Shown here piece by piece: positions 1 through 61,516 of a stretch of DNA of 61,516 nucleotides; position 1 is the first letter of the stretch, and the number at the start of each line of letters is the position of its first letter. The notes under the pieces were generated by a model that was not told the origin of the DNA, did not search any database, and saw only the letters and a list, made by a program, of their open reading frames with translations. A program made the position numbers and the translations under genes. This DNA is from Bacteroidota bacterium. GTDB lineage: Bacteria; Bacteroidota; Bacteroidia; Chitinophagales; Saprospiraceae. The stretch covers positions 1 through 61,516 of the forward strand of contig JAIUPL010000031.1 of NCBI GenBank assembly GCA_020160935.1. Direction: 5' to 3'.

Positions 1-458
1 GCATGGTCGAAAGTCCTGATTTCGCCACTACCGAGGTCGACGGCTTCAAGTTCCACAAAAACGTCTTTCAATTCGACGCCGTAAGCGCCGATGTTTTGCA
101 CGGGCGCCGCGCCCGTGGTGCCGGGAATCAGGCTGAGGTTTTCGATGCCGCCGAAGCCATGTTCCACCGCCCAGCACACCAGTTCGTGCCAAACGACGCC
201 GCCACCGGCCTGCACGTACACTTTGTTGCCCTTGCTGCCCACTTCCCGGATGCCGCCGATGGAATTTTTGATGACGAGACCGTTCACATCGCTCGTGAGC
301 AGCATGTTACTGCCCCCGCCGAGGATCATGACCGGCTGAATGCCCGATTGCAGAACATCGAGAAGTTCCTGTGTGCTGAACACTTCTGCAAAAAAAGCCG
401 CGTGCGCCTCCAGACCGAAAGTATTGTAGGGTAGGAGGGAGATATGCTGTTGAATCAT
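1..458 (-). CDS. murB: UDP-N-acetylenolpyruvoylglucosamine reductase MurB (5' part; runs off the window)
   Basis: This is the N-terminal part, about 152 residues, of MurB, the FAD- and NADPH-dependent cytoplasmic enzyme that reduces UDP-GlcNAc-enolpyruvate to UDP-MurNAc in peptidoglycan synthesis. The translation starts MIQQHISLLPYNTFG and contains the FAD-binding hallmarks ILGGGSNML and ENLSLIPGTTGAAPVQNIG followed by AYGVEL, which fit the E. coli-like type of MurB. The rest of the FAD domain and the substrate domain lie beyond the left edge. The ATG is preceded on the minus strand by GGAG nine bases upstream, a clear ribosome binding site for this genome. It lies 26 bp downstream of a co-directional gene for a coiled-coil protein, so it is probably the second gene of that transcript. 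Confidence 0.95.
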   Translation of the reverse strand, partial: MIQQHISLLPYNTFGLEAHAAFFAEVFSTQELLDVLQSGIQPVMILGGGSNMLLTSDVNGLVIKNSIGGIREVGSKGNKVYVQAGGGVVWHELVCWAVEHGFGGIENLSLIPGTTGAAPVQNIGAYGVELKDVFVELEAVDLGSGEIRTFDH

Positions 459-484
459 GGGTATTTTCTCCGGAATCGTGGTGA

Positions 485-1687
485 CTATTGTTCAAACAGG
501 CATTTGGATTGCCACATCAACAAATCGACCTGTTGTACATCGTAGTCTTCGTAGCCGTTGGTCCAGGCGAGTCGCAGGCGATCGAGTTCAACTGTGCGCA
601 TTTTTTTAATGGTCGCGCGGTCGATCGGGAAATTTCCCTGAAATACCACCACCTGCCCGTCGGGTTCGGTGACGCCCTCGTCTGCGCGGCTGTTGTTCAG
701 GATGATGGAATAGCCGTCCATAAATTTCAGGGTGGCGGTGCCTCCTTTTTGCAGACTTCCTTGTGTGCGCCGCACGCCGGGGTCGTTGATGCGCAGGGTG
801 AGGTGCAGGGCCGCATTGGCGCCATTGCTAATCAGCGATACTTCGGCAATGGTGTGTGGTTTTTCCGGGCCATACACTTTTCGGAGTGCCTGGTTGGTGT
901 AGCGGAACAGTTCCTTTGGCAGTGTTTCGCGCCGCACTTCACCGGAGAATTCGTCGCGAATTTCGGGCGCCAGGGCGCAGGGTTTTGCCGGCGGGTTGAT
1001 CAGCACATCTTCCACAGCGGAATAGGAGCGAACGAGGGGCTTGGGTTTCGGTGTATTTTTGGGTTTACTGCGTTTTTTATCCGTTTCTTCTGTTTTTGTG
1101 GGAGCCGCCACCGCAGCGCTATCTGCCGCCACTGGCGCTGGTACTTCTATTTTGGCAAGCGTGTCAACGGCAGGTTCTTTTTTCTCCACCTTCGGTTCGG
1201 GTGGCGGCGGGCTGAAAATATTCCTGAGTTGTTGCACCTGTTTGCGGCTTTTGGGGAGTTGCTGCCGCTGCTGTTTGCTTTCCATATTGGCCACCGATTC
1301 GGCAAACTCGGCAATCGTTCGCGCCCGTTTCAGGTTCTTTTCGGTCTCTTTCTCTGCTTTTTGCGTCGATTTCAGATCGGCCCGCAACATTTTGATTTTT
1401 TCGGCGTCTGTGGTACTGTCGGTTTCGGCGGCTTTGATTTCCTCCTGAAGTGCGTTGCGTTTGTTGGTATAAACAGCCCCTTGTCGCTCGATACTGTCGC
1501 GCATAAACGCTGCCTCTTTGGACAGTTGTACGGCCTCTACGGCAATATCCCAATCTGAAGGTTGCTGCTTGGTGTCAGGAGCGATGGTATCCGTCGAAGG
1601 CGGCGTAGTGGATATCGCTTGAGCCTGCATGGCGGCAAATGCAGGGATAAAAAACAGCCACAGGAGCAGGTAACGGCAATGTTTCAT
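485..1687 (-). CDS. Secreted coiled-coil protein of unknown function
   Basis: I do not recognise this 400-residue protein. It opens with a signal peptide (residues 1-24, ending AMQAQA), so it is probably periplasmic or surface-exposed. Residues 50-160 are rich in Lys, Glu, Gln and Arg and look like a long coiled coil. Residues 160-230 are a Pro/Lys/Ala-rich linker (SPPPPEPK, NTPKPKPL). The C-terminal 170 residues look globular, with a predicted beta-rich part around VSLISNGANAALHLTLRIN. It is the first gene of a likely two-gene transcript with murB and has a good sigma-ABfr-type promoter 80-110 bp upstream. Pairing with murB hints at, but does not show, a cell-envelope role. Confidence 0.8.
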   Translation of the reverse strand: MKHCRYLLLWLFFIPAFAAMQAQAISTTPPSTDTIAPDTKQQPSDWDIAVEAVQLSKEAAFMRDSIERQGAVYTNKRNALQEEIKAAETDSTTDAEKIKMLRADLKSTQKAEKETEKNLKRARTIAEFAESVANMESKQQRQQLPKSRKQVQQLRNIFSPPPPEPKVEKKEPAVDTLAKIEVPAPVAADSAAVAAPTKTEETDKKRSKPKNTPKPKPLVRSYSAVEDVLINPPAKPCALAPEIRDEFSGEVRRETLPKELFRYTNQALRKVYGPEKPHTIAEVSLISNGANAALHLTLRINDPGVRRTQGSLQKGGTATLKFMDGYSIILNNSRADEGVTEPDGQVVVFQGNFPIDRATIKKMRTVELDRLRLAWTNGYEDYDVQQVDLLMWQSKCLFEQ

Positions 1688-1774
1688 CTAATTGAAATCG
1701 GCTTTAAGCGTTTGGGTCGTGTACAAAGTCGAAAGAATGGCTTTTGATAATATCTGCAAGCCCTACTTTCGCGG

Positions 1775-1804
1775 CAAAAGTAGCGTTTCAAATACGCATT
1801 TCAA
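1775..1804 (-). promoter_or_regulatory. Bacteroidota-type promoter for the coiled-coil protein/murB transcript
   Basis: On the minus strand TTG (1804-1802) is followed after exactly 19 bases by TACTTTTG (1782-1775). This matches the TTG-N17-23-TAnnTTTG promoter of the Bacteroidota housekeeping sigma factor. The predicted start near 1768 gives a leader of about 80 bases. The site lies in the 213-bp divergent gap shared with the prolyl oligopeptidase gene; CTACTTT/AAAGTAG here also forms a small palindrome. Confidence 0.65.
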
Positions 1805-1900
1805 AAACGACTAACCACACCATCACCCTAATCCGAAGCACCTTGCGCAGAAAGTTTTCTGGAATACTGACGCAAAACACTTCTGTTAAATCGTTAACGA

Positions 1901-4060
1901 ATGAAAAATTTTCTTTACTTCTCTCTATTGCTGTTGGTTGCACAGAGCGCCTGCGATCGTTCTGGTGACTCAAAATCGAATCAAGTCAGTATGGACCTAA
2001 AACCAATTCCAGTAACCTATCCAGCCACGCGTAAGGATACAAGCGTTTCCGATACCTATTTTGGAACAACCATCAAAGACCCGTATCGCTGGCTGGAAGA
2101 TGACCAGAGCGCTGAAACCAAAGAATGGGTGTCGAGACAAAACATCGTGACCAATGGCTACCTGAGCCAGATCCCGTATCGCGACAAGATCAAAAAACGC
2201 ATTGAACAGGTGTTCAATTTCGAGAAATATGGCAACCCGCAAAAAAAGGGCGGCAAGTATTACTTTTTCAAAAACGATGGCCTGCAAAACCAAAGCGTGC
2301 TGTATGTGCAGAACAACCTGGAGGCAGCGGCAGAAACGATGCTGGACCCCAATACATTCAGCACCGACGGCACGGCGTCGCTGGGCGAACTGGCTTTTTC
2401 CAAAGACGGGCATTACCTGGCATATACCATTTCCAAAGGTGGTTCCGACTGGCGTAGCATTTATGTAAAAGACCTGCAAACCGGCCAAATGCTGACCGAC
2501 CAATTGGAATGGGCCAAATTCACGGGCCTGGCCTGGCAAGGCGACGGGTTTTACTACACCCGCTATCCGGAGCCGAAAAAAGGCGCTGAACTGACGTCGG
2601 TCAACCAGTTTGGTTCCGTGTATTTTCACCAATTGGGCACTCCGCAGTCGAAAGACCGGCTGGTGTACACGGACAAAGCGCATCCCAATCGCTCTTTCGG
2701 CGCCGGTACAACGGAAGATCAACGGTTTTTGTACGTCACAGGTTTTGAATCTACCAGTGGCAACGTCCTGTATTTCAAAGACTTGACAAAAGAAAAGGCA
2801 GATTTTTTACCTATTGCTACAACCTTCGACAACGACTACACGGTGATCGAACACCTAGACGGCAAACTGCTCGTACTCACTAATCGCGAGGCGCCGAACA
2901 AACGCCTCATTCTGGTCGATCCGGCACAGCCCGGCGAACAACACTGGCAAACCCTGGTTGCAGAAGACAGCAGCGACGTACTGGAAAGCGCTGTGGTATG
3001 CGGCGGAAAAATCCTCTGCAATTACCTGAACAATGCTTCCAGCGCATTGCGCGTTTTCGGCGCCGATGGCAAACTGATTCAGGAGGTGAAATTGCCTGAA
3101 ATTGGTTCAGTTAATGACATCAGTGGCTCCAAGGACGAACCGCAGGCATTTTTCTCCTTCACGTCCTTCCTGCGTCCTATTACGATTTATTCCCTCGATC
3201 TGGCTGATCTGAAACCGACTGTGTTCAAAGCGCCCAAACTGGATTTCAACCCCGATTTGTTTACCACCGAGCAGGTGTTTTATTCCAGTTCCGATGGTAC
3301 AAAAGTTCCCATGTTCATCACCCGCAAGAAAAACATCTCTTTTGACGGTTCCAATCCTACCTTGTTGTACGGATACGGCGGGTTCAATATTTCCCTTACA
3401 CCTTCCTTCTCGGCTTCCCGTGCGGTGCTGCTCGAAAACAACGGAATTTATGCCGTGGCCAACATCCGCGGTGGTGGTGAGTATGGAGAAAAATGGCACA
3501 AGGCGGGCACCCGGTGCCAAAAACAGAATGTGTTCAACGATTTCATTGCGGCAGCGGAATACCTGATCGCTAAAAAATATACTTCGCCGGCACGGCTGGC
3601 CATTCAGGGCGGATCAAACGGCGGACTGCTGATTGGCGCGTGTATGACCCAGCGCCCGGATCTGTTCGGCGTGTGCATTCCGCAAGTGGGCGTACTCGAT
3701 ATGTTGCGGTATCACAAATTTACGATTGGTTTTGCTTGGGCCACCGATTACGGCCTGAGCAGCAACAAAGAGGAATTTCCCTGCCTGCTGAAATATTCGC
3801 CTTTGCACAACATCAAAAAAATTGCTTACCCTGCTACGCTGGTAACGACGGCCGACCACGATGACCGGGTGGTGCCCGCGCACTCCTTCAAATATGCGGC
3901 TACCTTGCAGGAAAACCAACAGGGCGGCAATCCGGTGCTGATACGTATCGAAACCAGCGCTGGCCACGGCGCGGGTAAGCCAACGTCCAAAATCATCGAA
4001 GAAGCAGCGGATATTTTGTCGTTTATGCTGTATAATATGAAAATGCAGGTGATTTATTGA
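1901..4060 (+). CDS. Prolyl oligopeptidase (S9A) lipoprotein
   Basis: A 719-residue serine peptidase of family S9A, which cuts short peptides after proline. The N-terminus MKNFLYFSLLLLVAQSAC ends in a lipobox, so it is probably a lipoprotein facing the periplasm or surface. The N-terminal half (residues about 40-440) is the seven-bladed propeller domain (DPYRWLEDDQSAETKEWV is typical of its start). The C-terminal alpha/beta hydrolase carries the triad: Ser near 571 in GGSNGGLL, Asp near 653 in ADHDDRV and His near 688 in SAGHGAGKP. Length agrees with the family (about 700). It has no operon partners; a long inverted repeat fills the gap to the convergent DinB gene. Confidence 0.95.
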   Translation: MKNFLYFSLLLLVAQSACDRSGDSKSNQVSMDLKPIPVTYPATRKDTSVSDTYFGTTIKDPYRWLEDDQSAETKEWVSRQNIVTNGYLSQIPYRDKIKKRIEQVFNFEKYGNPQKKGGKYYFFKNDGLQNQSVLYVQNNLEAAAETMLDPNTFSTDGTASLGELAFSKDGHYLAYTISKGGSDWRSIYVKDLQTGQMLTDQLEWAKFTGLAWQGDGFYYTRYPEPKKGAELTSVNQFGSVYFHQLGTPQSKDRLVYTDKAHPNRSFGAGTTEDQRFLYVTGFESTSGNVLYFKDLTKEKADFLPIATTFDNDYTVIEHLDGKLLVLTNREAPNKRLILVDPAQPGEQHWQTLVAEDSSDVLESAVVCGGKILCNYLNNASSALRVFGADGKLIQEVKLPEIGSVNDISGSKDEPQAFFSFTSFLRPITIYSLDLADLKPTVFKAPKLDFNPDLFTTEQVFYSSSDGTKVPMFITRKKNISFDGSNPTLLYGYGGFNISLTPSFSASRAVLLENNGIYAVANIRGGGEYGEKWHKAGTRCQKQNVFNDFIAAAEYLIAKKYTSPARLAIQGGSNGGLLIGACMTQRPDLFGVCIPQVGVLDMLRYHKFTIGFAWATDYGLSSNKEEFPCLLKYSPLHNIKKIAYPATLVTTADHDDRVVPAHSFKYAATLQENQQGGNPVLIRIETSAGHGAGKPTSKIIEEAADILSFMLYNMKMQVIY

Positions 4061-4075
4061 GGTTTGGGATTTGCA

Positions 4076-4196
4076 GTTCGGCTTCGCCTCATGCAAAGGG
4101 GGAAAAAGGATTTAGCGGATCGAGCGGATTAAATGGATTTTGTTCTGCCCGATCCGCAAAATCCTTTTTCCCCCTTTGCATGAGGCGAAGCCGAAC
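4076..4196. repeat. Long inverted repeat between convergent genes (IR1)
   Basis: Two 46-nt arms (4076-4121 and 4151-4196) pair with a single mismatch around a 29-nt loop. The outer end reads GTTCGGCTTCGCCTCATGC, followed by a G-run and an A-run, then GGATTT and AGCGGATCG. It almost fills the 147-bp gap between the stop codons of the prolyl oligopeptidase and DinB-like genes, and may act as a bidirectional terminator. It shares its GTTCGGCTT tip and a GGATTT-GCGGAT word with the inverted repeat at 9259-9437, so the two look related. Confidence 0.9.
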
Positions 4197-4207
4197 GAAT
4201 CATTTCC

Positions 4208-4735
4208 CTACAACCCCTGCCGATAAATCTGCTTCCTGTGCCGCTCCATATGCGTATTAAAAAACGACAACATCTGGAGCCAGGTGACCCTGCCTGCCCG
4301 CGGGTGTTTGTACACGAGTTTGTTGGCCAGCGCATCCGGCATTTGTTCAAAAAACTGCGTCCAGGCTGCCCGCGCCTGTTCCCACTTGGCGCGGGTTTCT
4401 GCAAATGTGGAAAATGCAGGCAATTTGTCTGTATCGATGGCAGGAGGTGCCGCATACCGAACCGGCAGGTGCAACGAAATACGAAGCAACAGGCTGCGCA
4501 CCCGGGCTGCCAGGTTGTTCTCCTCAAAATCAGAGGAAAACCCCATCTTTTTCCTCGTGTATGCCAGCGACAATTCTTCACTCATTGCCAGGTGGTGTAA
4601 AATCTGAATGGGCGTCCAACCTCCATCCGCAGGCTTTTTATTCAACTGTTCCTCTGAATAAGAAGACAGTGAATCGAGCAACAATTGTACCCGGGCACTG
4701 TAGTTTCGGTTTCTGGAAAGAATGGTTTGTTTCAT
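4208..4735 (-). CDS. DinB-like four-helix protein
   Basis: A 175-residue protein of the DinB/YfiT-like fold, predicted metal-binding cytoplasmic proteins. The probable metal ligands are visible as His in ILHHLAMSEE (around residue 48) and a C-terminal HMERHRKQI (around 162-170), the usual arrangement for this superfamily. Members include thiol-dependent transferases, but most Bacteroidota copies are uncharacterised, so no substrate can be given. It is a single gene, convergent with the prolyl oligopeptidase gene. No consensus promoter was found in the short gap to the divergent amidase gene. Confidence 0.8.
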   Translation of the reverse strand: MKQTILSRNRNYSARVQLLLDSLSSYSEEQLNKKPADGGWTPIQILHHLAMSEELSLAYTRKKMGFSSDFEENNLAARVRSLLLRISLHLPVRYAAPPAIDTDKLPAFSTFAETRAKWEQARAAWTQFFEQMPDALANKLVYKHPRAGRVTWLQMLSFFNTHMERHRKQIYRQGL

Positions 4736-4780
4736 TTATGCAATTGATTTTCAATAAATTAGAATAAAATAACGAACTGA

Positions 4781-4814
4781 TTGGCTTGGGTGTGACAACT
4801 TTTTTTCATTTTTG
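4781..4814 (+). promoter_or_regulatory. Possible promoter of the amidase gene
   Basis: Two TTG triplets (4781-4783 and 4786-4788) precede CATTTTTG (4807-4814), which differs from TAnnTTTG in one base. Spacing from the second TTG is 18 bases. It would give a leader of roughly 22 bases before the ATG. This is a near match only. Confidence 0.35.
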
Positions 4815-4841
4815 CACCTTGCCTGACCGTATCGATCAGTT

Positions 4842-6101
4842 ATGACGCTAACCCGAAATCTGTTGTTCATTCTTTTGTGCCTGGCAGGACGCCCCGTCGT
4901 GATGGGTGCACAGAATCTGCTCCAGCCCAAGAACTATATGTCGGTGGTTGCCCGTGCCGGCGACGACGTTCCATTGTTGTTGCAACGATACGGACTCTCC
5001 GATTTTCCGTGTAATATCACAGAATTTTTCAAGATCAACAAAATCAGGGAAGATTATCGCCTGAAATCAGGCGCTACCTACAAACTGCCGCTTTGGGTGG
5101 TGCCGTACAATGGAAAAAGCATAAGAACCACCCTCGGACTCGACGACTGGCAAACGGCCAAACGCATCGAAACCTTCAACAAACGCGCATGGGAAGACGG
5201 CCTACGCAACGACAATTTTTTGGAAAGCAAAAAACTTTGGGTGCCTTTTCACGAGATCAATTGCGAAGATGCGAGTGCGGAAAGCAATATTGGAAAATCT
5301 GAATCGGGTAAAACCGCAGTTTCTTCCGAACGAATAGAAGGTGGCGAAATCAGCGCCAAAGGCAGCCGTTCATTTTCCATTTTCGGCCCGAAATACGCCA
5401 AAACTCCGCTCGTCAGCAGCCGCTTGAAAGGGAAAGTGTTTTACCTGATTAGCGGCCACGGTGGCCCCGACAGCGGCGCCCAGGGCAGACGTGCGGGCAA
5501 TTTGCTTTGTGAAGACGAATACGCTTACGATGTGACATTGCGCCTGTTGCGCTTGCTTATCAGCCATGGCGCAACGGCTTACATGATTGTGCGCGATCCA
5601 AATGATGGTATTCGGGATGATAACTACTTGTTGTGCGACAAGGACGAGGTCGTGTGGGGAAACAAAAGAATCCCGATCAACCAGAAAGAACGTCTTCAGC
5701 AACGCACAGATCTGATTAACCAATTGACAGAAAAACACCTCAAATCAGGCCAGCGTGATCAAACAGTGGTAGAAATACATGTCGATTCCCGCAGCAAGGA
5801 CGCAAAAACGGATGTGTTTTTTTACTACCGCCCGGAGAGCGACGACAGCAAGGCGCTGGCGCAACATATTCACCGGACTTTTTTGGAAAAATACCTGCGC
5901 CTGCGCGGCCAACGTGGGTACATGGGCACAGTTAGCCCCCGATACCTGTTTACGCTACAGGAAACAACTTGTCAGCGCGCGGTGTACATCGAAATGGGAA
6001 ATATCAAAAACGACTGGGATCAACAACGACTCGTATTGAAAAACAACCGGCAGGCCGTGGCCAACTGGCTTTTTCAGGCTTTGAGTACGCACAAACCGTA
6101 G
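4842..6101 (+). CDS. N-acetylmuramoyl-L-alanine amidase (Amidase_3), exported
   Basis: A 419-residue exported zinc amidase that should cut the amide bond between MurNAc and L-Ala in peptidoglycan. A signal peptide ends near ARPVVMGAQ (residue 24). Residues 30-150 are LysM-like or otherwise cell-wall related (DDVPLLLQRYGLSD, INKIREDYRLKSGATYKLP); repeats are weak. The catalytic domain starts near residue 200, with zinc and catalytic motifs ISGHGGPDSGA, CEDEYAYDV, EIHVDS and YIEMGNIKN. Its stop codon lies only 2 bp from that of gldC, which is convergent. Confidence 0.85.
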   Translation: MTLTRNLLFILLCLAGRPVVMGAQNLLQPKNYMSVVARAGDDVPLLLQRYGLSDFPCNITEFFKINKIREDYRLKSGATYKLPLWVVPYNGKSIRTTLGLDDWQTAKRIETFNKRAWEDGLRNDNFLESKKLWVPFHEINCEDASAESNIGKSESGKTAVSSERIEGGEISAKGSRSFSIFGPKYAKTPLVSSRLKGKVFYLISGHGGPDSGAQGRRAGNLLCEDEYAYDVTLRLLRLLISHGATAYMIVRDPNDGIRDDNYLLCDKDEVVWGNKRIPINQKERLQQRTDLINQLTEKHLKSGQRDQTVVEIHVDSRSKDAKTDVFFYYRPESDDSKALAQHIHRTFLEKYLRLRGQRGYMGTVSPRYLFTLQETTCQRAVYIEMGNIKNDWDQQRLVLKNNRQAVANWLFQALSTHKP

Positions 6102-6103
6102 AA

Positions 6104-6454
6104 TTACTTGGATACTATCTCCGTTTTTTCTCCGAAATAATGCGCAAACTTGGCCATTTCTTCTGCCAGATCCTTGTTTTGCGTGGCACGCAGGTAGGTC
6201 TGACTCAATGAGCGAAGAATCTGGTACATAAACCGATCCATTTCCAGCACCTGCATTTCCTTGGTCCACAAGTCGATACGCAGGGTGTCTCTGTGGTCTT
6301 TGTCGAACAGTGCGACGGCCAGCGCCTTGCATTCTTCCAGTACACCATTGTTGCGGTCGCTGGCGCCCCATTCAATTTTTACAGGCACCTGTTCTGAATT
6401 CAGGCCGACCCGGATGGTGATATCACTTGATTTTACTACTTCGTTGTTGTCCAT
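6104..6454 (-). CDS. gldC: Gliding motility protein GldC
   Basis: A 116-residue cytoplasmic protein matching GldC of Bacteroidota. The recognisable pattern is SDITIRVGLNSEQVPVKIEW, then an acidic/hydrophobic middle (LRIDLWTKEM) and a C-terminal helix with FAHYFGEKTEI. GldC is needed for efficient gliding in Flavobacterium johnsoniae; its molecular role is unclear, and it also occurs in non-gliding members of the phylum. No other gld genes are in the window. It is a single gene, divergent from the AddB-like nuclease gene. Confidence 0.9.
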   Translation of the reverse strand: MDNNEVVKSSDITIRVGLNSEQVPVKIEWGASDRNNGVLEECKALAVALFDKDHRDTLRIDLWTKEMQVLEMDRFMYQILRSLSQTYLRATQNKDLAEEMAKFAHYFGEKTEIVSK

Positions 6455-6517
6455 ATTTCGTTCGAAAAAGATTGCGCGAAAGAAGGCGCGAAATTAAGGC
6501 AAAAAGATGGAAACGTC

Positions 6518-6525
6518 TATATTTG
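6518..6525 (+). promoter_or_regulatory. -7 promoter element immediately before a start codon
   Basis: TATATTTG matches TAnnTTTG exactly and ends 8 bases before the ATG at 6534. A transcript from it would begin at or just before that ATG. It therefore argues against the upstream in-frame ATG at 6507 as the real start. No TTG lies at the usual -33 distance. Confidence 0.45.
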
Positions 6526-6533
6526 CCAATACG

Positions 6534-9251
6534 ATGATATTGCATTTTGGCTCCGATTTCGATGGTATAGTGTACACTGGCCCTGCTGCACCCAAGGCAG
6601 GAGAGATATGGGCTGGCACTAAAAAATTGCTGCAATGGCTTGAAAATCAACTGGGATTGACGGGTTACCCGGAAAATACGGATTACCTGCGTATCGAATT
6701 GTACCGGCAGGCAATGGACCGGCACCTCCTCGAATGCGAACAGGAGCCTTTGCTGCGGCCCTTGCCGTTTTATGCGGCTTCCTACCATGCCGACCGTTTT
6801 GCTACGGCGTCGGTGTTATTGCAGCGCCGCGACGAACTGTTGTTGTCCGGCTGGAATTTTGACCCCGAATCCGAATGTCCGGAGCGTTTGCGCACATTTG
6901 CCGTAGTAGAAGATTTTTTCAGGGAAAAAGCGAACGACCCGACCCTGAAAAAGCAGGCGCACGGCTTTGCCGATCGTTTTTCGGCAGCGCTACAAATGCT
7001 GGCGGAAGATCATTTTATTCCATTGCAGGAATTGGTGCTGTACCAGCCGGAGCATTTGTTGAAGCCTCTTGCTCAACGCTTTGTATCGGAAATTCGACGC
7101 AGGCCCGGGATCGTCATCTCGCAACGATTACCGGGCGCCGCTGCCGGGGAAATAACTTTACTGGGGCGCCTGCAACGCAGGTTACTGCCTGCCGGGAAAA
7201 TTGAAAACGACTCACTTGCAGAACCGGATCATTCCCTTCTGATTTTACGGGCCCGGCGCGACAGCGACGCAGCCGTCGTATTGGCACAAATACTGCGCGA
7301 AAACCGTCAGATGCTGCCCACTTTCCTGATGCCGGAAATGGATCTGCTGCTGGAAAGAAGCATGGCGCAGGAAGGTATGCCCAATCTGGGTATTTTATCG
7401 GCTTCGCTGGCACGCCCTTCGCTTCAGGTGCTGAAACTGGCGCCGGCTTTCCTGTGGGAGCCGGTGGATGTTTTCAAAATCATGGAATTTGTAACCCTGG
7501 CAGTCAAACCGCTGGATTATGGACTAGCCATGGAAATTGCGCGAGTGATGGCCGAAAAACCCGGTATGATGAGCGATGCCTGGTTTGCAACGGTATTCGG
7601 TTACCTCGAACGGGGCGAAATCCCCGACAAGACCCGAAAGCAATACGAATTCTGGTTCGACCGGCGTCGTTACAAAGCCGATGCCACAGCGCCCAAAAAA
7701 GATGCAATTGCTATTTATGCGTACCTGCAGGAATGGGCGCTGGAATATTTTGAAGAAAATGGTAGTGTCAATACCTCATTTTTGGTGCTGGCCGAACAAG
7801 CGCGCCGAATTCGGGAATTGCTGGAAGCCCTTCCGGAACAACGGATTTCCTTTCTTGAACTAGAGCGCATCGTACGCACCATTTATCAGCCATCGCCCGT
7901 TCAATTTGCGTCGGCAGAAACCGGTTGTTTCCCGTATGCCCACCAGCCCGGCGCTTTTGCAGCGCCCGTGGATACCTTGATTTGGTGGAATTGCCTCTAC
8001 GAAAATATCGTACCGGCGCCCGACAAATGGCAGGAAGAAGAGCGTCGTTTTTTACAAGGCAAAAACGTGTCGCTACAGACGCCAGAACAGGAAGGGCAAT
8101 CGAATTTGTTGAGTCAGATGACGCCCGTTCTACAAACCACCAGGCAATTGATCCTTGTAGTGCCCGATCAGGCGGATGGGGTAGAAGTGGTGCCAAGTTT
8201 GATGCTGGGCGATATAGAAGCGGCGTTCCCGTTTTACCGAAAATTGATCTACTCGCTGGATAGTGAACAGGATCGCCGGAGGTTGTCTGAAATCCTGAAA
8301 GTGCCTGATTATGAAGCGCTTGCTATTCACCCTGCCGATCGAATGCGCCCACATTTGGTGTTGAAGCACCCGGAATTATTGATGGAAAGCGAGTATGAAA
8401 CGCCTACCAAACTCGACAGCCTGTTTTATTACCCGCATCGGTGGTTTTTCAGACAGCAACTGAATATGTATCGGTCGAGCCTGCTCAGCGTTACCGGCGA
8501 CAATACCTTGCTGGGTAGCCTGGCGCATCGGTTTTTTGAAAAGTTGCTCAAGGAGAACCTGGCCGATTTTGATCGGCGTGGTATTCAGGAATGGATAGAC
8601 CACGAATCACTTGCCTTGCTGGAAAAAGAAGGCGCTACACTTTTGCTGTATGGCCGCGAACCGGAACGACAAAGTTTTCTACAGCGTGTAAAAAATGCTG
8701 CCTGGAACCTCGTTTCGCTTATTCGCAACAACGGCTGGACGGTGTTGGATACTGAACTCCCGCTGGAAGGTTATTTTGGCAATATGCCGGTAAGAGGCAA
8801 AGCCGACCTGGTACTCCAACGCGATGATGAAAAAGCCATTGTCGACCTCAAATGGAGCGGTGCCACTCGCAGAAAAGAATTGATCCGTAATGGTGAAGAC
8901 CTGCAACTGGTGCTGTACGCCAAACTGCTGCCTCCACCCGAACAATGGCCGCATACGGCCTATTTTATCCTGGAAGACGGCAAAATGATTGCCCGAAATA
9001 CAGTTGCTTTCCGGGAGGCCATTTCGGCCGGTAAGGGAGAAGATCATGCCGCCGCCTGCGACACTATTTTCCGGAAAATGGAACAAACCTACGCCTGGAG
9101 GATGGAACAACTCAAAAAAGGTATGATCGAGTTGCGGACTGCCCGCACCGCTCCCGAACTGGAAGCCCTGTACGAAGGCCAATTGATGGATTTGCTGGAA
9201 ATGAAAAATGAAGATGCGAAGTGGGATGATTACCAGACGCTTCTGTGGTAG
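6534..9251 (+). CDS. AddB-like PD-(D/E)XK nuclease
   Basis: A 905-residue cytoplasmic protein of the Bacteroidota AddB-like PD-(D/E)XK nuclease family, thought to take part in double-strand-break repair together with a UvrD/AddA-type helicase. The nuclease domain is at the C-terminus: VRGKADLVL supplies an acidic metal ligand, IVDLKWSG the D-x-K motif, and ELIRNGEDLQLVLYAKLL the QxxxY-type helix. The N-terminal part has no Walker A motif, so it is not an active helicase. I chose the second Met (MILHFGSD) because a -7 element lies just before it and relatives begin at that point. No helicase partner gene is adjacent in the window. Confidence 0.8.
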   Translation: MILHFGSDFDGIVYTGPAAPKAGEIWAGTKKLLQWLENQLGLTGYPENTDYLRIELYRQAMDRHLLECEQEPLLRPLPFYAASYHADRFATASVLLQRRDELLLSGWNFDPESECPERLRTFAVVEDFFREKANDPTLKKQAHGFADRFSAALQMLAEDHFIPLQELVLYQPEHLLKPLAQRFVSEIRRRPGIVISQRLPGAAAGEITLLGRLQRRLLPAGKIENDSLAEPDHSLLILRARRDSDAAVVLAQILRENRQMLPTFLMPEMDLLLERSMAQEGMPNLGILSASLARPSLQVLKLAPAFLWEPVDVFKIMEFVTLAVKPLDYGLAMEIARVMAEKPGMMSDAWFATVFGYLERGEIPDKTRKQYEFWFDRRRYKADATAPKKDAIAIYAYLQEWALEYFEENGSVNTSFLVLAEQARRIRELLEALPEQRISFLELERIVRTIYQPSPVQFASAETGCFPYAHQPGAFAAPVDTLIWWNCLYENIVPAPDKWQEEERRFLQGKNVSLQTPEQEGQSNLLSQMTPVLQTTRQLILVVPDQADGVEVVPSLMLGDIEAAFPFYRKLIYSLDSEQDRRRLSEILKVPDYEALAIHPADRMRPHLVLKHPELLMESEYETPTKLDSLFYYPHRWFFRQQLNMYRSSLLSVTGDNTLLGSLAHRFFEKLLKENLADFDRRGIQEWIDHESLALLEKEGATLLLYGREPERQSFLQRVKNAAWNLVSLIRNNGWTVLDTELPLEGYFGNMPVRGKADLVLQRDDEKAIVDLKWSGATRRKELIRNGEDLQLVLYAKLLPPPEQWPHTAYFILEDGKMIARNTVAFREAISAGKGEDHAAACDTIFRKMEQTYAWRMEQLKKGMIELRTARTAPELEALYEGQLMDLLEMKNEDAKWDDYQTLLW

Positions 9252-9258
9252 GGGATGG

Positions 9259-9437
9259 GAAGGTTCGGCTTTGCCGAACGGGGGGATTTGGGATTTTGCG
9301 GATTCAGCGGATCAAATAGATTTTTTTTAAAATTTCTATCAGGTAAATCAAAAAAAGTGGCCGTCAGGCCACAAAAATCAGTAAAATCCGCTGAACCCGC
9401 AAAATCCCAAATCCCCGTTCGGCGAAGCCGAACCTTC
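9259..9437. repeat. Long inverted repeat between convergent genes (IR2)
   Basis: Arms of 54 nt (9259-9312) and 52 nt (9386-9437) pair with two extra G on the left and two mismatches. Their outer end, GGTTCGGCTT(T/C)GCCGAAC, is itself a small palindrome, followed by GATTTGGGATTTTGCGG. The loop holds a further hairpin, GTGGCC-GTCA-GGCCAC (9357-9372). It fills the gap between the AddB-like gene and the DUF4252/T9SS gene and resembles IR1 at 4076-4196. Confidence 0.9.
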
Positions 9438-9441
9438 TTCA

Positions 9442-10212
9442 TTATCGAATCAATTGCAATTGCTGAATCCCGACCTTACCCTGCCTGGTTACCAACTGCA
9501 CCCAATACGTGCCGCTGTTCAGGTGGCCGAGTTCAATTTGCTCCTGCGACTGACCGGAAAGTTGAATGCTGGATACCTGTCGCCCGTTTTGGTCGATGAT
9601 CGACATGGAAACTGGTGCATCATCCTTTGCAGCGTATTTCAGTGTAATCGAGCCTTTGCTGGGATTGGGACTGATTTGAAATTCAGTTTTGTTCTGGGCG
9701 CTTCTTTCGGCCAGGTTTTTGGCATCTGTTGCATCGAATAAGGCGGCTAAAGAAGGGAGGTCGCCGAGATCGATTTGCCCATGAAACAAAATGAGCACGA
9801 AGTTCTCGGGCGCTCCCACGAGCAGGACAATATCGGTCAGAAGATCGGATTCTTCTTTCGCCCAGATGCGTACGGCAGTCTGATCGTCGCGAACAGCCAG
9901 CAAAGCAGATAATTCGTTTTCATCTACCAAATTGTAGGCTTCCTTGTACAATTGTAGTCCATTGCTGACCTTTTCGGAGGCCAGGATGTGCAGGCTACCG
10001 ATGTCTTTTACCACGTGCTGGATTTTCTTCCAATCTTCGTTGGAAACATCCGTTTTCAGCGTGACATTGAGCAGGTCTTTACTGATAAAGGCAAAAGTAA
10101 AGGCAGGGTCATTTTTGTGTTTTTGAACAAATGACTGGAGCGCATCGCTGGTTTGAGCATGCAACAGGCAGGCGAACAGGAAAGCCGGCAAAAGCAGGAA
10201 TCTTTTTTTCAT
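9442..10212 (-). CDS. DUF4252-like secreted protein with T9SS sorting domain
   Basis: A 256-residue protein with a signal peptide (MKKRFLLLPAFLFACLLHAQ), a DUF4252-like domain (residues about 25-165) and a C-terminal T9SS type A sorting domain. The sorting domain is recognisable by FQISPNPSKGSITLKY, an INxxGRxV-like VSMSIIDQNGRQV, and LNSGTYWVQL. It should therefore be exported by Sec, moved across the outer membrane by the type IX system and anchored or released. DUF4252 proteins are usually small lipoproteins of unknown function; the fusion to a sorting domain is less common. It ends in the arm of an inverted repeat and lies 100 bp downstream of a large lipoprotein gene in the same direction. 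Confidence 0.8.
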   Translation of the reverse strand: MKKRFLLLPAFLFACLLHAQTSDALQSFVQKHKNDPAFTFAFISKDLLNVTLKTDVSNEDWKKIQHVVKDIGSLHILASEKVSNGLQLYKEAYNLVDENELSALLAVRDDQTAVRIWAKEESDLLTDIVLLVGAPENFVLILFHGQIDLGDLPSLAALFDATDAKNLAERSAQNKTEFQISPNPSKGSITLKYAAKDDAPVSMSIIDQNGRQVSSIQLSGQSQEQIELGHLNSGTYWVQLVTRQGKVGIQQLQLIR

Positions 10213-10312
10213 AGCAATAACTTAAAAAATGAAAGAACGATAGAATGAAAAGCAGACGCCTGCGCCAATGGGAATGTTACACTGAAAGTCGGAATTGACA
10301 TTCCTTACTGTG

Positions 10313-13300
10313 TTATTTCTTCCCAATCACTACTGCTGTCGCGTTATTTCTCGCAAAAACCAGGCAAGGCTTCTTGCCGACATGCACTTCCTGTATCCGG
10401 CGGGTTTCACCTTTCATGCGCAAGTCGCCCAATGATGACAGACTCATTTTTCCGCCTGGGCCAATGGAAAGCACTTTGCCATAAAAGGCGTCGTATCGAC
10501 CCATTTCGATATTGCATTCATAAAAATTCCCGCCCAGAACCACCTCTTTTTTCCCGTCGCCATCGAGGTCCTGAAGGGCTGCAGCGTTCAGGGTGCTGAA
10601 TTGCAGTGCGTCGGGCAAAACATGCGCAGTGTAGGTGAATGCCTGGCCGGTATTTTCAAAATACATACTTTCAAACCGATCGGCCTCGCGCAGCACTGCT
10701 TTGGATAGTTTTTCATTTCCAAACAAATCCGATACAGATGCCTTGGCAAAATTGGTCGCCATCAGGTATTTCTTTTTCAGCATGGGAATGGCTTTCATCA
10801 TTTCCTCATGGTTAGCGAATGGAATTTCACGTCCTTTCAGGTAGTAGGTCAGGATTTGCTCTACCTGTCCGTTGCCGTCAAAATCGCTCACATACATTTT
10901 AACCGGCTCAGTATCAGTAGGTTTGAAACGGCAATTGCCGCCCGTGTTTCCAGCCAGAATATCCACATCGCCATCCCCGTCAAAGTCGTAGGGCAGCGCA
11001 AAATTCCACCAGCCGCTGCCCGTTGCCAGCGTCTTTTTCTCGAATTTCCCTTGGTTGTTTACAAAAACGGTCAAGGGCGCCCACTCCATGGCAAGAAGGA
11101 GGTCCTGATCTTCATCGCCGTCCAGATCTGCCCAGGCGCCTTTTTTTACAAGCCCGACGTCTCCCAAACCGGGTGCTGCGCTGGCCGTCACGTCCTCGAA
11201 ACGGCCATTGCCCATGTTTTGCATCAAATAGGAATTGGGCGTGATGCCATAATTCCAGGGAACAGCCCGGCCGCCAAAGAAAAAATCCGTGCGCCCGTCG
11301 CCGTTAAAATCGCATGGCAACACACAGGATGCTGTCATAAAAAGGGTAGGGAAGGGGTCGACTCGGGTGAAATGCCCCTTGCCATCGTTGAGGTAGGCGC
11401 GTTGCTTCATTTGCTCGTCCTTGCCCCGGTATTCATTGCCGCCAGCGGCAATAACCAGGTCGAGATCGCCGTCATTTTCCAGGTCGGCAAAAACGGCATC
11501 CACGTCTTCAAACATGCTATCCTGCACGATGGCTTCCGGTGTTTCCAACTTGAAAACACCTCCGCTTTTCTGGATGTATAAAGCACTGCGCTCGCGCTTG
11601 GATGAGCCAAAAAATACATCTTCCAGCCCGTCGCCGTTCACATCGCCCACAGCCAGCGCGGGGCCTTCCGTGGATACCATATTGGGAATGAGCGTTTCCC
11701 GGTTGAACTCGACAAACGGGTTTTCAATGTGCTTGAAATTCAATCCCGTGCGTGCAGAAATATCTTCAAAAGCAAAGGCAGGTTTTTGGGGTGGATACAC
11801 CTTGTTGAAGTCGGCCCTTGGCAAGTTGGCATTCCATTCCAGGATCTGGGGCTGATTGAAAACAAGGTTTGCAATACGCTGATACGACCCGTCTGGCCAG
11901 ATACAGTACACTGAATCAATGGACGCCTGATCGCCCACACCCACATACAGCGGGATATGCGCGCTGGATTGGTAGCCCCGTACCGGGTAAAATTCTTCGG
12001 TTTCCCGGCTGCCATCGTGTTTAAAAACCAGGATTTTTGTGCCAATGCCATGGCTGTTTCCGGGCTGTCCTTTGAGTTGAAACGACAGGTAGGCGCCGGC
12101 AGTGGGATTGGATTCTCGTAGCAGGTTTTGGTACACGAATGGCTCGTCTTCCAGGTTGTTGGTCACGATGTCCAGGTCGCCATCATTGTCCAGATCGGCG
12201 TACACCGCACCATTGGAAAAAGAGGTTACGGCTGATCCGATCTGCTCGCTCAGGTCGTCGAAACGAAGTTTGCCCGTGTTGCGAAACAGTTTGTTAGGCA
12301 GTTTTACCCGCGGCATACGGTCTACGACGGCCAGTTCTTTTTCATCTACGCTTCTGGTGGAATTTTCCTTGAGTTGCAGCCCTCTGTCTTCCTGAAATTT
12401 TACAAAATCGATGTCGTTCATGCGGCGCGGAATGCCATTGCTGACAAACAGGTCCTTGAAACCATCGCTGTCGAAATCCATCCAGAGCGGCGACCAGGAC
12501 CAGTCGGTGGCTGCTACGCCGGCAAACAGGCCAATTTCACTAAAAGTACCATCACCATTGTTCAGTTGCAGGTTGTTTCGGGTAAACTGGTAGTGGTAAC
12601 CATGCCCGATTTTGTATTGATACAGGCCGTAGTTGTCTTCCCCCAGCGAACTTTTCAGGATGTATGGATCTTCCGGCAACATATCCAGCGAAATGATGTC
12701 GTTCCAGCCGTCGTTGTTCACATCGGCCATATCCACACCCATGGAAAACTGGCTGGTGTGCATCATTTCTTCGGTGATGGATTCGCGAAATGTGCCGTTT
12801 TTCTGATTGATGTACAGGTAATCGTTTTCATGGAAGTCATTTCCGATATAAATATCCGGGTAGCCGTCGTTGTTCAGGTCGCCTGTCACGATACCCAGCC
12901 CGTATCCGATTACCGTACTCAGAATGCCCGATTGTGCGGTCACGTCCGTAAACTTTCCGTTGTCATTGCGCATCAGACGGTCGCCAGCCAGCGGGTGCAT
13001 TTGCCCTTCAAAGGCTTTTTTGGGGCCGAATGTGCCGTTCTGGTGCAGAGAATGGTTGAGTTGGAACATATCCAGGTCACCGTCCAGATCATAATCGAAA
13101 AAGGAGGCTTGTGTGGCAAAACCTTTCAGATCGAGGCCGTATGTAGCAGCCCGATCCTCGTAGTGTGGCACGCCGTTGTCGATGCCCGTGCAGATAAACA
13201 ATTGATTGCGTCCGTGAATGCTTTGGTACTCGCCAATTTGACCCACGTATAAATCCAGCATTCCGTCGTTGTTGAGGTCGACCACGCTGATGCCGGAAGT

Positions 13301-13645
13301 CCAGCCTTCCATACCCGCCACGCCGGCCTGATCGGTTACATCTTTGAATTTCAGCCCACCCTGGTTCAAATACATCTTGTTGGGCCCCATATTGTTGGTA
13401 AAATACAGATCGACCAGCCCGTCGTTGTTGAAATCGCCTGCTCCTACGCCGCCACCGTTAAAGAAGTACATGTAATTGAATACATTGAACTCGCCGCTTT
13501 GGTGCAATTCGTTCATAAAATCGAGCCCGGTACTTTCTTTCCGAAGCAACTGGAACAAGGCTGGTTTCTTTTCCTTCTGCCCGCAGGAGGCAAGAAAAAA
13601 GGATAAAACGATCACTCCAACGGGTAAGAATATATGCTTGATCAT
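10313..13645 (-). CDS. Large FG-GAP/VCBS repeat lipoprotein with ASPIC/UnbV domain (CRTAC1 family)
   Basis: A 1110-residue lipoprotein (signal ending FFLASC). It consists almost wholly of FG-GAP/VCBS calcium-binding propeller repeats, each with a D-x-N-x-D-G-x-x-D motif: GDFNNDGLVDLYF near residue 70, GDLNNDGYPDIYIG, ADVNNDGWNDI, GDVNGDGLEDVFFG and ADLDGDEDQDLLLA. An ASPIC/UnbV domain sits near the middle (HGIGTKILVF to YCIWPDGSYQRI). Such proteins are common in Bacteroidota and are inferred to be surface or matrix proteins; the real function is unknown. The start was placed at MIKHIF rather than 17 codons upstream, because a full promoter lies directly before it and the lipobox position then fits. 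Confidence 0.85.
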   Translation of the reverse strand: MIKHIFLPVGVIVLSFFLASCGQKEKKPALFQLLRKESTGLDFMNELHQSGEFNVFNYMYFFNGGGVGAGDFNNDGLVDLYFTNNMGPNKMYLNQGGLKFKDVTDQAGVAGMEGWTSGISVVDLNNDGMLDLYVGQIGEYQSIHGRNQLFICTGIDNGVPHYEDRAATYGLDLKGFATQASFFDYDLDGDLDMFQLNHSLHQNGTFGPKKAFEGQMHPLAGDRLMRNDNGKFTDVTAQSGILSTVIGYGLGIVTGDLNNDGYPDIYIGNDFHENDYLYINQKNGTFRESITEEMMHTSQFSMGVDMADVNNDGWNDIISLDMLPEDPYILKSSLGEDNYGLYQYKIGHGYHYQFTRNNLQLNNGDGTFSEIGLFAGVAATDWSWSPLWMDFDSDGFKDLFVSNGIPRRMNDIDFVKFQEDRGLQLKENSTRSVDEKELAVVDRMPRVKLPNKLFRNTGKLRFDDLSEQIGSAVTSFSNGAVYADLDNDGDLDIVTNNLEDEPFVYQNLLRESNPTAGAYLSFQLKGQPGNSHGIGTKILVFKHDGSRETEEFYPVRGYQSSAHIPLYVGVGDQASIDSVYCIWPDGSYQRIANLVFNQPQILEWNANLPRADFNKVYPPQKPAFAFEDISARTGLNFKHIENPFVEFNRETLIPNMVSTEGPALAVGDVNGDGLEDVFFGSSKRERSALYIQKSGGVFKLETPEAIVQDSMFEDVDAVFADLENDGDLDLVIAAGGNEYRGKDEQMKQRAYLNDGKGHFTRVDPFPTLFMTASCVLPCDFNGDGRTDFFFGGRAVPWNYGITPNSYLMQNMGNGRFEDVTASAAPGLGDVGLVKKGAWADLDGDEDQDLLLAMEWAPLTVFVNNQGKFEKKTLATGSGWWNFALPYDFDGDGDVDILAGNTGGNCRFKPTDTEPVKMYVSDFDGNGQVEQILTYYLKGREIPFANHEEMMKAIPMLKKKYLMATNFAKASVSDLFGNEKLSKAVLREADRFESMYFENTGQAFTYTAHVLPDALQFSTLNAAALQDLDGDGKKEVVLGGNFYECNIEMGRYDAFYGKVLSIGPGGKMSLSSLGDLRMKGETRRIQEVHVGKKPCLVFARNNATAVVIGKK

Positions 13646-13650
13646 ACGGG

Positions 13651-13678
13651 CAAAGATAGCATTTCTCATTTCGGACAA
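13651..13678 (-). promoter_or_regulatory. Promoter of the FG-GAP lipoprotein gene, apparently leaderless
   Basis: On the minus strand TTG (13678-13676), 17 bases, then TATCTTTG (13658-13651) match the phylum promoter well. Only five bases (CCCGT) separate the -7 element from the ATG at 13645. Transcription would start at or next to the start codon. Confidence 0.6.
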
Positions 13679-13722
13679 GGCGTAGTATTCTTGCATCCTT
13701 TTGTGAAGAATAACAAAAACGC

Positions 13723-16065
13723 ATGAAAACCCTGTTCCTTTCCTGCCTGCTTTCCCTGACTGTCTGCAGCCTTCGGGCGCAGTTGACGATCGATGCCATC
13801 ATGGCCGACCCCAAAATTTCGGTAGGCCCCTTGCCTTCTTCACCTTACTGGTCGGAAGACAGCCGAACCGTTTATTTTTACTGGAATCCGGAGCTTCGCA
13901 CAGCCGATTCTCTGTATGCGATATCTGTAGGTGAAAATAAACCGTACAAGGTGAGCCCTGCAGAACGCCGCGCTCTACCAGGACGCGGCGGGGCATACAA
14001 TCGGGCTCGCACACAAAAGGTATATGTGCAAAATGGCGACCTGTTTTTGCTCGACATTCCTTCCTTGAAGTCCCTTGCGCTTACGAATACCCTGGAGAGT
14101 GAAAACGAACCTTATTTCAGCACCGACGAATCCAGCGTTTTTTTCACCAAAGGAAATAACCTGTTCAGTATCGATCTGGATCGAGGGTATTTGAAGCAAT
14201 GGACCAATTTTGTAACGGAGCGCTCCGAAAAAGAGTCTGCCAAAAAAAATACGCAGGAAGAATGGCTCAAAAACCAGCAATTGGCGCTGTTTCAAACGCT
14301 CAAAACTAAATCGGATCGGGCAAAAGAAGCAGAAATGAATGAAAAAAGCCAGCCAGCCACGCACCCCAAAGAAGTTTTTCTGGACAACAAGAGCATCGAT
14401 GACCTCAAAATAAGCCCGGATGGCAAGTTCATTACTTTCCAATTGAACATTTCTCCCAAAAATAACCGGCGCACCAACATTCCCAGTTATGTAACCGAAT
14501 CTGGTTTTACTGAAAATATTCCGGGCCGTACCAAAGTCGGCAGTGTACAGTCCAGCCAGGAATTATGGGTGTTGAACATTGCCGAAGATACGATCGTTCA
14601 GGTAAACCTTGCCGGGCTGGACGGCCTTTCCGACGAACCGGCGTATTTGAAAGAATACACGCAGGCAGATACCCTTTCCAGGAAAAAACCGGCCACAAGG
14701 AAGGTCTATTTTCAGGAGATCATGTGGTCAGACAAAGGCGCTCATGCAGTGGTGGTAGTACGTAGCCTCGACAACAAGGATCGCTGGATAGCAGAACTGG
14801 ACCTTGCCAATGCCAGCCTGAAAACCCTCGACCGGCAGCGCGACGAGGCATGGATCGGTGGCCCCATCAATGCACTTGGATTTCTGGATGACCACACGTT
14901 GTTTTTTCAATCGGAGGCCGACGGGTTTGCACATCTTTATACCATGGACCTTTCCAGCGGCTTGAAAAAACAACTCACAAAAGGGTCTTTTGAAGTATTG
15001 AATGTTCAATTGTCGCGCGATAAAACCCAATTCTACCTGACTACCAACGAATTGAACCCGGGCGAACAACACCTGTACAAAATGTCGGTTTCTGGAGGAC
15101 AGCGCGAGCAAATTACCCAAAAAAGCGGGGCCTGGCAGGCTTTCTTATCGCCTGACAATCAGCATTTTGCATATTTATATTCCTCTGCCACACAGCCCTG
15201 GGAATTGTTTTTGCAAAAAAATCAACCAGGCGCAGCACCCGTTCAGATTACTTTTTCACAAAGTGAACAATTCAAATCCTACCCGTGGCGGACTCCCGAA
15301 TTTGTAAAAATAAAAGCCCGCGATGGTGCTGAAGTCCATGCCCGGCTGTATCGTGCCAAAGGGAAAAAAGGCTCAAAGCCCGCTGTCGTGTTTGTGCATG
15401 GAGCCGGGTATCTGCAAAATGCGCATCGCTGGTGGAGTACTTATTTCCGTGAAAACATGTTCCACAACTTTCTCGCTGATCGTGGCTACACCGTATTGGA
15501 TATGGATTATCGTGGGTCGGCCGGTTACGGGCGCGACTGGCGTACGGGAATTTACAGGCACATGGGTGGAAAAGACCTTCAAGATCATGTGGACGGTGCC
15601 GCATGGCTGGTGCAGCACGAGGGCGTCGATCCGCAGCGTATCGGCATTTATGGCGGTTCGTATGGCGGGTTCATAACGCTGATGGCCATGTTTACAACGC
15701 CGGATGTGTTTAAATCGGGCGCTGCACTGCGTCCGGTTACCGATTGGGCAGCATATAACCACGGTTACACCTCGAACATTCTCAACGAGCCGCAGTTGGA
15801 CTCGATTGCTTACCAACGGAGTTCGCCGATCAACTTCGCCGATGGCCTGAAAGGTAATCTGCTGATTTGCCATGGCATGATCGACGTAAACGTCCATTAC
15901 CAGGATGTGGTCAGGCTGACGCAGCGACTGATCGAATTGAGAAAGGAAAACTGGGAAGTGGCGTCCTATCCGGTGGAAGACCATGGCTTTACAGAGCCGA
16001 CTTCCTGGGCGGATGAATACAAACGGATATTCAAATTATTTGAACGCACCTTGAGACGGCCATGA
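13723..16065 (+). CDS. S9 family (DPP-IV-type) serine peptidase, exported
   Basis: A 780-residue exported peptidase of the dipeptidyl-peptidase IV branch of S9 proteases. A signal peptide (MKTLFLSCLLSLTVCSLRAQ) precedes a beta-propeller (residues 25-520) with SPDGKFI-like repeats. The alpha/beta hydrolase domain carries Ser near 646 (GGSYGGF), Asp near 721 (GMIDVNV) and His near 754 (EDHGF). It probably works in the periplasm, releasing dipeptides from imported or surface-cut peptides, and may complement the prolyl oligopeptidase at 1901-4060. It is a single gene; a perfect 63-bp inverted repeat follows it. Confidence 0.9.
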   Translation: MKTLFLSCLLSLTVCSLRAQLTIDAIMADPKISVGPLPSSPYWSEDSRTVYFYWNPELRTADSLYAISVGENKPYKVSPAERRALPGRGGAYNRARTQKVYVQNGDLFLLDIPSLKSLALTNTLESENEPYFSTDESSVFFTKGNNLFSIDLDRGYLKQWTNFVTERSEKESAKKNTQEEWLKNQQLALFQTLKTKSDRAKEAEMNEKSQPATHPKEVFLDNKSIDDLKISPDGKFITFQLNISPKNNRRTNIPSYVTESGFTENIPGRTKVGSVQSSQELWVLNIAEDTIVQVNLAGLDGLSDEPAYLKEYTQADTLSRKKPATRKVYFQEIMWSDKGAHAVVVVRSLDNKDRWIAELDLANASLKTLDRQRDEAWIGGPINALGFLDDHTLFFQSEADGFAHLYTMDLSSGLKKQLTKGSFEVLNVQLSRDKTQFYLTTNELNPGEQHLYKMSVSGGQREQITQKSGAWQAFLSPDNQHFAYLYSSATQPWELFLQKNQPGAAPVQITFSQSEQFKSYPWRTPEFVKIKARDGAEVHARLYRAKGKKGSKPAVVFVHGAGYLQNAHRWWSTYFRENMFHNFLADRGYTVLDMDYRGSAGYGRDWRTGIYRHMGGKDLQDHVDGAAWLVQHEGVDPQRIGIYGGSYGGFITLMAMFTTPDVFKSGAALRPVTDWAAYNHGYTSNILNEPQLDSIAYQRSSPINFADGLKGNLLICHGMIDVNVHYQDVVRLTQRLIELRKENWEVASYPVEDHGFTEPTSWADEYKRIFKLFERTLRRP

Positions 16066-16124
16066 TGCATTCAAGACAATTTTTGGAGTGGAATATTGGT
16101 CAGGTAATTCATTGTAGATTCCCC

Positions 16125-16285
16125 GTAGAGTAATTTCCCGCAGAACTCGCAGATTTACCCGCAGAACTCGCAGAATGTAGAGTACACTTAGAGTACTCCT
16201 TTTTTTCGCTTTGAAAATATTGGTGTACTCTACATTCTGCGAGTTCTGCGGGTAAATCTGCGAGTTCTGCGGGAAATTACTCTAC
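16125..16285. repeat. Perfect 63-bp inverted repeat (IR3)
   Basis: The arms 16125-16187 and 16223-16285 are exact reverse complements over all 63 nt around a 35-nt loop. Each arm is built from degenerate words: CCCGCAGAACTCGCAGA occurs twice and GTAGAGTA at both ends. The 370-bp gap between the peptidase gene and the DksA-like gene holds this element, its tandem extension and a terminator, and no gene. Confidence 0.95.
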
Positions 16286-16330
16286 GTTCTGCGGGAAATT
16301 ACTCTACATGCTGCGGGAAACTCCTCTACG
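16265..16330. repeat. Three 22-bp tandem repeats extending IR3
   Basis: The right arm of the perfect inverted repeat runs into three consecutive 22-bp units, TTCTGCGGGAAATTACTCTA plus CG, then the same plus CA, then a diverged copy (TGCTGCGGGAAACTCCTCTA plus CG). Only the first unit has its partner in the left arm. Confidence 0.85.
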
Positions 16331-16341
16331 CAAACAACCCA

Positions 16342-16384
16342 CAAAAAAATATCCCGAACCCTGGCCTTGACCAAAATTCGGGAT
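16342..16384 (-). terminator. Possible terminator after the DksA-like gene region
   Basis: ATCCCGAA (16351-16358) and TTCGGGAT (16377-16384) form an 8-bp stem. On the minus strand it is followed by ATTTTTTTG, as expected for an intrinsic terminator of the DksA-like gene that ends at 16436. Confidence 0.65.
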
Positions 16385-16435
16385 GACGCATGTCAGAATT
16401 AAAGTGCCTTACAAGAGGCGAAGCGCACAAAAAAA

Positions 16436-17026
16436 CTAGGCTTCATCGTCCTCTTCGAACTTGCGGCGTTCGTATCCGGCATCTTCCATGGATTCATTGT
16501 CAATTTCCCAGTCGTCGCTACCACCTGGTGCGGACGGGCGCTTGCCGGGGAGCCGCACCTTGTCGCCAATAGGCTTGCCTGCCGGACGTTCGCCCTCTTC
16601 GCCGCCTGCATTAAAGAAGTCGCCTGCAGTTTCCTGCGAGGCATCCTTTCCGGAATTGGCAATATTTTTACCGTCGATACTTTTGGTGGCATGTGGCACC
16701 AGACGAAGGCGGCTTTTATCGATCAAAACGCCGGTAACGCTGCAAATGCCGTATGTTTTATTTTGAATACGAAGCAATGCATTGCGCAAATCCTGAACAT
16801 AACGCTGCTGACGCATCATCATACGCTGAAGCATTTCCAGGTCGGTGTGCGTTGTCGAGTCATCGTACCAGTCACCTCCTTGCTGATTAAAACCGTTCTC
16901 ATTGAGGTCGGCAATCTGTTGCTGAGTGGTATTCAATTCCTCCTGGGCCTGTATCAGTTTGCTATCGATCAGCACTTTGAATTCTTGCAATTCTTCGTCG
17001 CTGTACCTTAGTTTAGGCTCGTTCAT
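16436..17026 (-). CDS. TraR/DksA-like protein lacking the zinc cysteines
   Basis: A 196-residue cytoplasmic protein with the DksA architecture: an N-terminal coiled coil (residues 10-85, with DLEMLQRMMMRQQRYVQDL), then the zinc-finger region YGICSVTGVLIDKSRLRLVP and HATKSI. DksA binds RNA polymerase through its secondary channel and adjusts transcription with ppGpp. Here only one of the four cysteines remains (C-x-x-T, and K-S-I-D in place of the second pair), so it probably binds no zinc, as in many Bacteroidota copies. Residues 140-196 are a charged, disordered Gly/Glu/Asp-rich tail. Start chosen at MNEPKLRYS; a -7 element lies 58 bases upstream. Confidence 0.8.
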   Translation of the reverse strand: MNEPKLRYSDEELQEFKVLIDSKLIQAQEELNTTQQQIADLNENGFNQQGGDWYDDSTTHTDLEMLQRMMMRQQRYVQDLRNALLRIQNKTYGICSVTGVLIDKSRLRLVPHATKSIDGKNIANSGKDASQETAGDFFNAGGEEGERPAGKPIGDKVRLPGKRPSAPGGSDDWEIDNESMEDAGYERRKFEEDDEA

Positions 17027-17083
17027 AATTGTCAGGTTAAAAATTACGGTGTGTTTGAGAATTTCTTTCTGGTTTTTGCGGGG

Positions 17084-17091
17084 CAAAATTA
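17084..17091 (-). promoter_or_regulatory. -7 promoter element for the DksA-like gene
   Basis: TAATTTTG on the minus strand matches TAnnTTTG and lies about 58 bases before the start codon. No TTG at -33 spacing was seen. It sits in the 314-bp divergent gap between the DksA-like and E1 genes, which otherwise shows only AT-rich sequence and the opposite promoter. Confidence 0.45.
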
Positions 17092-17277
17092 GGTCAAAAA
17101 AAACTTTGAAAATGATGAGTTTTCAAAAATTTAATATTTTGATAAGTACCATACACTCCAACTTATTTTTGGAAACACAATTCAAGACCTGAAATTCAAT
17201 GGTTTGAGGTTGCTGTTACTCCAGCAGCAAAATAACGTGCAAGGCACATGGATGTATTCATTCGCTAAAAATTGCTT

Positions 17278-17285
17278 TACTTTTG
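17278..17285 (+). promoter_or_regulatory. -7 promoter element for the E1 dehydrogenase gene
   Basis: TACTTTTG matches TAnnTTTG exactly, 55 bases before the ATG at 17341. The -33 region lacks a clear TTG. Confidence 0.45.
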
Positions 17286-17340
17286 CTCGCCTTTTCAAAT
17301 ACACATCCATCTACCAATCGCCAACTTTTACCTGACAAGC

Positions 17341-19734
17341 ATGGTCGCAACCACCACTTCGACAGACCACAAAAAAACCAGCACTCCAAACCAGGAGGCC
17401 TATCGGAAGGAAGTACTCCACGATTTTTACATCTGTTGTATCAGCAGGGAGGCCAGCGTTGTGGCGCGCCGCGAAGTGTTGATGGGAAAAGCAAACTTTG
17501 GCATCATCGGCGACGGCAAGGAAGTGGCACAGGTGGCAATGGCCAAAGCCTGGAAAAAAGGCGATTTCCGCGCCGGATATTACCGCGATCAAACCCTGCT
17601 TTTTGCATTGGGGGAGATGACGCTATTTACTTTCTTCGGACAATTGTATGGCGATCCTTACAATGATCCCTTCTCCGGAGGGCGTCAAATGAATAGCCAC
17701 CCTGCTACAAAGTTTGTGGATGAAAGCGGTCATTTCGTTGATCTCAAAAACAGGTACAATATTACTTCAGATATCGCGCCGACCGCCGGGCAGGTGGCGC
17801 GTGGTATCGGTCTGGCCTTCGCTTCGAAGAAATTCAGGGAAAATCCGGCCATTTGCGGCGATTTGTCAGACAATGGGAAGGAAGTTGTTTTTATGACCAT
17901 TGGTGATGCTTCCACCTCGGAAGGGCCTTTTTGGGAAACCATGAATGCTGCAGGTGTTTTGCAAATCCCGCTGGCTGTAAGTGTATGGGATGACGGATAC
18001 GGTATCAGTGTACCCAAAAAATACCAGACCGTCAAGGAAAGTATTTCCCAGGCGATGGCCGGGCTGGAAATCGACCCGAAGAAAAAAACGAATGGCATCA
18101 AGATATACAACTGCAAGGCGTGGGACTATCCGGCCTTGTGCAACATGTACACAGAAGCCATTGCTGAAATGCGTCGCACGCACGTTCCCGCGCTGATGCA
18201 TATCGAGGAAGTAACCCAGCAACTCGGGCATTCTACTTCGGGCGACCACCGTCGTTACAAAAGCCCGGAAAGGCTTGCATTTGAAGAAGAATTCGACTGC
18301 AATCGCCGCATGGCCGACTGGATGATAAAAAGCGGTATTGCAAGCCAGGAGGAAATCGACCGGATCAAAGCCGACGCCAAAAAAGAAGTAATCGATGCCG
18401 CCCACAAGGCATACCATGCCTACCACGACCGCGTAGGAGCGCTTCGCAAACAACTGCTTTCTTTGTTGCAAAACTTGTGTAAAGTTTACCCGGGAATGGC
18501 AGATTTTTCGGCACTGGCCGATGAACTGGAACAAAAACGCGAGCCCCTGCGCTTTGAATTATTGCAAATAGCCCGCCGCGCTTTTACATTTCTTTCCGGT
18601 AAAGATCATGCGGATGTAGCAGCACTCCAGGCATTTATCAATAGTGAAACCACTGAGGGCGACCGGGTGTATTCAAGCCATCTGTTGAGCGAAACACCAC
18701 GCTCGCCCATGCACGTACCTGTCGTAAAGCCGCTTTATTCGGATAATTCTCCAATGAAAGATGGCTACGAGGTATTAAATGCCTGTTTCGATTACCATTT
18801 TACGCACCATCCAAATGTATTTGCTTTTGGAGAGGATGTAGGCAACATCGGTGATGTAAACCAGGGGCTTCGCGGCATGCAACAAAAGCATGGCGAAGAA
18901 CGTGTATTCGACACCGGAATACGGGAATGGACCATTATGGGCCAGGCTATCGGAATGGCCATGCGCGGTCTGCGCCCCATCGCAGAAATCCAGTACCTCG
19001 ACTATCTTTTGTACGGCCTGGCGCCCGTTTCCGACGATTTGTGCACCCTGCGCTGGCGTAGCAATGGCTTGCAAGCCGCTCCGGCTATCATTCGTTCCCG
19101 GGGCCATCGCCTGGTAGGTGTTTGGCACAGCGGTTCGCCCATGGGCATGATGCTGGGTTCACTTCGCGGTATGCACGTTTGTGTGCCGCGCAATATGGTG
19201 CAGGCATCCGGTATGTACAACACGCTGTTGCAGGGTGATGACCCAGCCATTGTGGTGGAGGTACTCAATGGATACCGTTTCAAGGAGCGTTTGCCCGACA
19301 ACATCGGCACCTTTACGGTGCCTTTGGGTGTGCCGGAAGTGCTTCGCAGCGGATCAGACCTGACGCTGGTGACCTATGGCGCCTGCGTGCGCATTGCCGA
19401 AGAAGCGGCTGCGTTGCTGGAAAAACAGGTTTCAATAGAAATCATTGATATTCAGACGCTTCTGCCGTTTGATGTGCCACAGACTTGTGTGAATAGTCTG
19501 AAAAAAACAAACCGCATCCTCGTGCTCGACGAAGATTTCGATGGAGGAGCATCGGCATACCTCTTGCAGCAAATACTGGAAAAGCAGGGAGGCTATCGTT
19601 ATCTCGATGCCAGCCCGGCTACCCTTACCGCCAAACCGCACCGACCTGCCTACGGACAAGACGGCGATTATCATTCCAAGCCACAAGTGGAAGATGTCGT
19701 TCAGAAAGTACTGGAGATCATGCAGGAAGGTTGA
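17341..19734 (+). CDS. Fused alpha/beta E1 component of a 2-oxoacid dehydrogenase complex
   Basis: A 797-residue thiamine-diphosphate enzyme joining E1-alpha and E1-beta of a branched-chain 2-oxoacid (or related) dehydrogenase in one chain. The alpha half carries the TPP-binding motif around residue 188 (IGDASTSEGPF ... DDGYGIS). A linker of about 80 residues follows (390-470). The beta half begins near 471 (DGYEVLNACFDYHF, FGEDVGNIGDVNQG) and ends in the transketolase C-terminal fold (LTLVTYGACVRIAEEA, LDEDFDGGASAYL). The substrate cannot be fixed from sequence; 2-oxoisovalerate-type decarboxylation is the usual annotation. The start was set at MVATTT, because the preceding 23 codons have no family counterpart. 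A saccharopine/alanine-dehydrogenase-like gene follows 65 bp on, possibly co-transcribed. Confidence 0.88.
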   Translation: MVATTTSTDHKKTSTPNQEAYRKEVLHDFYICCISREASVVARREVLMGKANFGIIGDGKEVAQVAMAKAWKKGDFRAGYYRDQTLLFALGEMTLFTFFGQLYGDPYNDPFSGGRQMNSHPATKFVDESGHFVDLKNRYNITSDIAPTAGQVARGIGLAFASKKFRENPAICGDLSDNGKEVVFMTIGDASTSEGPFWETMNAAGVLQIPLAVSVWDDGYGISVPKKYQTVKESISQAMAGLEIDPKKKTNGIKIYNCKAWDYPALCNMYTEAIAEMRRTHVPALMHIEEVTQQLGHSTSGDHRRYKSPERLAFEEEFDCNRRMADWMIKSGIASQEEIDRIKADAKKEVIDAAHKAYHAYHDRVGALRKQLLSLLQNLCKVYPGMADFSALADELEQKREPLRFELLQIARRAFTFLSGKDHADVAALQAFINSETTEGDRVYSSHLLSETPRSPMHVPVVKPLYSDNSPMKDGYEVLNACFDYHFTHHPNVFAFGEDVGNIGDVNQGLRGMQQKHGEERVFDTGIREWTIMGQAIGMAMRGLRPIAEIQYLDYLLYGLAPVSDDLCTLRWRSNGLQAAPAIIRSRGHRLVGVWHSGSPMGMMLGSLRGMHVCVPRNMVQASGMYNTLLQGDDPAIVVEVLNGYRFKERLPDNIGTFTVPLGVPEVLRSGSDLTLVTYGACVRIAEEAAALLEKQVSIEIIDIQTLLPFDVPQTCVNSLKKTNRILVLDEDFDGGASAYLLQQILEKQGGYRYLDASPATLTAKPHRPAYGQDGDYHSKPQVEDVVQKVLEIMQEG

Positions 19735-19799
19735 AGACAAGGCATGAATGCTCATGCCGTGCACGCAGATTAGCCTAACCAGATTGACCGTAATTATTC

Positions 19800-21011
19800 A
19801 TGTTGAAAGTTGGAATTATCCGTGAAGGAAAAGTGCCGCCCGATGCACGGGTGCCGCTAAGCCCCGAGCAATGCGCTGAAGTGCAAACCCGTTTGCCGAT
19901 ACACATCATCGTACAACCGTCGCCAATACGTTGTTTCAAAGACGAAGAATTTGCTGCCAGAGGTCTCACTATACAGGAAGACCTGAGCGAATGTGATGTT
20001 TTAATGGGAGTGAAAGAAGTGCCGATTGATCAATTGATACCGAACAAAACCTACCTGTTTTTTTCGCATACTATCAAAAAACAACCCTACAACCGACCCT
20101 TGCTGCAGGCAATGCTTGCCAAAGGAATTCGTATGATTGATTATGAGGTGCTGACCAATGAAAAGGGTGAACGCCTCGTAGCATTCGGTTTTTATGCCGG
20201 CGTGGTAGGAGCCCACAACGCCATATGGACCTGGGGAAAACGAACCGGCCAGTTCAGCCTGCCCCGTCTCTGCGAAAGCCACGACTACGCCGAAGTGTTG
20301 GAGGTGTACCATAAAACGTCCTTACCTAATTTTCGGATTGTGCTCACCGGTTCGGGACGAGTAGCATCCGGCGCAGCCAAAAACCTGCAGGATATGGGCA
20401 TTGAACAGGTAAGCCCCGAGGCATTTTTGAATCAAACATTTGATGGCCCGGTTTTTACCCAGATTCACGCCGAGCATTATGCCAGGCCGATCGACCCTTC
20501 TGGCATTTTTGACAAAAAAGAATATTACAGCCACGGCGAACGCTACCAGAGTGCTTTCCTGCCTTTTGCACAAAAGGCCGATATCTTTATCAACGGTATT
20601 TTCTATGACAAAAAAGCGCCCGCTTTTTTCAACGTAGAAGATATGCAGCGACCCGATTTTCGCATTCAGGTGATTGGCGACATCACCTGCGACATTATGC
20701 CGGGCGCTTCCGTTCCATGCACCATCCGTCCGACGCATATCGACGAACCGGTATTTGGTTTCGACCCACAAACAGGCCAGGAAACAGCACCCTATCAAAA
20801 GGGCGCGATCGATGTAATGGCCATCGATAACCTTCCTTCAGAATTGCCACGTGATGCTTCTGTGTTTTTTGGAAACCAACTGGTAGAACACATACTTCCA
20901 GAACTGGCAAAAGGCCTCCACAACGATGTGCTGCAACGTGCTACCATCACGGAAAAAAGCGCGCTTACACCTGCGTTTGAATATTTGCAGGATTATGTGA
21001 CCGGATCGTAA
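19800..21011 (+). CDS. Saccharopine dehydrogenase/alanine dehydrogenase-like oxidoreductase
   Basis: A 403-residue enzyme of the AlaDH/PNT N-terminal superfamily, closest in pattern to NAD-dependent saccharopine dehydrogenase (lysine-forming, LYS1-like) or the N-terminal part of lysine-ketoglutarate reductase. The N-terminus MLKVGIIREGKVPPDARVPL is the AlaDH/PNT signature, and FRIVLTGSGRVASGAAKNL (around residue 180) is the Rossmann dinucleotide site. The C-terminal part carries VIGDITCDIMPGASVPCT and DEPVFGFDP. It follows the fused E1 gene, so it may belong to amino-acid catabolism, but the exact substrate is inferred only. Confidence 0.8.
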   Translation: MLKVGIIREGKVPPDARVPLSPEQCAEVQTRLPIHIIVQPSPIRCFKDEEFAARGLTIQEDLSECDVLMGVKEVPIDQLIPNKTYLFFSHTIKKQPYNRPLLQAMLAKGIRMIDYEVLTNEKGERLVAFGFYAGVVGAHNAIWTWGKRTGQFSLPRLCESHDYAEVLEVYHKTSLPNFRIVLTGSGRVASGAAKNLQDMGIEQVSPEAFLNQTFDGPVFTQIHAEHYARPIDPSGIFDKKEYYSHGERYQSAFLPFAQKADIFINGIFYDKKAPAFFNVEDMQRPDFRIQVIGDITCDIMPGASVPCTIRPTHIDEPVFGFDPQTGQETAPYQKGAIDVMAIDNLPSELPRDASVFFGNQLVEHILPELAKGLHNDVLQRATITEKSALTPAFEYLQDYVTGS

Positions 21012-21029
21012 AGTATTCGTTTACAGTAG

Positions 21030-21118
21030 ATCAAGGGGATATTGATATTATTCCCGTATAATTGGACAATGAATTGGATGCGAGGCATCCAATTCATTGT
21101 TTGTAATCTGCTGTAACC
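21030..21118 (+). terminator. Nested hairpin after the saccharopine-dehydrogenase-like gene (IR4)
   Basis: A perfect 16-bp stem (ACAATGAATTGGATGC at 21066-21081 with its complement at 21085-21100) closes on a 3-nt GAG loop. An outer, imperfect pair (TTACAGTAGAT / ATCTGCTGTAA) brackets it. The run after the stem is TTTGTAAT rather than a clean T-tract, so termination is likely but not certain. It occupies most of the gap before the next co-directional gene. Confidence 0.6.
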
Positions 21119-21130
21119 ATACTTTCTTCC

Positions 21131-21865
21131 ATGCGCTTGTTCTTATTCCTGATTCCGGTTTTTACCCTGCAAACACTTTACGCCCAGCAAAAAACAGTCA
21201 AAACCCTTGATAAATCTTCTTTCCTTCGGGAAATTCTGGGCGCCAGATATTCTAAAGCAGATAAATTCTGGACGCTCCCCAATACACAGGCCACCCTCGA
21301 CACATTTGGCGTGGATGCCAACGGGGGCCTTTTTGCCGGCGTCGATACCATTGCATTTCGGGAAGTAGATGGCCACAAGGAAGCCTGGGTGTTGTTCACC
21401 GTGGAAGGTTATATTTTCAATTTTGCACGACTGGAAAAAACGCCCCAGGGCTGGAGCGTTCGCCACATCTACTACCGCCTGCATGAAGGGGCGCCAGGGG
21501 AATATGCTCCCCTGGAATATTCCATGATCTCTATAGGGAAAAAGACCTTTTTATCCATCAAGGAAGACTGGTATGGTATGGGCATTATCACCACCAAATG
21601 GGTGCTGTACGAGCCTTTCAGTGCACATCAGGCGGCTGAAATTGATATTGCAAAAACAGGGGAAAAGGAACAGAATCCCGATCAGTTTCGCGAAATTTCC
21701 TTCATGCAGGTACGCTATGAACCGGTGGTAGAACCGTTACCCGATATTATGCTCACACAAATCGTAGAACAAAAGAAAAAAGGCAGTGAGCCCAAGTTGT
21801 CAACCCGTACCCTGCGTTACCGCTGGGATATTCGAAAGGCAATTTTTTATAAGATGGGGAAATGA
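21131..21865 (+). CDS. Exported protein of unknown function
   Basis: I do not recognise this 244-residue protein. A signal peptide (MRLFLFLIPVFTLQTLYAQ) directs it to the periplasm or beyond. The mature part has alternating hydrophobic strands, for instance EAWVLFTVEGYIFNFARL and TRTLRYRWDIRKAIFYKM, suggesting a beta-rich fold. There is no T9SS sorting domain and no lipobox. A hairpin separates it from the gene upstream, and about 100 AT-rich bases lie between it and the OmpA-like gene. Confidence 0.7.
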   Translation: MRLFLFLIPVFTLQTLYAQQKTVKTLDKSSFLREILGARYSKADKFWTLPNTQATLDTFGVDANGGLFAGVDTIAFREVDGHKEAWVLFTVEGYIFNFARLEKTPQGWSVRHIYYRLHEGAPGEYAPLEYSMISIGKKTFLSIKEDWYGMGIITTKWVLYEPFSAHQAAEIDIAKTGEKEQNPDQFREISFMQVRYEPVVEPLPDIMLTQIVEQKKKGSEPKLSTRTLRYRWDIRKAIFYKMGK

Positions 21866-21966
21866 AAGTTTTTTGTAAAGTTTTTTACAAAATCTCTCTA
21901 TTTATATTTTTCGTTGTAGATATTTGCCAAAACAATACATTGTCAAAACGATAAATCAACTTACAC

Positions 21967-22767
21967 ATGAAAATTCCACTCTGGTTAATCCTCCTTTTAA
22001 TGGTCGGATATACCATCTGGTGCGCCAATTTCTGGCACAACTACCAGGTCCGGCATTGTTGTGGAGATGAATCGACGCTTGGTGTGCAAACATCCGGGGC
22101 GCCCTTGTTCAAATGGAACATGGAAAAGCCAGTCGAAGATGCCAATTTCGCTGCCTGGAAAAAAGATCTGCTTAAAAAAGGCGGACAGGGCGACACGCTG
22201 GTTATTACCGGCCATTATCGCAGCGGTGAAAAAGACGGCGAAAAACTGGCGCTTGCCCGTGCTGCCGCTATTCGCGACATGCTGGCGCCCGAAATTCCTG
22301 CCAGCCGTGTTCGGCTCGTAGCATCCATGGTAAATGATGGTCTGGTCGAAAACGGCGATCCAAAAGAATCTGCTTCTTTCGCCTGGTCGAAAATGGTGCT
22401 GAAAAAAGAAGACAGCGCTATTATCGAATCCGACAAGGATGTGATTTTGCTGTTCCCGTTCAATTCAACGGAGAAGGAGCACGATCCGAAAGTAGACGCC
22501 TATTTGAAAGAATTGTGTGAAAAACACAAAAGCGACAATGCATCCTTTGTTGTTACGGGACACACCGACGATGTGGGTGAAGCCGCCAGCAATCAGGCAT
22601 TTGGGTTGAAACGCGCCAAATCGGTTGCAAAAATCCTGACGGACAACGGCATCTCCAACAGCCGTATTCAAACCGGCTCCAAAGGCGAATCTGAACCTGT
22701 AGCCGATAATGGCACGGAAGATGGTCGCCACCAGAATCGCCGGGTCGTTATCACCGTTAACCGTTAA
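21967..22767 (+). CDS. OmpA-domain envelope protein with a second, degenerate OmpA-like domain
   Basis: A 266-residue protein with an N-terminal hydrophobic anchor (residues 4-20) and an OmpA-type peptidoglycan-binding domain at the C-terminus (residues about 160-266: VILLFPFNS, VVTGHTDDVGEAASNQAFGLKRA, NRRVVITV). The preceding region, residues 50-140, repeats the same logic in weaker form (LVITGHYRSGEKDGEKLALA, AAIRDMLAPEIPASRVRL), so it looks like a duplicated OmpA fold. There is no beta-barrel domain. It probably tethers the inner membrane to peptidoglycan. It starts 21 bp before the helix-hairpin-helix gene downstream, so the two very likely form an operon. Confidence 0.85.
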   Translation: MKIPLWLILLLMVGYTIWCANFWHNYQVRHCCGDESTLGVQTSGAPLFKWNMEKPVEDANFAAWKKDLLKKGGQGDTLVITGHYRSGEKDGEKLALARAAAIRDMLAPEIPASRVRLVASMVNDGLVENGDPKESASFAWSKMVLKKEDSAIIESDKDVILLFPFNSTEKEHDPKVDAYLKELCEKHKSDNASFVVTGHTDDVGEAASNQAFGLKRAKSVAKILTDNGISNSRIQTGSKGESEPVADNGTEDGRHQNRRVVITVNR

Positions 22768-22788
22768 ACTTTCAAAACGAACAATACC

Positions 22789-23448
22789 ATGCTTACCTAT
22801 ATTTTTCTGCAATGTTCTTTTATGGACCATCTCCCGATGGCCCTTGCCCTTTGCCTCCTGCCCTTCCTGTTGGGCTGGCTGGCCGGCTATCTTTTCCACA
22901 ACGTCGGCGGAATGAAAGGTCAGATCAACAGCCTTACCACCTCCAATGGTGAACTGAATACAAAAGTGAGCAGCCTGACCGGTGAAACGACCGACCTGCG
23001 TGTTCAACTTTCGCAAAGGGATGCAGAACTGGAGCGCTTGAATGAAGTACTACGCAAATCGAAGAGCGACCTTATGCTGTGCGAAAGCGAACGCATGGCA
23101 CTGCGCGAACAACTTAACAATGCCGGCAGTGGCGGCTCAGCCAAGGTGGCCAAGGCTGCCGCTGCTGCAACCATCCTGTTCGCAGGCTCAAAATATAAAA
23201 TGGACGACCTGAAAATCGTGGAAGGGATCGGCCCGAAAATAGCCGACCTCCTCAATAAAGAAGGTATTAATACCTGGAAACAACTCTCCGAAACGGCTGC
23301 TGAAACCATCAGTGGTATTCTGCACGCGGCCGGCCCCAACTTCCAGATTCACGACCCGGGCACCTGGCCACACCAGGCCCGACTCGCCGACGAAGGCAAG
23401 TGGGATGAATTGAAAAAGTTGCAGGATGAGTTGAAAGGAGGGAAGTGA
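22789..23448 (+). CDS. Membrane-anchored coiled-coil protein with helix-hairpin-helix domain
   Basis: A 219-residue protein with one N-terminal transmembrane helix (MALALCLLPFLLGWLAGYLF, residues 17-36), a heptad-like coiled coil (residues 45-110), an Ala-rich linker and a C-terminal helix-hairpin-helix domain of the kind annotated as flap-endonuclease-like (COG3743: LKIVEGIGPKIADLLNKEGI, RIHDPG-like IHDPGTWPHQA, GKWDELKKLQDEL). The HhH domain suggests DNA or protein binding; nuclease activity is not shown. Translation could start at MLTYIF or at MDHLPM 11 codons on. It pairs with the upstream OmpA-like gene. Its stop codon TGA begins an inverted repeat. Confidence 0.8.
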   Translation: MLTYIFLQCSFMDHLPMALALCLLPFLLGWLAGYLFHNVGGMKGQINSLTTSNGELNTKVSSLTGETTDLRVQLSQRDAELERLNEVLRKSKSDLMLCESERMALREQLNNAGSGGSAKVAKAAAAATILFAGSKYKMDDLKIVEGIGPKIADLLNKEGINTWKQLSETAAETISGILHAAGPNFQIHDPGTWPHQARLADEGKWDELKKLQDELKGGK

Positions 23449-23590
23449 GTTATGAGTTATGAGTTAGTAAGTTATGAGTTATGAGTTATACACACATTGC
23501 TTATGGCTACATTATAAGGAAAGCCAAAAACAACGTGAGTATAACTCATAACTCATAACTTACTAACTCATAACTCAATACTCATAACTT
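23446..23590. repeat. Inverted repeat with GAGTTAT-word arms (IR5)
   Basis: Arms made of repeated GAGTTAT/GAGTTAGTAAGTTAT words pair around the inner core ACACATTGCTTATGGCT on the left and AAAAACAACGTGAGTATA on the right, with about 45 nt of almost continuous pairing. It contains the stop codons of both convergent neighbours: TGA at 23446-23448 (HhH gene) and TGA, read on the minus strand, at 23584-23582 (membrane gene). Same family as the elements at 25344-25464 and 40046-40191. Confidence 0.92.
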
Positions 23591-24853
23591 CCCCCATATC
23601 CAAAGAATCTTTTTCCAGTTCCATTGCCACTCCTTGCCGTCCCAGGGTCCAGGGAGTTGACAATACAGGAACGACATTTTTACACCATAATACATCAGGA
23701 ACAGGGCAATGGAGAGCACTGCTATTTTAACCCAGCGACGTGCACTCAGTACATTTTCATAGAAGCCTGCCATCGGAAAAGCGAGCAGGGCATAAAACTC
23801 CACATAACAGCGGTGCCCGAATGCCCCTCCGAACCACCACGCCCACCAACTGGCAAAGGTGTAGGTGGCCAGTCCGAACAATACGGTGTTGGCGAGCGCC
23901 TGATGTTTTTTTTGCTTCCATCCCATTCCAATACCGATCAGCGAGAACAGAACGATTGGTGAGTAAAGCAGCAGGCCGTTTTGAACATCAAACAGCACCT
24001 CCGGGATTTTAGGATTGTTCCAGTACCTGAAACCTTCCTCCTCATATGAATATCGAAACCAGGAGCCGGTCATTTCATGCCAATACATCATTTGAGGGAT
24101 AAACAGAAAAAATCCTGTTAAGGCTGCTGCAAGCAGTTTGCTTCGCATACTCCAGAAATATCGGATGCGATCCTGTAGTGATTCCAGCGAATACACATCA
24201 TAAAGCAGCACAAACAGTGTCAGCATGACATTGGTTGGCCTGATAAGCGTTGCCCAACCCAGTGCGCCGCCGAGCATTAGTACGTTTTTCCAGTTGGGTT
24301 TTTCAAGAAATCGAGGTGTTAGCCATGCCGTAAATGCAAACAGGAAAAACGAAAATGAATGCGACACAGACATTTCCCGTGTGACATAGTGAAACAGGTT
24401 GGTGCCCAACAGTATGGAAAAAACAGTGAGTGCCACAACGCGCTCTGAATACCTGCGCAACAATGCTTTTCGCAGAAAAAACAAACCCAAAAAACCGAAA
24501 AAGAAACCGCACCACGATATTGCCCGGAGGTAATTTCTGTTGAAATAGTCGTTGGGGTCTTCACCTGCCCACTTCGTCCATGCATAGGCAGATGCAAAAA
24601 AAGGGAGAAAAAAATAGGACACGCCGCAAGTGTACTTGATGACTACTTCGCCCCGCTCGTTTTTGCGGGTATCCATGGTGCCTACCGGAATTTTATGGAA
24701 ATCTTTGATGATAAACGCCCCCGGTAAATACATATAATAACCTTCCGCATCCGACCAGATTACGCTGCGCAAATTGGGCCTTACCCTGTTGTTCATAACA
24801 GGTAACAATAACAAAAAGGCTATCCAGACGTAGTGTTTTTTTACAATAGACAC
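23582..24853 (-). CDS. GT-C-like multi-pass membrane protein
   Basis: A 423-residue integral inner-membrane protein with about ten hydrophobic helices and a short extracytoplasmic loop after the first helix containing WSDAEGYYMYLPG. This aspartate-bearing early loop and the overall layout resemble GT-C glycosyltransferases (ArnT/PMT-like), which use lipid-linked sugars, but no specific family can be fixed. Residues RPTNVMLTLFVLLYD and RYSYEEEGFRYWNNPKIPE sit near the middle. It is a single gene; its last codon and stop (Leu-TGA) lie in an arm of an inverted repeat, and another inverted repeat occupies its upstream region. Confidence 0.75.
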   Translation of the reverse strand: MSIVKKHYVWIAFLLLLPVMNNRVRPNLRSVIWSDAEGYYMYLPGAFIIKDFHKIPVGTMDTRKNERGEVVIKYTCGVSYFFLPFFASAYAWTKWAGEDPNDYFNRNYLRAISWCGFFFGFLGLFFLRKALLRRYSERVVALTVFSILLGTNLFHYVTREMSVSHSFSFFLFAFTAWLTPRFLEKPNWKNVLMLGGALGWATLIRPTNVMLTLFVLLYDVYSLESLQDRIRYFWSMRSKLLAAALTGFFLFIPQMMYWHEMTGSWFRYSYEEEGFRYWNNPKIPEVLFDVQNGLLLYSPIVLFSLIGIGMGWKQKKHQALANTVLFGLATYTFASWWAWWFGGAFGHRCYVEFYALLAFPMAGFYENVLSARRWVKIAVLSIALFLMYYGVKMSFLYCQLPGPWDGKEWQWNWKKILWIWGKL

Positions 24854-24895
24854 TTTTTTGTGATTTTTCCGCCAAGATACCGTGTTTGGGGTGTT

Positions 24896-25040
24896 CGTTA
24901 TCTGTTATTGGTAATCGGTTATCAGGGATGGATAAGGGATTATTTTCAACATTCTCATGCTCCTTCGTTTATATGGCCTTGTGATTGTGAAAATAATCCC
25001 TTATCCATCCCTGATAACTGATAACTAATAACGGATAACC
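24896..25040. repeat. Inverted repeat with GTTATC-word arms in a divergent promoter gap (IR6)
   Basis: Two 53-nt arms (24896-24948 and 24988-25040) pair with five mismatches, all in the outer half; the inner 31 nt are perfect (GTTATCAGGGATGGATAAGG onward). The outer half is a string of GTTATC/GTTATT/GGTAATC words. Loop 39 nt. Unlike most others in the window it lies between two divergent genes, directly abutting a -7 promoter element. Confidence 0.92.
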
Positions 25041-25042
25041 TT

Positions 25043-25050
25043 TACCTTTG
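25043..25050 (+). promoter_or_regulatory. -7 promoter element directly before the DUF721 gene
   Basis: TACCTTTG matches TAnnTTTG and ends four bases before the ATG at 25055. It starts two bases after the right arm of the inverted repeat, so the arm would occupy the -33 region. A transcript from here would be leaderless. Confidence 0.5.
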
Positions 25051-25054
25051 GGTA

Positions 25055-25345
25055 ATGAAGAAGAGCAATGAACTCCACCTGCAGGATGCCATGAAAGAGA
25101 TGATCCAGGAATATCGCCTGGGCCCTCAACTCAATGAAACACGGGTCAGGAATCTGTGGCATGAACTTATGGGAAAAACCATTTCTACCTATACGACCAG
25201 TATTCAGGTGCGCAAAAACGTGCTCTATCTTACCATTGTTTCGGCTTCCCTCAAACACGAACTTTCTTTTGCCAAAGAAAAAATCCTCAACCTGCTCAAT
25301 GAAGAACTGGGTGAGGATTTTATTAAAGAAGTGGTTATAAGGTAG
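25055..25345 (+). CDS. DUF721 (DciA-like) protein
   Basis: A 96-residue cytoplasmic protein of the DUF721 family (LGPQLNETRVRNLWHELMGK, IQVRKNVLYLTIVSASLKHE). In other bacteria DciA, a DUF721-containing protein, loads the replicative helicase DnaB; the short Bacteroidota proteins are inferred to be related, but this role is not shown for them. Family alignment requires the N-terminus MKKSNELHLQDAM, supporting the start chosen. It sits between two inverted repeats: one directly upstream, and another whose arm begins at its stop codon (TAG, 25343-25345). Confidence 0.8.
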   Translation: MKKSNELHLQDAMKEMIQEYRLGPQLNETRVRNLWHELMGKTISTYTTSIQVRKNVLYLTIVSASLKHELSFAKEKILNLLNEELGEDFIKEVVIR

Positions 25346-25464
25346 TTATGAGTTATAAGTTATGAGTTATGAGTTATACTCACATTGCTATTGGCTTTTC
25401 CTATAGTGTAACTAAAAGCAACGTGAGTATAACTCATAACTCATAACTTATAACTTATAACTCA
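25344..25464. repeat. Inverted repeat with GAGTTAT-word arms (IR7)
   Basis: Left arm AGTTATGAGTTATAAGTTAT and onward pairs with the right arm through almost 40 nt (two mismatches), ending in the core ACTCACATTGCTATTGGCTTT on the left and AAAAGCAACGTGAGT on the right. It is the same family as the element 1.9 kb upstream. The left arm begins within the DUF721 stop codon, and the right arm supplies the TGA of the lysyl-oxidase-domain gene (25464-25462). Confidence 0.92.
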
Positions 25465-27852
25465 GTGCGCAGCAATCTTCCCACTCACCTGTCCTTTGCT
25501 GTTGCTCACGGTGTACATATATACTCCGTCGGGCAGGTCGCCACGCTGGAAGGTTACATATTCACTTTTGATGTTATCGTATGAGCGCAGGATGCGTCCG
25601 GTCATATCAGACAGGGTTACCTTGAATGGTTCGGCATTCTGATTGTTGAAGAAAATCGTTACGTCTTCCCGGAACGGATTGGGTTGAACAAAAACCGAGA
25701 AGCCCAGATCATTCGGCTCATGGCTACCAACAACACCCGTGCTGACACAACTGGGGCTGGCTATTTGTGCGCCACTTTTCTGGTATTTAGAATTGACAAC
25801 TGCCGTAATCTGTGAAATACAAACCTCAGGACTGGTGAGTTCTGAATAGTGTACACGTACAAAAGGAGTAGGCAGCACATTTTTCTTGATACTGGTTTCA
25901 TCACCGGACAATGCAATGATTTCTCCTGTATTGTCATGTTGAACAGAAGCAGTCATCGTACCGCTAATATTTTCCACATAGTTGATATTCAAGCCACTAA
26001 CGGAAAATTCATAGCCAATTACTGCATTGTAAGGATTTACAATCTCCACGTCAAACGTTTTTCCAACAGTATCCAGGGTTCCAGGAAGCAGGTAAACCAC
26101 ATCTTCTGTGTTTTCAAAACCACCAAACTGGCAGGGGAAGCCAAGGCCCCAGTGATCGAGGTCTTCAGCATACAGGGTGCATTCCTGCAACAAGGCAGCG
26201 TCGTACACATCGATATTTCCATTTGGGTGAAGATCGCGACATTCGGTAGCCGTTTCATTGTCGGCCAGCGCTGCGGACAGGTAAGCCTGCACATCCACCA
26301 CCGTTCTCAGGGTATCGTGGTTCCAGTCGCCCCGCACCGAAACGCCATTGCAAATACCATCACAATCGGGCTGCGCGCTACCATATGTTTCTCCTGTGCA
26401 GTCGGTATAAACAGGGCATACCTCATCCAGGAAATCTACTACCGGATTATTGCCTGCATAGGAAAGATTGAAGCAGGCCTGCGCCCAGTTGTTGTCATAG
26501 GTTTTTTCGAGGCGCCCGAGTTTGTCCGGAGATTTATCCCAGTTTACACGAACCACCAGTGTATAAGTGCCGGCAGGCAAGTCTGTGATGTCGACCCATT
26601 GGCAAGGCAGGCCAGAGCCATAAATGTCACCACAGCCGACGCTGATACCCATGTTTCCACAGCCATACTGACCAGTGCCGCCGTCGTTGCATTCCAGATC
26701 GAGTACACAAAAGCCGTTTTTGGTACCGATAGAAAGGCGGGAGCCGTTTTCGTCATACAGCAAATACTCGGCGTAGCCACGATAATGCCAGTGGTTGTGA
26801 CAAGGGTCCCAGTAAAACTGGGTGGATGGAGTGTTTTGATTGCTTGGCGGCGAACCGATGTAATAATCCTGATTGCCAATATTTTTGATGTGGGTACTGA
26901 AACGCAGGATGTCACGATTGCCAACGCCGCGAATACAGCCTTCTTCTACAGCACAGGCATCGGCATTGGCCAGGAAGTCGAGTTGCAGAGAATTGCGCAA
27001 TACATTTTCCAATACTACCAGGTCAGGTGCATTGGGACAATCCGGATTGCCGGGATAAATACAGGTATCGCTTACAGTTGCAAGCGGGTTGTAGTTACAG
27101 GCCAAGGGGTCGGTACAACCTGATACAGGCCCTACATATCCCAGGTGAAAATTCAACGGATCATTGCTGCAATTTCCCCCGGTATAGCCCAGTCTAATGT
27201 AATAATTCGAACCTGCTGCCAGATAAAGCGTAGCGACGGCCCCGTTTGTGCAACCAGCATCGGCGTAAAAAATAGTGCCCGTTTGGTCGTTGTTGGTGGA
27301 AATGTTGCTGCAATGATCGTAGACCCAGATTTTGCTCGGGCAATTATTTCCTGGCAGGCAGGTGCTCACTTCATACGTACCGTTCACTTCCGGCACAAAA
27401 TGATACCAGTATTCCCCCCCGGCGGGAGCGACCGTCAGGCCTGTATCTACCGGTACAGCAGCATCGCAGTAGGTGCCGGGCGGGCAATTGAAAAATATAT
27501 TCTCTCCATCGCCATAGTCGCCATTCGGATTTTCATAAAAAAGCGTATCGTTAATATACAAACGATAATAACCATTGGGTAACATACCATCGCCGTAGGA
27601 ATCCTTGATTCTGAAAACGACGCAAGCATTGTCAGGTACACAATAGTTGTAGGTGCTGAGTACCTGGCCCGGCAATTGACCACTGGCGTAGGTCACCGAA
27701 CCATTGGCATTGGTGAGTTTCCAGGATACCTCATACCAGTACTGGTCGGGTGAAATTTCAAGTCGAACATTTTTCTGGCCTGTAGGACATTGCGCTTGCA
27801 ATACCCCGCTTAGCAAGAGGCCACAGAAGAGCGGAAGTAAATATTTGTGCAT
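25462..27852 (-). CDS. T9SS-secreted protein with a lysyl oxidase domain
   Basis: A 796-residue secreted protein. In order: signal peptide; two beta-rich regions rich in Cys (residues 30-240); a lysyl oxidase domain (about 270-450); a dockerin-like segment (GDWNHDTLRTVVDVQAYL, HPNGNIDVYDAALL, near 505-560); a cohesin-like stretch; and a T9SS sorting domain (VFVQPNPFREDVTIFF, LSDMTGRIL). The oxidase part keeps the copper histidines HNHWH (352, 354, 356) and both cofactor residues equivalent to human LOX Lys320 and Tyr355 (Lys378 in GTKNGFC, Tyr411 in CGDIYGSG). Lysyl oxidase deaminates lysine side chains and drives cross-linking; here that activity is inferred. It may modify surface or matrix proteins. 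Confidence 0.85.
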   Translation of the reverse strand: MHKYLLPLFCGLLLSGVLQAQCPTGQKNVRLEISPDQYWYEVSWKLTNANGSVTYASGQLPGQVLSTYNYCVPDNACVVFRIKDSYGDGMLPNGYYRLYINDTLFYENPNGDYGDGENIFFNCPPGTYCDAAVPVDTGLTVAPAGGEYWYHFVPEVNGTYEVSTCLPGNNCPSKIWVYDHCSNISTNNDQTGTIFYADAGCTNGAVATLYLAAGSNYYIRLGYTGGNCSNDPLNFHLGYVGPVSGCTDPLACNYNPLATVSDTCIYPGNPDCPNAPDLVVLENVLRNSLQLDFLANADACAVEEGCIRGVGNRDILRFSTHIKNIGNQDYYIGSPPSNQNTPSTQFYWDPCHNHWHYRGYAEYLLYDENGSRLSIGTKNGFCVLDLECNDGGTGQYGCGNMGISVGCGDIYGSGLPCQWVDITDLPAGTYTLVVRVNWDKSPDKLGRLEKTYDNNWAQACFNLSYAGNNPVVDFLDEVCPVYTDCTGETYGSAQPDCDGICNGVSVRGDWNHDTLRTVVDVQAYLSAALADNETATECRDLHPNGNIDVYDAALLQECTLYAEDLDHWGLGFPCQFGGFENTEDVVYLLPGTLDTVGKTFDVEIVNPYNAVIGYEFSVSGLNINYVENISGTMTASVQHDNTGEIIALSGDETSIKKNVLPTPFVRVHYSELTSPEVCISQITAVVNSKYQKSGAQIASPSCVSTGVVGSHEPNDLGFSVFVQPNPFREDVTIFFNNQNAEPFKVTLSDMTGRILRSYDNIKSEYVTFQRGDLPDGVYMYTVSNSKGQVSGKIAAH

Positions 27853-27880
27853 AAAGAGTTGGTTATGAATAAAAAACGGT

Positions 27881-27888
27881 CAAATTTA
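27881..27888 (-). promoter_or_regulatory. -7 promoter element before the lysyl-oxidase-domain gene
   Basis: TAAATTTG on the minus strand matches TAnnTTTG and lies 28 bases before the start codon. No TTG at suitable spacing was found. Confidence 0.4.
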
Positions 27889-28041
27889 GATGATTTGCAA
27901 GAAAATGAAACGGCATGGAATCATTTCGTCGTAGTTGAGCAAATTCAATCATTCGCTACATGAAGCCAATGTTAAAACAACTTGGCATTTTATTCGTTTC
28001 TTGCTTGTCCCCACTTACATCACCCTCTACAGATACAAGGC

Positions 28042-28683
28042 ATGCGCAAAACGCTGATACTGATTTGGACTATTTCCTCTTGTTTGACATTATATGCCCA
28101 GGGCTCCGATGACTGGACTCTTCGCAAAGATAAAGACGGCATGAAGGTGTATTACAAGCAAACCTCTGACGTCTATGAAATCAAAATAGCCACCTCTCTG
28201 AAAATACCACTTTCCGGAATCATTCAACTTTTTGCTGAAGTGGACAATTACCCTCAATGGGGATACAAAGTAATGGAATCCCGCTTGCTCCAAAGGGTGT
28301 CCGACACGGAAATGTATTACTATTCCCGTCTCGATTTTCCCTGGCCAATGAGCGATCGGGACATTATCATGCACACCCGGCTGTCGCAAGATCCTGTTTC
28401 CCGGCGAATAACCGCTGTTAGTGTGGCCGCTCCGGATTATATTCCTGTTGTAAAAGACGTCGAACGAATGCGTTCTGCGCACACACAGTGGACGCTGGTG
28501 CCTGGTAATGGAGGATGGGTGTATGTAGAATATTACATTTATTCACATCCTGGCGGCAACATACCCGACTGGTTGGTTAATATGGCAATTGATGTGGGCC
28601 CACGTGAAACAATCAAAAACATCCGGAATATTATCCAACAGCAACGTTATCAAACAGCAAAACTGGCCTACATCAAAGAGTAA
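28042..28683 (+). CDS. Exported START-domain protein
   Basis: A 213-residue protein with a signal peptide (MRKTLILIWTISSCLTLYAQ) followed by a START-related lipid-transfer fold (WTLRKDKDGMKVYYKQT, FAEVDNYPQWGYKVMES, FPWPMSDRDIIMHTRL, YIYSHPGGNIPDWLVN). START domains bind lipids or sterols in a deep pocket; bacterial secreted forms of this type have unknown ligands. The start was set at MRKTLI because the 20 codons before it are poorly compatible with an exported protein. It ends 3 bp from the stop codon of the convergent dynamin-like gene. Confidence 0.82.
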   Translation: MRKTLILIWTISSCLTLYAQGSDDWTLRKDKDGMKVYYKQTSDVYEIKIATSLKIPLSGIIQLFAEVDNYPQWGYKVMESRLLQRVSDTEMYYYSRLDFPWPMSDRDIIMHTRLSQDPVSRRITAVSVAAPDYIPVVKDVERMRSAHTQWTLVPGNGGWVYVEYYIYSHPGGNIPDWLVNMAIDVGPRETIKNIRNIIQQQRYQTAKLAYIKE

Positions 28684-28686
28684 TAG

Positions 28687-30405
28687 CTAGACATCCAGTC
28701 CATTGTCGATGCTGGACAAGCGCTCGGTCAGTTCGGCATGGCGCTCTTTGAAATGTACAATTTGTACTTCCTCATTGGCCAGCATGGCATCCAGTTCGGT
28801 AAAGTTATCGTCGATGCGCGACTTGATGGTATGAACGTATCCCCGCAGTTTGTTCTGAAGGGCTTCTTCCATGCGGCTGCGACCTTCCCGGATTTCCTGC
28901 TCATAACCCTGTACAATTTTTTTGCGCTGAATACCTGCCGTAATTCCGGCGAACAGCATACCCACACCTGCCAGTACGCCGCCAGTAATATCGAGCATGG
29001 CCACATGGGTTACAGTGGCCAGAATGACGCCGATCAGGGCAGCGCCGCTTCCTGCTGCAATATTGGGCGAAACCTGTGTGTTTTCAGGGAATACGCGGGT
29101 GTCGTTGAAGTTTTCGGAACGCGACATAAACCGGGCAAAAGCCTCCTGCAATTCTCGTAGCACAGAAGCCCGTTTTTCAGAAATGTCTTCAAAAATGTAG
29201 GAATCACTTTTTACAGCCGTGCTTCCATTTCTGATCTTCAGGTCGATCATTTTTGCCATTTGCTGTACAGAATCGGCCAGGTCTACCACGCCGTCGTTGA
29301 GTTTTGTACGTAGTTCTGCATTGAGGTTGAGTTCCAGTTTTTTAGCCAGTTCGTTCAGCCAGTCGGAAATAGAGGCCTGTTTGCTGAAAATTCCCATCAC
29401 AGAGCGTTTCAGCATGGCCGGGAACGAGAGTCCGTTGGACAATTCCTGTCCCACCGATTTGGTGATACGATCGTATCCGTTCAGCAGGTTTTCAATCAGC
29501 AACCCGACCTGATGGTTTGATTTTTTCTCTTGATTATCAAGGGTTTGACGTATGTCGAGGCGGAATGCAGAATCAGCCTTGAACTGCTCTGCTCTGGTAA
29601 TCAGGCCCAAGTCAATACGCTCCAGGATATTCAGGGAGGTGGAAATATTGTTTTTCAGTTTGAGTGCTGCCCCGCGGCCGCCGGTAACATGGGTACGGAT
29701 ATAATCGCGGATCGTGGAGAAGTTGCTTTGATCGTATTTGCCTTCCAGTTCCGCTTTTGCACTCACCGCAAAAATGGCCGGCTCTGAAACGCCTTTTTTG
29801 AAAGCATAATCGTACAAGCCACGCTCGTTTACAGCCAGGTCATCTGCCGACATCAGGTCTTTCTGCTGCAATACAAAAATGATCTTCTTGTGCCAGTCCT
29901 TGTGGATAAAATCAAAAAAATCCCAGGCCGACTGGCGGTACGGATTTTTGGCTTCAAACACAAAAATGACCAGATCGCTGGCAGGGATAAAATGTTCGGT
30001 GATTTCCTGGTGGTGTTCTACAATGGAATTGGTGCCGGGCGTGTCCACCACTGCGATATCCCGAAGAATATCGATGGGCAAAAACACCTTTTTTAGGTAC
30101 GGATTGACCACCACTATTTCCTCTTTTTCACCATACAGGATTTGTTGGATGGTGTCGGTCATAGGCTGTGGTGCGACCGGGCAAATTTCGCGTTCAGACT
30201 CCAGCAAGGCATTGACAAAACTGCTTTTGCCGGCTTTTACCTCACCCACTATCACAAACATGAAGGGTTCGGTCATGCGGTTGCGCAATTCGCCGACCAT
30301 GCCTGCCAGTTCCTTGTTGCCAATTTCCTGGCTTAGTCCCTGCAGGTCTTTTACAATGTCTTCCACTTGCGCACGGAGCGCCTGGGTTCGTTGGTTGATA
30401 ATCAT
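28687..30405 (-). CDS. Dynamin-like GTPase with C-terminal membrane segments
   Basis: A 572-residue large GTPase. The G motifs are clear: P-loop GEVKAGKSS at residues 54-62, DTPG near 121-124, and QQKD near 180-183 in place of the usual [NT]KxD. A helical region follows, then a stretch with two hydrophobic segments (ALIGVILATVTHVAMLDITG, VLAGVGMLFAGITAGI, around 470-510) and a final coiled coil. This is the layout of bacterial dynamin-like proteins, which remodel or mend membranes. The start at MIINQRT was preferred to an ATG 93 codons upstream, because a -7 element lies directly before it. No paired dynamin gene is adjacent. Confidence 0.82.
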   Translation of the reverse strand: MIINQRTQALRAQVEDIVKDLQGLSQEIGNKELAGMVGELRNRMTEPFMFVIVGEVKAGKSSFVNALLESEREICPVAPQPMTDTIQQILYGEKEEIVVVNPYLKKVFLPIDILRDIAVVDTPGTNSIVEHHQEITEHFIPASDLVIFVFEAKNPYRQSAWDFFDFIHKDWHKKIIFVLQQKDLMSADDLAVNERGLYDYAFKKGVSEPAIFAVSAKAELEGKYDQSNFSTIRDYIRTHVTGGRGAALKLKNNISTSLNILERIDLGLITRAEQFKADSAFRLDIRQTLDNQEKKSNHQVGLLIENLLNGYDRITKSVGQELSNGLSFPAMLKRSVMGIFSKQASISDWLNELAKKLELNLNAELRTKLNDGVVDLADSVQQMAKMIDLKIRNGSTAVKSDSYIFEDISEKRASVLRELQEAFARFMSRSENFNDTRVFPENTQVSPNIAAGSGAALIGVILATVTHVAMLDITGGVLAGVGMLFAGITAGIQRKKIVQGYEQEIREGRSRMEEALQNKLRGYVHTIKSRIDDNFTELDAMLANEEVQIVHFKERHAELTERLSSIDNGLDV

Positions 30406-30409
30406 AGGA

Positions 30410-30417
30410 CAAACGTA
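30410..30417 (-). promoter_or_regulatory. -7 promoter element directly before the dynamin-like gene
   Basis: TACGTTTG on the minus strand matches TAnnTTTG and ends four bases before the ATG at 30405. This suggests a leaderless transcript. No -33 TTG was seen. Confidence 0.45.
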
Positions 30418-30565
30418 CAACAGCCCTTCGTGATTCGTATGTTTGGAAGGCAATTTTGATAGGCTGTTTAAAATTGTATTTTGACCCTTACATGCAAAAA
30501 CGTCACTTCTATGCCGTCCATTGATACAAGCCGTTCTATTTTTCGGCCTTTGAACCTGCTTGTAT

Positions 30566-31624
30566 ATGAAGAAACTCATTTTTGCCCTGCTCATTGCACC
30601 TTTTCTGTCTTTTGCACAAACATACAGTGGCCCGGAAAGTGTTGATTGTGATACAACTACTGGAAACTGGTACATTTCAAACACGAGCAGTAAAAAAATA
30701 CTGCGCCGTACGCCTGATGGAACACTTCAGAATTTTCTCTCCGGATTTACCAATGGGCCCTATGGCATCGAGGTTGTGGGAGACCGCATTTATGCCTGCG
30801 ATGGAAACAAGATTAAAGGTTTTTTACTGTCCGATGGCACCCAGGTTACTACGATCACTACCACAGCAACCTTTCTGAACGGCATCACACATGATGCGAG
30901 CGGGCTGTTATATGCCACCGATTTTTCCGGTAAAAAAGTGTATAAAATCAATCCCGCGAACAACACCTGGAATGTTTTTGTAACGCAAACCACTTCCACA
31001 CCCAATGGCATTTTGTACGATGCGACCCAAAATCGCCTCGTTTGTGTCACCTGGGGCGCTTCTGCCAAACTTCTGGGCATCTCACTGGCCGACAGTACGG
31101 TTTCCATCCTGAAAACCACCAGCCTGTCGAATATCGATGGCATTGCCCGCGATGGTTCCGGTCGCTGGTATGTGGCATCCTGGGGCGCCAATGCCATTCA
31201 TCGCATTGAATCGGATTTTTCTGGTACACCGCAGCAGGTGTACAGTGGACTGAGCAATCCGGCAGACATCTATTACAACCTTAAAAATGATACGCTGGCC
31301 GTACCCAATGCCGGAAACAACACGGTGGTTTTTATCAACTTCGCTCTGGTTTCTCCAACCACGGATGTACAGGTACAGGTAAAATTAAAGTCCTTTCCCA
31401 ACCCGGCCATGGACGAAATATGGCTGGAACTACCCTCAGACTGGGATGTTCAAATGCTGCACTGCCGTTTGTTTGATGCAAATGGGAGATGTTTTGAACC
31501 AGAAGTAATGGATAAGAATGGCCGTTCTTGTCGTATTGCCATGAACAATCTGACGCCAGGTTTGTATCACGCCATCTTAACGCAAGGAGAAAAATCTGCT
31601 TACGCAACTTTTGTCAAACAATAA
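30566..31624 (+). CDS. Secreted SMP-30/NHL-type beta-propeller with T9SS sorting domain
   Basis: A 352-residue protein with a signal peptide (MKKLIFALLIAPFLSFAQ), a beta-propeller of about six repeated blades (residues 20-265: GPESVDCDTTTGNWYISN, NGITHDASGLLYATDF, IDGIARDGSGRWYVASW), and a T9SS type A sorting domain (KSFPNPAMDEIWLEL, CRLFDANGRC, NLTPGLYHAILTQG). SMP-30/NHL propellers often bind ligands or act as lactonases, but nothing here points to a substrate. It is 12 bp upstream of a thioesterase gene and likely co-transcribed with it. Confidence 0.82.
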   Translation: MKKLIFALLIAPFLSFAQTYSGPESVDCDTTTGNWYISNTSSKKILRRTPDGTLQNFLSGFTNGPYGIEVVGDRIYACDGNKIKGFLLSDGTQVTTITTTATFLNGITHDASGLLYATDFSGKKVYKINPANNTWNVFVTQTTSTPNGILYDATQNRLVCVTWGASAKLLGISLADSTVSILKTTSLSNIDGIARDGSGRWYVASWGANAIHRIESDFSGTPQQVYSGLSNPADIYYNLKNDTLAVPNAGNNTVVFINFALVSPTTDVQVQVKLKSFPNPAMDEIWLELPSDWDVQMLHCRLFDANGRCFEPEVMDKNGRSCRIAMNNLTPGLYHAILTQGEKSAYATFVKQ

Positions 31625-31636
31625 CCTGCACAGCAC

Positions 31637-32071
31637 ATGCCTACACTCTGGAAACAATCTGCTACCCTCGATGGGCTGAATGCCTTGAATCAGGCAACCT
31701 TAAACGATACGCTGGGTGTGCAATTCACAGAAATCGGCGACGATTTTCTGGTGGCTACCATGCCGGTCGATGCACGTACGGTGCAACCTTTTCGATTGTT
31801 GCATGGCGGCGCCAATGTTGCCCTGGCCGAAACCCTTGGCAGCGTAGCGAGCACATTGTGCCTGGAAGATATGTCGTCTTTTATGGCAGTAGGACTGGAA
31901 ATTAATGCCAATCACCTAAAAAGCGTTCGCGAGGGTGGGGTAGTGAGAGGCGTATGCCGCCCGGTACGGGTAGGGAAACAGGTGCATGTGTGGCAAATTG
32001 AAATCAGCGATGAAAAAGGTGAATTGTCGTGCATTAGCAGGCTTACCGTCGCTATTGTGCCCCGGCGCTGA
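31637..32071 (+). CDS. Hotdog-fold acyl-CoA thioesterase (YbdB/YdiI type)
   Basis: A 144-residue cytoplasmic thioesterase. The motif LLHGGANVALAETLGSVAS around residue 57 is the catalytic hotdog signature of the YbdB/YdiI branch, which includes the 1,4-dihydroxy-2-naphthoyl-CoA hydrolase of menaquinone synthesis (MenI). Bacteroidota make menaquinone, so that is a reasonable guess, but no men genes are near and the substrate is not proven. It follows the T9SS propeller gene by 12 bp, an odd pairing. A promoter for the next gene begins just after its stop codon. Confidence 0.82.
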   Translation: MPTLWKQSATLDGLNALNQATLNDTLGVQFTEIGDDFLVATMPVDARTVQPFRLLHGGANVALAETLGSVASTLCLEDMSSFMAVGLEINANHLKSVREGGVVRGVCRPVRVGKQVHVWQIEISDEKGELSCISRLTVAIVPRR

Positions 32072-32074
32072 TGT

Positions 32075-32102
32075 TTGTTTGAGAGGGGCTTGTTTACCTT
32101 TG
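32075..32102 (+). promoter_or_regulatory. Bacteroidota-type promoter for the choice-of-anchor B gene
   Basis: TTG (32075-32077), 17 bases, then TACCTTTG (32095-32102) match the phylum consensus. The predicted leader is about 25 bases before the ATG at 32135. Confidence 0.65.
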
Positions 32103-32134
32103 TTTTCTTTAAAAAAGTGCTCATTCAAGTTTTC

Positions 32135-34528
32135 ATGAAAAAACTACTTACCACATTCTTCTTACCGTCACTCCTGCTGACGGCCAACGCCCTTTTTGCC
32201 CAGAACTACAATGTCCAGTTGCGTTCAACGCTGGATTTCCCCGGTCAAACCCTCGCCAATGTGTGTGGATACACGCAGGATGGGCACGAATATGCTCTCG
32301 TTGGCGCTTCCCTCGGCCTCGCCATCGTGGACATTACCAATCCGGACATGCCGCAACTGATCGTTCAGATACCTGGCCCCGACAACCTCTGGAAAGAGAT
32401 AAAAACCTACAGCCATTACGCCTATGTTACTTCGGAAGGTGGCCTAGGACTTCAAATAGTCGACCTTAGTCAGTTGCCAAGCCCGGATCTGACTCATTAC
32501 TATTATACGGGCGACGGTGTGATTGAAGGTCAACTTGACAAGGTGCATGCTTTGCATATAGATACGACGCAGGGTTATTTGTATTTGTATGGTGGCCAAC
32601 TTTACTCGGGCGGCGCCAAGGTGTTTAACTTGAATCCCAACCCGTTCGCCCCTCAATTTGTCGGCAAATTCGATCAATTGCAATACGTACATGATGGGTA
32701 TGCAGACAACGATACGCTGTACGCCTGCCATATCAACGATGGTTATCTTTCCATTGTAGATATGCACGATAAAAGCAACCCGCAACTGCTCGGCACCGTC
32801 GAAACGCCTGCTCGATTTACGCACAATTCATGGCTGCTAAGCGATAAAAAGCATATCCTGACAACCGACGAAAAACTTCCATCTTTTGTAACCTCTTATG
32901 ACATTTCCGATCCGACCGATATTCAGGAACTGGACCGAATTGCCACCACCCCTGAAGGCAACACCTCCATTGGACACAATACCCATGTGTTGAACGATTG
33001 GGCCATCACCTCCTGGTATATCGATGGTGTAACGCTCGTAGACGCGCACCGACCCGACAACCTGATTCAGGTGGGCCGTTATGATACATACGACGGCGAC
33101 GGCGAGTTTGATGGCTGCTGGGGCGTATATCCGTTTTTCCCATCCGGAAATATGATAGCCAGCAATATTCCCAACATCACCAACAATGTGACTGGCAAAT
33201 TATTTGTGCTGACCCCCACCTACGTTCGCGCCTGTTACCTGGAAGGCAATGTGAAGAGTTCCTGTACCGGACAAGGATTGAAAGACGTGACGGTAACCAT
33301 CAACAGCAATGATCCGCTGGCCTTTACCAAAACAGGCAACAATGGCGACTACAAAACCGGTCAGCCTACCCCCGGCACCTTTACAGTTACCTTTAGCAAG
33401 CCAGGGTTTATTTCAAAGACACTGACGGTTGTGTTGGCTACCGCTCAGGTGACGGAGGTAAGCCTCCTCCTCGATCCGATTTCTGCATTTACCACCAATG
33501 GCATCGTAATAGATGTAGAAACAGGATTGCCCATTCCTAATGTTCCTGTCACCTTGCAGTCTCCCTTGCAAACGTATCAACTACAAGCCGATGCAACTGG
33601 CGTTTTTTCCCTCGAATGTGCTCCCGGAGGCATATATAATGTCAAGGTACCCGTATGGGGCTTTCTGCCGGTTCAGTTTAACCTGTCCGAGAACGGCTTT
33701 GTGGTCATTCCGATTCAACACGGATACTACGACGATTTTGGCAATAACCTGAACTGGACGGCATCTTCCAATGCCACAACCGGCAATTGGGTGAGAGCCG
33801 ACCCCATCGGAACCACATATGTCAATAGCCAAAGCGCCCCGGAAAATGATGTAGATTTTGATGACAATACCCAATGCTACGTAACCGACAATGGTAATGG
33901 GAATGCAGGAGATCATGATGTAGATGCCGGCGCGGTAACCCTCAGTACACCTTCCATGCAACTGGCTGATTACGACGATGCGGTTCTCTCTTTTCAATAC
34001 TGGTTTTTTAATGCAGGAGGTAATACCACCCCGAATGATATTTTCCGGGTTATGGTATCAAATGGAACCAGTGAAGTGCAGGTGTTTTCCGACCAGTCAT
34101 CCGCTTCGGCGTGGGCCAATTCCGGCGATATTCACCTGGGCGGGTTGATACCACTGACCGACGATATGAAAGTTCACTTCATTGCAGAAGACATAGATCC
34201 AGGTCATATAGTAGAAGCCGGCGTCGACGTTTTCCAGGTGGTTCCGGTCAATTTGGTCAGCACGCAGCATCCAGATGCATTGCCGGCTACGCTTTCGGTA
34301 GCCCCCAACCCGTCATCGCGCATTTTTAATGTTCGGTATGACTGCCCCGGACAACATGGACTTACCCTGGAAGTACGCAATGCGCTCGGACAAACGGTGT
34401 TCACACAACAGGTGGCTGGTGAATCAGGCACCATTCAATGCGGCGAACAATGGCCCCAAGGGCTTTACTTGGCTACACTGAAAGATGCGCAGCAGCAGAG
34501 CGTACCCTTGAAAATGGTGAAGCAGTAA
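32135..34528 (+). CDS. Choice-of-anchor B family secreted protein with T9SS sorting domain
   Basis: A 797-residue secreted protein. A signal peptide (MKKLLTTFFLPSLLLTANALFAQ) precedes a long LVIVD-type beta-propeller (residues 25-375) with VGASLGLAIVDITNPDMPQL, TSEGGLGLQIVDLSQL and YLSIVDMHDKSNPQLLG, as in the choice-of-anchor B family. A carboxypeptidase-regulatory-like domain follows (380-460, 470-530), then a beta-sandwich (540-710), and the T9SS type A domain (SVAPNPSSRIFNVRYD, VRNALGQTVF, WPQGLYLATL). Role unknown; it probably lies on the cell surface. A strong promoter sits upstream and a hairpin downstream. Confidence 0.85.
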   Translation: MKKLLTTFFLPSLLLTANALFAQNYNVQLRSTLDFPGQTLANVCGYTQDGHEYALVGASLGLAIVDITNPDMPQLIVQIPGPDNLWKEIKTYSHYAYVTSEGGLGLQIVDLSQLPSPDLTHYYYTGDGVIEGQLDKVHALHIDTTQGYLYLYGGQLYSGGAKVFNLNPNPFAPQFVGKFDQLQYVHDGYADNDTLYACHINDGYLSIVDMHDKSNPQLLGTVETPARFTHNSWLLSDKKHILTTDEKLPSFVTSYDISDPTDIQELDRIATTPEGNTSIGHNTHVLNDWAITSWYIDGVTLVDAHRPDNLIQVGRYDTYDGDGEFDGCWGVYPFFPSGNMIASNIPNITNNVTGKLFVLTPTYVRACYLEGNVKSSCTGQGLKDVTVTINSNDPLAFTKTGNNGDYKTGQPTPGTFTVTFSKPGFISKTLTVVLATAQVTEVSLLLDPISAFTTNGIVIDVETGLPIPNVPVTLQSPLQTYQLQADATGVFSLECAPGGIYNVKVPVWGFLPVQFNLSENGFVVIPIQHGYYDDFGNNLNWTASSNATTGNWVRADPIGTTYVNSQSAPENDVDFDDNTQCYVTDNGNGNAGDHDVDAGAVTLSTPSMQLADYDDAVLSFQYWFFNAGGNTTPNDIFRVMVSNGTSEVQVFSDQSSASAWANSGDIHLGGLIPLTDDMKVHFIAEDIDPGHIVEAGVDVFQVVPVNLVSTQHPDALPATLSVAPNPSSRIFNVRYDCPGQHGLTLEVRNALGQTVFTQQVAGESGTIQCGEQWPQGLYLATLKDAQQQSVPLKMVKQ

Positions 34529-34564
34529 TTATTGCAGATTTGGGCCGGTGGGGGTGTTCGGCCT

Positions 34565-34615
34565 GAATTTTTGGGAGAAAGGCATTGGGTCGGCTACGCC
34601 TTTCTCCCAAAATTC
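34565..34615 (+). terminator. Hairpin between two co-directional genes (IR8)
   Basis: GAATTTTTGGGAGAAAGGC (34565-34583) pairs with GCCTTTCTCCCAAAATTC (34598-34615) with one bulged T; loop 14 nt. The sequence after it is GAGATGACTC, with no T-run, so this is a 3'-end hairpin or attenuator rather than a clear intrinsic terminator. Confidence 0.55.
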
Positions 34616-34694
34616 GAGATGACTCATCTAAGGTATAGTTGCCAAAGTCAATTACTTTTTCAAGAAAAAAACTCCTATCCATTCCTTTCAGCAG

Positions 34695-34702
34695 TAGTTT
34701 TG
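34695..34702 (+). promoter_or_regulatory. -7 promoter element for the methyltransferase gene
   Basis: TAGTTTTG matches TAnnTTTG and ends 32 bases before the ATG at 34735. No TTG was found at suitable distance. Confidence 0.4.
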
Positions 34703-34734
34703 CGCGGCTTTTTGAAAAAGGCCCTGTTGATTTC

Positions 34735-35583
34735 ATGCTGAAAAAAGTATATCGCTTTCTGGCCCCCCGTTTCCAGACCTTGTTTCTGGAATACAAAGTA
34801 GATTTCAAGCCACGCCATGGACATGGTTTGCCGCCACATGCACACCTGGAATTTGTGGTAAACGCCAATCGGGATGAGTACATTAAATGGTTGCACACCT
34901 TCGCCAAATACAAGGCTCAATTGCAATCTATCCAAAAAATGGACGCTGTACAGGACGCCAACCAGCCTGGCTGGAATAATGGTTTCCTTCCAGGGCTCGA
35001 TATCATGGCGCTCTATGTATTGTTGGCCGAATTGAAACCAAAACGCTACGTGGAAATTGGTTCGGGTAACTCTACCAAAGTGGCGCACAAGGCCAAAAAA
35101 GACCTCGGGCTCGATATGCAGATCGTATCCATCGACCCTTTTCCCCGGGCCGAAATCGACCACCTGGCAGATCAGGTCATCCGAACGCCGTTTGAAAACC
35201 TGGATAATGCCTTCCTGAAAGACCTGGATGAAAACGATGTGTTGTTTGTCGACAACTCCCACCGGGTTTTTCCCAACTCCGATGCTACCGTGTTTTTTAT
35301 GGAAGTGCTACCCGAATTAAAAAAAGGTGTGGTGGTACACATCCATGATATCTACATCCCGTACGATTATCCGCAATTCATGTGCGACCGTTTTTACTCG
35401 GAGCAATACGTACTGGCAGCATTTTTGCTCGCCAATCCGCACCACTATTCCACAATATTGCCCAATTACTTTATTTCCGAGGACAAAGAATTGAGCCACA
35501 TCATTGAAGATATGTGGAACCATCCGAATCTCGAAGATGTGGAACGGCACGGAGGATCATACTGGCTAAGAATTGGTAAGTAA
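34735..35583 (+). CDS. Class I SAM-dependent methyltransferase
   Basis: A 282-residue cytoplasmic protein with a Rossmann-type methyltransferase fold (Methyltransf_24 style). SAM-binding motif I is RYVEIGSGNSTKVAHKAK (around residue 103), with VSIDPFPRAEI as the acidic loop and DVLFVDNSHRVFPNSD as motif IV. The last third carries HIHDIYIPYDYPQFMCD and may recognise the substrate. The natural substrate is not evident. The start was set at MLKKVYRF, since a -7 element lies between it and earlier in-frame ATGs. Confidence 0.8.
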   Translation: MLKKVYRFLAPRFQTLFLEYKVDFKPRHGHGLPPHAHLEFVVNANRDEYIKWLHTFAKYKAQLQSIQKMDAVQDANQPGWNNGFLPGLDIMALYVLLAELKPKRYVEIGSGNSTKVAHKAKKDLGLDMQIVSIDPFPRAEIDHLADQVIRTPFENLDNAFLKDLDENDVLFVDNSHRVFPNSDATVFFMEVLPELKKGVVVHIHDIYIPYDYPQFMCDRFYSEQYVLAAFLLANPHHYSTILPNYFISEDKELSHIIEDMWNHPNLEDVERHGGSYWLRIGK

Positions 35584-35666
35584 GCCAATTCTCTAAGGAA
35601 AAAAACAGAATACTCTATAAAAGTGGTTTACTTTGCTCAACCAACCAGTATGGGCAAACGAAAAAT

Positions 35667-37565
35667 ATGAACAGCGCTCCTGACTTCAAATCGAACACTG
35701 CAAATGCCGACGCGACCCTGCTCCGACGGCTGAGCGATAACCTCGCGCGCTGGGTGTTTACCGATTTTGAACAGGCCAAGGCTGCTTTGGGTGAACTTTC
35801 CGGTTTGATTACGCCACGCAGTCCATTCGACATCAGGCTTTCATATCATCAAAGCGCCGCATTTCTGGAAAACCAGTGGAATCGCTACGATCAGTCGCTG
35901 CTACATGCCAGACACGCTATTGGTATTCTGGAAAGCCTGGCCGATTCATGGGCGCTGGCCGAAGTGTGGGCCGATATGGCCGCCACTTTCCTCAATAAAC
36001 GTGACTGGTCGGCCGCAGAAGATGCCCTGGATCGGGCCAGAAGGTACCTCGGCGAAGCAGAACAACCACGATTGCGTGCATTCATCGCTTGCAGGGAAGG
36101 ATTTCTGCACCTGCACCTGAGCAACAACCGGCAGGCCCTGAACGCCCTGATGGAGGCAGAAAAAGGGCTGATGGACATCGGCCCGAAAGCCGGGCTGAAA
36201 GATTTCTATATCAAAACACTGGTACTCAGTGGATTGGGCGATTTGTACGAACGGCTGGATGAAAAAGATAAAAGCCTCGAAGCCTATCGCCGCGTACTGC
36301 CCATTGTTGAAAAACACCACCTCCGCCCGCGCCTGGCCTGGCACTATCTGAATGCAGGCCGCGCTGCGCTTGCACGCAATGAAGCCGAACAGGCACAGAC
36401 ATTTTTTGAAACCGTGTTGCAAGTGGCGGGCGTAGGCGACCTCGAAGCCAAAACCCATGCCCTGAGCAACCTGGGTATCCTGGCTATGCTCGACGGGCAG
36501 TTTGTGCGGGCGCTCAACTTGTTCGGGCAGGCTGCAGCCCAGTACGACCCGGCTACCAAACCCGTCGATTTTACCAACCTTTCCAAAATCGAAAACTGGC
36601 GCGCCGGTATTTTTCTCCAACTTGACGACGCCAAACAGGCCGAACAACACCTGAAAAAATCGTGGGAAATCGGACAGCGTGGCCACGACCTGTATCACTT
36701 GGGACAGGTATGTCAGAACCTGGCTGAATTGTTTGCCGGAAAAAAGAACTACGAAGACGCCTACCTCTGGCAACAACGTGCTACCGACCTCAACAGGCAA
36801 CATTTCGACCAGTTGCGCGACCACGAACGGCAGGAAATAGAAGCGCGACACCAGTTGGAACGGAGTCGACAGGAGGCGCAGATGGCGCGTTTGCGCGTGG
36901 CCGGACTCCAATTGCGCGCCTTGCGGGCACAAATGAACCCGCATTTTATGTTCAATGTGCTCAATGCCATTCAGGGACTGGTGACTTCCGGCCGAAACAG
37001 CGACGCAGAATCCTACCTCGCCAAGTTTGCCAAAATGATGCGCCACACCCTCGAATATTCCGAACTGGAGGAAGTGACGCTCGAACAGGAAATTGAATTT
37101 CTGGATCGTTACCTGGACATCAATCGAAAATTGCGTTTCCGCGATCGACTTGCTTTTCAGATCATCGCTCCCAAACTGCATGATATGGACGATATGATGA
37201 TCCCGACCATGATCATTCAGCCTTTTGTAGAAAATGCCATCGAACATGGTCTGCGCCCGCGGCAGGAAGGGCGACTTCTCATCGAGTTTCAATTATTGGA
37301 AGACGACAATATGGTGCGTTGCATTATTGAAGACGATGGTGTTGGCATCAACAAGGGACGGGAAAAACAAATCAACCAGCCTGGTTTCCAGAAACATCGT
37401 TCGCGTGGTATGGATATTACAAAGGAACGCCTGTTGCTCCTGCACCAGATTCAGAAAAGTACCCGCGAAAATTTTATTGAAATCACTGATCTGGGAGAAA
37501 TGACCGGCGGACAACGAACCGGCACCCGGGTGGAAGTGTTGCTTCCGATTATGAATGAGGAGTAA
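35667..37565 (+). CDS. Soluble TPR sensor histidine kinase (LytS-like)
   Basis: A 632-residue kinase without transmembrane segments. Residues 1-370 are helical tetratricopeptide-like repeats (LGDLYERLDEKDKSLEAYRR, LSNLGILAMLDGQFVRALNL, CQNLAELFAGKKNYEDAYLW). A coiled coil links them to a His_kinase domain whose phospho-histidine is in ALRAQMNPHFMFNVLNAIQG (near residue 425). The ATPase domain shows PTMIIQPFVENAIEHGL and IEDDGVGI. Such kinases pair with LytTR response regulators, but no regulator gene is adjacent. The ATG at 35650 is out of frame, so the start is MNSAPDF. TACTTTG, one base short of TAnnTTTG, lies 30 bases upstream. A FtsX-like permease gene follows 40 bp downstream. Confidence 0.88.
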   Translation: MNSAPDFKSNTANADATLLRRLSDNLARWVFTDFEQAKAALGELSGLITPRSPFDIRLSYHQSAAFLENQWNRYDQSLLHARHAIGILESLADSWALAEVWADMAATFLNKRDWSAAEDALDRARRYLGEAEQPRLRAFIACREGFLHLHLSNNRQALNALMEAEKGLMDIGPKAGLKDFYIKTLVLSGLGDLYERLDEKDKSLEAYRRVLPIVEKHHLRPRLAWHYLNAGRAALARNEAEQAQTFFETVLQVAGVGDLEAKTHALSNLGILAMLDGQFVRALNLFGQAAAQYDPATKPVDFTNLSKIENWRAGIFLQLDDAKQAEQHLKKSWEIGQRGHDLYHLGQVCQNLAELFAGKKNYEDAYLWQQRATDLNRQHFDQLRDHERQEIEARHQLERSRQEAQMARLRVAGLQLRALRAQMNPHFMFNVLNAIQGLVTSGRNSDAESYLAKFAKMMRHTLEYSELEEVTLEQEIEFLDRYLDINRKLRFRDRLAFQIIAPKLHDMDDMMIPTMIIQPFVENAIEHGLRPRQEGRLLIEFQLLEDDNMVRCIIEDDGVGINKGREKQINQPGFQKHRSRGMDITKERLLLLHQIQKSTRENFIEITDLGEMTGGQRTGTRVEVLLPIMNEE

Positions 37566-37605
37566 CCCGCCTGAACATTGATTATTGCAAAAATCGTTCT
37601 CACCC

Positions 37606-38904
37606 TTGAACTTACCCTTCTTTATCGCCCGACGTATTGCTTTTTCTTCGGGAAACAGTTTTTCGAAAATCATATTACGCATTGCTATCGCAGCAGTGGC
37701 GCTCAGCGTGGCTGTGATGATTTCGGCTACGGCATTGATTTCCGGCTTTAAAACAGAAATCAGCCGTAAAATATTCGAATTCTGGGGGCATATTCATATT
37801 TCTGATACGCAATATGCCTTGTCGTATGAACCCACGCCGATTTCAATTAGGCAACCCTTTTACCCTTCACTCGACACTGTTCGGAGCATCACTTACCCGG
37901 CGACGCAAACCATACTTGGATACGAAACAGGCAACGAAATTGAAAAAAGGTCGCGGGGGGGTATCCGGCACATCCAGGTGTATGCGCACACACCTGGCAT
38001 TATCCGTACCAAAACGACCATGGAAGGCATCCTGCTGAAGGGGGTGGGTGCTGATTTCGACTGGAACAACCTGAAACCTTACCTGTTAGCCGGCAATTTC
38101 CTGTCGCGGCCCGACTCGGCTCCTTCCCGCGATATCATTATCAGCATGCAAACGGCCGACCGACTTCAGGTGAATGTGGGCGACAAACTGATTGTACATT
38201 TTGTAAAACAGGGAGAACAGTTGCGTCGGGCTTTTCAGATTTGCGGTTTGTATAAAACCGGTCTGGAAGAATACGACCGAAAATTTGCACTCTGTGACCT
38301 GCGCATCACACAAGGTTTACTTGGCTGGAATGAATCTCAGGTCGAAGGTTTTGAAATTTGGCTGGACGACTTGCGTGACCTGGATCAATATAATGAGTTC
38401 ATTTACAATGAGGTACTTCCTCCAGAATTACTCAGTGTCAGCATACGCGATAAATTCCCGGCCATTTTTGAGTGGCTGCAATTGCAGGATTACAATGAGG
38501 TAGTCATTCTGGCGCTGATGCTGGCAGTAGCGATCATCAACATGATCACAGCACTCATGGTATTGCTACTTGAACACACTTCCCTGATTGGTATTCTGAA
38601 GGCGCTGGGAGAATCAACTGGCCGTATCAGAAAAATCTTTCTGTACTACGCGGCAGTAATTACCCTGACCGGCATGTTCTGGGGAAACCTGATCGGACTT
38701 GGTTTTTGCTTTCTGGAAGACAAATTTCACCTGATTCGGCTGAATGAAGCAGACTATTACCTCTCGTATGCGCCGGTGAAGTTCAACTGGCTGGCAATCC
38801 TGGGCGTCAATATCGGCACTCTGATCATCACAGTTACATTTCTGATATTGCCAGCGCTGTGGGTTTCCAGAATTGCACCTGTTCGGGCTATTCGTTTCAG
38901 ATAG
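37606..38904 (+). CDS. FtsX/LolC-LolE-like membrane permease with TTG start
   Basis: A 432-residue inner-membrane protein of the FtsX/MacB/LolCE permease family. The first transmembrane helix follows MNLPFFIARRIAFSSGNSFS, a long periplasmic domain spans residues 50-270, and three C-terminal helices (around 300-430: VVILALMLAVAIINMITALM, ILKALGESTGRIRKIFLYYA, VRAIRF) complete the FtsX fold. Members work with an ATPase subunit to move lipoproteins or signal across the envelope. No ABC ATPase gene is adjacent. The annotation begins at a TTG codon (MNLPFFIARR) because relatives start exactly there; an earlier TTG at 37585 is possible. Confidence 0.85.
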   Translation: MNLPFFIARRIAFSSGNSFSKIILRIAIAAVALSVAVMISATALISGFKTEISRKIFEFWGHIHISDTQYALSYEPTPISIRQPFYPSLDTVRSITYPATQTILGYETGNEIEKRSRGGIRHIQVYAHTPGIIRTKTTMEGILLKGVGADFDWNNLKPYLLAGNFLSRPDSAPSRDIIISMQTADRLQVNVGDKLIVHFVKQGEQLRRAFQICGLYKTGLEEYDRKFALCDLRITQGLLGWNESQVEGFEIWLDDLRDLDQYNEFIYNEVLPPELLSVSIRDKFPAIFEWLQLQDYNEVVILALMLAVAIINMITALMVLLLEHTSLIGILKALGESTGRIRKIFLYYAAVITLTGMFWGNLIGLGFCFLEDKFHLIRLNEADYYLSYAPVKFNWLAILGVNIGTLIITVTFLILPALWVSRIAPVRAIRFR

Positions 38905-38971
38905 ACGAGCCTTCCTTAGTCACTTTTTAGTCAAGACCGCTGAGGGAAATCAATGTTGTCGCCAAAGGCGG

Positions 38972-38979
38972 TAACTTTG
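38972..38979 (+). promoter_or_regulatory. -7 promoter element for hemE
   Basis: TAACTTTG matches TAnnTTTG and ends 28 bases before the hemE ATG. A TTG at 38956-38958 is only 13 bases upstream, closer than usual. Confidence 0.45.
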
Positions 38980-39007
38980 CGTCCTTGTTCACCATAGCCT
39001 TATTCCC

Positions 39008-40066
39008 ATGATTGCGTCTTCTGCCCCTCTTGCTGCGGCAACCGAATCCAAGCACCTGTTTCTTCGTGCCGCTGCAGGTGCAGCCACCGAACGCCCACCT
39101 GTCTGGCTGATGCGGCAGGCAGGCCGAATTTTGCCCCAATACAGGGCATTGCGTGCGAACTTCCCTGATTTCAAGGCGTTTGTAAAAACACCGGAAGCCG
39201 CCGCAGAAGCCACCATTCAGCCGGTAGATGAACTGGGTGTAGATGCTGCCATCATCTTTTCAGATATTCTGGTGGTACCGGAAGCCATGGGACTGGATTA
39301 TGAAATGATCGAGGCAAAAGGCCCGCGATTCCCGCAGGTGATTGAAAATCAACATGATGTAGCAAAATTGATTTCCGGCGCCGAAGCCGCTTCTCATCTC
39401 ACATATGTGTACGAGGCCCTGAAAATCACCAAACGCGAACTCGCCGATCGCGTACCACTTATTGGTTTTGCCGGTGCTCCCTGGACGATTTTTGCCTATA
39501 TGGTGGAAGGAGGCGGCAGCAAAACTTTTTCGAAAGCCCGCCGCATGTTGTACAGCCAGCCTGAATTGTCGCATGCGCTGCTGCAGAAAATTACCGATAC
39601 CACCATCGTTTACTTGCGCAACCAGGTAGAATCGGGCGCTGATTTGATTCAGTTGTTTGACTCCTGGGCAGGCGAATTGCCGCCGGCACATTACAGTGCA
39701 TTTTCAGTGCCATACCTCCAACAGATTTGCGAAGCGCTCCCGGAAGTGCCCAAAACAGTGTTTGCCAAAGGCGCCTGGTTTGCTCTTGAAGAATTGGCAA
39801 ATTTACCCTGCCAGGTGATTGGCCTCGACTGGAATATTACACCGGAATATGCCAAAAAGGCCACAAGCGGTAAAAAGGTACTGCAAGGCAACCTCGACCC
39901 GTGTGCTTTATACGCCGATATTCCGACCATTGAAAAAGAAACCCGTAAAATGCTGAAGGCTTTTGGCAGCAATCATATTGTCAACCTCGGCCATGGCGTA
40001 TACCCGGATACGCCGCTCGATGGGGTGCGGGCGTTTGTACAAACAGTAGTGAGTAGTGAGTGGTGA
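39008..40066 (+). CDS. hemE: Uroporphyrinogen decarboxylase HemE
   Basis: A 352-residue cytoplasmic enzyme that decarboxylates uroporphyrinogen III to coproporphyrinogen III in heme synthesis. The family signature [20 protein letters not shown] near residue 30 and the second signature [20 protein letters not shown] near residue 155 are complete, and [16 protein letters not shown] marks the C-terminus; length agrees with the family. The last codons (VVSSEW plus TGA) are read from GAGTAGT-type repeat words, so an arm of an inverted repeat has become the end of the gene. It is monocistronic as far as seen. Confidence 0.95.
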
Positions 40067-40191
40067 GTAGTGAGTAGTGAGTGGTGAGTAGTGAGTGGTG
40101 ATTACACACATTGCTATTGGTTTCTTCATTAGAGTGACCAATAGCAATGTGTGTAAAACTCACTACTCACCACTCACTACTCACTACTCAA
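40046..40191. repeat. Inverted repeat with GAGTAGT/GAGTGGT arms (IR9)
   Basis: The left arm (40046-40121) is about eight copies of a 7-bp word, GAGTAGT or GAGTGGT, followed by the core ACACACATTGCTATTGGT; the right arm (40137-40191) carries ACCAATAGCAATGTGTGT, then the complementary words. The core is perfectly paired. It matches the core of the repeats at 23446 and 25344, although the outer words differ. Both convergent genes end in it: hemE (TGA, 40064-40066) and the haloperoxidase-like gene (TAG, 40179-40177, after Leu-Ser-Ser-Glu). Confidence 0.92.
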
Positions 40192-41556
40192 GACTCCCGC
40201 CTCCGCTCTTCTCAGCGCCAGCGCATTCACTTTTTGTCCCACCATTTTGCCAAGTCGGAGCCCTTCCTTGCAGTCCATTCGGTAGTGAACGCCGATGAGC
40301 ACACGGGAGGCGGCGTTTTCCTGTGCCATTTCAGCAAAAGATAGATAGGTGCGGGGTTTGCCCGTAAACTCTTGCCGATGTTCGTGCGTTCGATCGGTAA
40401 GGGTAAAGTGTTCGCCCAGTTGAGCCGCCAGCACTTCCGCCGCTGCGGCTCCGAAAGCAGAGTGCCCGGAAGGGTAGGAGGGGAAGTTCGGGTTGTCGTG
40501 CAGCGGCTTCCATTCGGTTTTCATTACCCTGCGGATATAACTGTCAGGCCTTTCCCGGTTGTACGTATATTTTCCATGCCAGGTAACAATCCCGACATCG
40601 CACAAAGCCATGGCGGTTTTTAAATACGTTTCGATAACCTGCTCAAAAGGCAACTGTGCCTGTGCCAGCGCCTGATTGGCAATAGCGATCCATCTGCCGG
40701 CGGGCGTAACCGTAAGTCCAGGTAGGTCGTCGCTCCACAATTCAGCAATCCACCTGTTTTCCTTGCTCAAGGGATGTGAAACAGCCAGTAGTTCCAACGC
40801 TTCCGTATGTAAGCCCGAACCGGGAGATTCCTCAAAGGGGAGCGGCGGTTTTACTGGTACGTCTGCAGGGGCGGCTACGAATGAGCGAACCTTGCCCCAA
40901 TTTGGCAGAAGGGCTGGCAAAGGCCTGTTGCCCTGTGGCTGCCAGCAACCGGCACAAGTAGGAGGAACATATTTTTTATCAAAATTGTACAAAAATGCAT
41001 CATGACCTTCTTTATCAGTCATCGACCATTGCCAGACGGCCTTGCTGACCAATTGTCCGTAAGTTTTGGATTGATACAGTATTTCGTTGTCTATGATTTC
41101 ATGAAAACGGCGCGCATAACGATCCTCCAGGTCGTCGATGCGCTTTTTCATGTAGTCAGGAGTGGTAGGGAAAAAATCGCGCAGGATTTGCGCGTAGGCT
41201 GCATTTACGCTCGTTGGCAAGTGAAATTTTGCAACCGCCGGCAAAATAGACGGCCGCTCGTATCCCGGACAGTATTGTTCCATGGATTCATAGCCCTTTA
41301 AATCAGGCAATGCTGCTTCGTAAGCCGCCATTTCCACATAGGCAAACATACGCGCACTGATTGGAGGCCGGTATCCCGGTGTATAACGTTCCAGGTCGAG
41401 CATCAACCGATTCCAGGCCATGGTAGTTTCCGTAGCCATTTTATGTGCTTCGGACTCCCTTTCACCCAATGGCCGGCAACTTTCACTCAGTAAAACGCTG
41501 AACAAAAGAATGGCAAAAAGGGTATTTGTCAGACAGGCAAACCATTTTCTTTTCAT
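40177..41556 (-). CDS. Vanadium-dependent haloperoxidase-like / PAP2 lipoprotein (copy 2)
   Basis: A 459-residue lipoprotein (signal ending SVLLSESC). The C-terminal third carries the full vanadate/phosphate-binding set of this superfamily: K-x6-RP in HGKYTYNRERPDSY, PSGH in YPSGHSAFGAAAAEVL, and SR-x5-H in ASRVLIGVHYRMD. The superfamily contains haloperoxidases that bind vanadate and acid phosphatases that bind phosphate; sequence alone does not decide between them. A paralogue lies at 43865-45247, with a two-component system between the two. This copy is 88 bp downstream of the histidine kinase in the same direction and probably belongs to its operon. Its last four codons and stop come from a repeat arm. 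Confidence 0.85.
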   Translation of the reverse strand: MKRKWFACLTNTLFAILLFSVLLSESCRPLGERESEAHKMATETTMAWNRLMLDLERYTPGYRPPISARMFAYVEMAAYEAALPDLKGYESMEQYCPGYERPSILPAVAKFHLPTSVNAAYAQILRDFFPTTPDYMKKRIDDLEDRYARRFHEIIDNEILYQSKTYGQLVSKAVWQWSMTDKEGHDAFLYNFDKKYVPPTCAGCWQPQGNRPLPALLPNWGKVRSFVAAPADVPVKPPLPFEESPGSGLHTEALELLAVSHPLSKENRWIAELWSDDLPGLTVTPAGRWIAIANQALAQAQLPFEQVIETYLKTAMALCDVGIVTWHGKYTYNRERPDSYIRRVMKTEWKPLHDNPNFPSYPSGHSAFGAAAAEVLAAQLGEHFTLTDRTHEHRQEFTGKPRTYLSFAEMAQENAASRVLIGVHYRMDCKEGLRLGKMVGQKVNALALRRAEAGVLSSE

Positions 41557-41644
41557 AAGCCAAACGGGTATTGGATGAAGCCTGGATGTAAATCGGTGAA
41601 TGAGTCGGATGAAAGGGTTGCGTTTACATATGGGGATGGGATTA

Positions 41645-43003
41645 TTACGGGAAACTAAGTTTGAATGTAGTGCCTTTGCCTTGCGCCGACACCACGTCCA
41701 GCATCACATGGTGCAGTTTCAGGATACTATCTACCAGCGAAAGACCGATGCCGGAACCACGCACATGAATATTTTGCGAACTGCGGTAAAAAGGTTGAAA
41801 AATGAGCTGCATATCCTTTTGAGGAATACCCGTCCCATGGTCTGTGATTTCTACATAATGCTTTCCATTCATCTCGAAGCCTATTTTTACTTCCACTTTT
41901 TTGTCTGGTGAAAACTTGCATCCATTGTCCATCAGGTTCTGGAATGCCGAGCGCAGCAATGATTCATTTCCAAATACGCACAGTTGGTCTTCGCTCTCCG
42001 GAATGCCTTCTATATCGAATGAAATGTGATAATCAGGGTGCATACGAAGCAGGGTAGCACGGGTTTGTAGCATGATTTCATCCAGCCGCACTTGTTCGAA
42101 TACGATGTTGGCGCCTTCCGAATGTACCCGGGCCAATTGAAGGAGTTTCTCCGTTACGTCGCTTAGTTCGCGGGTATCTTCATGTACGGATGCAAGTGTG
42201 GCATGATACTCGGCTGCGCTTCTTTTTTTATCGAGTGCTACTTCCAGTTGCGACAAAATGACGGACAGCGGGTTTTTTAATTCATGCGATACATTGGAAA
42301 TGAAACTTTTTTGCATCCGAAATGCGAACTGTATCCGATCGAGCAGCCGGTTGAAGGTGATGACCAGCCTGGATATTTCGTCGTGGTTGTTGGCGGCATC
42401 CAGGCGCGCGCTGAGGTCGGAGGGAAGAATACGATCCACCTGGTTGATAATACGCGATACAGGGGCCATGGCTTGTCCGGCATAAATCCAGCCGCCTGCT
42501 GCCACGATGCCGATACCCATAAAGAAACTGATAATCAGGATGTTGCGCAGATTAGCCAGTTCTTCCGAATTAAAAATGGATTCCGCAATAATCAGGTATT
42601 GTCTACCACTATGGCTTTGGTGTGAGATGCCGATTGCATGGAGGTCATTGTGTTGAAAACACGTTTCTTCATTATTCTTCAGTTGCCTTAAACGATCGGC
42701 CATCAAAGGTGGGGCATCGGCATTGAAAGCAAATACCATTTCCAGATCACTGTTGTAAATGACCACATTCTCTCTAAATGGCAGCGCTTCACCTGCTTCC
42801 GGTATTTGCGGTTGAAGCACATGAAGTTTTTCTTCTTCATGCAATACCATTTCGGCCGTCATAAGCGCTTTGGAGCGCAGGTTGTTGTAAAATTCCGTTT
42901 CGGTGATCTGTCTGAACTTGAAATAGATAAAACACAGGGAAAGCAACAGGATGCCTGCTACCAGAATGATAAATTGCAAGGTGAGTTTGCTTCGTATTTG
43001 CAT
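41645..43003 (-). CDS. Two-component sensor histidine kinase, membrane-bound
   Basis: A 452-residue sensor kinase. Two transmembrane helices (around residues 8-30 and 153-175) enclose a periplasmic sensor region of about 120 residues. A HAMP domain, a dimerisation/phosphoacceptor helix (FISNVSHELKNPLSVILSQL, His near 246) and the ATPase domain (NLMDNGCKFS, DHGTGIPQKD, GSGIGLSLVDSIL) follow. It starts six bases after the response-regulator gene, so the two are translated together. The stimulus is unknown; the flanking haloperoxidase-like lipoproteins are the best candidates for target genes. Confidence 0.92.
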   Translation of the reverse strand: MQIRSKLTLQFIILVAGILLLSLCFIYFKFRQITETEFYNNLRSKALMTAEMVLHEEEKLHVLQPQIPEAGEALPFRENVVIYNSDLEMVFAFNADAPPLMADRLRQLKNNEETCFQHNDLHAIGISHQSHSGRQYLIIAESIFNSEELANLRNILIISFFMGIGIVAAGGWIYAGQAMAPVSRIINQVDRILPSDLSARLDAANNHDEISRLVITFNRLLDRIQFAFRMQKSFISNVSHELKNPLSVILSQLEVALDKKRSAAEYHATLASVHEDTRELSDVTEKLLQLARVHSEGANIVFEQVRLDEIMLQTRATLLRMHPDYHISFDIEGIPESEDQLCVFGNESLLRSAFQNLMDNGCKFSPDKKVEVKIGFEMNGKHYVEITDHGTGIPQKDMQLIFQPFYRSSQNIHVRGSGIGLSLVDSILKLHHVMLDVVSAQGKGTTFKLSFP

Positions 43004-43009
43004 ATCGGT

Positions 43010-43693
43010 TCAGAGTTCTTCTTCCCGAAGGATATATCCGTTTTTAAACTGCGTGTGAATCAGTTTTTTCGAAAAACCTTTTTCGATTTTCTTGCGTAGA
43101 AAGTTGACGTACACCTCGATTACATTGGTACCGGTATCAAAATGCAGGTTCCAGACACGTTCTGAAATCTCGTTTTTCGAAATAACCCTGCCCGGATTGC
43201 GCAATAAGTATTCCATAAGTGCGAATTCACGGGGTGTGAGTGAAATTTTTTGTCCTCCACGAAAAAACTCCTTTGTTTCGAGGTTCATTTCCAGATCGGC
43301 AAAATGCAGATTCGGGCTCGATTGATAAGTTTCTACAGGCCTGCGCGCCAAAGCACGAATGCGCATAAGCAATTCCCTGAATTCAAAAGGTTTCGTCAGG
43401 TAGTCGTCGGCGCCGGCTTCAAAACCAGTTACCTTGTCGTCTGTCTGGCCCAGTGCTGTGAGTAAAATCACTGGTGTGCGATTGCCAATGCCGCGAAGTC
43501 TGCGAAGCAAATCTATCCCGTTCACTTCAGGTAGTATGACATCTGAAATGATTACAGCGTATTCGTTTTCACTCGCCAATCGGTATCCAGTTGATCCTTC
43601 CAGCGCAGTATCCACATCGATCTGGTTCTCCTGCAACCCTTTTTTCAGGGATTGTACCATTTTAGGCTCGTCTTCTATCAGTAACACTTTCAT
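43010..43693 (-). CDS. OmpR-family response regulator
   Basis: A 227-residue response regulator. The receiver domain begins MKVLLIEDEPKMVQ and has the phospho-acceptor aspartate in VIISDVILPEVNG and the conserved Lys in DDYLTKPFEFREL. The C-terminal winged helix (ISLTPREFALMEYLLRNPGR, TNVIEVYVNFLRKKIE) is the OmpR/PhoB DNA-binding type. It is the promoter-proximal gene of a probable regulator-kinase-haloperoxidase operon. An upstream in-frame ATG (43738) was rejected because the receiver fold starts at MKVLLIE. Confidence 0.93.
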   Translation of the reverse strand: MKVLLIEDEPKMVQSLKKGLQENQIDVDTALEGSTGYRLASENEYAVIISDVILPEVNGIDLLRRLRGIGNRTPVILLTALGQTDDKVTGFEAGADDYLTKPFEFRELLMRIRALARRPVETYQSSPNLHFADLEMNLETKEFFRGGQKISLTPREFALMEYLLRNPGRVISKNEISERVWNLHFDTGTNVIEVYVNFLRKKIEKGFSKKLIHTQFKNGYILREEEL

Positions 43694-43737
43694 ATCTGCA
43701 AAATTTGCATGGCAAATCACGACAAAAAAATACAGCA

Positions 43738-43763
43738 CAAAGGTATGTAAAGTACCTTCGCAA
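43738..43763 (-). promoter_or_regulatory. Promoter of the two-component system operon
   Basis: On the minus strand TTG (43763-43761), 15 bases, then TACCTTTG (43745-43738) give a near-consensus phylum promoter; the spacer is slightly short. The leader to the regulator start is about 40 bases. The divergent haloperoxidase gene starts about 100 bp away, so the two promoter regions are adjacent. Confidence 0.55.
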
Positions 43764-43864
43764 TCATTTTAAGTGCTTTTTAATCAAAAAGTGGCACATC
43801 ACAGTGAAAATTGGCCGGTACTTTGCTGCATGATTCGACAATGTTTAACGAAAAAACTAAATCT

Positions 43865-45247
43865 ATGCAATTTCTGAAAAGTTACACACCTCTTGCCCTA
43901 TTGCTGTTCCTTATGATAGGGCTTATGGTACCGGCCTGTAAAGACGATGATCCCGTACAGACAGCAGATACCAAATCCGTGAAAAACTACGATTATAAAG
44001 TTGCGTACGACTGGAACGAACTTTTCCTCCAGATCGAACGCTACGCTGCTGGCTACCGTCCCGGCCCTGCGCCCCGTGCGCTGGCTTACCTCGGCCTATC
44101 TGCCTATGAAGCCTGCGTAACCGGTATGCCTGAATACCAGTCTGTAGCCAACCTGTACAACGGATTGAGCATTCCGGAAGCAGGTACCCAGGAATACCAC
44201 TGGCCAACGGTTGTAAACGCATCCTATGCCTACCTGATGCCACGTTTCTTCCCGAATGCAGCCGACAACCTTCGTCAGAAAATGATCGCGCTGGAAAACC
44301 AGTACAATGACAAGGGCGAAGCGGCCGTCAGTCCGGAAGTATTCGAGCGTTCCAAAGAATATGGTGAAGCAGTAGCAGCAGCGGTTTGGGCGTATTCCAA
44401 AACCGACCTGATCGGACACGACCACTACCTCGATCCTTTCCAGGGATATGTTTGGGAAGACCACTACGATGGCCCTGGCGACTGGAAACCTACGTTCCCT
44501 GGCCCAGGCAAACCCATGGGCGGTGTATGGGGAGGCGCCCGCACATTTGCCATTACGGAAAAACTGTGCCGCCCGCCGCTGCCATTCTCGGATGCTATCA
44601 ACTCCGATATGTATTCGCAAGCCATCGAGGTATATGCACAAAACACCCCTACGCTGTCGTATGAAGACGAATGGGTAGGTGAGTTCTGGAGCGATGACCT
44701 GGTGAGCCTGACTTTCAGCCCCGGCCCGCGTTGGCTGGCAGTAGGCGACCAGGTGCTGGCAGAAAAAAACAGCAATCTGGAAACGGCTATTTTCATGAAC
44801 GTCAAAATGGGTATGGCTCTGAATGATGCTTCTATCGGGGCATGGTATTCCAAATATTACTACAACACGGAAAGACCTCAAACATACATCAACCGCGTAA
44901 TCGACCCTACCTGGAAGCCGGCACTTTACAATCCGGTAACTGGTGACGAAGGGCTTACACCATCGTTCCCGGCTTATCCATCCGGTCACGCAACTATGGG
45001 CTCTGCTGGTGCTGAGGTGCTGGGCGATCTGTTTGGATATGCCCACTCGATGACCGACCGTTGTCATGAAAATCGTTCTGAATTTGAAGGAACACCGCGT
45101 AGTTTCGGCAGTTTCTTTGAAATGGCCCAGGAAAATGCCTGGTCTCGTGTACCACTGGGCGTACACCTCCGTATGGATTCTGAAGAAGGTGTACGTTTTG
45201 GTACTAGCATCGGCCGCCAGGTAAACCGCCTGCCCTGGAAAAAATAA
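43865..45247 (+). CDS. Vanadium-dependent haloperoxidase-like / PAP2 lipoprotein (copy 1)
   Basis: A 460-residue lipoprotein (signal ending LMIGLMVPAC). The active-site residues of the vanadium haloperoxidase/PAP2 superfamily are all present: Lys330 and Arg337 (KYYYNTERP), PSGH with His375, and Arg428 and His434 in SRVPLGVHLRMD. It resembles the copy at 40177-41556 along its length (for example WNELFLQIERYAAGYRPGP against WNRLMLDLERYTPGYRPPI). The reaction (halide oxidation or phosphate-ester hydrolysis) cannot be told from sequence. It is transcribed divergently from the two-component system and closed by a strong terminator. MQFLKSY was chosen as start for the lipobox position; MFNEKTKS eight codons earlier is possible. 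Confidence 0.85.
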   Translation: MQFLKSYTPLALLLFLMIGLMVPACKDDDPVQTADTKSVKNYDYKVAYDWNELFLQIERYAAGYRPGPAPRALAYLGLSAYEACVTGMPEYQSVANLYNGLSIPEAGTQEYHWPTVVNASYAYLMPRFFPNAADNLRQKMIALENQYNDKGEAAVSPEVFERSKEYGEAVAAAVWAYSKTDLIGHDHYLDPFQGYVWEDHYDGPGDWKPTFPGPGKPMGGVWGGARTFAITEKLCRPPLPFSDAINSDMYSQAIEVYAQNTPTLSYEDEWVGEFWSDDLVSLTFSPGPRWLAVGDQVLAEKNSNLETAIFMNVKMGMALNDASIGAWYSKYYYNTERPQTYINRVIDPTWKPALYNPVTGDEGLTPSFPAYPSGHATMGSAGAEVLGDLFGYAHSMTDRCHENRSEFEGTPRSFGSFFEMAQENAWSRVPLGVHLRMDSEEGVRFGTSIGRQVNRLPWKK

Positions 45248-45285
45248 TAAAACATTACAAAGTACTCAACCTTACAAGGTTTCTT

Positions 45286-45352
45286 ATGCCCCCGTCAGAG
45301 GCAACCTGTCCGATTTTCGGAGCATGGATTGACACTGACGGGGCATTTTTTT
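45286..45352 (+). terminator. Intrinsic terminator after haloperoxidase copy 1
   Basis: ATGCCCCCGTCAG (45286-45298) pairs with CTGACGGGGCAT (45335-45346) with one bulged C, and a T-run (45345-45352) follows. An inner TCCGATTTTCGGA hairpin lies in the loop. Confidence 0.8.
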
Positions 45353-45377
45353 ATCGCGTTCAAAAATAACTGACGAT

Positions 45378-45866
45378 ATGCGTAAATACACAAATCAAGG
45401 ACTGATGGTCGCTGTTATTATTGCATTTTTTGCTATTTCCTGCAAGCAAAGAACGCCTGCCGCTACTGAGAAAGTAGATCACTACGATAATGGTGTTGTT
45501 TCTCGTCGTACCTCGCTGATAGATGGAATAAAAGAAGGCAAAATGACAGATTACTACAACACTGGCGAATTAATGGCTGAAAAATGGTTCAAAAACGGAA
45601 ACCAGGAAGGTCGGACAGTTGTGTTTTACAAAAGCGGCAAAATCAAGGAGGTTCAATATTTTCAGCAGGGTAAACATCAGGGAGGCGATTCCATCTGGTA
45701 TGAAAACGGTCAGTTACAATTTACGGTCATGTTTGAAAATAATGTGAGACATGGAGATATGTACAAATGGTCGCCCGAAGGAACACTTATTTTTCAGTCC
45801 AGATTCAGCCACGACACACTTGTCGAAGTAAAAGGTGATCCCATAGTGCGGGATCGGGACAACTGA
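45378..45866 (+). CDS. MORN-repeat-variant lipoprotein
   Basis: A 162-residue lipoprotein (lipobox AISC at residue 22). The rest consists of about five MORN-variant repeats with the typical x-x-Y-Y-x-x-G-x-L/K pattern (MTDYYNTGELMAEKWFKNG, TVVFYKSGKIKEVQYFQQG, SIWYENGQLQFTVMFENN, YKWSPEGTLIFQSRFSHD). This family is often labelled a YwqK-type antitoxin, but there is no toxin gene here and that label is not supported. It is a single gene between two terminator-like regions. Confidence 0.8.
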   Translation: MRKYTNQGLMVAVIIAFFAISCKQRTPAATEKVDHYDNGVVSRRTSLIDGIKEGKMTDYYNTGELMAEKWFKNGNQEGRTVVFYKSGKIKEVQYFQQGKHQGGDSIWYENGQLQFTVMFENNVRHGDMYKWSPEGTLIFQSRFSHDTLVEVKGDPIVRDRDN

Positions 45867-46022
45867 TGAAAGTGAATCGATTTTAAGCGACTTTTAAAAA
45901 AATGCAAGCCCTTTAAACCCGTCCTTTGTGCCTGATATTTATCTATAAGCATATGGTAATATTTTTATTCAAAAAGCCTTATCACCTGCTTATTGTAACC
46001 TGTCACACTTATAAAGTACGTC

Positions 46023-48200
46023 ATGTTCAAACACTTACTTTTTGGAGCCGGTATGGTACTGGCCAGCGCCACACTTGGCGCCCAGTCTCAGCCGGATAGT
46101 TTGCGCGATCAACACCTGAAGACAGTAGACATCAATGCGCGCATCGAACAAATCGAGCGGCTTCCGGAAACACAGGGTGGATTCTTGTGGTCGGGTAAAA
46201 AGAACGAAGTCATCAACCTTCAAAATCTCGATGCCAATATTGCAGAAAAAACGCCTCGGCAGATTTTTGCAAAAGTGCCCGGCGTTTTTGTGTACGATAT
46301 GGACGGTTCGGGCAACCAAACGAATATCAGCACCCGCGGACTCGACCCGCACCGCGGCTGGGAATTCAATATTCGAACCGACGGCATTATGACCAACTCC
46401 GATATTTATGGTTATCCGGCCAGCCATTTCAGCCTGCCGATGGAAGCCATCGGGCGGATCGAACTGGTACGGGGTACAGGGGCGTTGCAATATGGCGCTC
46501 AATTCGGCGGTATGCTGAACTATGTGATCAAACAACCGGACTCTACAAGAAAAGTCAACTGGGAAACCATCAACTCCATCGGCTCCTACGGTCTCTTGAG
46601 TACATACAACGCGCTGGGCGGTAAAATCGGCCGCCTGCAGTATTACGCATTTTACAGCAAACGCGTTTCGGATGGTTACCGTGAAAACAGCGAGTCCGAT
46701 TACGACGGTCAGGGCCTTGTGTTGAAATACGCCGCTTCCAAAAACCTGACACTTGGCGCCGAATTGCTGCGCTCCAATTACATTTACCACATCCCTGGCC
46801 CGCTGACAGACGCCATGTTTAATGCCGATCCGCGCCAGTCGAGCCGATCCCGCAACTATTTTAATCCGGAAATCTATGTGCCGTCCGTATCGCTGGAATG
46901 GGAAACCGGTCCACGCAGCCTGCTGGTATGGAGAGCATCTGCCGTGCTGGGTGAGCGCCGCAGTGTCATGTGGGACCGACCGGCCAATATAGCCGACACC
47001 ATCAACCGCGCTACCTTCGACTACAATGCCCGACAGGTAGACATCGATGCGTTCAACAGTTACACCACCGAACTGCGCTACCTTCTTCACTACCATATCG
47101 GAAGTAATACATCCACACTGGCAGCAGGAATGCAGTATATCAACAACGACCTGCACCGCCGCCAACTTGGCAAAGGCACCACCGGGAGCGATTACGACCT
47201 GACGATCGAACCCGATGCCTGGGGCCGCGACTTGCATCTGAAAAGCAACAATATCGCCCTTTTTGTAGAAAACAAGTTTCAGATCACACGTCGATTCTCT
47301 CTAAGCCCAGGCTTGCGATTCGAATCCGGCAATTCCAGATTTATAGGCTCTACAACGTATTATGATCCTTCCGAACTGGAAAACAAGATCGAGCACCAAT
47401 TCCCGCTACTTGGCATTAACGCTGATTTTGTTGCTGGAAAGAATCACAGCCTGTATGCCGGATTTTCCCAGGCATATCGCCCTGTCATTCTGAAAGATAT
47501 CATCCCAGGTTCTATTTTAGAAAGAACAGACAAAAACCTGAAAGATGCCTACGGGTACAATGCGGAACTGGGCTGGAGAGGTGCCACTGGCGGTTTCAAA
47601 TGGGATGTAAGCGCATTTATGCTGCAATATAACAATCGGCTCGGTAGCGTATCGCTGGAAGAAAACGGCACTTTTTACATTTTGCGCACCAATATTGGCA
47701 ACAGCCTGACGTACGGGCTGGAGACGTTTGGAGAATACGGATTTGAAATTGCCGACAAACTGCGTTGCAATATCTTCACTTCAACGGCCTTCTTCCACGG
47801 AAGGTATCAGGATGCCGCCGTTCGTTCGGGCAATACGACCAAAGATGTGAGCGGTAACAAACTGGAAAGCGTGCCGGATGTCATAACGAGAAACGGTATT
47901 TCTTTCAAAATGCGGAAATGGAGCCTGTCCGGGTTGTACAGTTTTACGGCCGAAACGTTTGCAGATCCATTCAATACGGTCGAGCCCACTGCCACCGGCG
48001 CTGTAGGCCTCGTTCCTTCCTATGGCCTGCTCGATCTGCACATGTCATACCTCATTTACAACAACATGAAATTACGCTTGAGCGCCAACAACGTGACGGA
48101 CAAGCAGTATTTCACCAAAAGGCCTACGTTCTATCCTGGTCCGGGCATCTGGCCTTCTGATGGAAGAAGTGTGGTGCTGACCTTGTCGGTAAAATTGTAA
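46023..48200 (+). CDS. TonB-dependent outer-membrane receptor, FecA-like
   Basis: A 725-residue outer-membrane receptor. A signal peptide (ending ASATLGAQ) is followed by a plug domain (residues about 55-190: TPRQIFAKVPGVFVYDMDG, ISTRGLDPHRGW, EAIGRIELVRGTGALQYGAQ) and a 22-strand barrel ending in a typical Leu-x-Val-x-Leu C-terminus. Sequence patterns resemble FecA, the ferric-dicitrate receptor, so a siderophore or metal chelate is the likely substrate. There is no SusD partner, so a glycan role is unlikely, despite its place before the arabinose locus. A long inverted repeat separates it from the araR region. Confidence 0.85.
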   Translation: MFKHLLFGAGMVLASATLGAQSQPDSLRDQHLKTVDINARIEQIERLPETQGGFLWSGKKNEVINLQNLDANIAEKTPRQIFAKVPGVFVYDMDGSGNQTNISTRGLDPHRGWEFNIRTDGIMTNSDIYGYPASHFSLPMEAIGRIELVRGTGALQYGAQFGGMLNYVIKQPDSTRKVNWETINSIGSYGLLSTYNALGGKIGRLQYYAFYSKRVSDGYRENSESDYDGQGLVLKYAASKNLTLGAELLRSNYIYHIPGPLTDAMFNADPRQSSRSRNYFNPEIYVPSVSLEWETGPRSLLVWRASAVLGERRSVMWDRPANIADTINRATFDYNARQVDIDAFNSYTTELRYLLHYHIGSNTSTLAAGMQYINNDLHRRQLGKGTTGSDYDLTIEPDAWGRDLHLKSNNIALFVENKFQITRRFSLSPGLRFESGNSRFIGSTTYYDPSELENKIEHQFPLLGINADFVAGKNHSLYAGFSQAYRPVILKDIIPGSILERTDKNLKDAYGYNAELGWRGATGGFKWDVSAFMLQYNNRLGSVSLEENGTFYILRTNIGNSLTYGLETFGEYGFEIADKLRCNIFTSTAFFHGRYQDAAVRSGNTTKDVSGNKLESVPDVITRNGISFKMRKWSLSGLYSFTAETFADPFNTVEPTATGAVGLVPSYGLLDLHMSYLIYNNMKLRLSANNVTDKQYFTKRPTFYPGPGIWPSDGRSVVLTLSVKL

Positions 48201-48235
48201 TAGCCGCTTCTTTAGTACTCAATCAATGTTTGTTT

Positions 48236-48344
48236 GTGTACTCTACGCTTAGTGTCCTTTGTGAAACCTTGGTGTCTATTGTGGAAAAAATTTAACCACG
48301 AAGTACACCAAGGTTTCACAAAGGACACTAAGCGTAGAGTACAC
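48236..48344. repeat. Long inverted repeat after the TonB receptor gene (IR10)
   Basis: Two 49-nt arms (48236-48284 and 48296-48344) pair perfectly for the outer 40 nt and loosely for the rest, around an 11-nt loop. The arm starts GTGTACTCTACGCTTAGTGT and goes on with CCTTTGTGAAACC. Its outer word GTGTACTCTAC also forms the inner end of the perfect stem at 16125-16285. It lies between two co-directional genes. The 308-bp gap before araR holds this element, an operator and a promoter, and nothing else was seen. Confidence 0.92.
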
Positions 48345-48399
48345 CTTCATTTTGTTATGCAGTCGAGGTGTAGCGAGCCACAACTTTTTCAATATTTAA

Positions 48400-48418
48400 T
48401 TGTGTTTTAACGACACAT
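48400..48418. promoter_or_regulatory. Predicted AraR operator upstream of araR
   Basis: TTGTGTTTTAACGACACAT is a 19-bp inverted repeat with TGTGT/ACACA half-sites and the same geometry as the site before the first GH51 gene (49252-49270). It ends 15 bases before the -7 element TACCTTTG, so it covers the region where sigma would contact -33. Binding here would repress araR, an autoregulatory arrangement. Confidence 0.6.
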
Positions 48419-48433
48419 TTTAAAATTGTTTTT

Positions 48434-48441
48434 TACCTTTG
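48434..48441 (+). promoter_or_regulatory. -7 promoter element of araR
   Basis: TACCTTTG matches TAnnTTTG; it lies just downstream of the predicted operator and about 68 bases before the start codon. The -33 region is AT-rich without a well-placed TTG. Confidence 0.5.
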
Positions 48442-48508
48442 TCGCAATGCTGCCAATTTTGATGCTGTTTCTTACCCTGAAGGAATATTTTCACTTTCTT
48501 TTTTTGCC

Positions 48509-49210
48509 ATGATGAATCGATATCCAAATCAGGCGCGAATTCTCGTGGCAACCGACTGTATCATTTTCGGATTCGACGGAGAGGAGTTAAAACTCCTGCT
48601 GATCAAAAGAAATTTTGAGCCCGAAGAGGGAAAATGGTCGCTTATGGGCGGTTTTTTGAAAGAGGAGGAAGACCTGGAAGCAGGCGCCAAGCGGATATTA
48701 TTCGACCTGACAGGTTTGAACAATATTTATGTGGAGCAATTAGGCGCATTTGGAAAAGTAGACCGCGACCCAGTGGAAAGAACGCTGTCTGTGGCATTTT
48801 TTGCACTGATCAATATCCGTGACCACGATCAGGAGGCTGTTAGAATGCACAATGCCCACTGGATCAGTTTAAAAAACAAACCTGCGCTCATTTTTGATCA
48901 CGACGACATGGTAGTGTTGGCCCTTGAACACCTGCGATACAATGCTGCCCTTCATCCCATCGGTTTTGAGTTGTTGCCGGAAGCATTTACCATACCACAG
49001 TTGCAAAAACTCTACGAAGCCATTTACGATATGCAGATCGACAGAAGGAATTTCAGCCGAAAAATCCTTTCAACTGGTTTGCTGATCGATACCGGCGCTA
49101 AAAACATGAGTGCTCCGACCAAAAAAGCCATTCTGTACTGCCTCGATAAAGATAAATACCAGAAGAAATTTTATGCATTCTGGTATTTTATGCCGAGCCA
49201 GGGCAAATAA
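48509..49210 (+). CDS. araR: Nudix-family arabinose regulator AraR
   Basis: A 233-residue transcription factor of the NrtR/AraR type: an N-terminal Nudix domain (residues 8-145) and a C-terminal winged helix (150-225, with LPEAFTIPQLQKLYEAIYD and RRNFSRKILSTGLLIDTG). The Nudix box is degenerate: GFLKEEEDLEAGAKRILFDL keeps the first Gly, Glu and Arg but lacks the following Glu residues, so it should not hydrolyse nucleotides. In Bacteroides thetaiotaomicron a homologous Nudix regulator binds L-arabinose and controls arabinose genes. Position directly before the ara genes supports that role. The start may be the first or second of two adjacent ATGs. A terminator follows. Confidence 0.9.
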   Translation: MMNRYPNQARILVATDCIIFGFDGEELKLLLIKRNFEPEEGKWSLMGGFLKEEEDLEAGAKRILFDLTGLNNIYVEQLGAFGKVDRDPVERTLSVAFFALINIRDHDQEAVRMHNAHWISLKNKPALIFDHDDMVVLALEHLRYNAALHPIGFELLPEAFTIPQLQKLYEAIYDMQIDRRNFSRKILSTGLLIDTGAKNMSAPTKKAILYCLDKDKYQKKFYAFWYFMPSQGK

Positions 49211-49212
49211 AC

Positions 49213-49241
49213 GGCTAAACCAGAACGGTTAGCCTTTTTTT
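49213..49241 (+). terminator. Intrinsic terminator after araR
   Basis: GGCTAAACC pairs with GGTTAGCC (one bulged A) around AGAAC, and a T7 run follows directly. It separates araR from the structural genes, which therefore need their own promoter. Confidence 0.8.
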
Positions 49242-49251
49242 GAGCCATGGA

Positions 49252-49270
49252 TTGTGTCAATCAGACACAA
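49252..49270. promoter_or_regulatory. Predicted AraR operator before the arabinose operon
   Basis: TTGTGTCAATCAGACACAA is a palindrome with perfect 7-bp arms around 5 bp, matching the araR-proximal site in half-sites and spacing. It lies 11 bases after the araR terminator and 39 bases before the start of the first GH51 gene. No TAnnTTTG element was found between it and the gene, so promoter position here is unresolved. Confidence 0.7.
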
Positions 49271-49309
49271 CGAAAGCAACAAACACCACCTTTCCAATCA
49301 AATCAACAT

Positions 49310-51280
49310 ATGAACAAGTATCTTCTTTCTCTCTTTGCATTTGTAGCCGTTTCTGCACTTTCCAGTCAGACACCGGCCGTATTTCAGGTTGACGTGAGCC
49401 GACCTGGCGCCGATATTTCCCCATTTATGTGGGGCATCTTTTTTGAAGACATCAATATGGGGGCGGATGGCGGATTGTATAGCGAACTGGTTAAAAACCG
49501 CTCCTTCGAGTTCAACGCCCCACTGATGGGCTGGAAAGAGGTGAAAAAAAATGCAGCCTCTGGTTCGATACTTGTAGAAAACCGACAGGGAGAAAATGCC
49601 GCCAATCCTCGATACATCCACGTGAAAGCCCGTGCGGGAAAAGGAGATTTTGGCCTGATAAACGAAGGTTTCAGAGGCATGGGGTTCAAAAAAGACCTGG
49701 CATACGAATTTTCCATCTGGTCAAAATCCGCCACCGGCAAGTTGGTTTTTCATATTGAAATGCTCGATGCCAAAGGTTCGGTGATCGGCTCGACCACCCT
49801 TGTCCCCATCGATTCCAAAATGTGGAACAAGCAAACAGTGTCGCTACAATGTAATGCCACAGAACCCAAAGGCAGTCTGCGCATCTGGTTTGCAGGAAAT
49901 GGATCGGCTGACCTGGATATGATTTCCTTGTTTCCGACCGATACCTGGAAAAAACGCTCCGGCGGACTGCGCGCCGATCTGGTGCAATTACTGGCGGATA
50001 TGAAACCCGGATTTATGCGTTTCCCAGGCGGATGTATTGTGGAAGGCCACGAATTGTCGACCCGTTACCAATGGAAAAAAACAATCGGGCCGGTGGAAGA
50101 ACGCCAGGTAAATATCAACCGCTGGAATGCTGAATTTGCACACAGACCCACGCCGGATTATTACCAGTCGTTTGGCCTGGGCTTTTTTGAATACTTTCAA
50201 TTGTGCGCAGACATTGGCGCCGAGCCGCTCCCCATCCTCAACTGTGGAATGGCTTGCCAGTTCAACACTTCGGAAGTCGTGCCGCTGGATCAACTGGATC
50301 CATATGTGCAGGACGCTCTCGACCTGATTGAATTTGCCAATGGCGATACCACTACACCGGGAGGGAAAATGAGGGCACAAATGGGCCATCCCAAACCTTT
50401 TAACATGAAGTTGCTGGGCGTCGGCAACGAACAGTGGGGCGAACAATATGTCGATCGTTTTACCGTGTTTCAAAAAGCCCTGAAATCCAGGTATCCGAAT
50501 ATTCTGCTGGTCACCAGTGCCGGCCCCGCCCCGGAAGGCGAAATGTTTCAGTACCTGTCGCACAAGATGGATTCCCTGGGCGCCGACATCATCGATGAAC
50601 ACTATTACCAATCTCCAGCCTGGTTTCTTCAAAACGCCGGACGATACGACAAATATGACCGGAATGGCCCGCGCATCTTTGCTGGCGAGTATGCTGCTCA
50701 AAGCGACCGGGTCATAAGCACCGAAAACAGAAACAACTGGCGCTGTGCGCTGGCAGAAGCGGCTTTCATGACCGGTCTGGAACGCAATGCCGACCTGGTG
50801 CGCATGGCTTCGTATGCGCCGCTCATGGCGCATGTGGATGGCTGGCAATGGAAACCGGATATGATCTGGATGGACAACCTGCGTTCGTTTGGCACGCCGA
50901 ATTACTACGTTCAGAAAATGTATGCGACCAATCGGGGCGACCGCCTTTTGCCTGTTTTGTACAACAATTCAGCAGTAACAGGCCAGGATAGCCTGTATGC
51001 TACTGCTTCCTTTGAACAGGCTGGAAATGAAGTAATTATAAAAATTGTAAACGCGGCTGGCGTAGCAAAACCTGCAGAAATGATCCTGAATGGCGCTTTG
51101 AAGGCAAATTCTACTGCTAAAGTTACCGTCATGCAGAGCAATGACCTGGCTTCTGAAAACAGCCTCGATGATCCGATGCACTTAGTTCCTGTCAGCCAGA
51201 CTGCTTCGGTGAAAAACGGAAAAATTTCCACCACACTACCGCCGTACTCCTTTACCATCTACCGAATTAAAACGAAATAG
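49310..51280 (+). CDS. Exported GH51 alpha-L-arabinofuranosidase with N-terminal carbohydrate-binding domain
   Basis: A 656-residue glycoside hydrolase family 51 enzyme that removes terminal L-arabinofuranose from arabinans or arabinoxylans. A signal peptide ([20 protein letters not shown]) directs it outward. The GH51 N-terminus ([20 protein letters not shown]) is followed by a beta-sandwich, carbohydrate-binding-like insert (residues 60-190), then the catalytic barrel. The acid/base Glu is in [11 protein letters not shown] and the nucleophile should lie in the [11 protein letters not shown] region. A C-terminal beta domain completes it. The start was set at MNKYLL because the 21 codons before it contain the operator-promoter region. 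First gene of the operon. Confidence 0.9.
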
Positions 51281-51314
51281 CCAATCCATAACAAACCCAA
51301 TAAAGAACATTGCA

Positions 51315-52805
51315 ATGCTCGATTTAAAAAAACTGGAAGTGTGGTTTGTCACCGGAAGCCAGCATCTCTATGGCGAAGAAACCTTACAGCAAGTGGCACT
51401 GCATGCCACTGTTATGGTGCAGGCATTGGGAGAAAGCCCGGAAATACCTGTCCGCATTATTTATAAACCCGTGGTAAAAACCCCGGAGGAAATTTACCAC
51501 CTGTGCCAGGAGGCCAACAGTGCTTCTTCCTGCATCGGGATTATTGCCTGGATGCACACTTTTTCTCCTGCAAAAATGTGGATTCGTGGGTTGCAAAGCC
51601 TGCAAAAACCGGTTTGCCACCTGCACACACAATTCAACCGCGACATTCCCTGGAGCAGTATCGACATGGATTTTATGAACCTCAACCAGTCGGCGCATGG
51701 CGACCGCGAGTTCGGGTTTATCATGTCGCGCATGCGCCTTCGCAGAAAGGTAATTGTAGGCCACTGGAAGGATCCGAACGTACATGAACGCTTGAACACA
51801 TGGATGCGGGCAGCAGCAGCCCGTCACGACTGGCAGGGAGGGAAATTTGCCCGCCTGGGCGACAACATGCGCCAGGTGGCGGTCACTGAAGGCGACAAGG
51901 TAGAAGCCGAAATGCAATTGGGCTATTCCGTAAATGGCTACGGCGTGGGCGATTTGGCTGAAATAATAAGAAATGTGACAGATGCAGAGGTCGATCGATT
52001 GGTTACAGAGTATGAAGATTCCTACCAGATGGCGCCTTCTCTTCAGGCGCAGGGAGCATTTAGAACCTCGCTACGCGATGCTGCACGAATAGAGATTGGT
52101 ATGCGGCTTTTCCTGGAAGCCGGCCATTTTAAAGGTTTTACCGACACCTTCGAAGATTTGCACGGCCTGGTACAATTGCCGGGCATCGCCACACAACGCC
52201 TGATGGCTGATGGCTACGGTTTTGGCGCAGAAGGCGACTGGAAAACGGCTGCACTGGTGCGCGCCGCCAAGGTCATGGCTGCGGGTTTGCCGGGTGGAAA
52301 TTCATTTATGGAAGATTACACCTATCATTTCGACCCGGATAATCGGCTGGTGCTGGGCGCACACATGCTGGAAATTTGCCCTTCCATTGCTGCTTCAAAA
52401 CCCTCTTGCGAAATCCACCCGCTTGGGATTGGCGGAAAAGCAGACCCTGTGCGACTGGTATTCGATACACCTGGCGGCACAGCGCTCAATGCTTCCATGA
52501 TCGATATGGGCAATCGGTTCCGACTGCTGGTAAATGAAGTAGAGGCTGTGACGCCGATGGAAAAACTCCCCAATCTACCTGTTGCGCGTGTTCTTTGGAA
52601 GCCTTTACCAGATATGCAAACGGCTTGCGCTGCCTGGATATATGCAGGCGGCGCGCACCACACGGTTTTTAGCCAGAACCTGACGACAGAGCATTTTGAG
52701 GATTTTGCTGAAATGCTGGGAATTGAAACTTGTATCATTGATTCCAACACAAAACTCCGGCAGTTCAGAAATGAATTGCGCTGGAATGAAACCGTTTACG
52801 CATGA
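51315..52805 (+). CDS. araA: L-arabinose isomerase
   Basis: A 496-residue cytoplasmic isomerase converting L-arabinose to L-ribulose with a divalent metal. Family features are [13 protein letters not shown] at the N-terminus, [31 protein letters not shown], and the metal-binding region [10 protein letters not shown] ... [14 protein letters not shown]. Length is the usual 495-500. It begins 34 bp after the GH51 gene and overlaps araB by 4 bp (ATGA), so translation is coupled. Confidence 0.97.
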
Positions 52806-54439
52806 GTTACGTCATTGGACTGGATTATGGAACGGACTCGGTCCGGACGCTCATCGTCGATACGAAGGACGGGAGCGAGATTTCCACGGCAGTATTCTAT
52901 TATCCGCGCTGGAAAGCAGGAAAATACTGCGATGCATCCCGGAATATGTTTCGGCAGCATCCGCTGGACTATCTGGAGGGCCTGGAAGCATCGGTGAAAG
53001 ACGCACTGGCCCTGGCGCCGCACGGTACGGCGGCAAAAGTGGTCGGAATTTCGGTCGATACGACCGGATCGACTCCGGTGGCGGTCGATCGCTCCGGCGC
53101 GCCATTGGCCATGTTGCCCGGTTTTTCGGAAAACCCGAATGGCATGTTTATTCTTTGGAAAGACCATACTTCGAATGCTGAAGCGGAGGAAATAAACCAA
53201 CTGGCGAAACGCTGGTCTGTCGATTTCACTCAATATGTAGGTGGTATTTACTCGTCGGAATGGTTCTGGGCCAAAATATTGCATACGTTGCGCAGCGACG
53301 AAGGCGTACGGGACACAGCCTTTTCCTGGGTGGAACATTGCGACTGGATTTCCGGTGTATTGACCGGCCATACCGACCCGCTGACCATGAAACGCTCCCG
53401 CTGTGCTGCCGGGCACAAAGCCATGTGGCACGAAAGGTTCGACGGATTGCCAAGTGAGGCATTTCTTTCCGAACTTGATCCGCTATTGGCTGGACTGCGC
53501 GAGCGTTTGTTTGAACAAACATTTACTGCCGATGTAGCAATGGGCACTCTTTCCAAAGAATGGGCCAGGCGGCTTGGTTTGCCCGAAACTGTTGTGGTCG
53601 GCGTAGGAGCCTTCGATGCCCATATGGGCGCCGTAGGTGCAGGCATCGAGCCTTATTCACTGGTTCGGGTCATGGGCACTTCTACCTGCGATATGTTGAT
53701 CGCGCCCAATGAAGAAGTAGGCGAATTGCTGGTAAAAGGAATTTGTGGACAGGTAGACGGCTCCATTTTGCCCGGCATGCTGGGTATGGAAGCGGGGCAA
53801 TCAGCGTTTGGGGATGTGTACGCATGGTTTCAAAACTTGCTTGCCTTCCCCTTGCAACAATTTTTGCCGGAATCGGAAGCGGCACAACTCGTTGAGAAAA
53901 TTATACCCACATTCAGCGAACGCGCTGCTGAAATTCCAGTAAATGAACAAGACCCGGTGGCCCTCGACTGGTTCAACGGCCGCAGAACACCCGATGCCAA
54001 CCACAAATTAAAGGCAGCCATTTCCGGGCTAAACCTTGGGACAGATGCAGTCAGGTTGTTTAAAATGCTGGTGGAAGCAACTGCATTTGGCGCGCGACAT
54101 ATAGTTGAGCGTTTCCGCTCGGAAGGCATCCCTATTCGGCAGGTGATCGGCATTGGCGGCGTTTCCAAAAAGTCGCCTTTTGTGATGCAAACCCTTGCCA
54201 ATGTGCTGAATATGCCGATTCGAATAGCCCGATCGGAGCAAGCCTGCGCTTTGGGCGCCGCCATTTGTGCGGCGGCGGCGGCAGGCGTTTATAACACCCT
54301 GAGCGAAGCGCAGGCGGCTATGGCAACCGGCTATGATGCCGAATATTTTCCACAGCAGGACAGGGTAGGGGTGTACGACAAGTTATATCAAAAGTACCTG
54401 AAACTGGGAGATTTTGTAGAGCAACATCTTACTTCGTAA
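52802..54439 (+). CDS. araB: L-ribulokinase
   Basis: A 545-residue FGGY-family kinase that phosphorylates L-ribulose to L-ribulose 5-phosphate with ATP. The N-terminal ATPase fold ([20 protein letters not shown]), [16 protein letters not shown], the substrate region [14 protein letters not shown], and the second FGGY domain ([37 protein letters not shown]) are complete; length matches family AraB. It starts within the araA stop codon and is 35 bp from the next gene. Confidence 0.96.
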
Positions 54440-54474
54440 GACAACTTTTCGCATCAAAATCAATAAAACTGATT

Positions 54475-56010
54475 ATGAAAAAAATAGCATTTACCCTTTT
54501 GCTCTTGAGCGCAACGGCTTGTGTACCGGCTCAAAATCTGTTGGTTCTGAATGCCGACCTTGGGCACGATACCATCAGCCGAAACATTTACGGCCATTTC
54601 GCCGAACACCTTGGGCGTTGCATTTACGGTGGTTTTTATGTTGGTGAAAACAACACCAAAATACCCAACAGGGCGGGCGTACGAACGGACATTATCGAGG
54701 CCCTTCGAAAACTGAAAGTAGCCAACCTGCGCTGGCCCGGCGGCTGTTTTGCGGATACGTACCACTGGAAAGACGGTATCGGCCCGAAAGACAAGCGCCC
54801 TTCGATGAAGAATGTGTGGTGGGGTGGAGTGACAGAGGACAACAGTTTCGGCACCCACGATTTTCTGAATATGTGCGAAGCCATTGGCGCAGAACCCTAT
54901 CTGGCAGGTAACGTGGGCAGCGGAACGGTGCAGGAATTGATCGACTGGGTTAACTACACCAACCAGGAATCGGGCAACCCAATGGCCGACCTGCGCAAAA
55001 CCAACGGAAGAGACAAGCCCTGGCGCGTTCGGATGTGGGGCGTCGGGAACGAAGTATGGGGCTGCGGTGGCAATATGCGGCCTGAATACTACGCCAATAT
55101 TTACCGCCAATACGCCACATTCATGACCAACTGGGGCAATACCAATAAAATTTTCCGGGTCGCATCAGGGGCCAATGGCGACGATTATAACTGGACGGAA
55201 GTACTCCTGCGCGATATTCCGCACCAAATGATCGAAGGTGTGGCAGTGCATCATTATTCGGTTATCGACTGGTCGAAAAAAGGGCCGGCTACCAATTTTT
55301 CCGAAGAGCAGTATTTCAAAACCATGCAATCAGCCTTGCGCATGGAAGAGATCGTAACGCGCCATGCTACTGTGATGGACAAATACGACCCCGCCAAAAA
55401 AATAGCAATGGTAGTGGATGAGTGGGGCGGCTGGTATGACGTGGAGCCTGGTACCAATCCTGCTTTTCTGTTCCAGCAGAATACCATGCGCGACGCCATG
55501 ATCGCCGGCGCAACACTGAATACGTTCCATAACCATTGTGATCGCGTCAGGGTAGCCAATATTGCACAATGTGTAAATGTGCTGCAATCGGTCGTGCTCA
55601 CGGAAGGCGAAAAAATGATCCTTACCCCGACGTATCATGTGATGGAAATGTACAACGTCCACCAGGATGCCTTGATGTTGCCCGTCAACCTGAAAACGGG
55701 CGACTATACATTCGGAGCACAAAAACTTCCGGCCATTTCCGCTTCTGCCAGCCGCGACAAAACCGGGAAAGTGCATATTTCATTGGTCAATATTGATCCG
55801 AACCATCCGCAGGAAGTGGCTATTTCGCTTCGTGGACTGACGGCAAAAACAGCGAAAGGACGCATCCTTACTTCCGAAAAAGTGCAGGATTATAATGCTT
55901 TTGATCAACCGGAAAAAATCAAACCGCTTGATTTTAAAGGATTTACATTTTCTGGCGATACGCTGAAAGTGACATTGCCGCCTGTTTCAGTCGTTGTACT
56001 TGAATTATAA
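54475..56010 (+). CDS. GH51 alpha-L-arabinofuranosidase (second)
   Basis: A 511-residue GH51 enzyme of the short, AbfA type: NIYGHFAEHLGRCIYGG at the N-terminus, LRWPGGCFADTYHWKDGIGP, WGVGNEVWGCGGNM with the acid/base Glu, and VVDEWGGWYD with the nucleophile Glu. A short signal-like N-terminus (MKKIAFTLLLLSATACVPAQ) suggests export, perhaps as a lipoprotein (SATAC). It differs from the first GH51 enzyme in lacking the large binding insert, so the two may act on different linkages or chain lengths. It lies between araB and araD in the same operon. Confidence 0.93.
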   Translation: MKKIAFTLLLLSATACVPAQNLLVLNADLGHDTISRNIYGHFAEHLGRCIYGGFYVGENNTKIPNRAGVRTDIIEALRKLKVANLRWPGGCFADTYHWKDGIGPKDKRPSMKNVWWGGVTEDNSFGTHDFLNMCEAIGAEPYLAGNVGSGTVQELIDWVNYTNQESGNPMADLRKTNGRDKPWRVRMWGVGNEVWGCGGNMRPEYYANIYRQYATFMTNWGNTNKIFRVASGANGDDYNWTEVLLRDIPHQMIEGVAVHHYSVIDWSKKGPATNFSEEQYFKTMQSALRMEEIVTRHATVMDKYDPAKKIAMVVDEWGGWYDVEPGTNPAFLFQQNTMRDAMIAGATLNTFHNHCDRVRVANIAQCVNVLQSVVLTEGEKMILTPTYHVMEMYNVHQDALMLPVNLKTGDYTFGAQKLPAISASASRDKTGKVHISLVNIDPNHPQEVAISLRGLTAKTAKGRILTSEKVQDYNAFDQPEKIKPLDFKGFTFSGDTLKVTLPPVSVVVLEL

Positions 56011-56029
56011 AACAAGCCGATTTTGTAAC

Positions 56030-56734
56030 ATGGACAAATACAAAACACTCCGGGAAGCAGCCTACGAAGCCAATATGGAAATCCAGCATCAACGGCTCGC
56101 CATTTACACCTTCGGAAATGTTTCTGCCATTGACAGGGCCGCTGGTGTTGTGGCTATCAAACCAAGCGGGGTGCCTTATTCGGCATTAAAACCTGCGGAT
56201 ATGGTATTGGTGGACCTCGACAACCAGGTGCTGGAGGGTAATCTCCGCCCCTCTTCGGATACCAAAACGCATACGCTTTTGTATCGTCATTTTGACACCA
56301 TCGGGGGCATTTGCCATACGCATTCCACCTACGCGGTGGCCTGGGCGCAGGCCGTCAGGGAAATTCCCAACCTGGGCACTACCCATGCCGACCACCTGAC
56401 CAAGGCCGTTCCGGTGACGGAAGTTATGTCGGATGAGATGATTTTGGGCAATTACGAACACGAGACGGGTAATCAGATCATCGACACCTTTACCCGGCAA
56501 AATCTGTCGCCTTTGGAAGTGGAAATGGTGCTGGTGGCTTGTCATGGCCCTTTCACCTGGGGAAAGGATGCTGCCAAGGCTGTGTACAATGCAGCAGTGC
56601 TGGAAGAATTGGCCAAAATGGCCTATTTAACCATGCAAATCAACCCCGCGATTGCTCCTATAAAGCAGACACTGGTGGATAAACACTATTTCCGCAAGCA
56701 TGGAAAACAAGCCTATTATGGCCAGAATGACTAG
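56030..56734 (+). CDS. araD: L-ribulose-5-phosphate 4-epimerase
   Basis: A 234-residue class II aldolase-fold epimerase that converts L-ribulose 5-phosphate to D-xylulose 5-phosphate, the last dedicated step before the pentose phosphate pathway. Zinc ligands and catalytic motifs are clear: TFGNVSAIDR, PSGVPYSALKPADMV, ICHTHSTYAVAWAQ, THADHL and LVACHGPFTWG. The start was placed at MDKYKTL because earlier codons overlap the preceding gene. It starts 19 bp after the GH51 gene; a strong hairpin terminator follows. Confidence 0.97.
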   Translation: MDKYKTLREAAYEANMEIQHQRLAIYTFGNVSAIDRAAGVVAIKPSGVPYSALKPADMVLVDLDNQVLEGNLRPSSDTKTHTLLYRHFDTIGGICHTHSTYAVAWAQAVREIPNLGTTHADHLTKAVPVTEVMSDEMILGNYEHETGNQIIDTFTRQNLSPLEVEMVLVACHGPFTWGKDAAKAVYNAAVLEELAKMAYLTMQINPAIAPIKQTLVDKHYFRKHGKQAYYGQND

Positions 56735-56782
56735 TAAACTGCAATTTACTATATCGAACTTCATACAACAGCGTTAGATTCC

Positions 56783-56817
56783 GGGTCGCCGATGCTACAT
56801 TGGCGACTCGTTTTGTT
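56783..56817 (+). terminator. Intrinsic terminator after araD
   Basis: GGGTCGCCGATG pairs with CATTGGCGACTC (12 bp including two G-U pairs) around a CTA loop, and GTTTTGTT follows. It ends the araBAD-GH51 transcript or attenuates it before the HAD/galM genes. Confidence 0.75.
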
Positions 56818-56856
56818 CACTACTAAATTCAACAACTTTCGGAGGAATTCAGATAT

Positions 56857-57522
56857 ATGCAACCTGCATTGATTTTTGATATGGATGGTACAATGGTCGA
56901 CAATATGATGACCCACCATCGTGGCTGGCAAAGAACCTTGAAAAAGTACGGGCTTGATTTTACCCTCGAACAGGTTATAGAAAATTGTCACGGAAAAAAC
57001 ATCGAGATTATCGAGCGCCTCTTTCCGGGTAAATACACCCTGGAAGAACGCGAGGAAATTTCTTTTGAAAAAGAAAGTGGATACCGGGAGATTTTTTTGC
57101 AGGAATTGAGGCTGGTAGACGGTCTTGATGTTTTACTTGAAACAGCGTATAAAAACAATATTCCCATGGGGATCGGCACGGCAGCACCCAAGGCCAACGT
57201 GGATTTTGTACTGGACAACCTGAACATTCGACATTACTTTCAGGTCGTTGTTCATGCCGATGATGTGACGAAAGGAAAACCGGAGCCTGAGGTTTTTTTC
57301 AAAGTTGCAGACCAGTTAAACGTACCATACCAGCATTGCCTTGTCTTCGAAGACTCTCCAACCGGAGCCCGCACAGCCCTGAATGCGGGCATGAAAGCCG
57401 TTATTCTGACTACGACACACAAGGAAGAAGAATTTGCAGCCATTCCAAGCGTCATGCTATGCGTCCCCGATTTCACCTCAATAGACATTTTGTCCTTACT
57501 TGAAAATCTACACCAGACATGA
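56857..57522 (+). CDS. HAD-family phosphatase / beta-phosphoglucomutase-like protein
   Basis: A 221-residue HAD-superfamily enzyme. Motif I DMDGTMVDN (residues 8-16), motif II GIGTAAPK, motif III Lys in TKGKPEPEVF and motif IV FEDSPTGARTALNAGM are all present, with the cap domain of subclass I. Members act as sugar phosphatases or as beta-phosphoglucomutase; a sugar-phosphate substrate fits the neighbours, but the specific one is unknown. A strong ribosome binding site, GGAGGA, sits 10 bases before the ATG, rare in this genome. It overlaps galM by 4 bp, so the two are coupled. Confidence 0.88.
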   Translation: MQPALIFDMDGTMVDNMMTHHRGWQRTLKKYGLDFTLEQVIENCHGKNIEIIERLFPGKYTLEEREEISFEKESGYREIFLQELRLVDGLDVLLETAYKNNIPMGIGTAAPKANVDFVLDNLNIRHYFQVVVHADDVTKGKPEPEVFFKVADQLNVPYQHCLVFEDSPTGARTALNAGMKAVILTTTHKEEEFAAIPSVMLCVPDFTSIDILSLLENLHQT

Positions 57523-58676
57523 AAAAAATCTATCCTTTCTCCCTGCTGCTTATCACAGCATTGGTATGCTTTCAATCCTGTAAAAACGCGCCTTCACAGC
57601 CTAAAGCCGGCATAGAAAAAACCGCATATGGCATCCTCCCGGATGGCCGCGCCGTCGATATTTACACCCTACGGAATGAAAACGGGATGACCCTGCGCAT
57701 TACCAATTATGGGGGCACCATCGTATCGTGGACGGCGCCCGACAGAAACGGCGTTTATCAGGATGTAGTACTGGGTTGCGATTCACTGTCCGGCTATCTG
57801 CACGGTACGCCATATTTCGGAGCCATTATCGGGCGATATGGCAACCGCATTGCCAAGGGGAATTTCACACTTGACAACAATACCTATAATCTTGCAACGA
57901 ACAACATCGGAAACCATCTTCATGGAGGCATTAAAGGTTTCGACAAGGTGCTTTGGGATGCTCAGATAGTAGATACCGATACTCCTTCCAATCCGACGCT
58001 ACGACTCAAATATTACTCTAAGGATGGCGAGGAAGGGTATCCCGGTGGCCTCCAGGCGGAAGTAACTTATACCTTGTTGAAAGACAATGCATTAAACATA
58101 CACTATGAGGCCATCACAGACAAGCCAACAGTTGTCAACCTCACCAATCATTCCTATTTCAATCTGGCGGATGCCGGAAAAACAACTATTCTGGATCAGG
58201 AACTTGTGTTAAACACACCCATGTATCTCCCAGTGGATAGCACCCTGATTCCCACAGGTGAGTTGCGACCGGTAAAAGGAACAGTTTTCGATTTTTCGAA
58301 ACCCACAAAAATCGGCGCTCGTATCAATGACACTTCCGATATACAGATCAAATATGGCCTGGGTTATGACCATTGCTGGATTACGGCCAGAAGCAATTCC
58401 GGAACTCCTGAAAATATTGCTTCTCTGTATGATCCTGCTTCCGGCCGTTTAATGGAGGTTTTGACGACCGAGCCGGCCGTACAGTTTTATACTGGAAATT
58501 TCCTGGATGGTACCGTAATTGGCAAAGGCGGAATGCCTTACAAGCATCGCACCGGACTTTGCCTGGAAACACAACACTATCCGGACTCTCCCAACCATCC
58601 GGCATTTCCGAGTACGGTATTGAGGCCGGGTGAGAAATATGAGTCAACAACTGTGTATCGGTTTTCTGTGAAGTAG
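57519..58676 (+). CDS. galM: Aldose 1-epimerase (mutarotase) lipoprotein
   Basis: A 385-residue mutarotase that interconverts alpha and beta anomers of aldoses. The signal ends FQSC, so it is probably a periplasmic or surface lipoprotein. Catalytic histidines are in GNHLHGGIKGFDKVLWDA and LTNHSYFNLAD, and the C-terminal catalytic Glu is in RTGLCLETQHYPDSPNHPAF. It likely acts on arabinose released by the upstream arabinofuranosidases. It starts in the stop codon of the HAD gene (ATGA overlap). Confidence 0.93.
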   Translation: MKKIYPFSLLLITALVCFQSCKNAPSQPKAGIEKTAYGILPDGRAVDIYTLRNENGMTLRITNYGGTIVSWTAPDRNGVYQDVVLGCDSLSGYLHGTPYFGAIIGRYGNRIAKGNFTLDNNTYNLATNNIGNHLHGGIKGFDKVLWDAQIVDTDTPSNPTLRLKYYSKDGEEGYPGGLQAEVTYTLLKDNALNIHYEAITDKPTVVNLTNHSYFNLADAGKTTILDQELVLNTPMYLPVDSTLIPTGELRPVKGTVFDFSKPTKIGARINDTSDIQIKYGLGYDHCWITARSNSGTPENIASLYDPASGRLMEVLTTEPAVQFYTGNFLDGTVIGKGGMPYKHRTGLCLETQHYPDSPNHPAFPSTVLRPGEKYESTTVYRFSVK

Positions 58677-58677
58677 G

Positions 58678-58790
58678 GTAGTATGGGCTTTTAGCCCGTC
58701 GGGACAGCGCCTTTTAAGGCGCTATAAATAGAATTTTTATCGTGAGCGCCTTAAAAGGCGCTGTCCCGACGGGCTAAAAGCCCATGCTAC
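58678..58790. repeat. Long inverted repeat with nested palindromes (IR11)
   Basis: Two 46-nt arms (58678-58723 and 58745-58790) pair with a single mismatch around a 21-nt loop. Each arm contains two small palindromes of its own, GGGCTTTTAGCCC and GCGCCTTTTAAGGCGC, so the whole could form a four-armed structure as well as one long stem. It fills the 124-bp gap between the stop codons of the convergent galM and amidohydrolase genes. Confidence 0.92.
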
Positions 58791-58800
58791 CGGCTCAAAC

Positions 58801-61516
58801 CTAATGCCCGCAAGCGCACTTCACTTCCTGGCAAGTATGGCCCATGCCCGCGCCACTCGTCTGGCTGCCTGGCAATTCAAACCAGAATTTGGAGCGCTTT
58901 TTATTGACAAGGCCAATCTCATCCATAGTATTGGCGTCGTACAACCGTCCATTGGCCATTACAAATCGAATGCTTTCTGAATGGTGGATGTCATCCAGCG
59001 GGTTTTTATCCAGCACGATCAAATCTGCCAGTTTTCCGGCCTTAAGCGAGCCGATTTCCTTGTCGAGCCCGAGGTGAATGGCGCCGTTGAGCGTAGCGCA
59101 GCGCAGAGCCTGCATATTGCTCATGCCGCCCTGTTGCAGCATCCAGAGTTCCCAGTGTGCGCCCAGGCCGTTCAGTTGTCCGTGCGCGCCCAGGTTGATT
59201 CTCACACCTGCATCTGTCAGTTTTTTGGACGACTGGCTGACCAGCACGTGGCCGTTCTGATATTCTTCCTCCGGGGCCATATTGCGGTGACGGCTGCGCT
59301 CGTCGAGGATGTGTTTGGGCGTAAACTGAAGCAGGCGTTGTTTTTTCCACACTTCTGTTTGCTGATACCAGTAATTTTCGCCGAACAGACTTCCATAATT
59401 TACAATCAGGGTAGGCGTATTGGAAGTTTGAGTTTTGCTCCACAGTTGAATCACATCATTGTACAATGGCGCCACGGGCAGGTTGTGTTCGATAGAAGAA
59501 TGGCCATCTACGATTTCTGTCAGGTTGTGGTTGAAAAACGACCCACCTTCCGGCACCACCAGCATGCCCAGTTCACGCGCTGCTGCAATCACTTGCTGGC
59601 GTTGTTCGCGGCGGGGCTGGTTGTAACTTTTCACGGAAATGGCCCCCCATGCTTTGGTGCGTCGCAAGGCAGAGCGTGCATCATCCAGCGAATTGATGGT
59701 CGCTTTGAAATCGCCGTCAGCGCCATACAGAATCGTGCCGGTTGAAAACAGGCGTGGGCCGGTCATACGTCCCGATTTGATCAGTTCGGAATTGCTGAAG
59801 GCCATTTCAGAGTTGACGGAAGGGTCGTGCTGGGTAGTCACCCCGTATGCCAATTGGGCATAATACTCCCATTGTTTCTGTGGATTGAGCCCGAAACGGA
59901 AGTTGCCCGGGTGTGCGTGTACGTCGACCATACCAGGCATAATGGTTTTGCCCCGGCAATCGATTACTTTTGGACTGTTCAATTTGATACGGGCGGCTTT
60001 AAACTCCGCGGCAGTGCCTACGAATACAATCCGGTTGTTTTCCACTACCAACACGCCATTGGGAATCACCTGATCGCCTTCCATGGTAATAATACGTGCT
60101 TTATCCAGCACGATGGTTCCTTCTGGTGCATCGCTTTTAATTTTCAAACCGATCTTCAAACCCGCGCTGTCCAATGGCGGCAATGTATCAGGTGCACCTT
60201 CGAGAAATGCAAAACGTTTATTCAGGTCGATGGTGAAATATTCGTCGCCCAGTGTGTAATGCAGTTGCTTGCTATCGCCGCTCCAGTGCAGGTTATAGCC
60301 GGCGTCGCGGCTGACAGCGGTAGCGGGAACGGCTTTGGTATCGGCAGACATATCAAGCGTTTTGCCAATTTCAGGAAGTGCGCACACATAGGTTTTAAAT
60401 AATTCACTGAATGCCACCCATTTACCATCGGGAGAGATGCTGTATTGCCCGGCATATTTTCCTTTGAAATGCAAGCGTTCGTCTTTGCCATTGAGGTCGT
60501 AAGAGCGCAGGGACTTATCGAGTGCACCAAACAAGGCGCCACCTGTATTCACGAAAATCCGTTTTCCATCTGCAGAAAATCTGGGGGAGTCGCCACCGGA
60601 CATTACAAACTGCTGGCTTTTTCCATCCACTTGTATGGTATAAATGCCAGGACGGTCGGTCAGGGCCGGTCCCAGTTCGTCATCACCATTTTGGAGCACA
60701 AATACGATATTTTTACCGTCTTTTGAAAAAGAGGGACTGCGATAAATCCCCGGTGCTCCAGCCAGAATGCGCACATTTGATGCAGTGCCTGCCGAAAAGT
60801 TGCACAGCATCAGCCGCCCTTTTTGTTCGTCGTTCCAGGTTACAAAAGCAACAGAACGGCCATCTGCTGAAAACGAAGGTTCGGCCTGAATATCCGTTTC
60901 CCGGAGCGCTGCTGAGGATTCAAAAAGAATCTTTGGCGTTCCATTGGGCAGTTCTTTTACATAAATTCTGCCTGCTGCCGAGAACAACAGGTATTTGCCA
61001 TCAGGGCTCGTGGTTGCATAACGGATCGCATGCACTGTAAATTCGGGCTCGAAAGCCTTGTTTTCGAACCGCAGCGTTTCCGCTACCTTGCTGCGAACCG
61101 AGCAGGAGAACGGAATGTCTGAATCACTGGCTTTCATACCTTTTTTAAGGTCTTCAGCGGCAGGTATGGATATTTTTTTGATTTTTCCACCCGCCCAGAT
61201 GGCGATGAATTCGCCGTTGGGCGACCAGGCAAAACCAGGGTAACAACCGAATACGGTCCAGGCTTCCTGCTGATCCTTGTTCAGCCCGTCGTAAATGGCA
61301 TATTCAAGACCGGTGGCAATATCCCTCAGACACAACACCGATTTGGTGTAATCGCGGCGCACAAAGGCAAGCCATTTACCGTCGGCTGAAACCTGCGGAC
61401 GGCAAGCACCTCCTGATCCTCCGGTTATTTCTTCCACCTTGCCTTCCAGCCGGTCGTAACGACGAATGGCAAAAATCTGTGTGTTGGGGTTTTTGTTGTA
61501 TTGAAATCCTCCACCA
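58801..61516 (-). CDS. WD40-like propeller/amidohydrolase protein (5' end beyond the window)
   Basis: The last 905 residues of a large protein that continues past the right edge; translation is open to the first base. The N-terminal part is a TolB/WD40-like beta-propeller with PDGK/ADGK repeats (SADGKWLAFVRRDY, SPDGKYLLFSAAG, SADGKRIFVNTGG, SPDGKWVAFSE). The C-terminal part is an amidohydrolase: metal-binding GMVDVHAHPGNF (His-x-His), HSSIEHN, GAHGQL and KLADLIVLDKNPLD. Such fusions are annotated as exported imidazolonepropionase-like or dipeptidase-like enzymes; the substrate is unknown. The protein ends in a short Cys/His cluster (GHTCQEVKCACGH) that could bind metal. A signal peptide cannot be checked. 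Confidence 0.85.
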   Translation of the reverse strand, partial: GGGFQYNKNPNTQIFAIRRYDRLEGKVEEITGGSGGACRPQVSADGKWLAFVRRDYTKSVLCLRDIATGLEYAIYDGLNKDQQEAWTVFGCYPGFAWSPNGEFIAIWAGGKIKKISIPAAEDLKKGMKASDSDIPFSCSVRSKVAETLRFENKAFEPEFTVHAIRYATTSPDGKYLLFSAAGRIYVKELPNGTPKILFESSAALRETDIQAEPSFSADGRSVAFVTWNDEQKGRLMLCNFSAGTASNVRILAGAPGIYRSPSFSKDGKNIVFVLQNGDDELGPALTDRPGIYTIQVDGKSQQFVMSGGDSPRFSADGKRIFVNTGGALFGALDKSLRSYDLNGKDERLHFKGKYAGQYSISPDGKWVAFSELFKTYVCALPEIGKTLDMSADTKAVPATAVSRDAGYNLHWSGDSKQLHYTLGDEYFTIDLNKRFAFLEGAPDTLPPLDSAGLKIGLKIKSDAPEGTIVLDKARIITMEGDQVIPNGVLVVENNRIVFVGTAAEFKAARIKLNSPKVIDCRGKTIMPGMVDVHAHPGNFRFGLNPQKQWEYYAQLAYGVTTQHDPSVNSEMAFSNSELIKSGRMTGPRLFSTGTILYGADGDFKATINSLDDARSALRRTKAWGAISVKSYNQPRREQRQQVIAAARELGMLVVPEGGSFFNHNLTEIVDGHSSIEHNLPVAPLYNDVIQLWSKTQTSNTPTLIVNYGSLFGENYWYQQTEVWKKQRLLQFTPKHILDERSRHRNMAPEEEYQNGHVLVSQSSKKLTDAGVRINLGAHGQLNGLGAHWELWMLQQGGMSNMQALRCATLNGAIHLGLDKEIGSLKAGKLADLIVLDKNPLDDIHHSESIRFVMANGRLYDANTMDEIGLVNKKRSKFWFELPGSQTSGAGMGHTCQEVKCACGH

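What the first reader, a model, noticed from the sequence alone, without database searches (positions are those of the whole stretch)
4076..58790. A recurring class of long inverted repeats at gene boundaries
I count nine long or clearly repeat-built inverted repeats (4076, 9259, 16125, 23446, 24896, 25344, 40046, 48236, 58678) plus two shorter hairpins (21066, 34565) in 61.5 kb. All lie in gaps between genes; six of the nine lie between convergent genes. Their arms are 46-63 nt in the clearest cases, and in several the arm itself is a string of 6-22 bp degenerate tandem words. Primary sequences largely differ, yet the architecture repeats, which suggests a common process that keeps the two arms identical (copying of one arm from the other) rather than simple descent of one element. 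They could act as bidirectional terminators, mRNA 3'-end protectors or recombination sites. I know of no named element that covers them all.
Basis: partly seen in the sequence, partly recalled or inferred. Interest (0 to 1): 0.8.

Follow-up and report, generated by a model that had tools for sequence, protein, structure and literature searches.

The report
Long word-built hairpins after genes
This bacterial genome carries an estimated thousand long DNA hairpins, most falling into recognisable repeat families and usually sitting just after genes, and comparison with a relative shows that the two halves of a hairpin change together and that one hairpin type can be swapped for another at the same spot.

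Summary
In detail: nine long hairpins, none in 80 simulated sequences, seven of nine between convergent genes. They belong to a genome-wide population: 152 in an 800-kb sample, about 1,100 by extrapolation, in 18 hand-defined families with two or more copies in the G000 stretches. Ten of 18 families tested are built of words with a clear 7-10-nt period. In a relative (G040; 42% 4-fold difference) 39 orthologous gaps hold a hairpin in both genomes: 27 same family, 12 different. Arms evolve together: 114 concerted columns against 9 arm-specific. Three loops look inverted. Sense-strand arm mismatches show no G-U excess (153 G-U, 154 A-C). Best reading: REP-like extragenic hairpins whose arms are homogenised at DNA level (template switching, inferred), with nesting, overwriting and replacement, tolerated at gene 3' ends. 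Two same-genus genomes with SbcD over cut-off had 1 hairpin in 160 kb; six large relatives without had 19 in 240 kb; four small ones without had none in 80 kb.

The parts
4076..4196 (.). Hairpin, family 'TTCGCC...GCGGAT'; between the 3' ends of a + gene (ends 4060) and a - DinB gene (4208-4735)
   Evidence: relatives in genome; G040 orthologue same family, different words
9259..9437 (.). Hairpin, same family as 4076, with an internal GTGGCC-GGCCAC stem near the centre; convergent gap 9252-9441
   Evidence: same family in G040, centre aligns better inverted
16124..16286 (.). Hairpin, family CCCGCAGA with GTAGAGTACAC core, arms 64 nt 100% complementary; two further 22-nt partial copies to 16329; convergent gap
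   Evidence: no hairpin at the G040 orthologous gap
23446..23584 (.). Hairpin, family AGTTATG (7-nt words); reaches past the gene ends on both sides (23448 +, 23582 -)
24897..25039 (.). Hairpin, family GTTATTG (7-nt words); divergent gap
25344..25462 (.). Hairpin, family AGTTATG; spans the convergent gap up to both gene ends (25345 +, 25462 -); in G040 a GTGAGAG-family hairpin stands here
40045..40203 (.). Hairpin, family AGTAGTG (7-nt words) with inner ACACACATTGCTATTGGT arm; convergent gap; in G040 an AGTTATG-family hairpin stands here
48236..48344 (.). Hairpin, family GTCCTTTGTG with GTGTACTCTACGC outer end; tandem gap; no hairpin at the G040 orthologous gap
58677..58791 (.). REPIN-like hairpin (GGTAGTATGGGCTTTTAGCCC...), 27 near-full-length copies in genome, starts directly after the stop codon ending at 58676; in G040 an AGGATTAGAAGGATT-family hairpin stands here
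21070..21103 (+). Short 12-bp hairpin after gene end 21011, T-rich tail; terminator-like (inferred)
34570..34614 (+). Short 14-bp hairpin after gene end 34528; terminator-like (inferred)

Best explanation
The nine hairpins are members of a genome-wide population (about 1,100 by extrapolation) of REP-like, mostly extragenic long-hairpin elements in roughly twenty families, about half of them clearly built from 7-10-nt words around a family-specific core. Shown: density, families, placement at gene 3' ends, concerted change of the two arms, keeping of family at orthologous sites, replacement and nesting between two related genomes, and no G-U bias. Inferred: the two arms are kept identical at DNA level by replication template switching (one arm copied from the other, quasi-palindrome correction), which can also invert the loop; elements of a family also overwrite one another between loci or re-insert, and a new hairpin can enter the centre of an old one. 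Purifying selection leaves them mainly where they do least harm, directly after stop codons and above all between convergent genes. Loss of the hairpin nuclease SbcCD probably makes the population possible. A 3'-end role may exist at some sites but is not what keeps the arms matched.
For: Density 152 per 800 kb against 0 in an order-4 Markov control. 323 of 347 5' arms from both genomes carry one of my hand-made family signatures. GTAGAGTACAC lies in or within 40 nt of a hairpin 129 times, elsewhere 3 times. Clear period 7, 8 or 10 (autocorrelation >=0.45) in 10 of 18 families tested, 200 of 347 hairpins. Gaps occupied: convergent 69/131, tandem 110/525, divergent 20/132 in G000; 53/98, 64/461, 13/97 in G040; 277 of 427 3' gene ends facing a hairpin lie within 20 nt of it, 109 of these overlapped. 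Concerted 114, arm-specific 9, cross 10, single/other 85, same 867 of 1,085 ungapped columns in 27 pairs, with 41.9% 4-fold difference between genomes. Sense-strand arm mismatches in tandem gaps: G-U 153, A-C 154, transversion 201. Three loops inverted. Both-occupied orthologous sites: 27 same family, 12 different; same-family expected by chance 3.2, at most 11 in 10,000 shuffles. Genomes with SbcD over cut-off: 1 hairpin in 160 kb; large relatives without: 19 in 240 kb, binomial p 0.0008.
Against: Copying inside a hairpin does not explain why same-family orthologues are on average no closer to each other than to other family members of the other genome (mean rank 0.55, n=25, Wilcoxon p 0.36); copying between loci or re-insertion is also needed, and re-insertion could itself mimic concerted arm change and loop inversion. 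The finder demands >=85% arm identity, so within-element identity is ascertained, and the relaxed scan is weak at low identity. One of four loop inversions called (GGGCAAG) is a word-array artefact, two loops are direct and 19 of 25 are undecided. Four smaller relatives without SbcD over cut-off had 0 hairpins in 80 kb, so SbcCD loss is not sufficient; only two genomes are positive, kinship was not corrected for, and no genome reached the SbcC cut-off.
Confidence: 0.6

Rival explanations
1. Functional RNA 3' elements: bidirectional terminators or mRNA 3'-end protectors, kept paired by selection on RNA structure.
For: Placement within 20 nt of 277 of 427 facing 3' gene ends and strong convergent enrichment. 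In convergent gaps U-tract terminators are rarer where a hairpin is present (15 of 122) than absent (10 of 35), Fisher p=0.033, as if hairpins substitute for them. 39 orthologous sites stay occupied although in 12 the family differs.
Against: No G-U excess (153 against 154 A-C). Only 28 of 177 tandem hairpins have >=5 T in the 10 nt downstream, and in tandem gaps U-tract terminators are not rarer with a hairpin (15 of 173) than without (27 of 464). REPs show the same placement (PMC3733652, section on genome distribution read). 22 of 61 orthologous gaps with a hairpin have it in one genome only.
Confidence: 0.2
2. Transposase-mobilised MITE/REPIN-like elements (for instance by a RAYT), with arm identity simply reflecting recent insertion.
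For: Two Y1_Tnp genes in the genome, each beside REP-like hairpins. The 58677 family resembles a REPIN, and GTAG also occurs in the core GTAGAGTACAC of several families. Presence/absence at 22 orthologous gaps. Orthologue ranks: 8 of 25 at rank 1 but 13 at 0.4 or below.
Against: The hairpins beside the Y1 genes (AGGGCGTTGCCCT..., GTTGGCGAGGACGCCAAC) match none of the family signatures. No consistent target duplication was seen in the presence/absence alignments shown (output partly cut). Family is kept at 27 of 39 sites. Same-family arms at orthologous sites show 114 concerted changes, though re-insertion could give these too.
Confidence: 0.3
3. Assembly or amplification artefact (chimeric foldback molecules).
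For: The related records are metagenome-assembled, and the window's genome probably is too.
Against: Same architecture at orthologous gaps in a second genome; of 161 hairpins in the window plus 800 kb only 2 fell inside a called gene and 8 at stretch edges, and they form defined families.
Confidence: 0.01

Closest known systems
REP / BIME / REPIN elements (GTAG- and CGTC-tagged palindromes)
   Same: High-copy extragenic palindromes, inverted dimers, mainly between convergent or unidirectional genes, conv-REPs mostly <20 bp from both 3' ends (PMC3733652, abstract and section 15 read)
   Different: REP units there are 20-40 bp; here single arms have a median of 48.5 nt and reach 102, many are built of 7-10-nt words, there are some twenty families, and the word families were not found beside the two Y1_Tnp genes
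Heptamer short tandem repeats (STRR of cyanobacteria, recalled; TAACTGA repeats of Beggiatoaceae and some Bacteroidetes, PMC4679880, abstract and section 12 read)
   Same: Intergenic degenerate 7-nt words; heptamer assemblages reported in some Bacteroidetes
   Different: Those are direct repeats, in the main Beggiatoaceae genome mostly just upstream of start codons; here the arrays come as matched inverted pairs, mostly downstream of stop codons
Quasi-palindrome correction / template switching between inverted-repeat arms (PMC8604942, abstract and passages; PMC8794818, passages)
   Same: Predicts both arm homogenisation and spacer inversion
   Different: Those report individual events in yeast coding DNA and in RNA genes; here it would act on a genome-wide hairpin population
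BrickBuilt MITE with 23-nt minisatellite (Porphyromonas gingivalis, PMC4596501, abstract read)
   Same: Bacteroidota, intergenic, tandem words inside a repeat element
   Different: 19 copies in one strain, one element type with small inverted-repeat ends, not a full-length hairpin as far as the abstract says

Membership tests
REP/REPIN | High-copy extragenic palindrome, placed mainly 3' of genes | tested here: met
REP/REPIN | Conserved GTAG or CGTC tag at one end | tested here: inconclusive
   Read by eye in a cut listing of eight families: no constant tag at the outer ends of the AGTTATG, GTTATTG, AGTCCTG, GTTGATGAGG and GTGTTTTG arrays, but GTAG occurs at the outer end of several CCCGCAGA copies and in the GTAGAGTACAC core. 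The 58677 family has GTAG in some and GTGG in other copies
REP/REPIN | Unit of 20-40 bp | tested here: not met
   arm median 48.5 nt, range 25-102 in the 800-kb sample, the lower bound set by the finder
REP/REPIN | Associated RAYT flanked by the same repeat | tested here: not met
   both Y1_Tnp loci have other hairpins beside them
Intrinsic (U-tract) terminator | G+C-rich stem followed by U-tract | tested here: not met
   28 of 177 tandem hairpins have >=5 T in the next 10 nt; 107 of 122 occupied convergent gaps have no U-tract stem
Intrinsic (U-tract) terminator | RNA 3' ends at the site | not testable with these tools
   no RNA data
MITE | Target-site duplication at presence/absence sites | tested here: inconclusive
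   alignments of one-genome-only sites read by eye, output partly cut; no consistent duplication seen
MITE | Terminal inverted repeats shared with an autonomous transposon | not tested
   only Y1_Tnp was searched
Heptamer STRR | Direct tandem heptamers | tested here: met
   period 7 with 14 and 21 in AGTTATG, AGTAGTG, AGTCCTG, GTTATTG, GGGCAAG, GAATGATG; other families 8-10 or without clear period
Quasi-palindrome / template-switch maintained inverted repeat | Arms change in concert between relatives | tested here: met
   114 concerted against 9 arm-specific columns
Quasi-palindrome / template-switch maintained inverted repeat | Spacer inversion between relatives | tested here: inconclusive
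   of 25 same-family pairs tested: 4 called inverted (1 of them an artefact), 2 direct, 19 undecided; 11 different-family pairs all undecided
Quasi-palindrome / template-switch maintained inverted repeat | Observed mutation events in real time | not testable with these tools
   needs culture

The most novel reading that the evidence does not exclude
After loss of SbcCD, long hairpins became a self-sustaining genomic population that spreads and overwrites itself through the replication machinery (template switching within and between loci, new hairpins growing in the tips of old ones) without a transposase of its own: a replication-borne mobile element that settles at gene 3' ends.
Probability: 0.2. 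Interest if true: 0.9.

Novelty: new variant of a known kind. Interest (0 to 1): 0.7.

Why it matters
It offers a natural, genome-wide record of arm homogenisation, hairpin nesting and hairpin replacement. It makes testable whether hairpin nucleases set the palindrome load of bacterial genomes. It also warns that covarying arms alone do not prove selected RNA structure: here arms covary extensively without any G-U bias.

Tried and rejected
Rfam at gathering thresholds: no hit in the window. Simple terminator scan of window 1-20000: 29 found, 28.1 expected, no signal. RAYT origin of the word families: neither Y1_Tnp locus carries a signature-bearing hairpin. A shared GGC-N-GCC tip (mostly N15) as a universal signature: frequent only in AGTTATG (21 of 30), GTTATTG (15 of 36) and AGTCCTG (17 of 60), against 469 of 10,067 random centres; other families 0-2 each per genome. 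Pairwise arm identities with free end gaps (within 0.94, orthologous 0.87, coding flanks 0.88, best paralogue 0.94) are inflated by the tandem words and were not used as evidence, except the within-element median 0.954; concerted indel columns (531) are partly trivial, because the finder gives both arms equal length, and were not used. Exact AGTTATG hairpin pattern across the phylum: 2 of 395 genomes, the own one included, so that word family is narrow; one pattern says nothing of other families. SbcC model: no genome reached the cut-off; only G008 and G012 gave long matches (about 134-152 bits per piece in 1223-1229-aa frames). Composite arms: 10 of 347 carried two signatures; I kept six and dropped four with overlapping or ambiguous signatures. 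Gene calls are a home-made codon-score caller that missed at least one gene (DinB), so some 'tandem' gaps may be convergent. Family signatures are hand-made regular expressions.

Paper searches that showed no description of this system in their listings: (open-access library only). Papers seen: PMC3733652 abstract and section 15; PMC4679880 abstract and section 12; PMC4596501 and PMC13155455 abstracts; PMC8604942 abstract and passages; PMC8794818 and PMC10434271 passages; PMC3315005 and PMC4245961 search listing only. The action of E. coli SbcCD on palindromes is otherwise recalled.

Full report
Observation. The window is contig C5 of a 5.84-Mb genome in 51 contigs; a window protein finds its closest named relatives in a Saprospiraceae and a Bacteroidota metagenome-assembled genome. 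Two searches return nine long inverted repeats; 80 simulations give none. All nine fold mainly as one long hairpin, three of them folded trimmed. Seven lie between convergent genes, because a DinB gene at 4208-4735 (-) makes the 4076 gap convergent; 24897 is in a divergent gap and 48236 in a tandem one.

Not one-offs. Four elements used as genome queries have many relatives: 27 near-full-length places for 58677, 40 scored places each for 25344 and 16124 (more candidates were left unscored), dozens of arm-length matches for 4076. In 40 stretches of 20 kb taken at two fixed positions on 20 contigs there are 152 such hairpins in 800 kb, about one per 5.3 kb or about 1,100 per genome by extrapolation, against 0 in an order-4 Markov control. 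Arms have a median of 48.5 nt and reach 102. With later stretches, picked for synteny, the G000 set is 213 hairpins in 1.12 Mb and the relative G040 has 134 in 0.89 Mb. My hand-made signatures mark 323 of 347 5' arms; in G000 18 signatures have at least two copies. A clear period of 7, 8 or 10 nt (autocorrelation >=0.45) is seen in 10 of 18 families tested, 200 of 347 hairpins; the others show weak 9-nt or no clear period. The commonest core, GTAGAGTACAC, lies in or within 40 nt of hairpins 129 times and elsewhere 3 times, and AGTCCTG arrays 120 against 4; AGTAGTG (15 of 38), GTGAGAG (64 of 105) and GTTGATGAGG (11 of 16) arrays are often outside.

Placement. In G000 hairpins occupy 69 of 131 convergent, 110 of 525 tandem and 20 of 132 divergent gaps; in G040 53 of 98, 64 of 461 and 13 of 97. 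Of 427 3' gene ends facing a hairpin, 277 lie within 20 nt of it, 109 of them overlapped. GTAG/CGTC REPs show the same placement (PMC3733652, section 15), so placement alone does not prove function. My gene caller is crude and missed at least one gene.

Comparison with a relative. G040 is syntenic (window 22-42 kb: three aligned blocks at 82-87% identity); 115 orthologous proteins (chosen at >=70% identity over >=250 aa) average 92.3% identity and 4-fold sites differ by 41.9%. Of 232 orthologous gaps, 171 have no hairpin in either genome, 27 have the same family in both, 12 different families, 15 only G000, 7 only G040. Of the 12, three have a G040 hairpin outside my signatures and two are, by eye, composites keeping the old outer words; seven are clean replacements, three of them window elements (25344, 40045, 58677). 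Same-family occupancy (27 of 39) far exceeds the 3.2 expected by chance, so family is kept at sites. Yet orthologues are on average no closer to each other than to other family members of the other genome (mean rank 0.55, n=25; eight at rank 1, thirteen at 0.4 or below; Wilcoxon p 0.36), so overwriting within families or re-insertion must be common.

Arms evolve together. In four-way alignments of both arms from both genomes at 27 same-family sites, 114 columns differ between genomes but agree within each hairpin, 9 show the reverse (arm-specific) pattern, 10 are crossed, 85 are single or other changes and 867 are the same, out of 1,085 ungapped columns. Arms left alone for the time shown by 4-fold sites should differ by tens of percent (inference); their median difference is about 5%, though the finder demands at least 85% identity. 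A relaxed scan found few poorer hairpins (17 of 381 below 85%), but it is itself weak at low identity. Of 25 same-family pairs whose loops could be tested, four align better as reverse complements (window 9282 and places 49522 in C32 and 37783 in C42, counted within joined pieces; the fourth, a GGGCAAG pair, is a word-array artefact), two directly, 19 are undecided. Arm homogenisation with spacer inversion is what template switching between inverted-repeat arms produces (PMC8604942, abstract and passages; PMC8794818, passages). This mechanism is inferred here, not observed; re-insertion could mimic both signs.

RNA selection. If pairing of the sense transcript kept the arms matched, arm mismatches on that strand should be mostly G-U. 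In tandem gaps they are 153 G-U, 154 A-C and 201 transversions. Few hairpins have a U-tract (28 of 177 tandem ones). One weak sign of substitution remains: U-tract terminators are rarer in occupied (15 of 122) than in empty (10 of 35) convergent gaps, p=0.033, but not in tandem gaps (15 of 173 against 27 of 464). A 3'-end role at some sites is therefore not excluded.

Nesting and modules. Six of 347 arms (ten with two signatures, four dropped) carry one family outside and another inside, for example a GTTATTG hairpin in G000 whose G040 orthologue is GTTATTG outside and AGTCCTG inside. Three families share a GGC-N15-GCC tip more often than random centres.

Mobility. The genome has two Y1_Tnp (RAYT-like) genes, each beside REP-like hairpins that bear none of my signatures. 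The 58677 family looks REPIN-like, with GTAG or GTGG near its ends. GTAG also stands in the GTAGAGTACAC core, so a REP relation of some families cannot be excluded.

Hairpin nuclease. Among 14 genomes searched, SbcD passes its cut-off only in G008 and G012; 11 others have a weaker match and G000 none. Only G008 and G012 give long SbcC matches (none reaches the SbcC cut-off, which only 1 of 14 control genomes does either). They hold 1 hairpin in 160 kb; six large relatives without SbcD over cut-off hold 19 in 240 kb; four smaller ones without it hold 0 in 80 kb. This suggests that SbcCD loss is permissive but not sufficient; two positive genomes are too few, and kinship was not corrected for.

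Generality. Several same-genus genomes carry similar hairpins with other words (20 hairpins in 400 kb over 12 genomes); loci of more distant relatives hold 13 in 500 kb; one exact AGTTATG hairpin pattern occurs in 2 of 395 phylum genomes, the own one included.

Verdict. A real, genome-wide population of REP-like, often word-built hairpins whose arms evolve in concert, most likely homogenised at DNA level; a new variant of a known kind, with a testable link to hairpin-nuclease loss.

Noticed in passing
window 23582-24796 (-): A PMT_2-like mannosyltransferase gene between hairpins 23446 and 24897 is missing at the syntenic place in G040, where the two flanking alignment blocks abut.
   Followed up: partly
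L001 (G000:C42) and L002 (G000:C29): Two Y1_Tnp (RAYT-like) matches, each next to REP-like hairpins; in L002 the match lies between two direct copies of a GTTGGCGAGGACGCCAAC element.
   Followed up: partly
G000 whole genome; G040:C67:129905-133413: G000 shows no SbcD-like match; G040 and seven other relatives show weak SbcD and SbcC matches near one another on one contig (frames about 380-430 and 800-845 aa), perhaps a shorter Mre11/Rad50-like pair.
   Followed up: partly
window 16351-16384 (-) and G040 orthologous gaps: A recurring U-tract terminator-like stem (ATCCCGAATTTTGG...TTCGGGAT) is a separate hairpin class from the word hairpins.
   Followed up: no
window 11280-13280: Degenerate 30-40-nt direct repeats inside the 1127-aa ORF 10313-13696 (-), as in a repeat-domain protein.
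   Followed up: no
G040:C225:30980-31156: Many overlapping matches to AGTAGTG words, as in a longer direct array; seen only as search hits.
   Followed up: no
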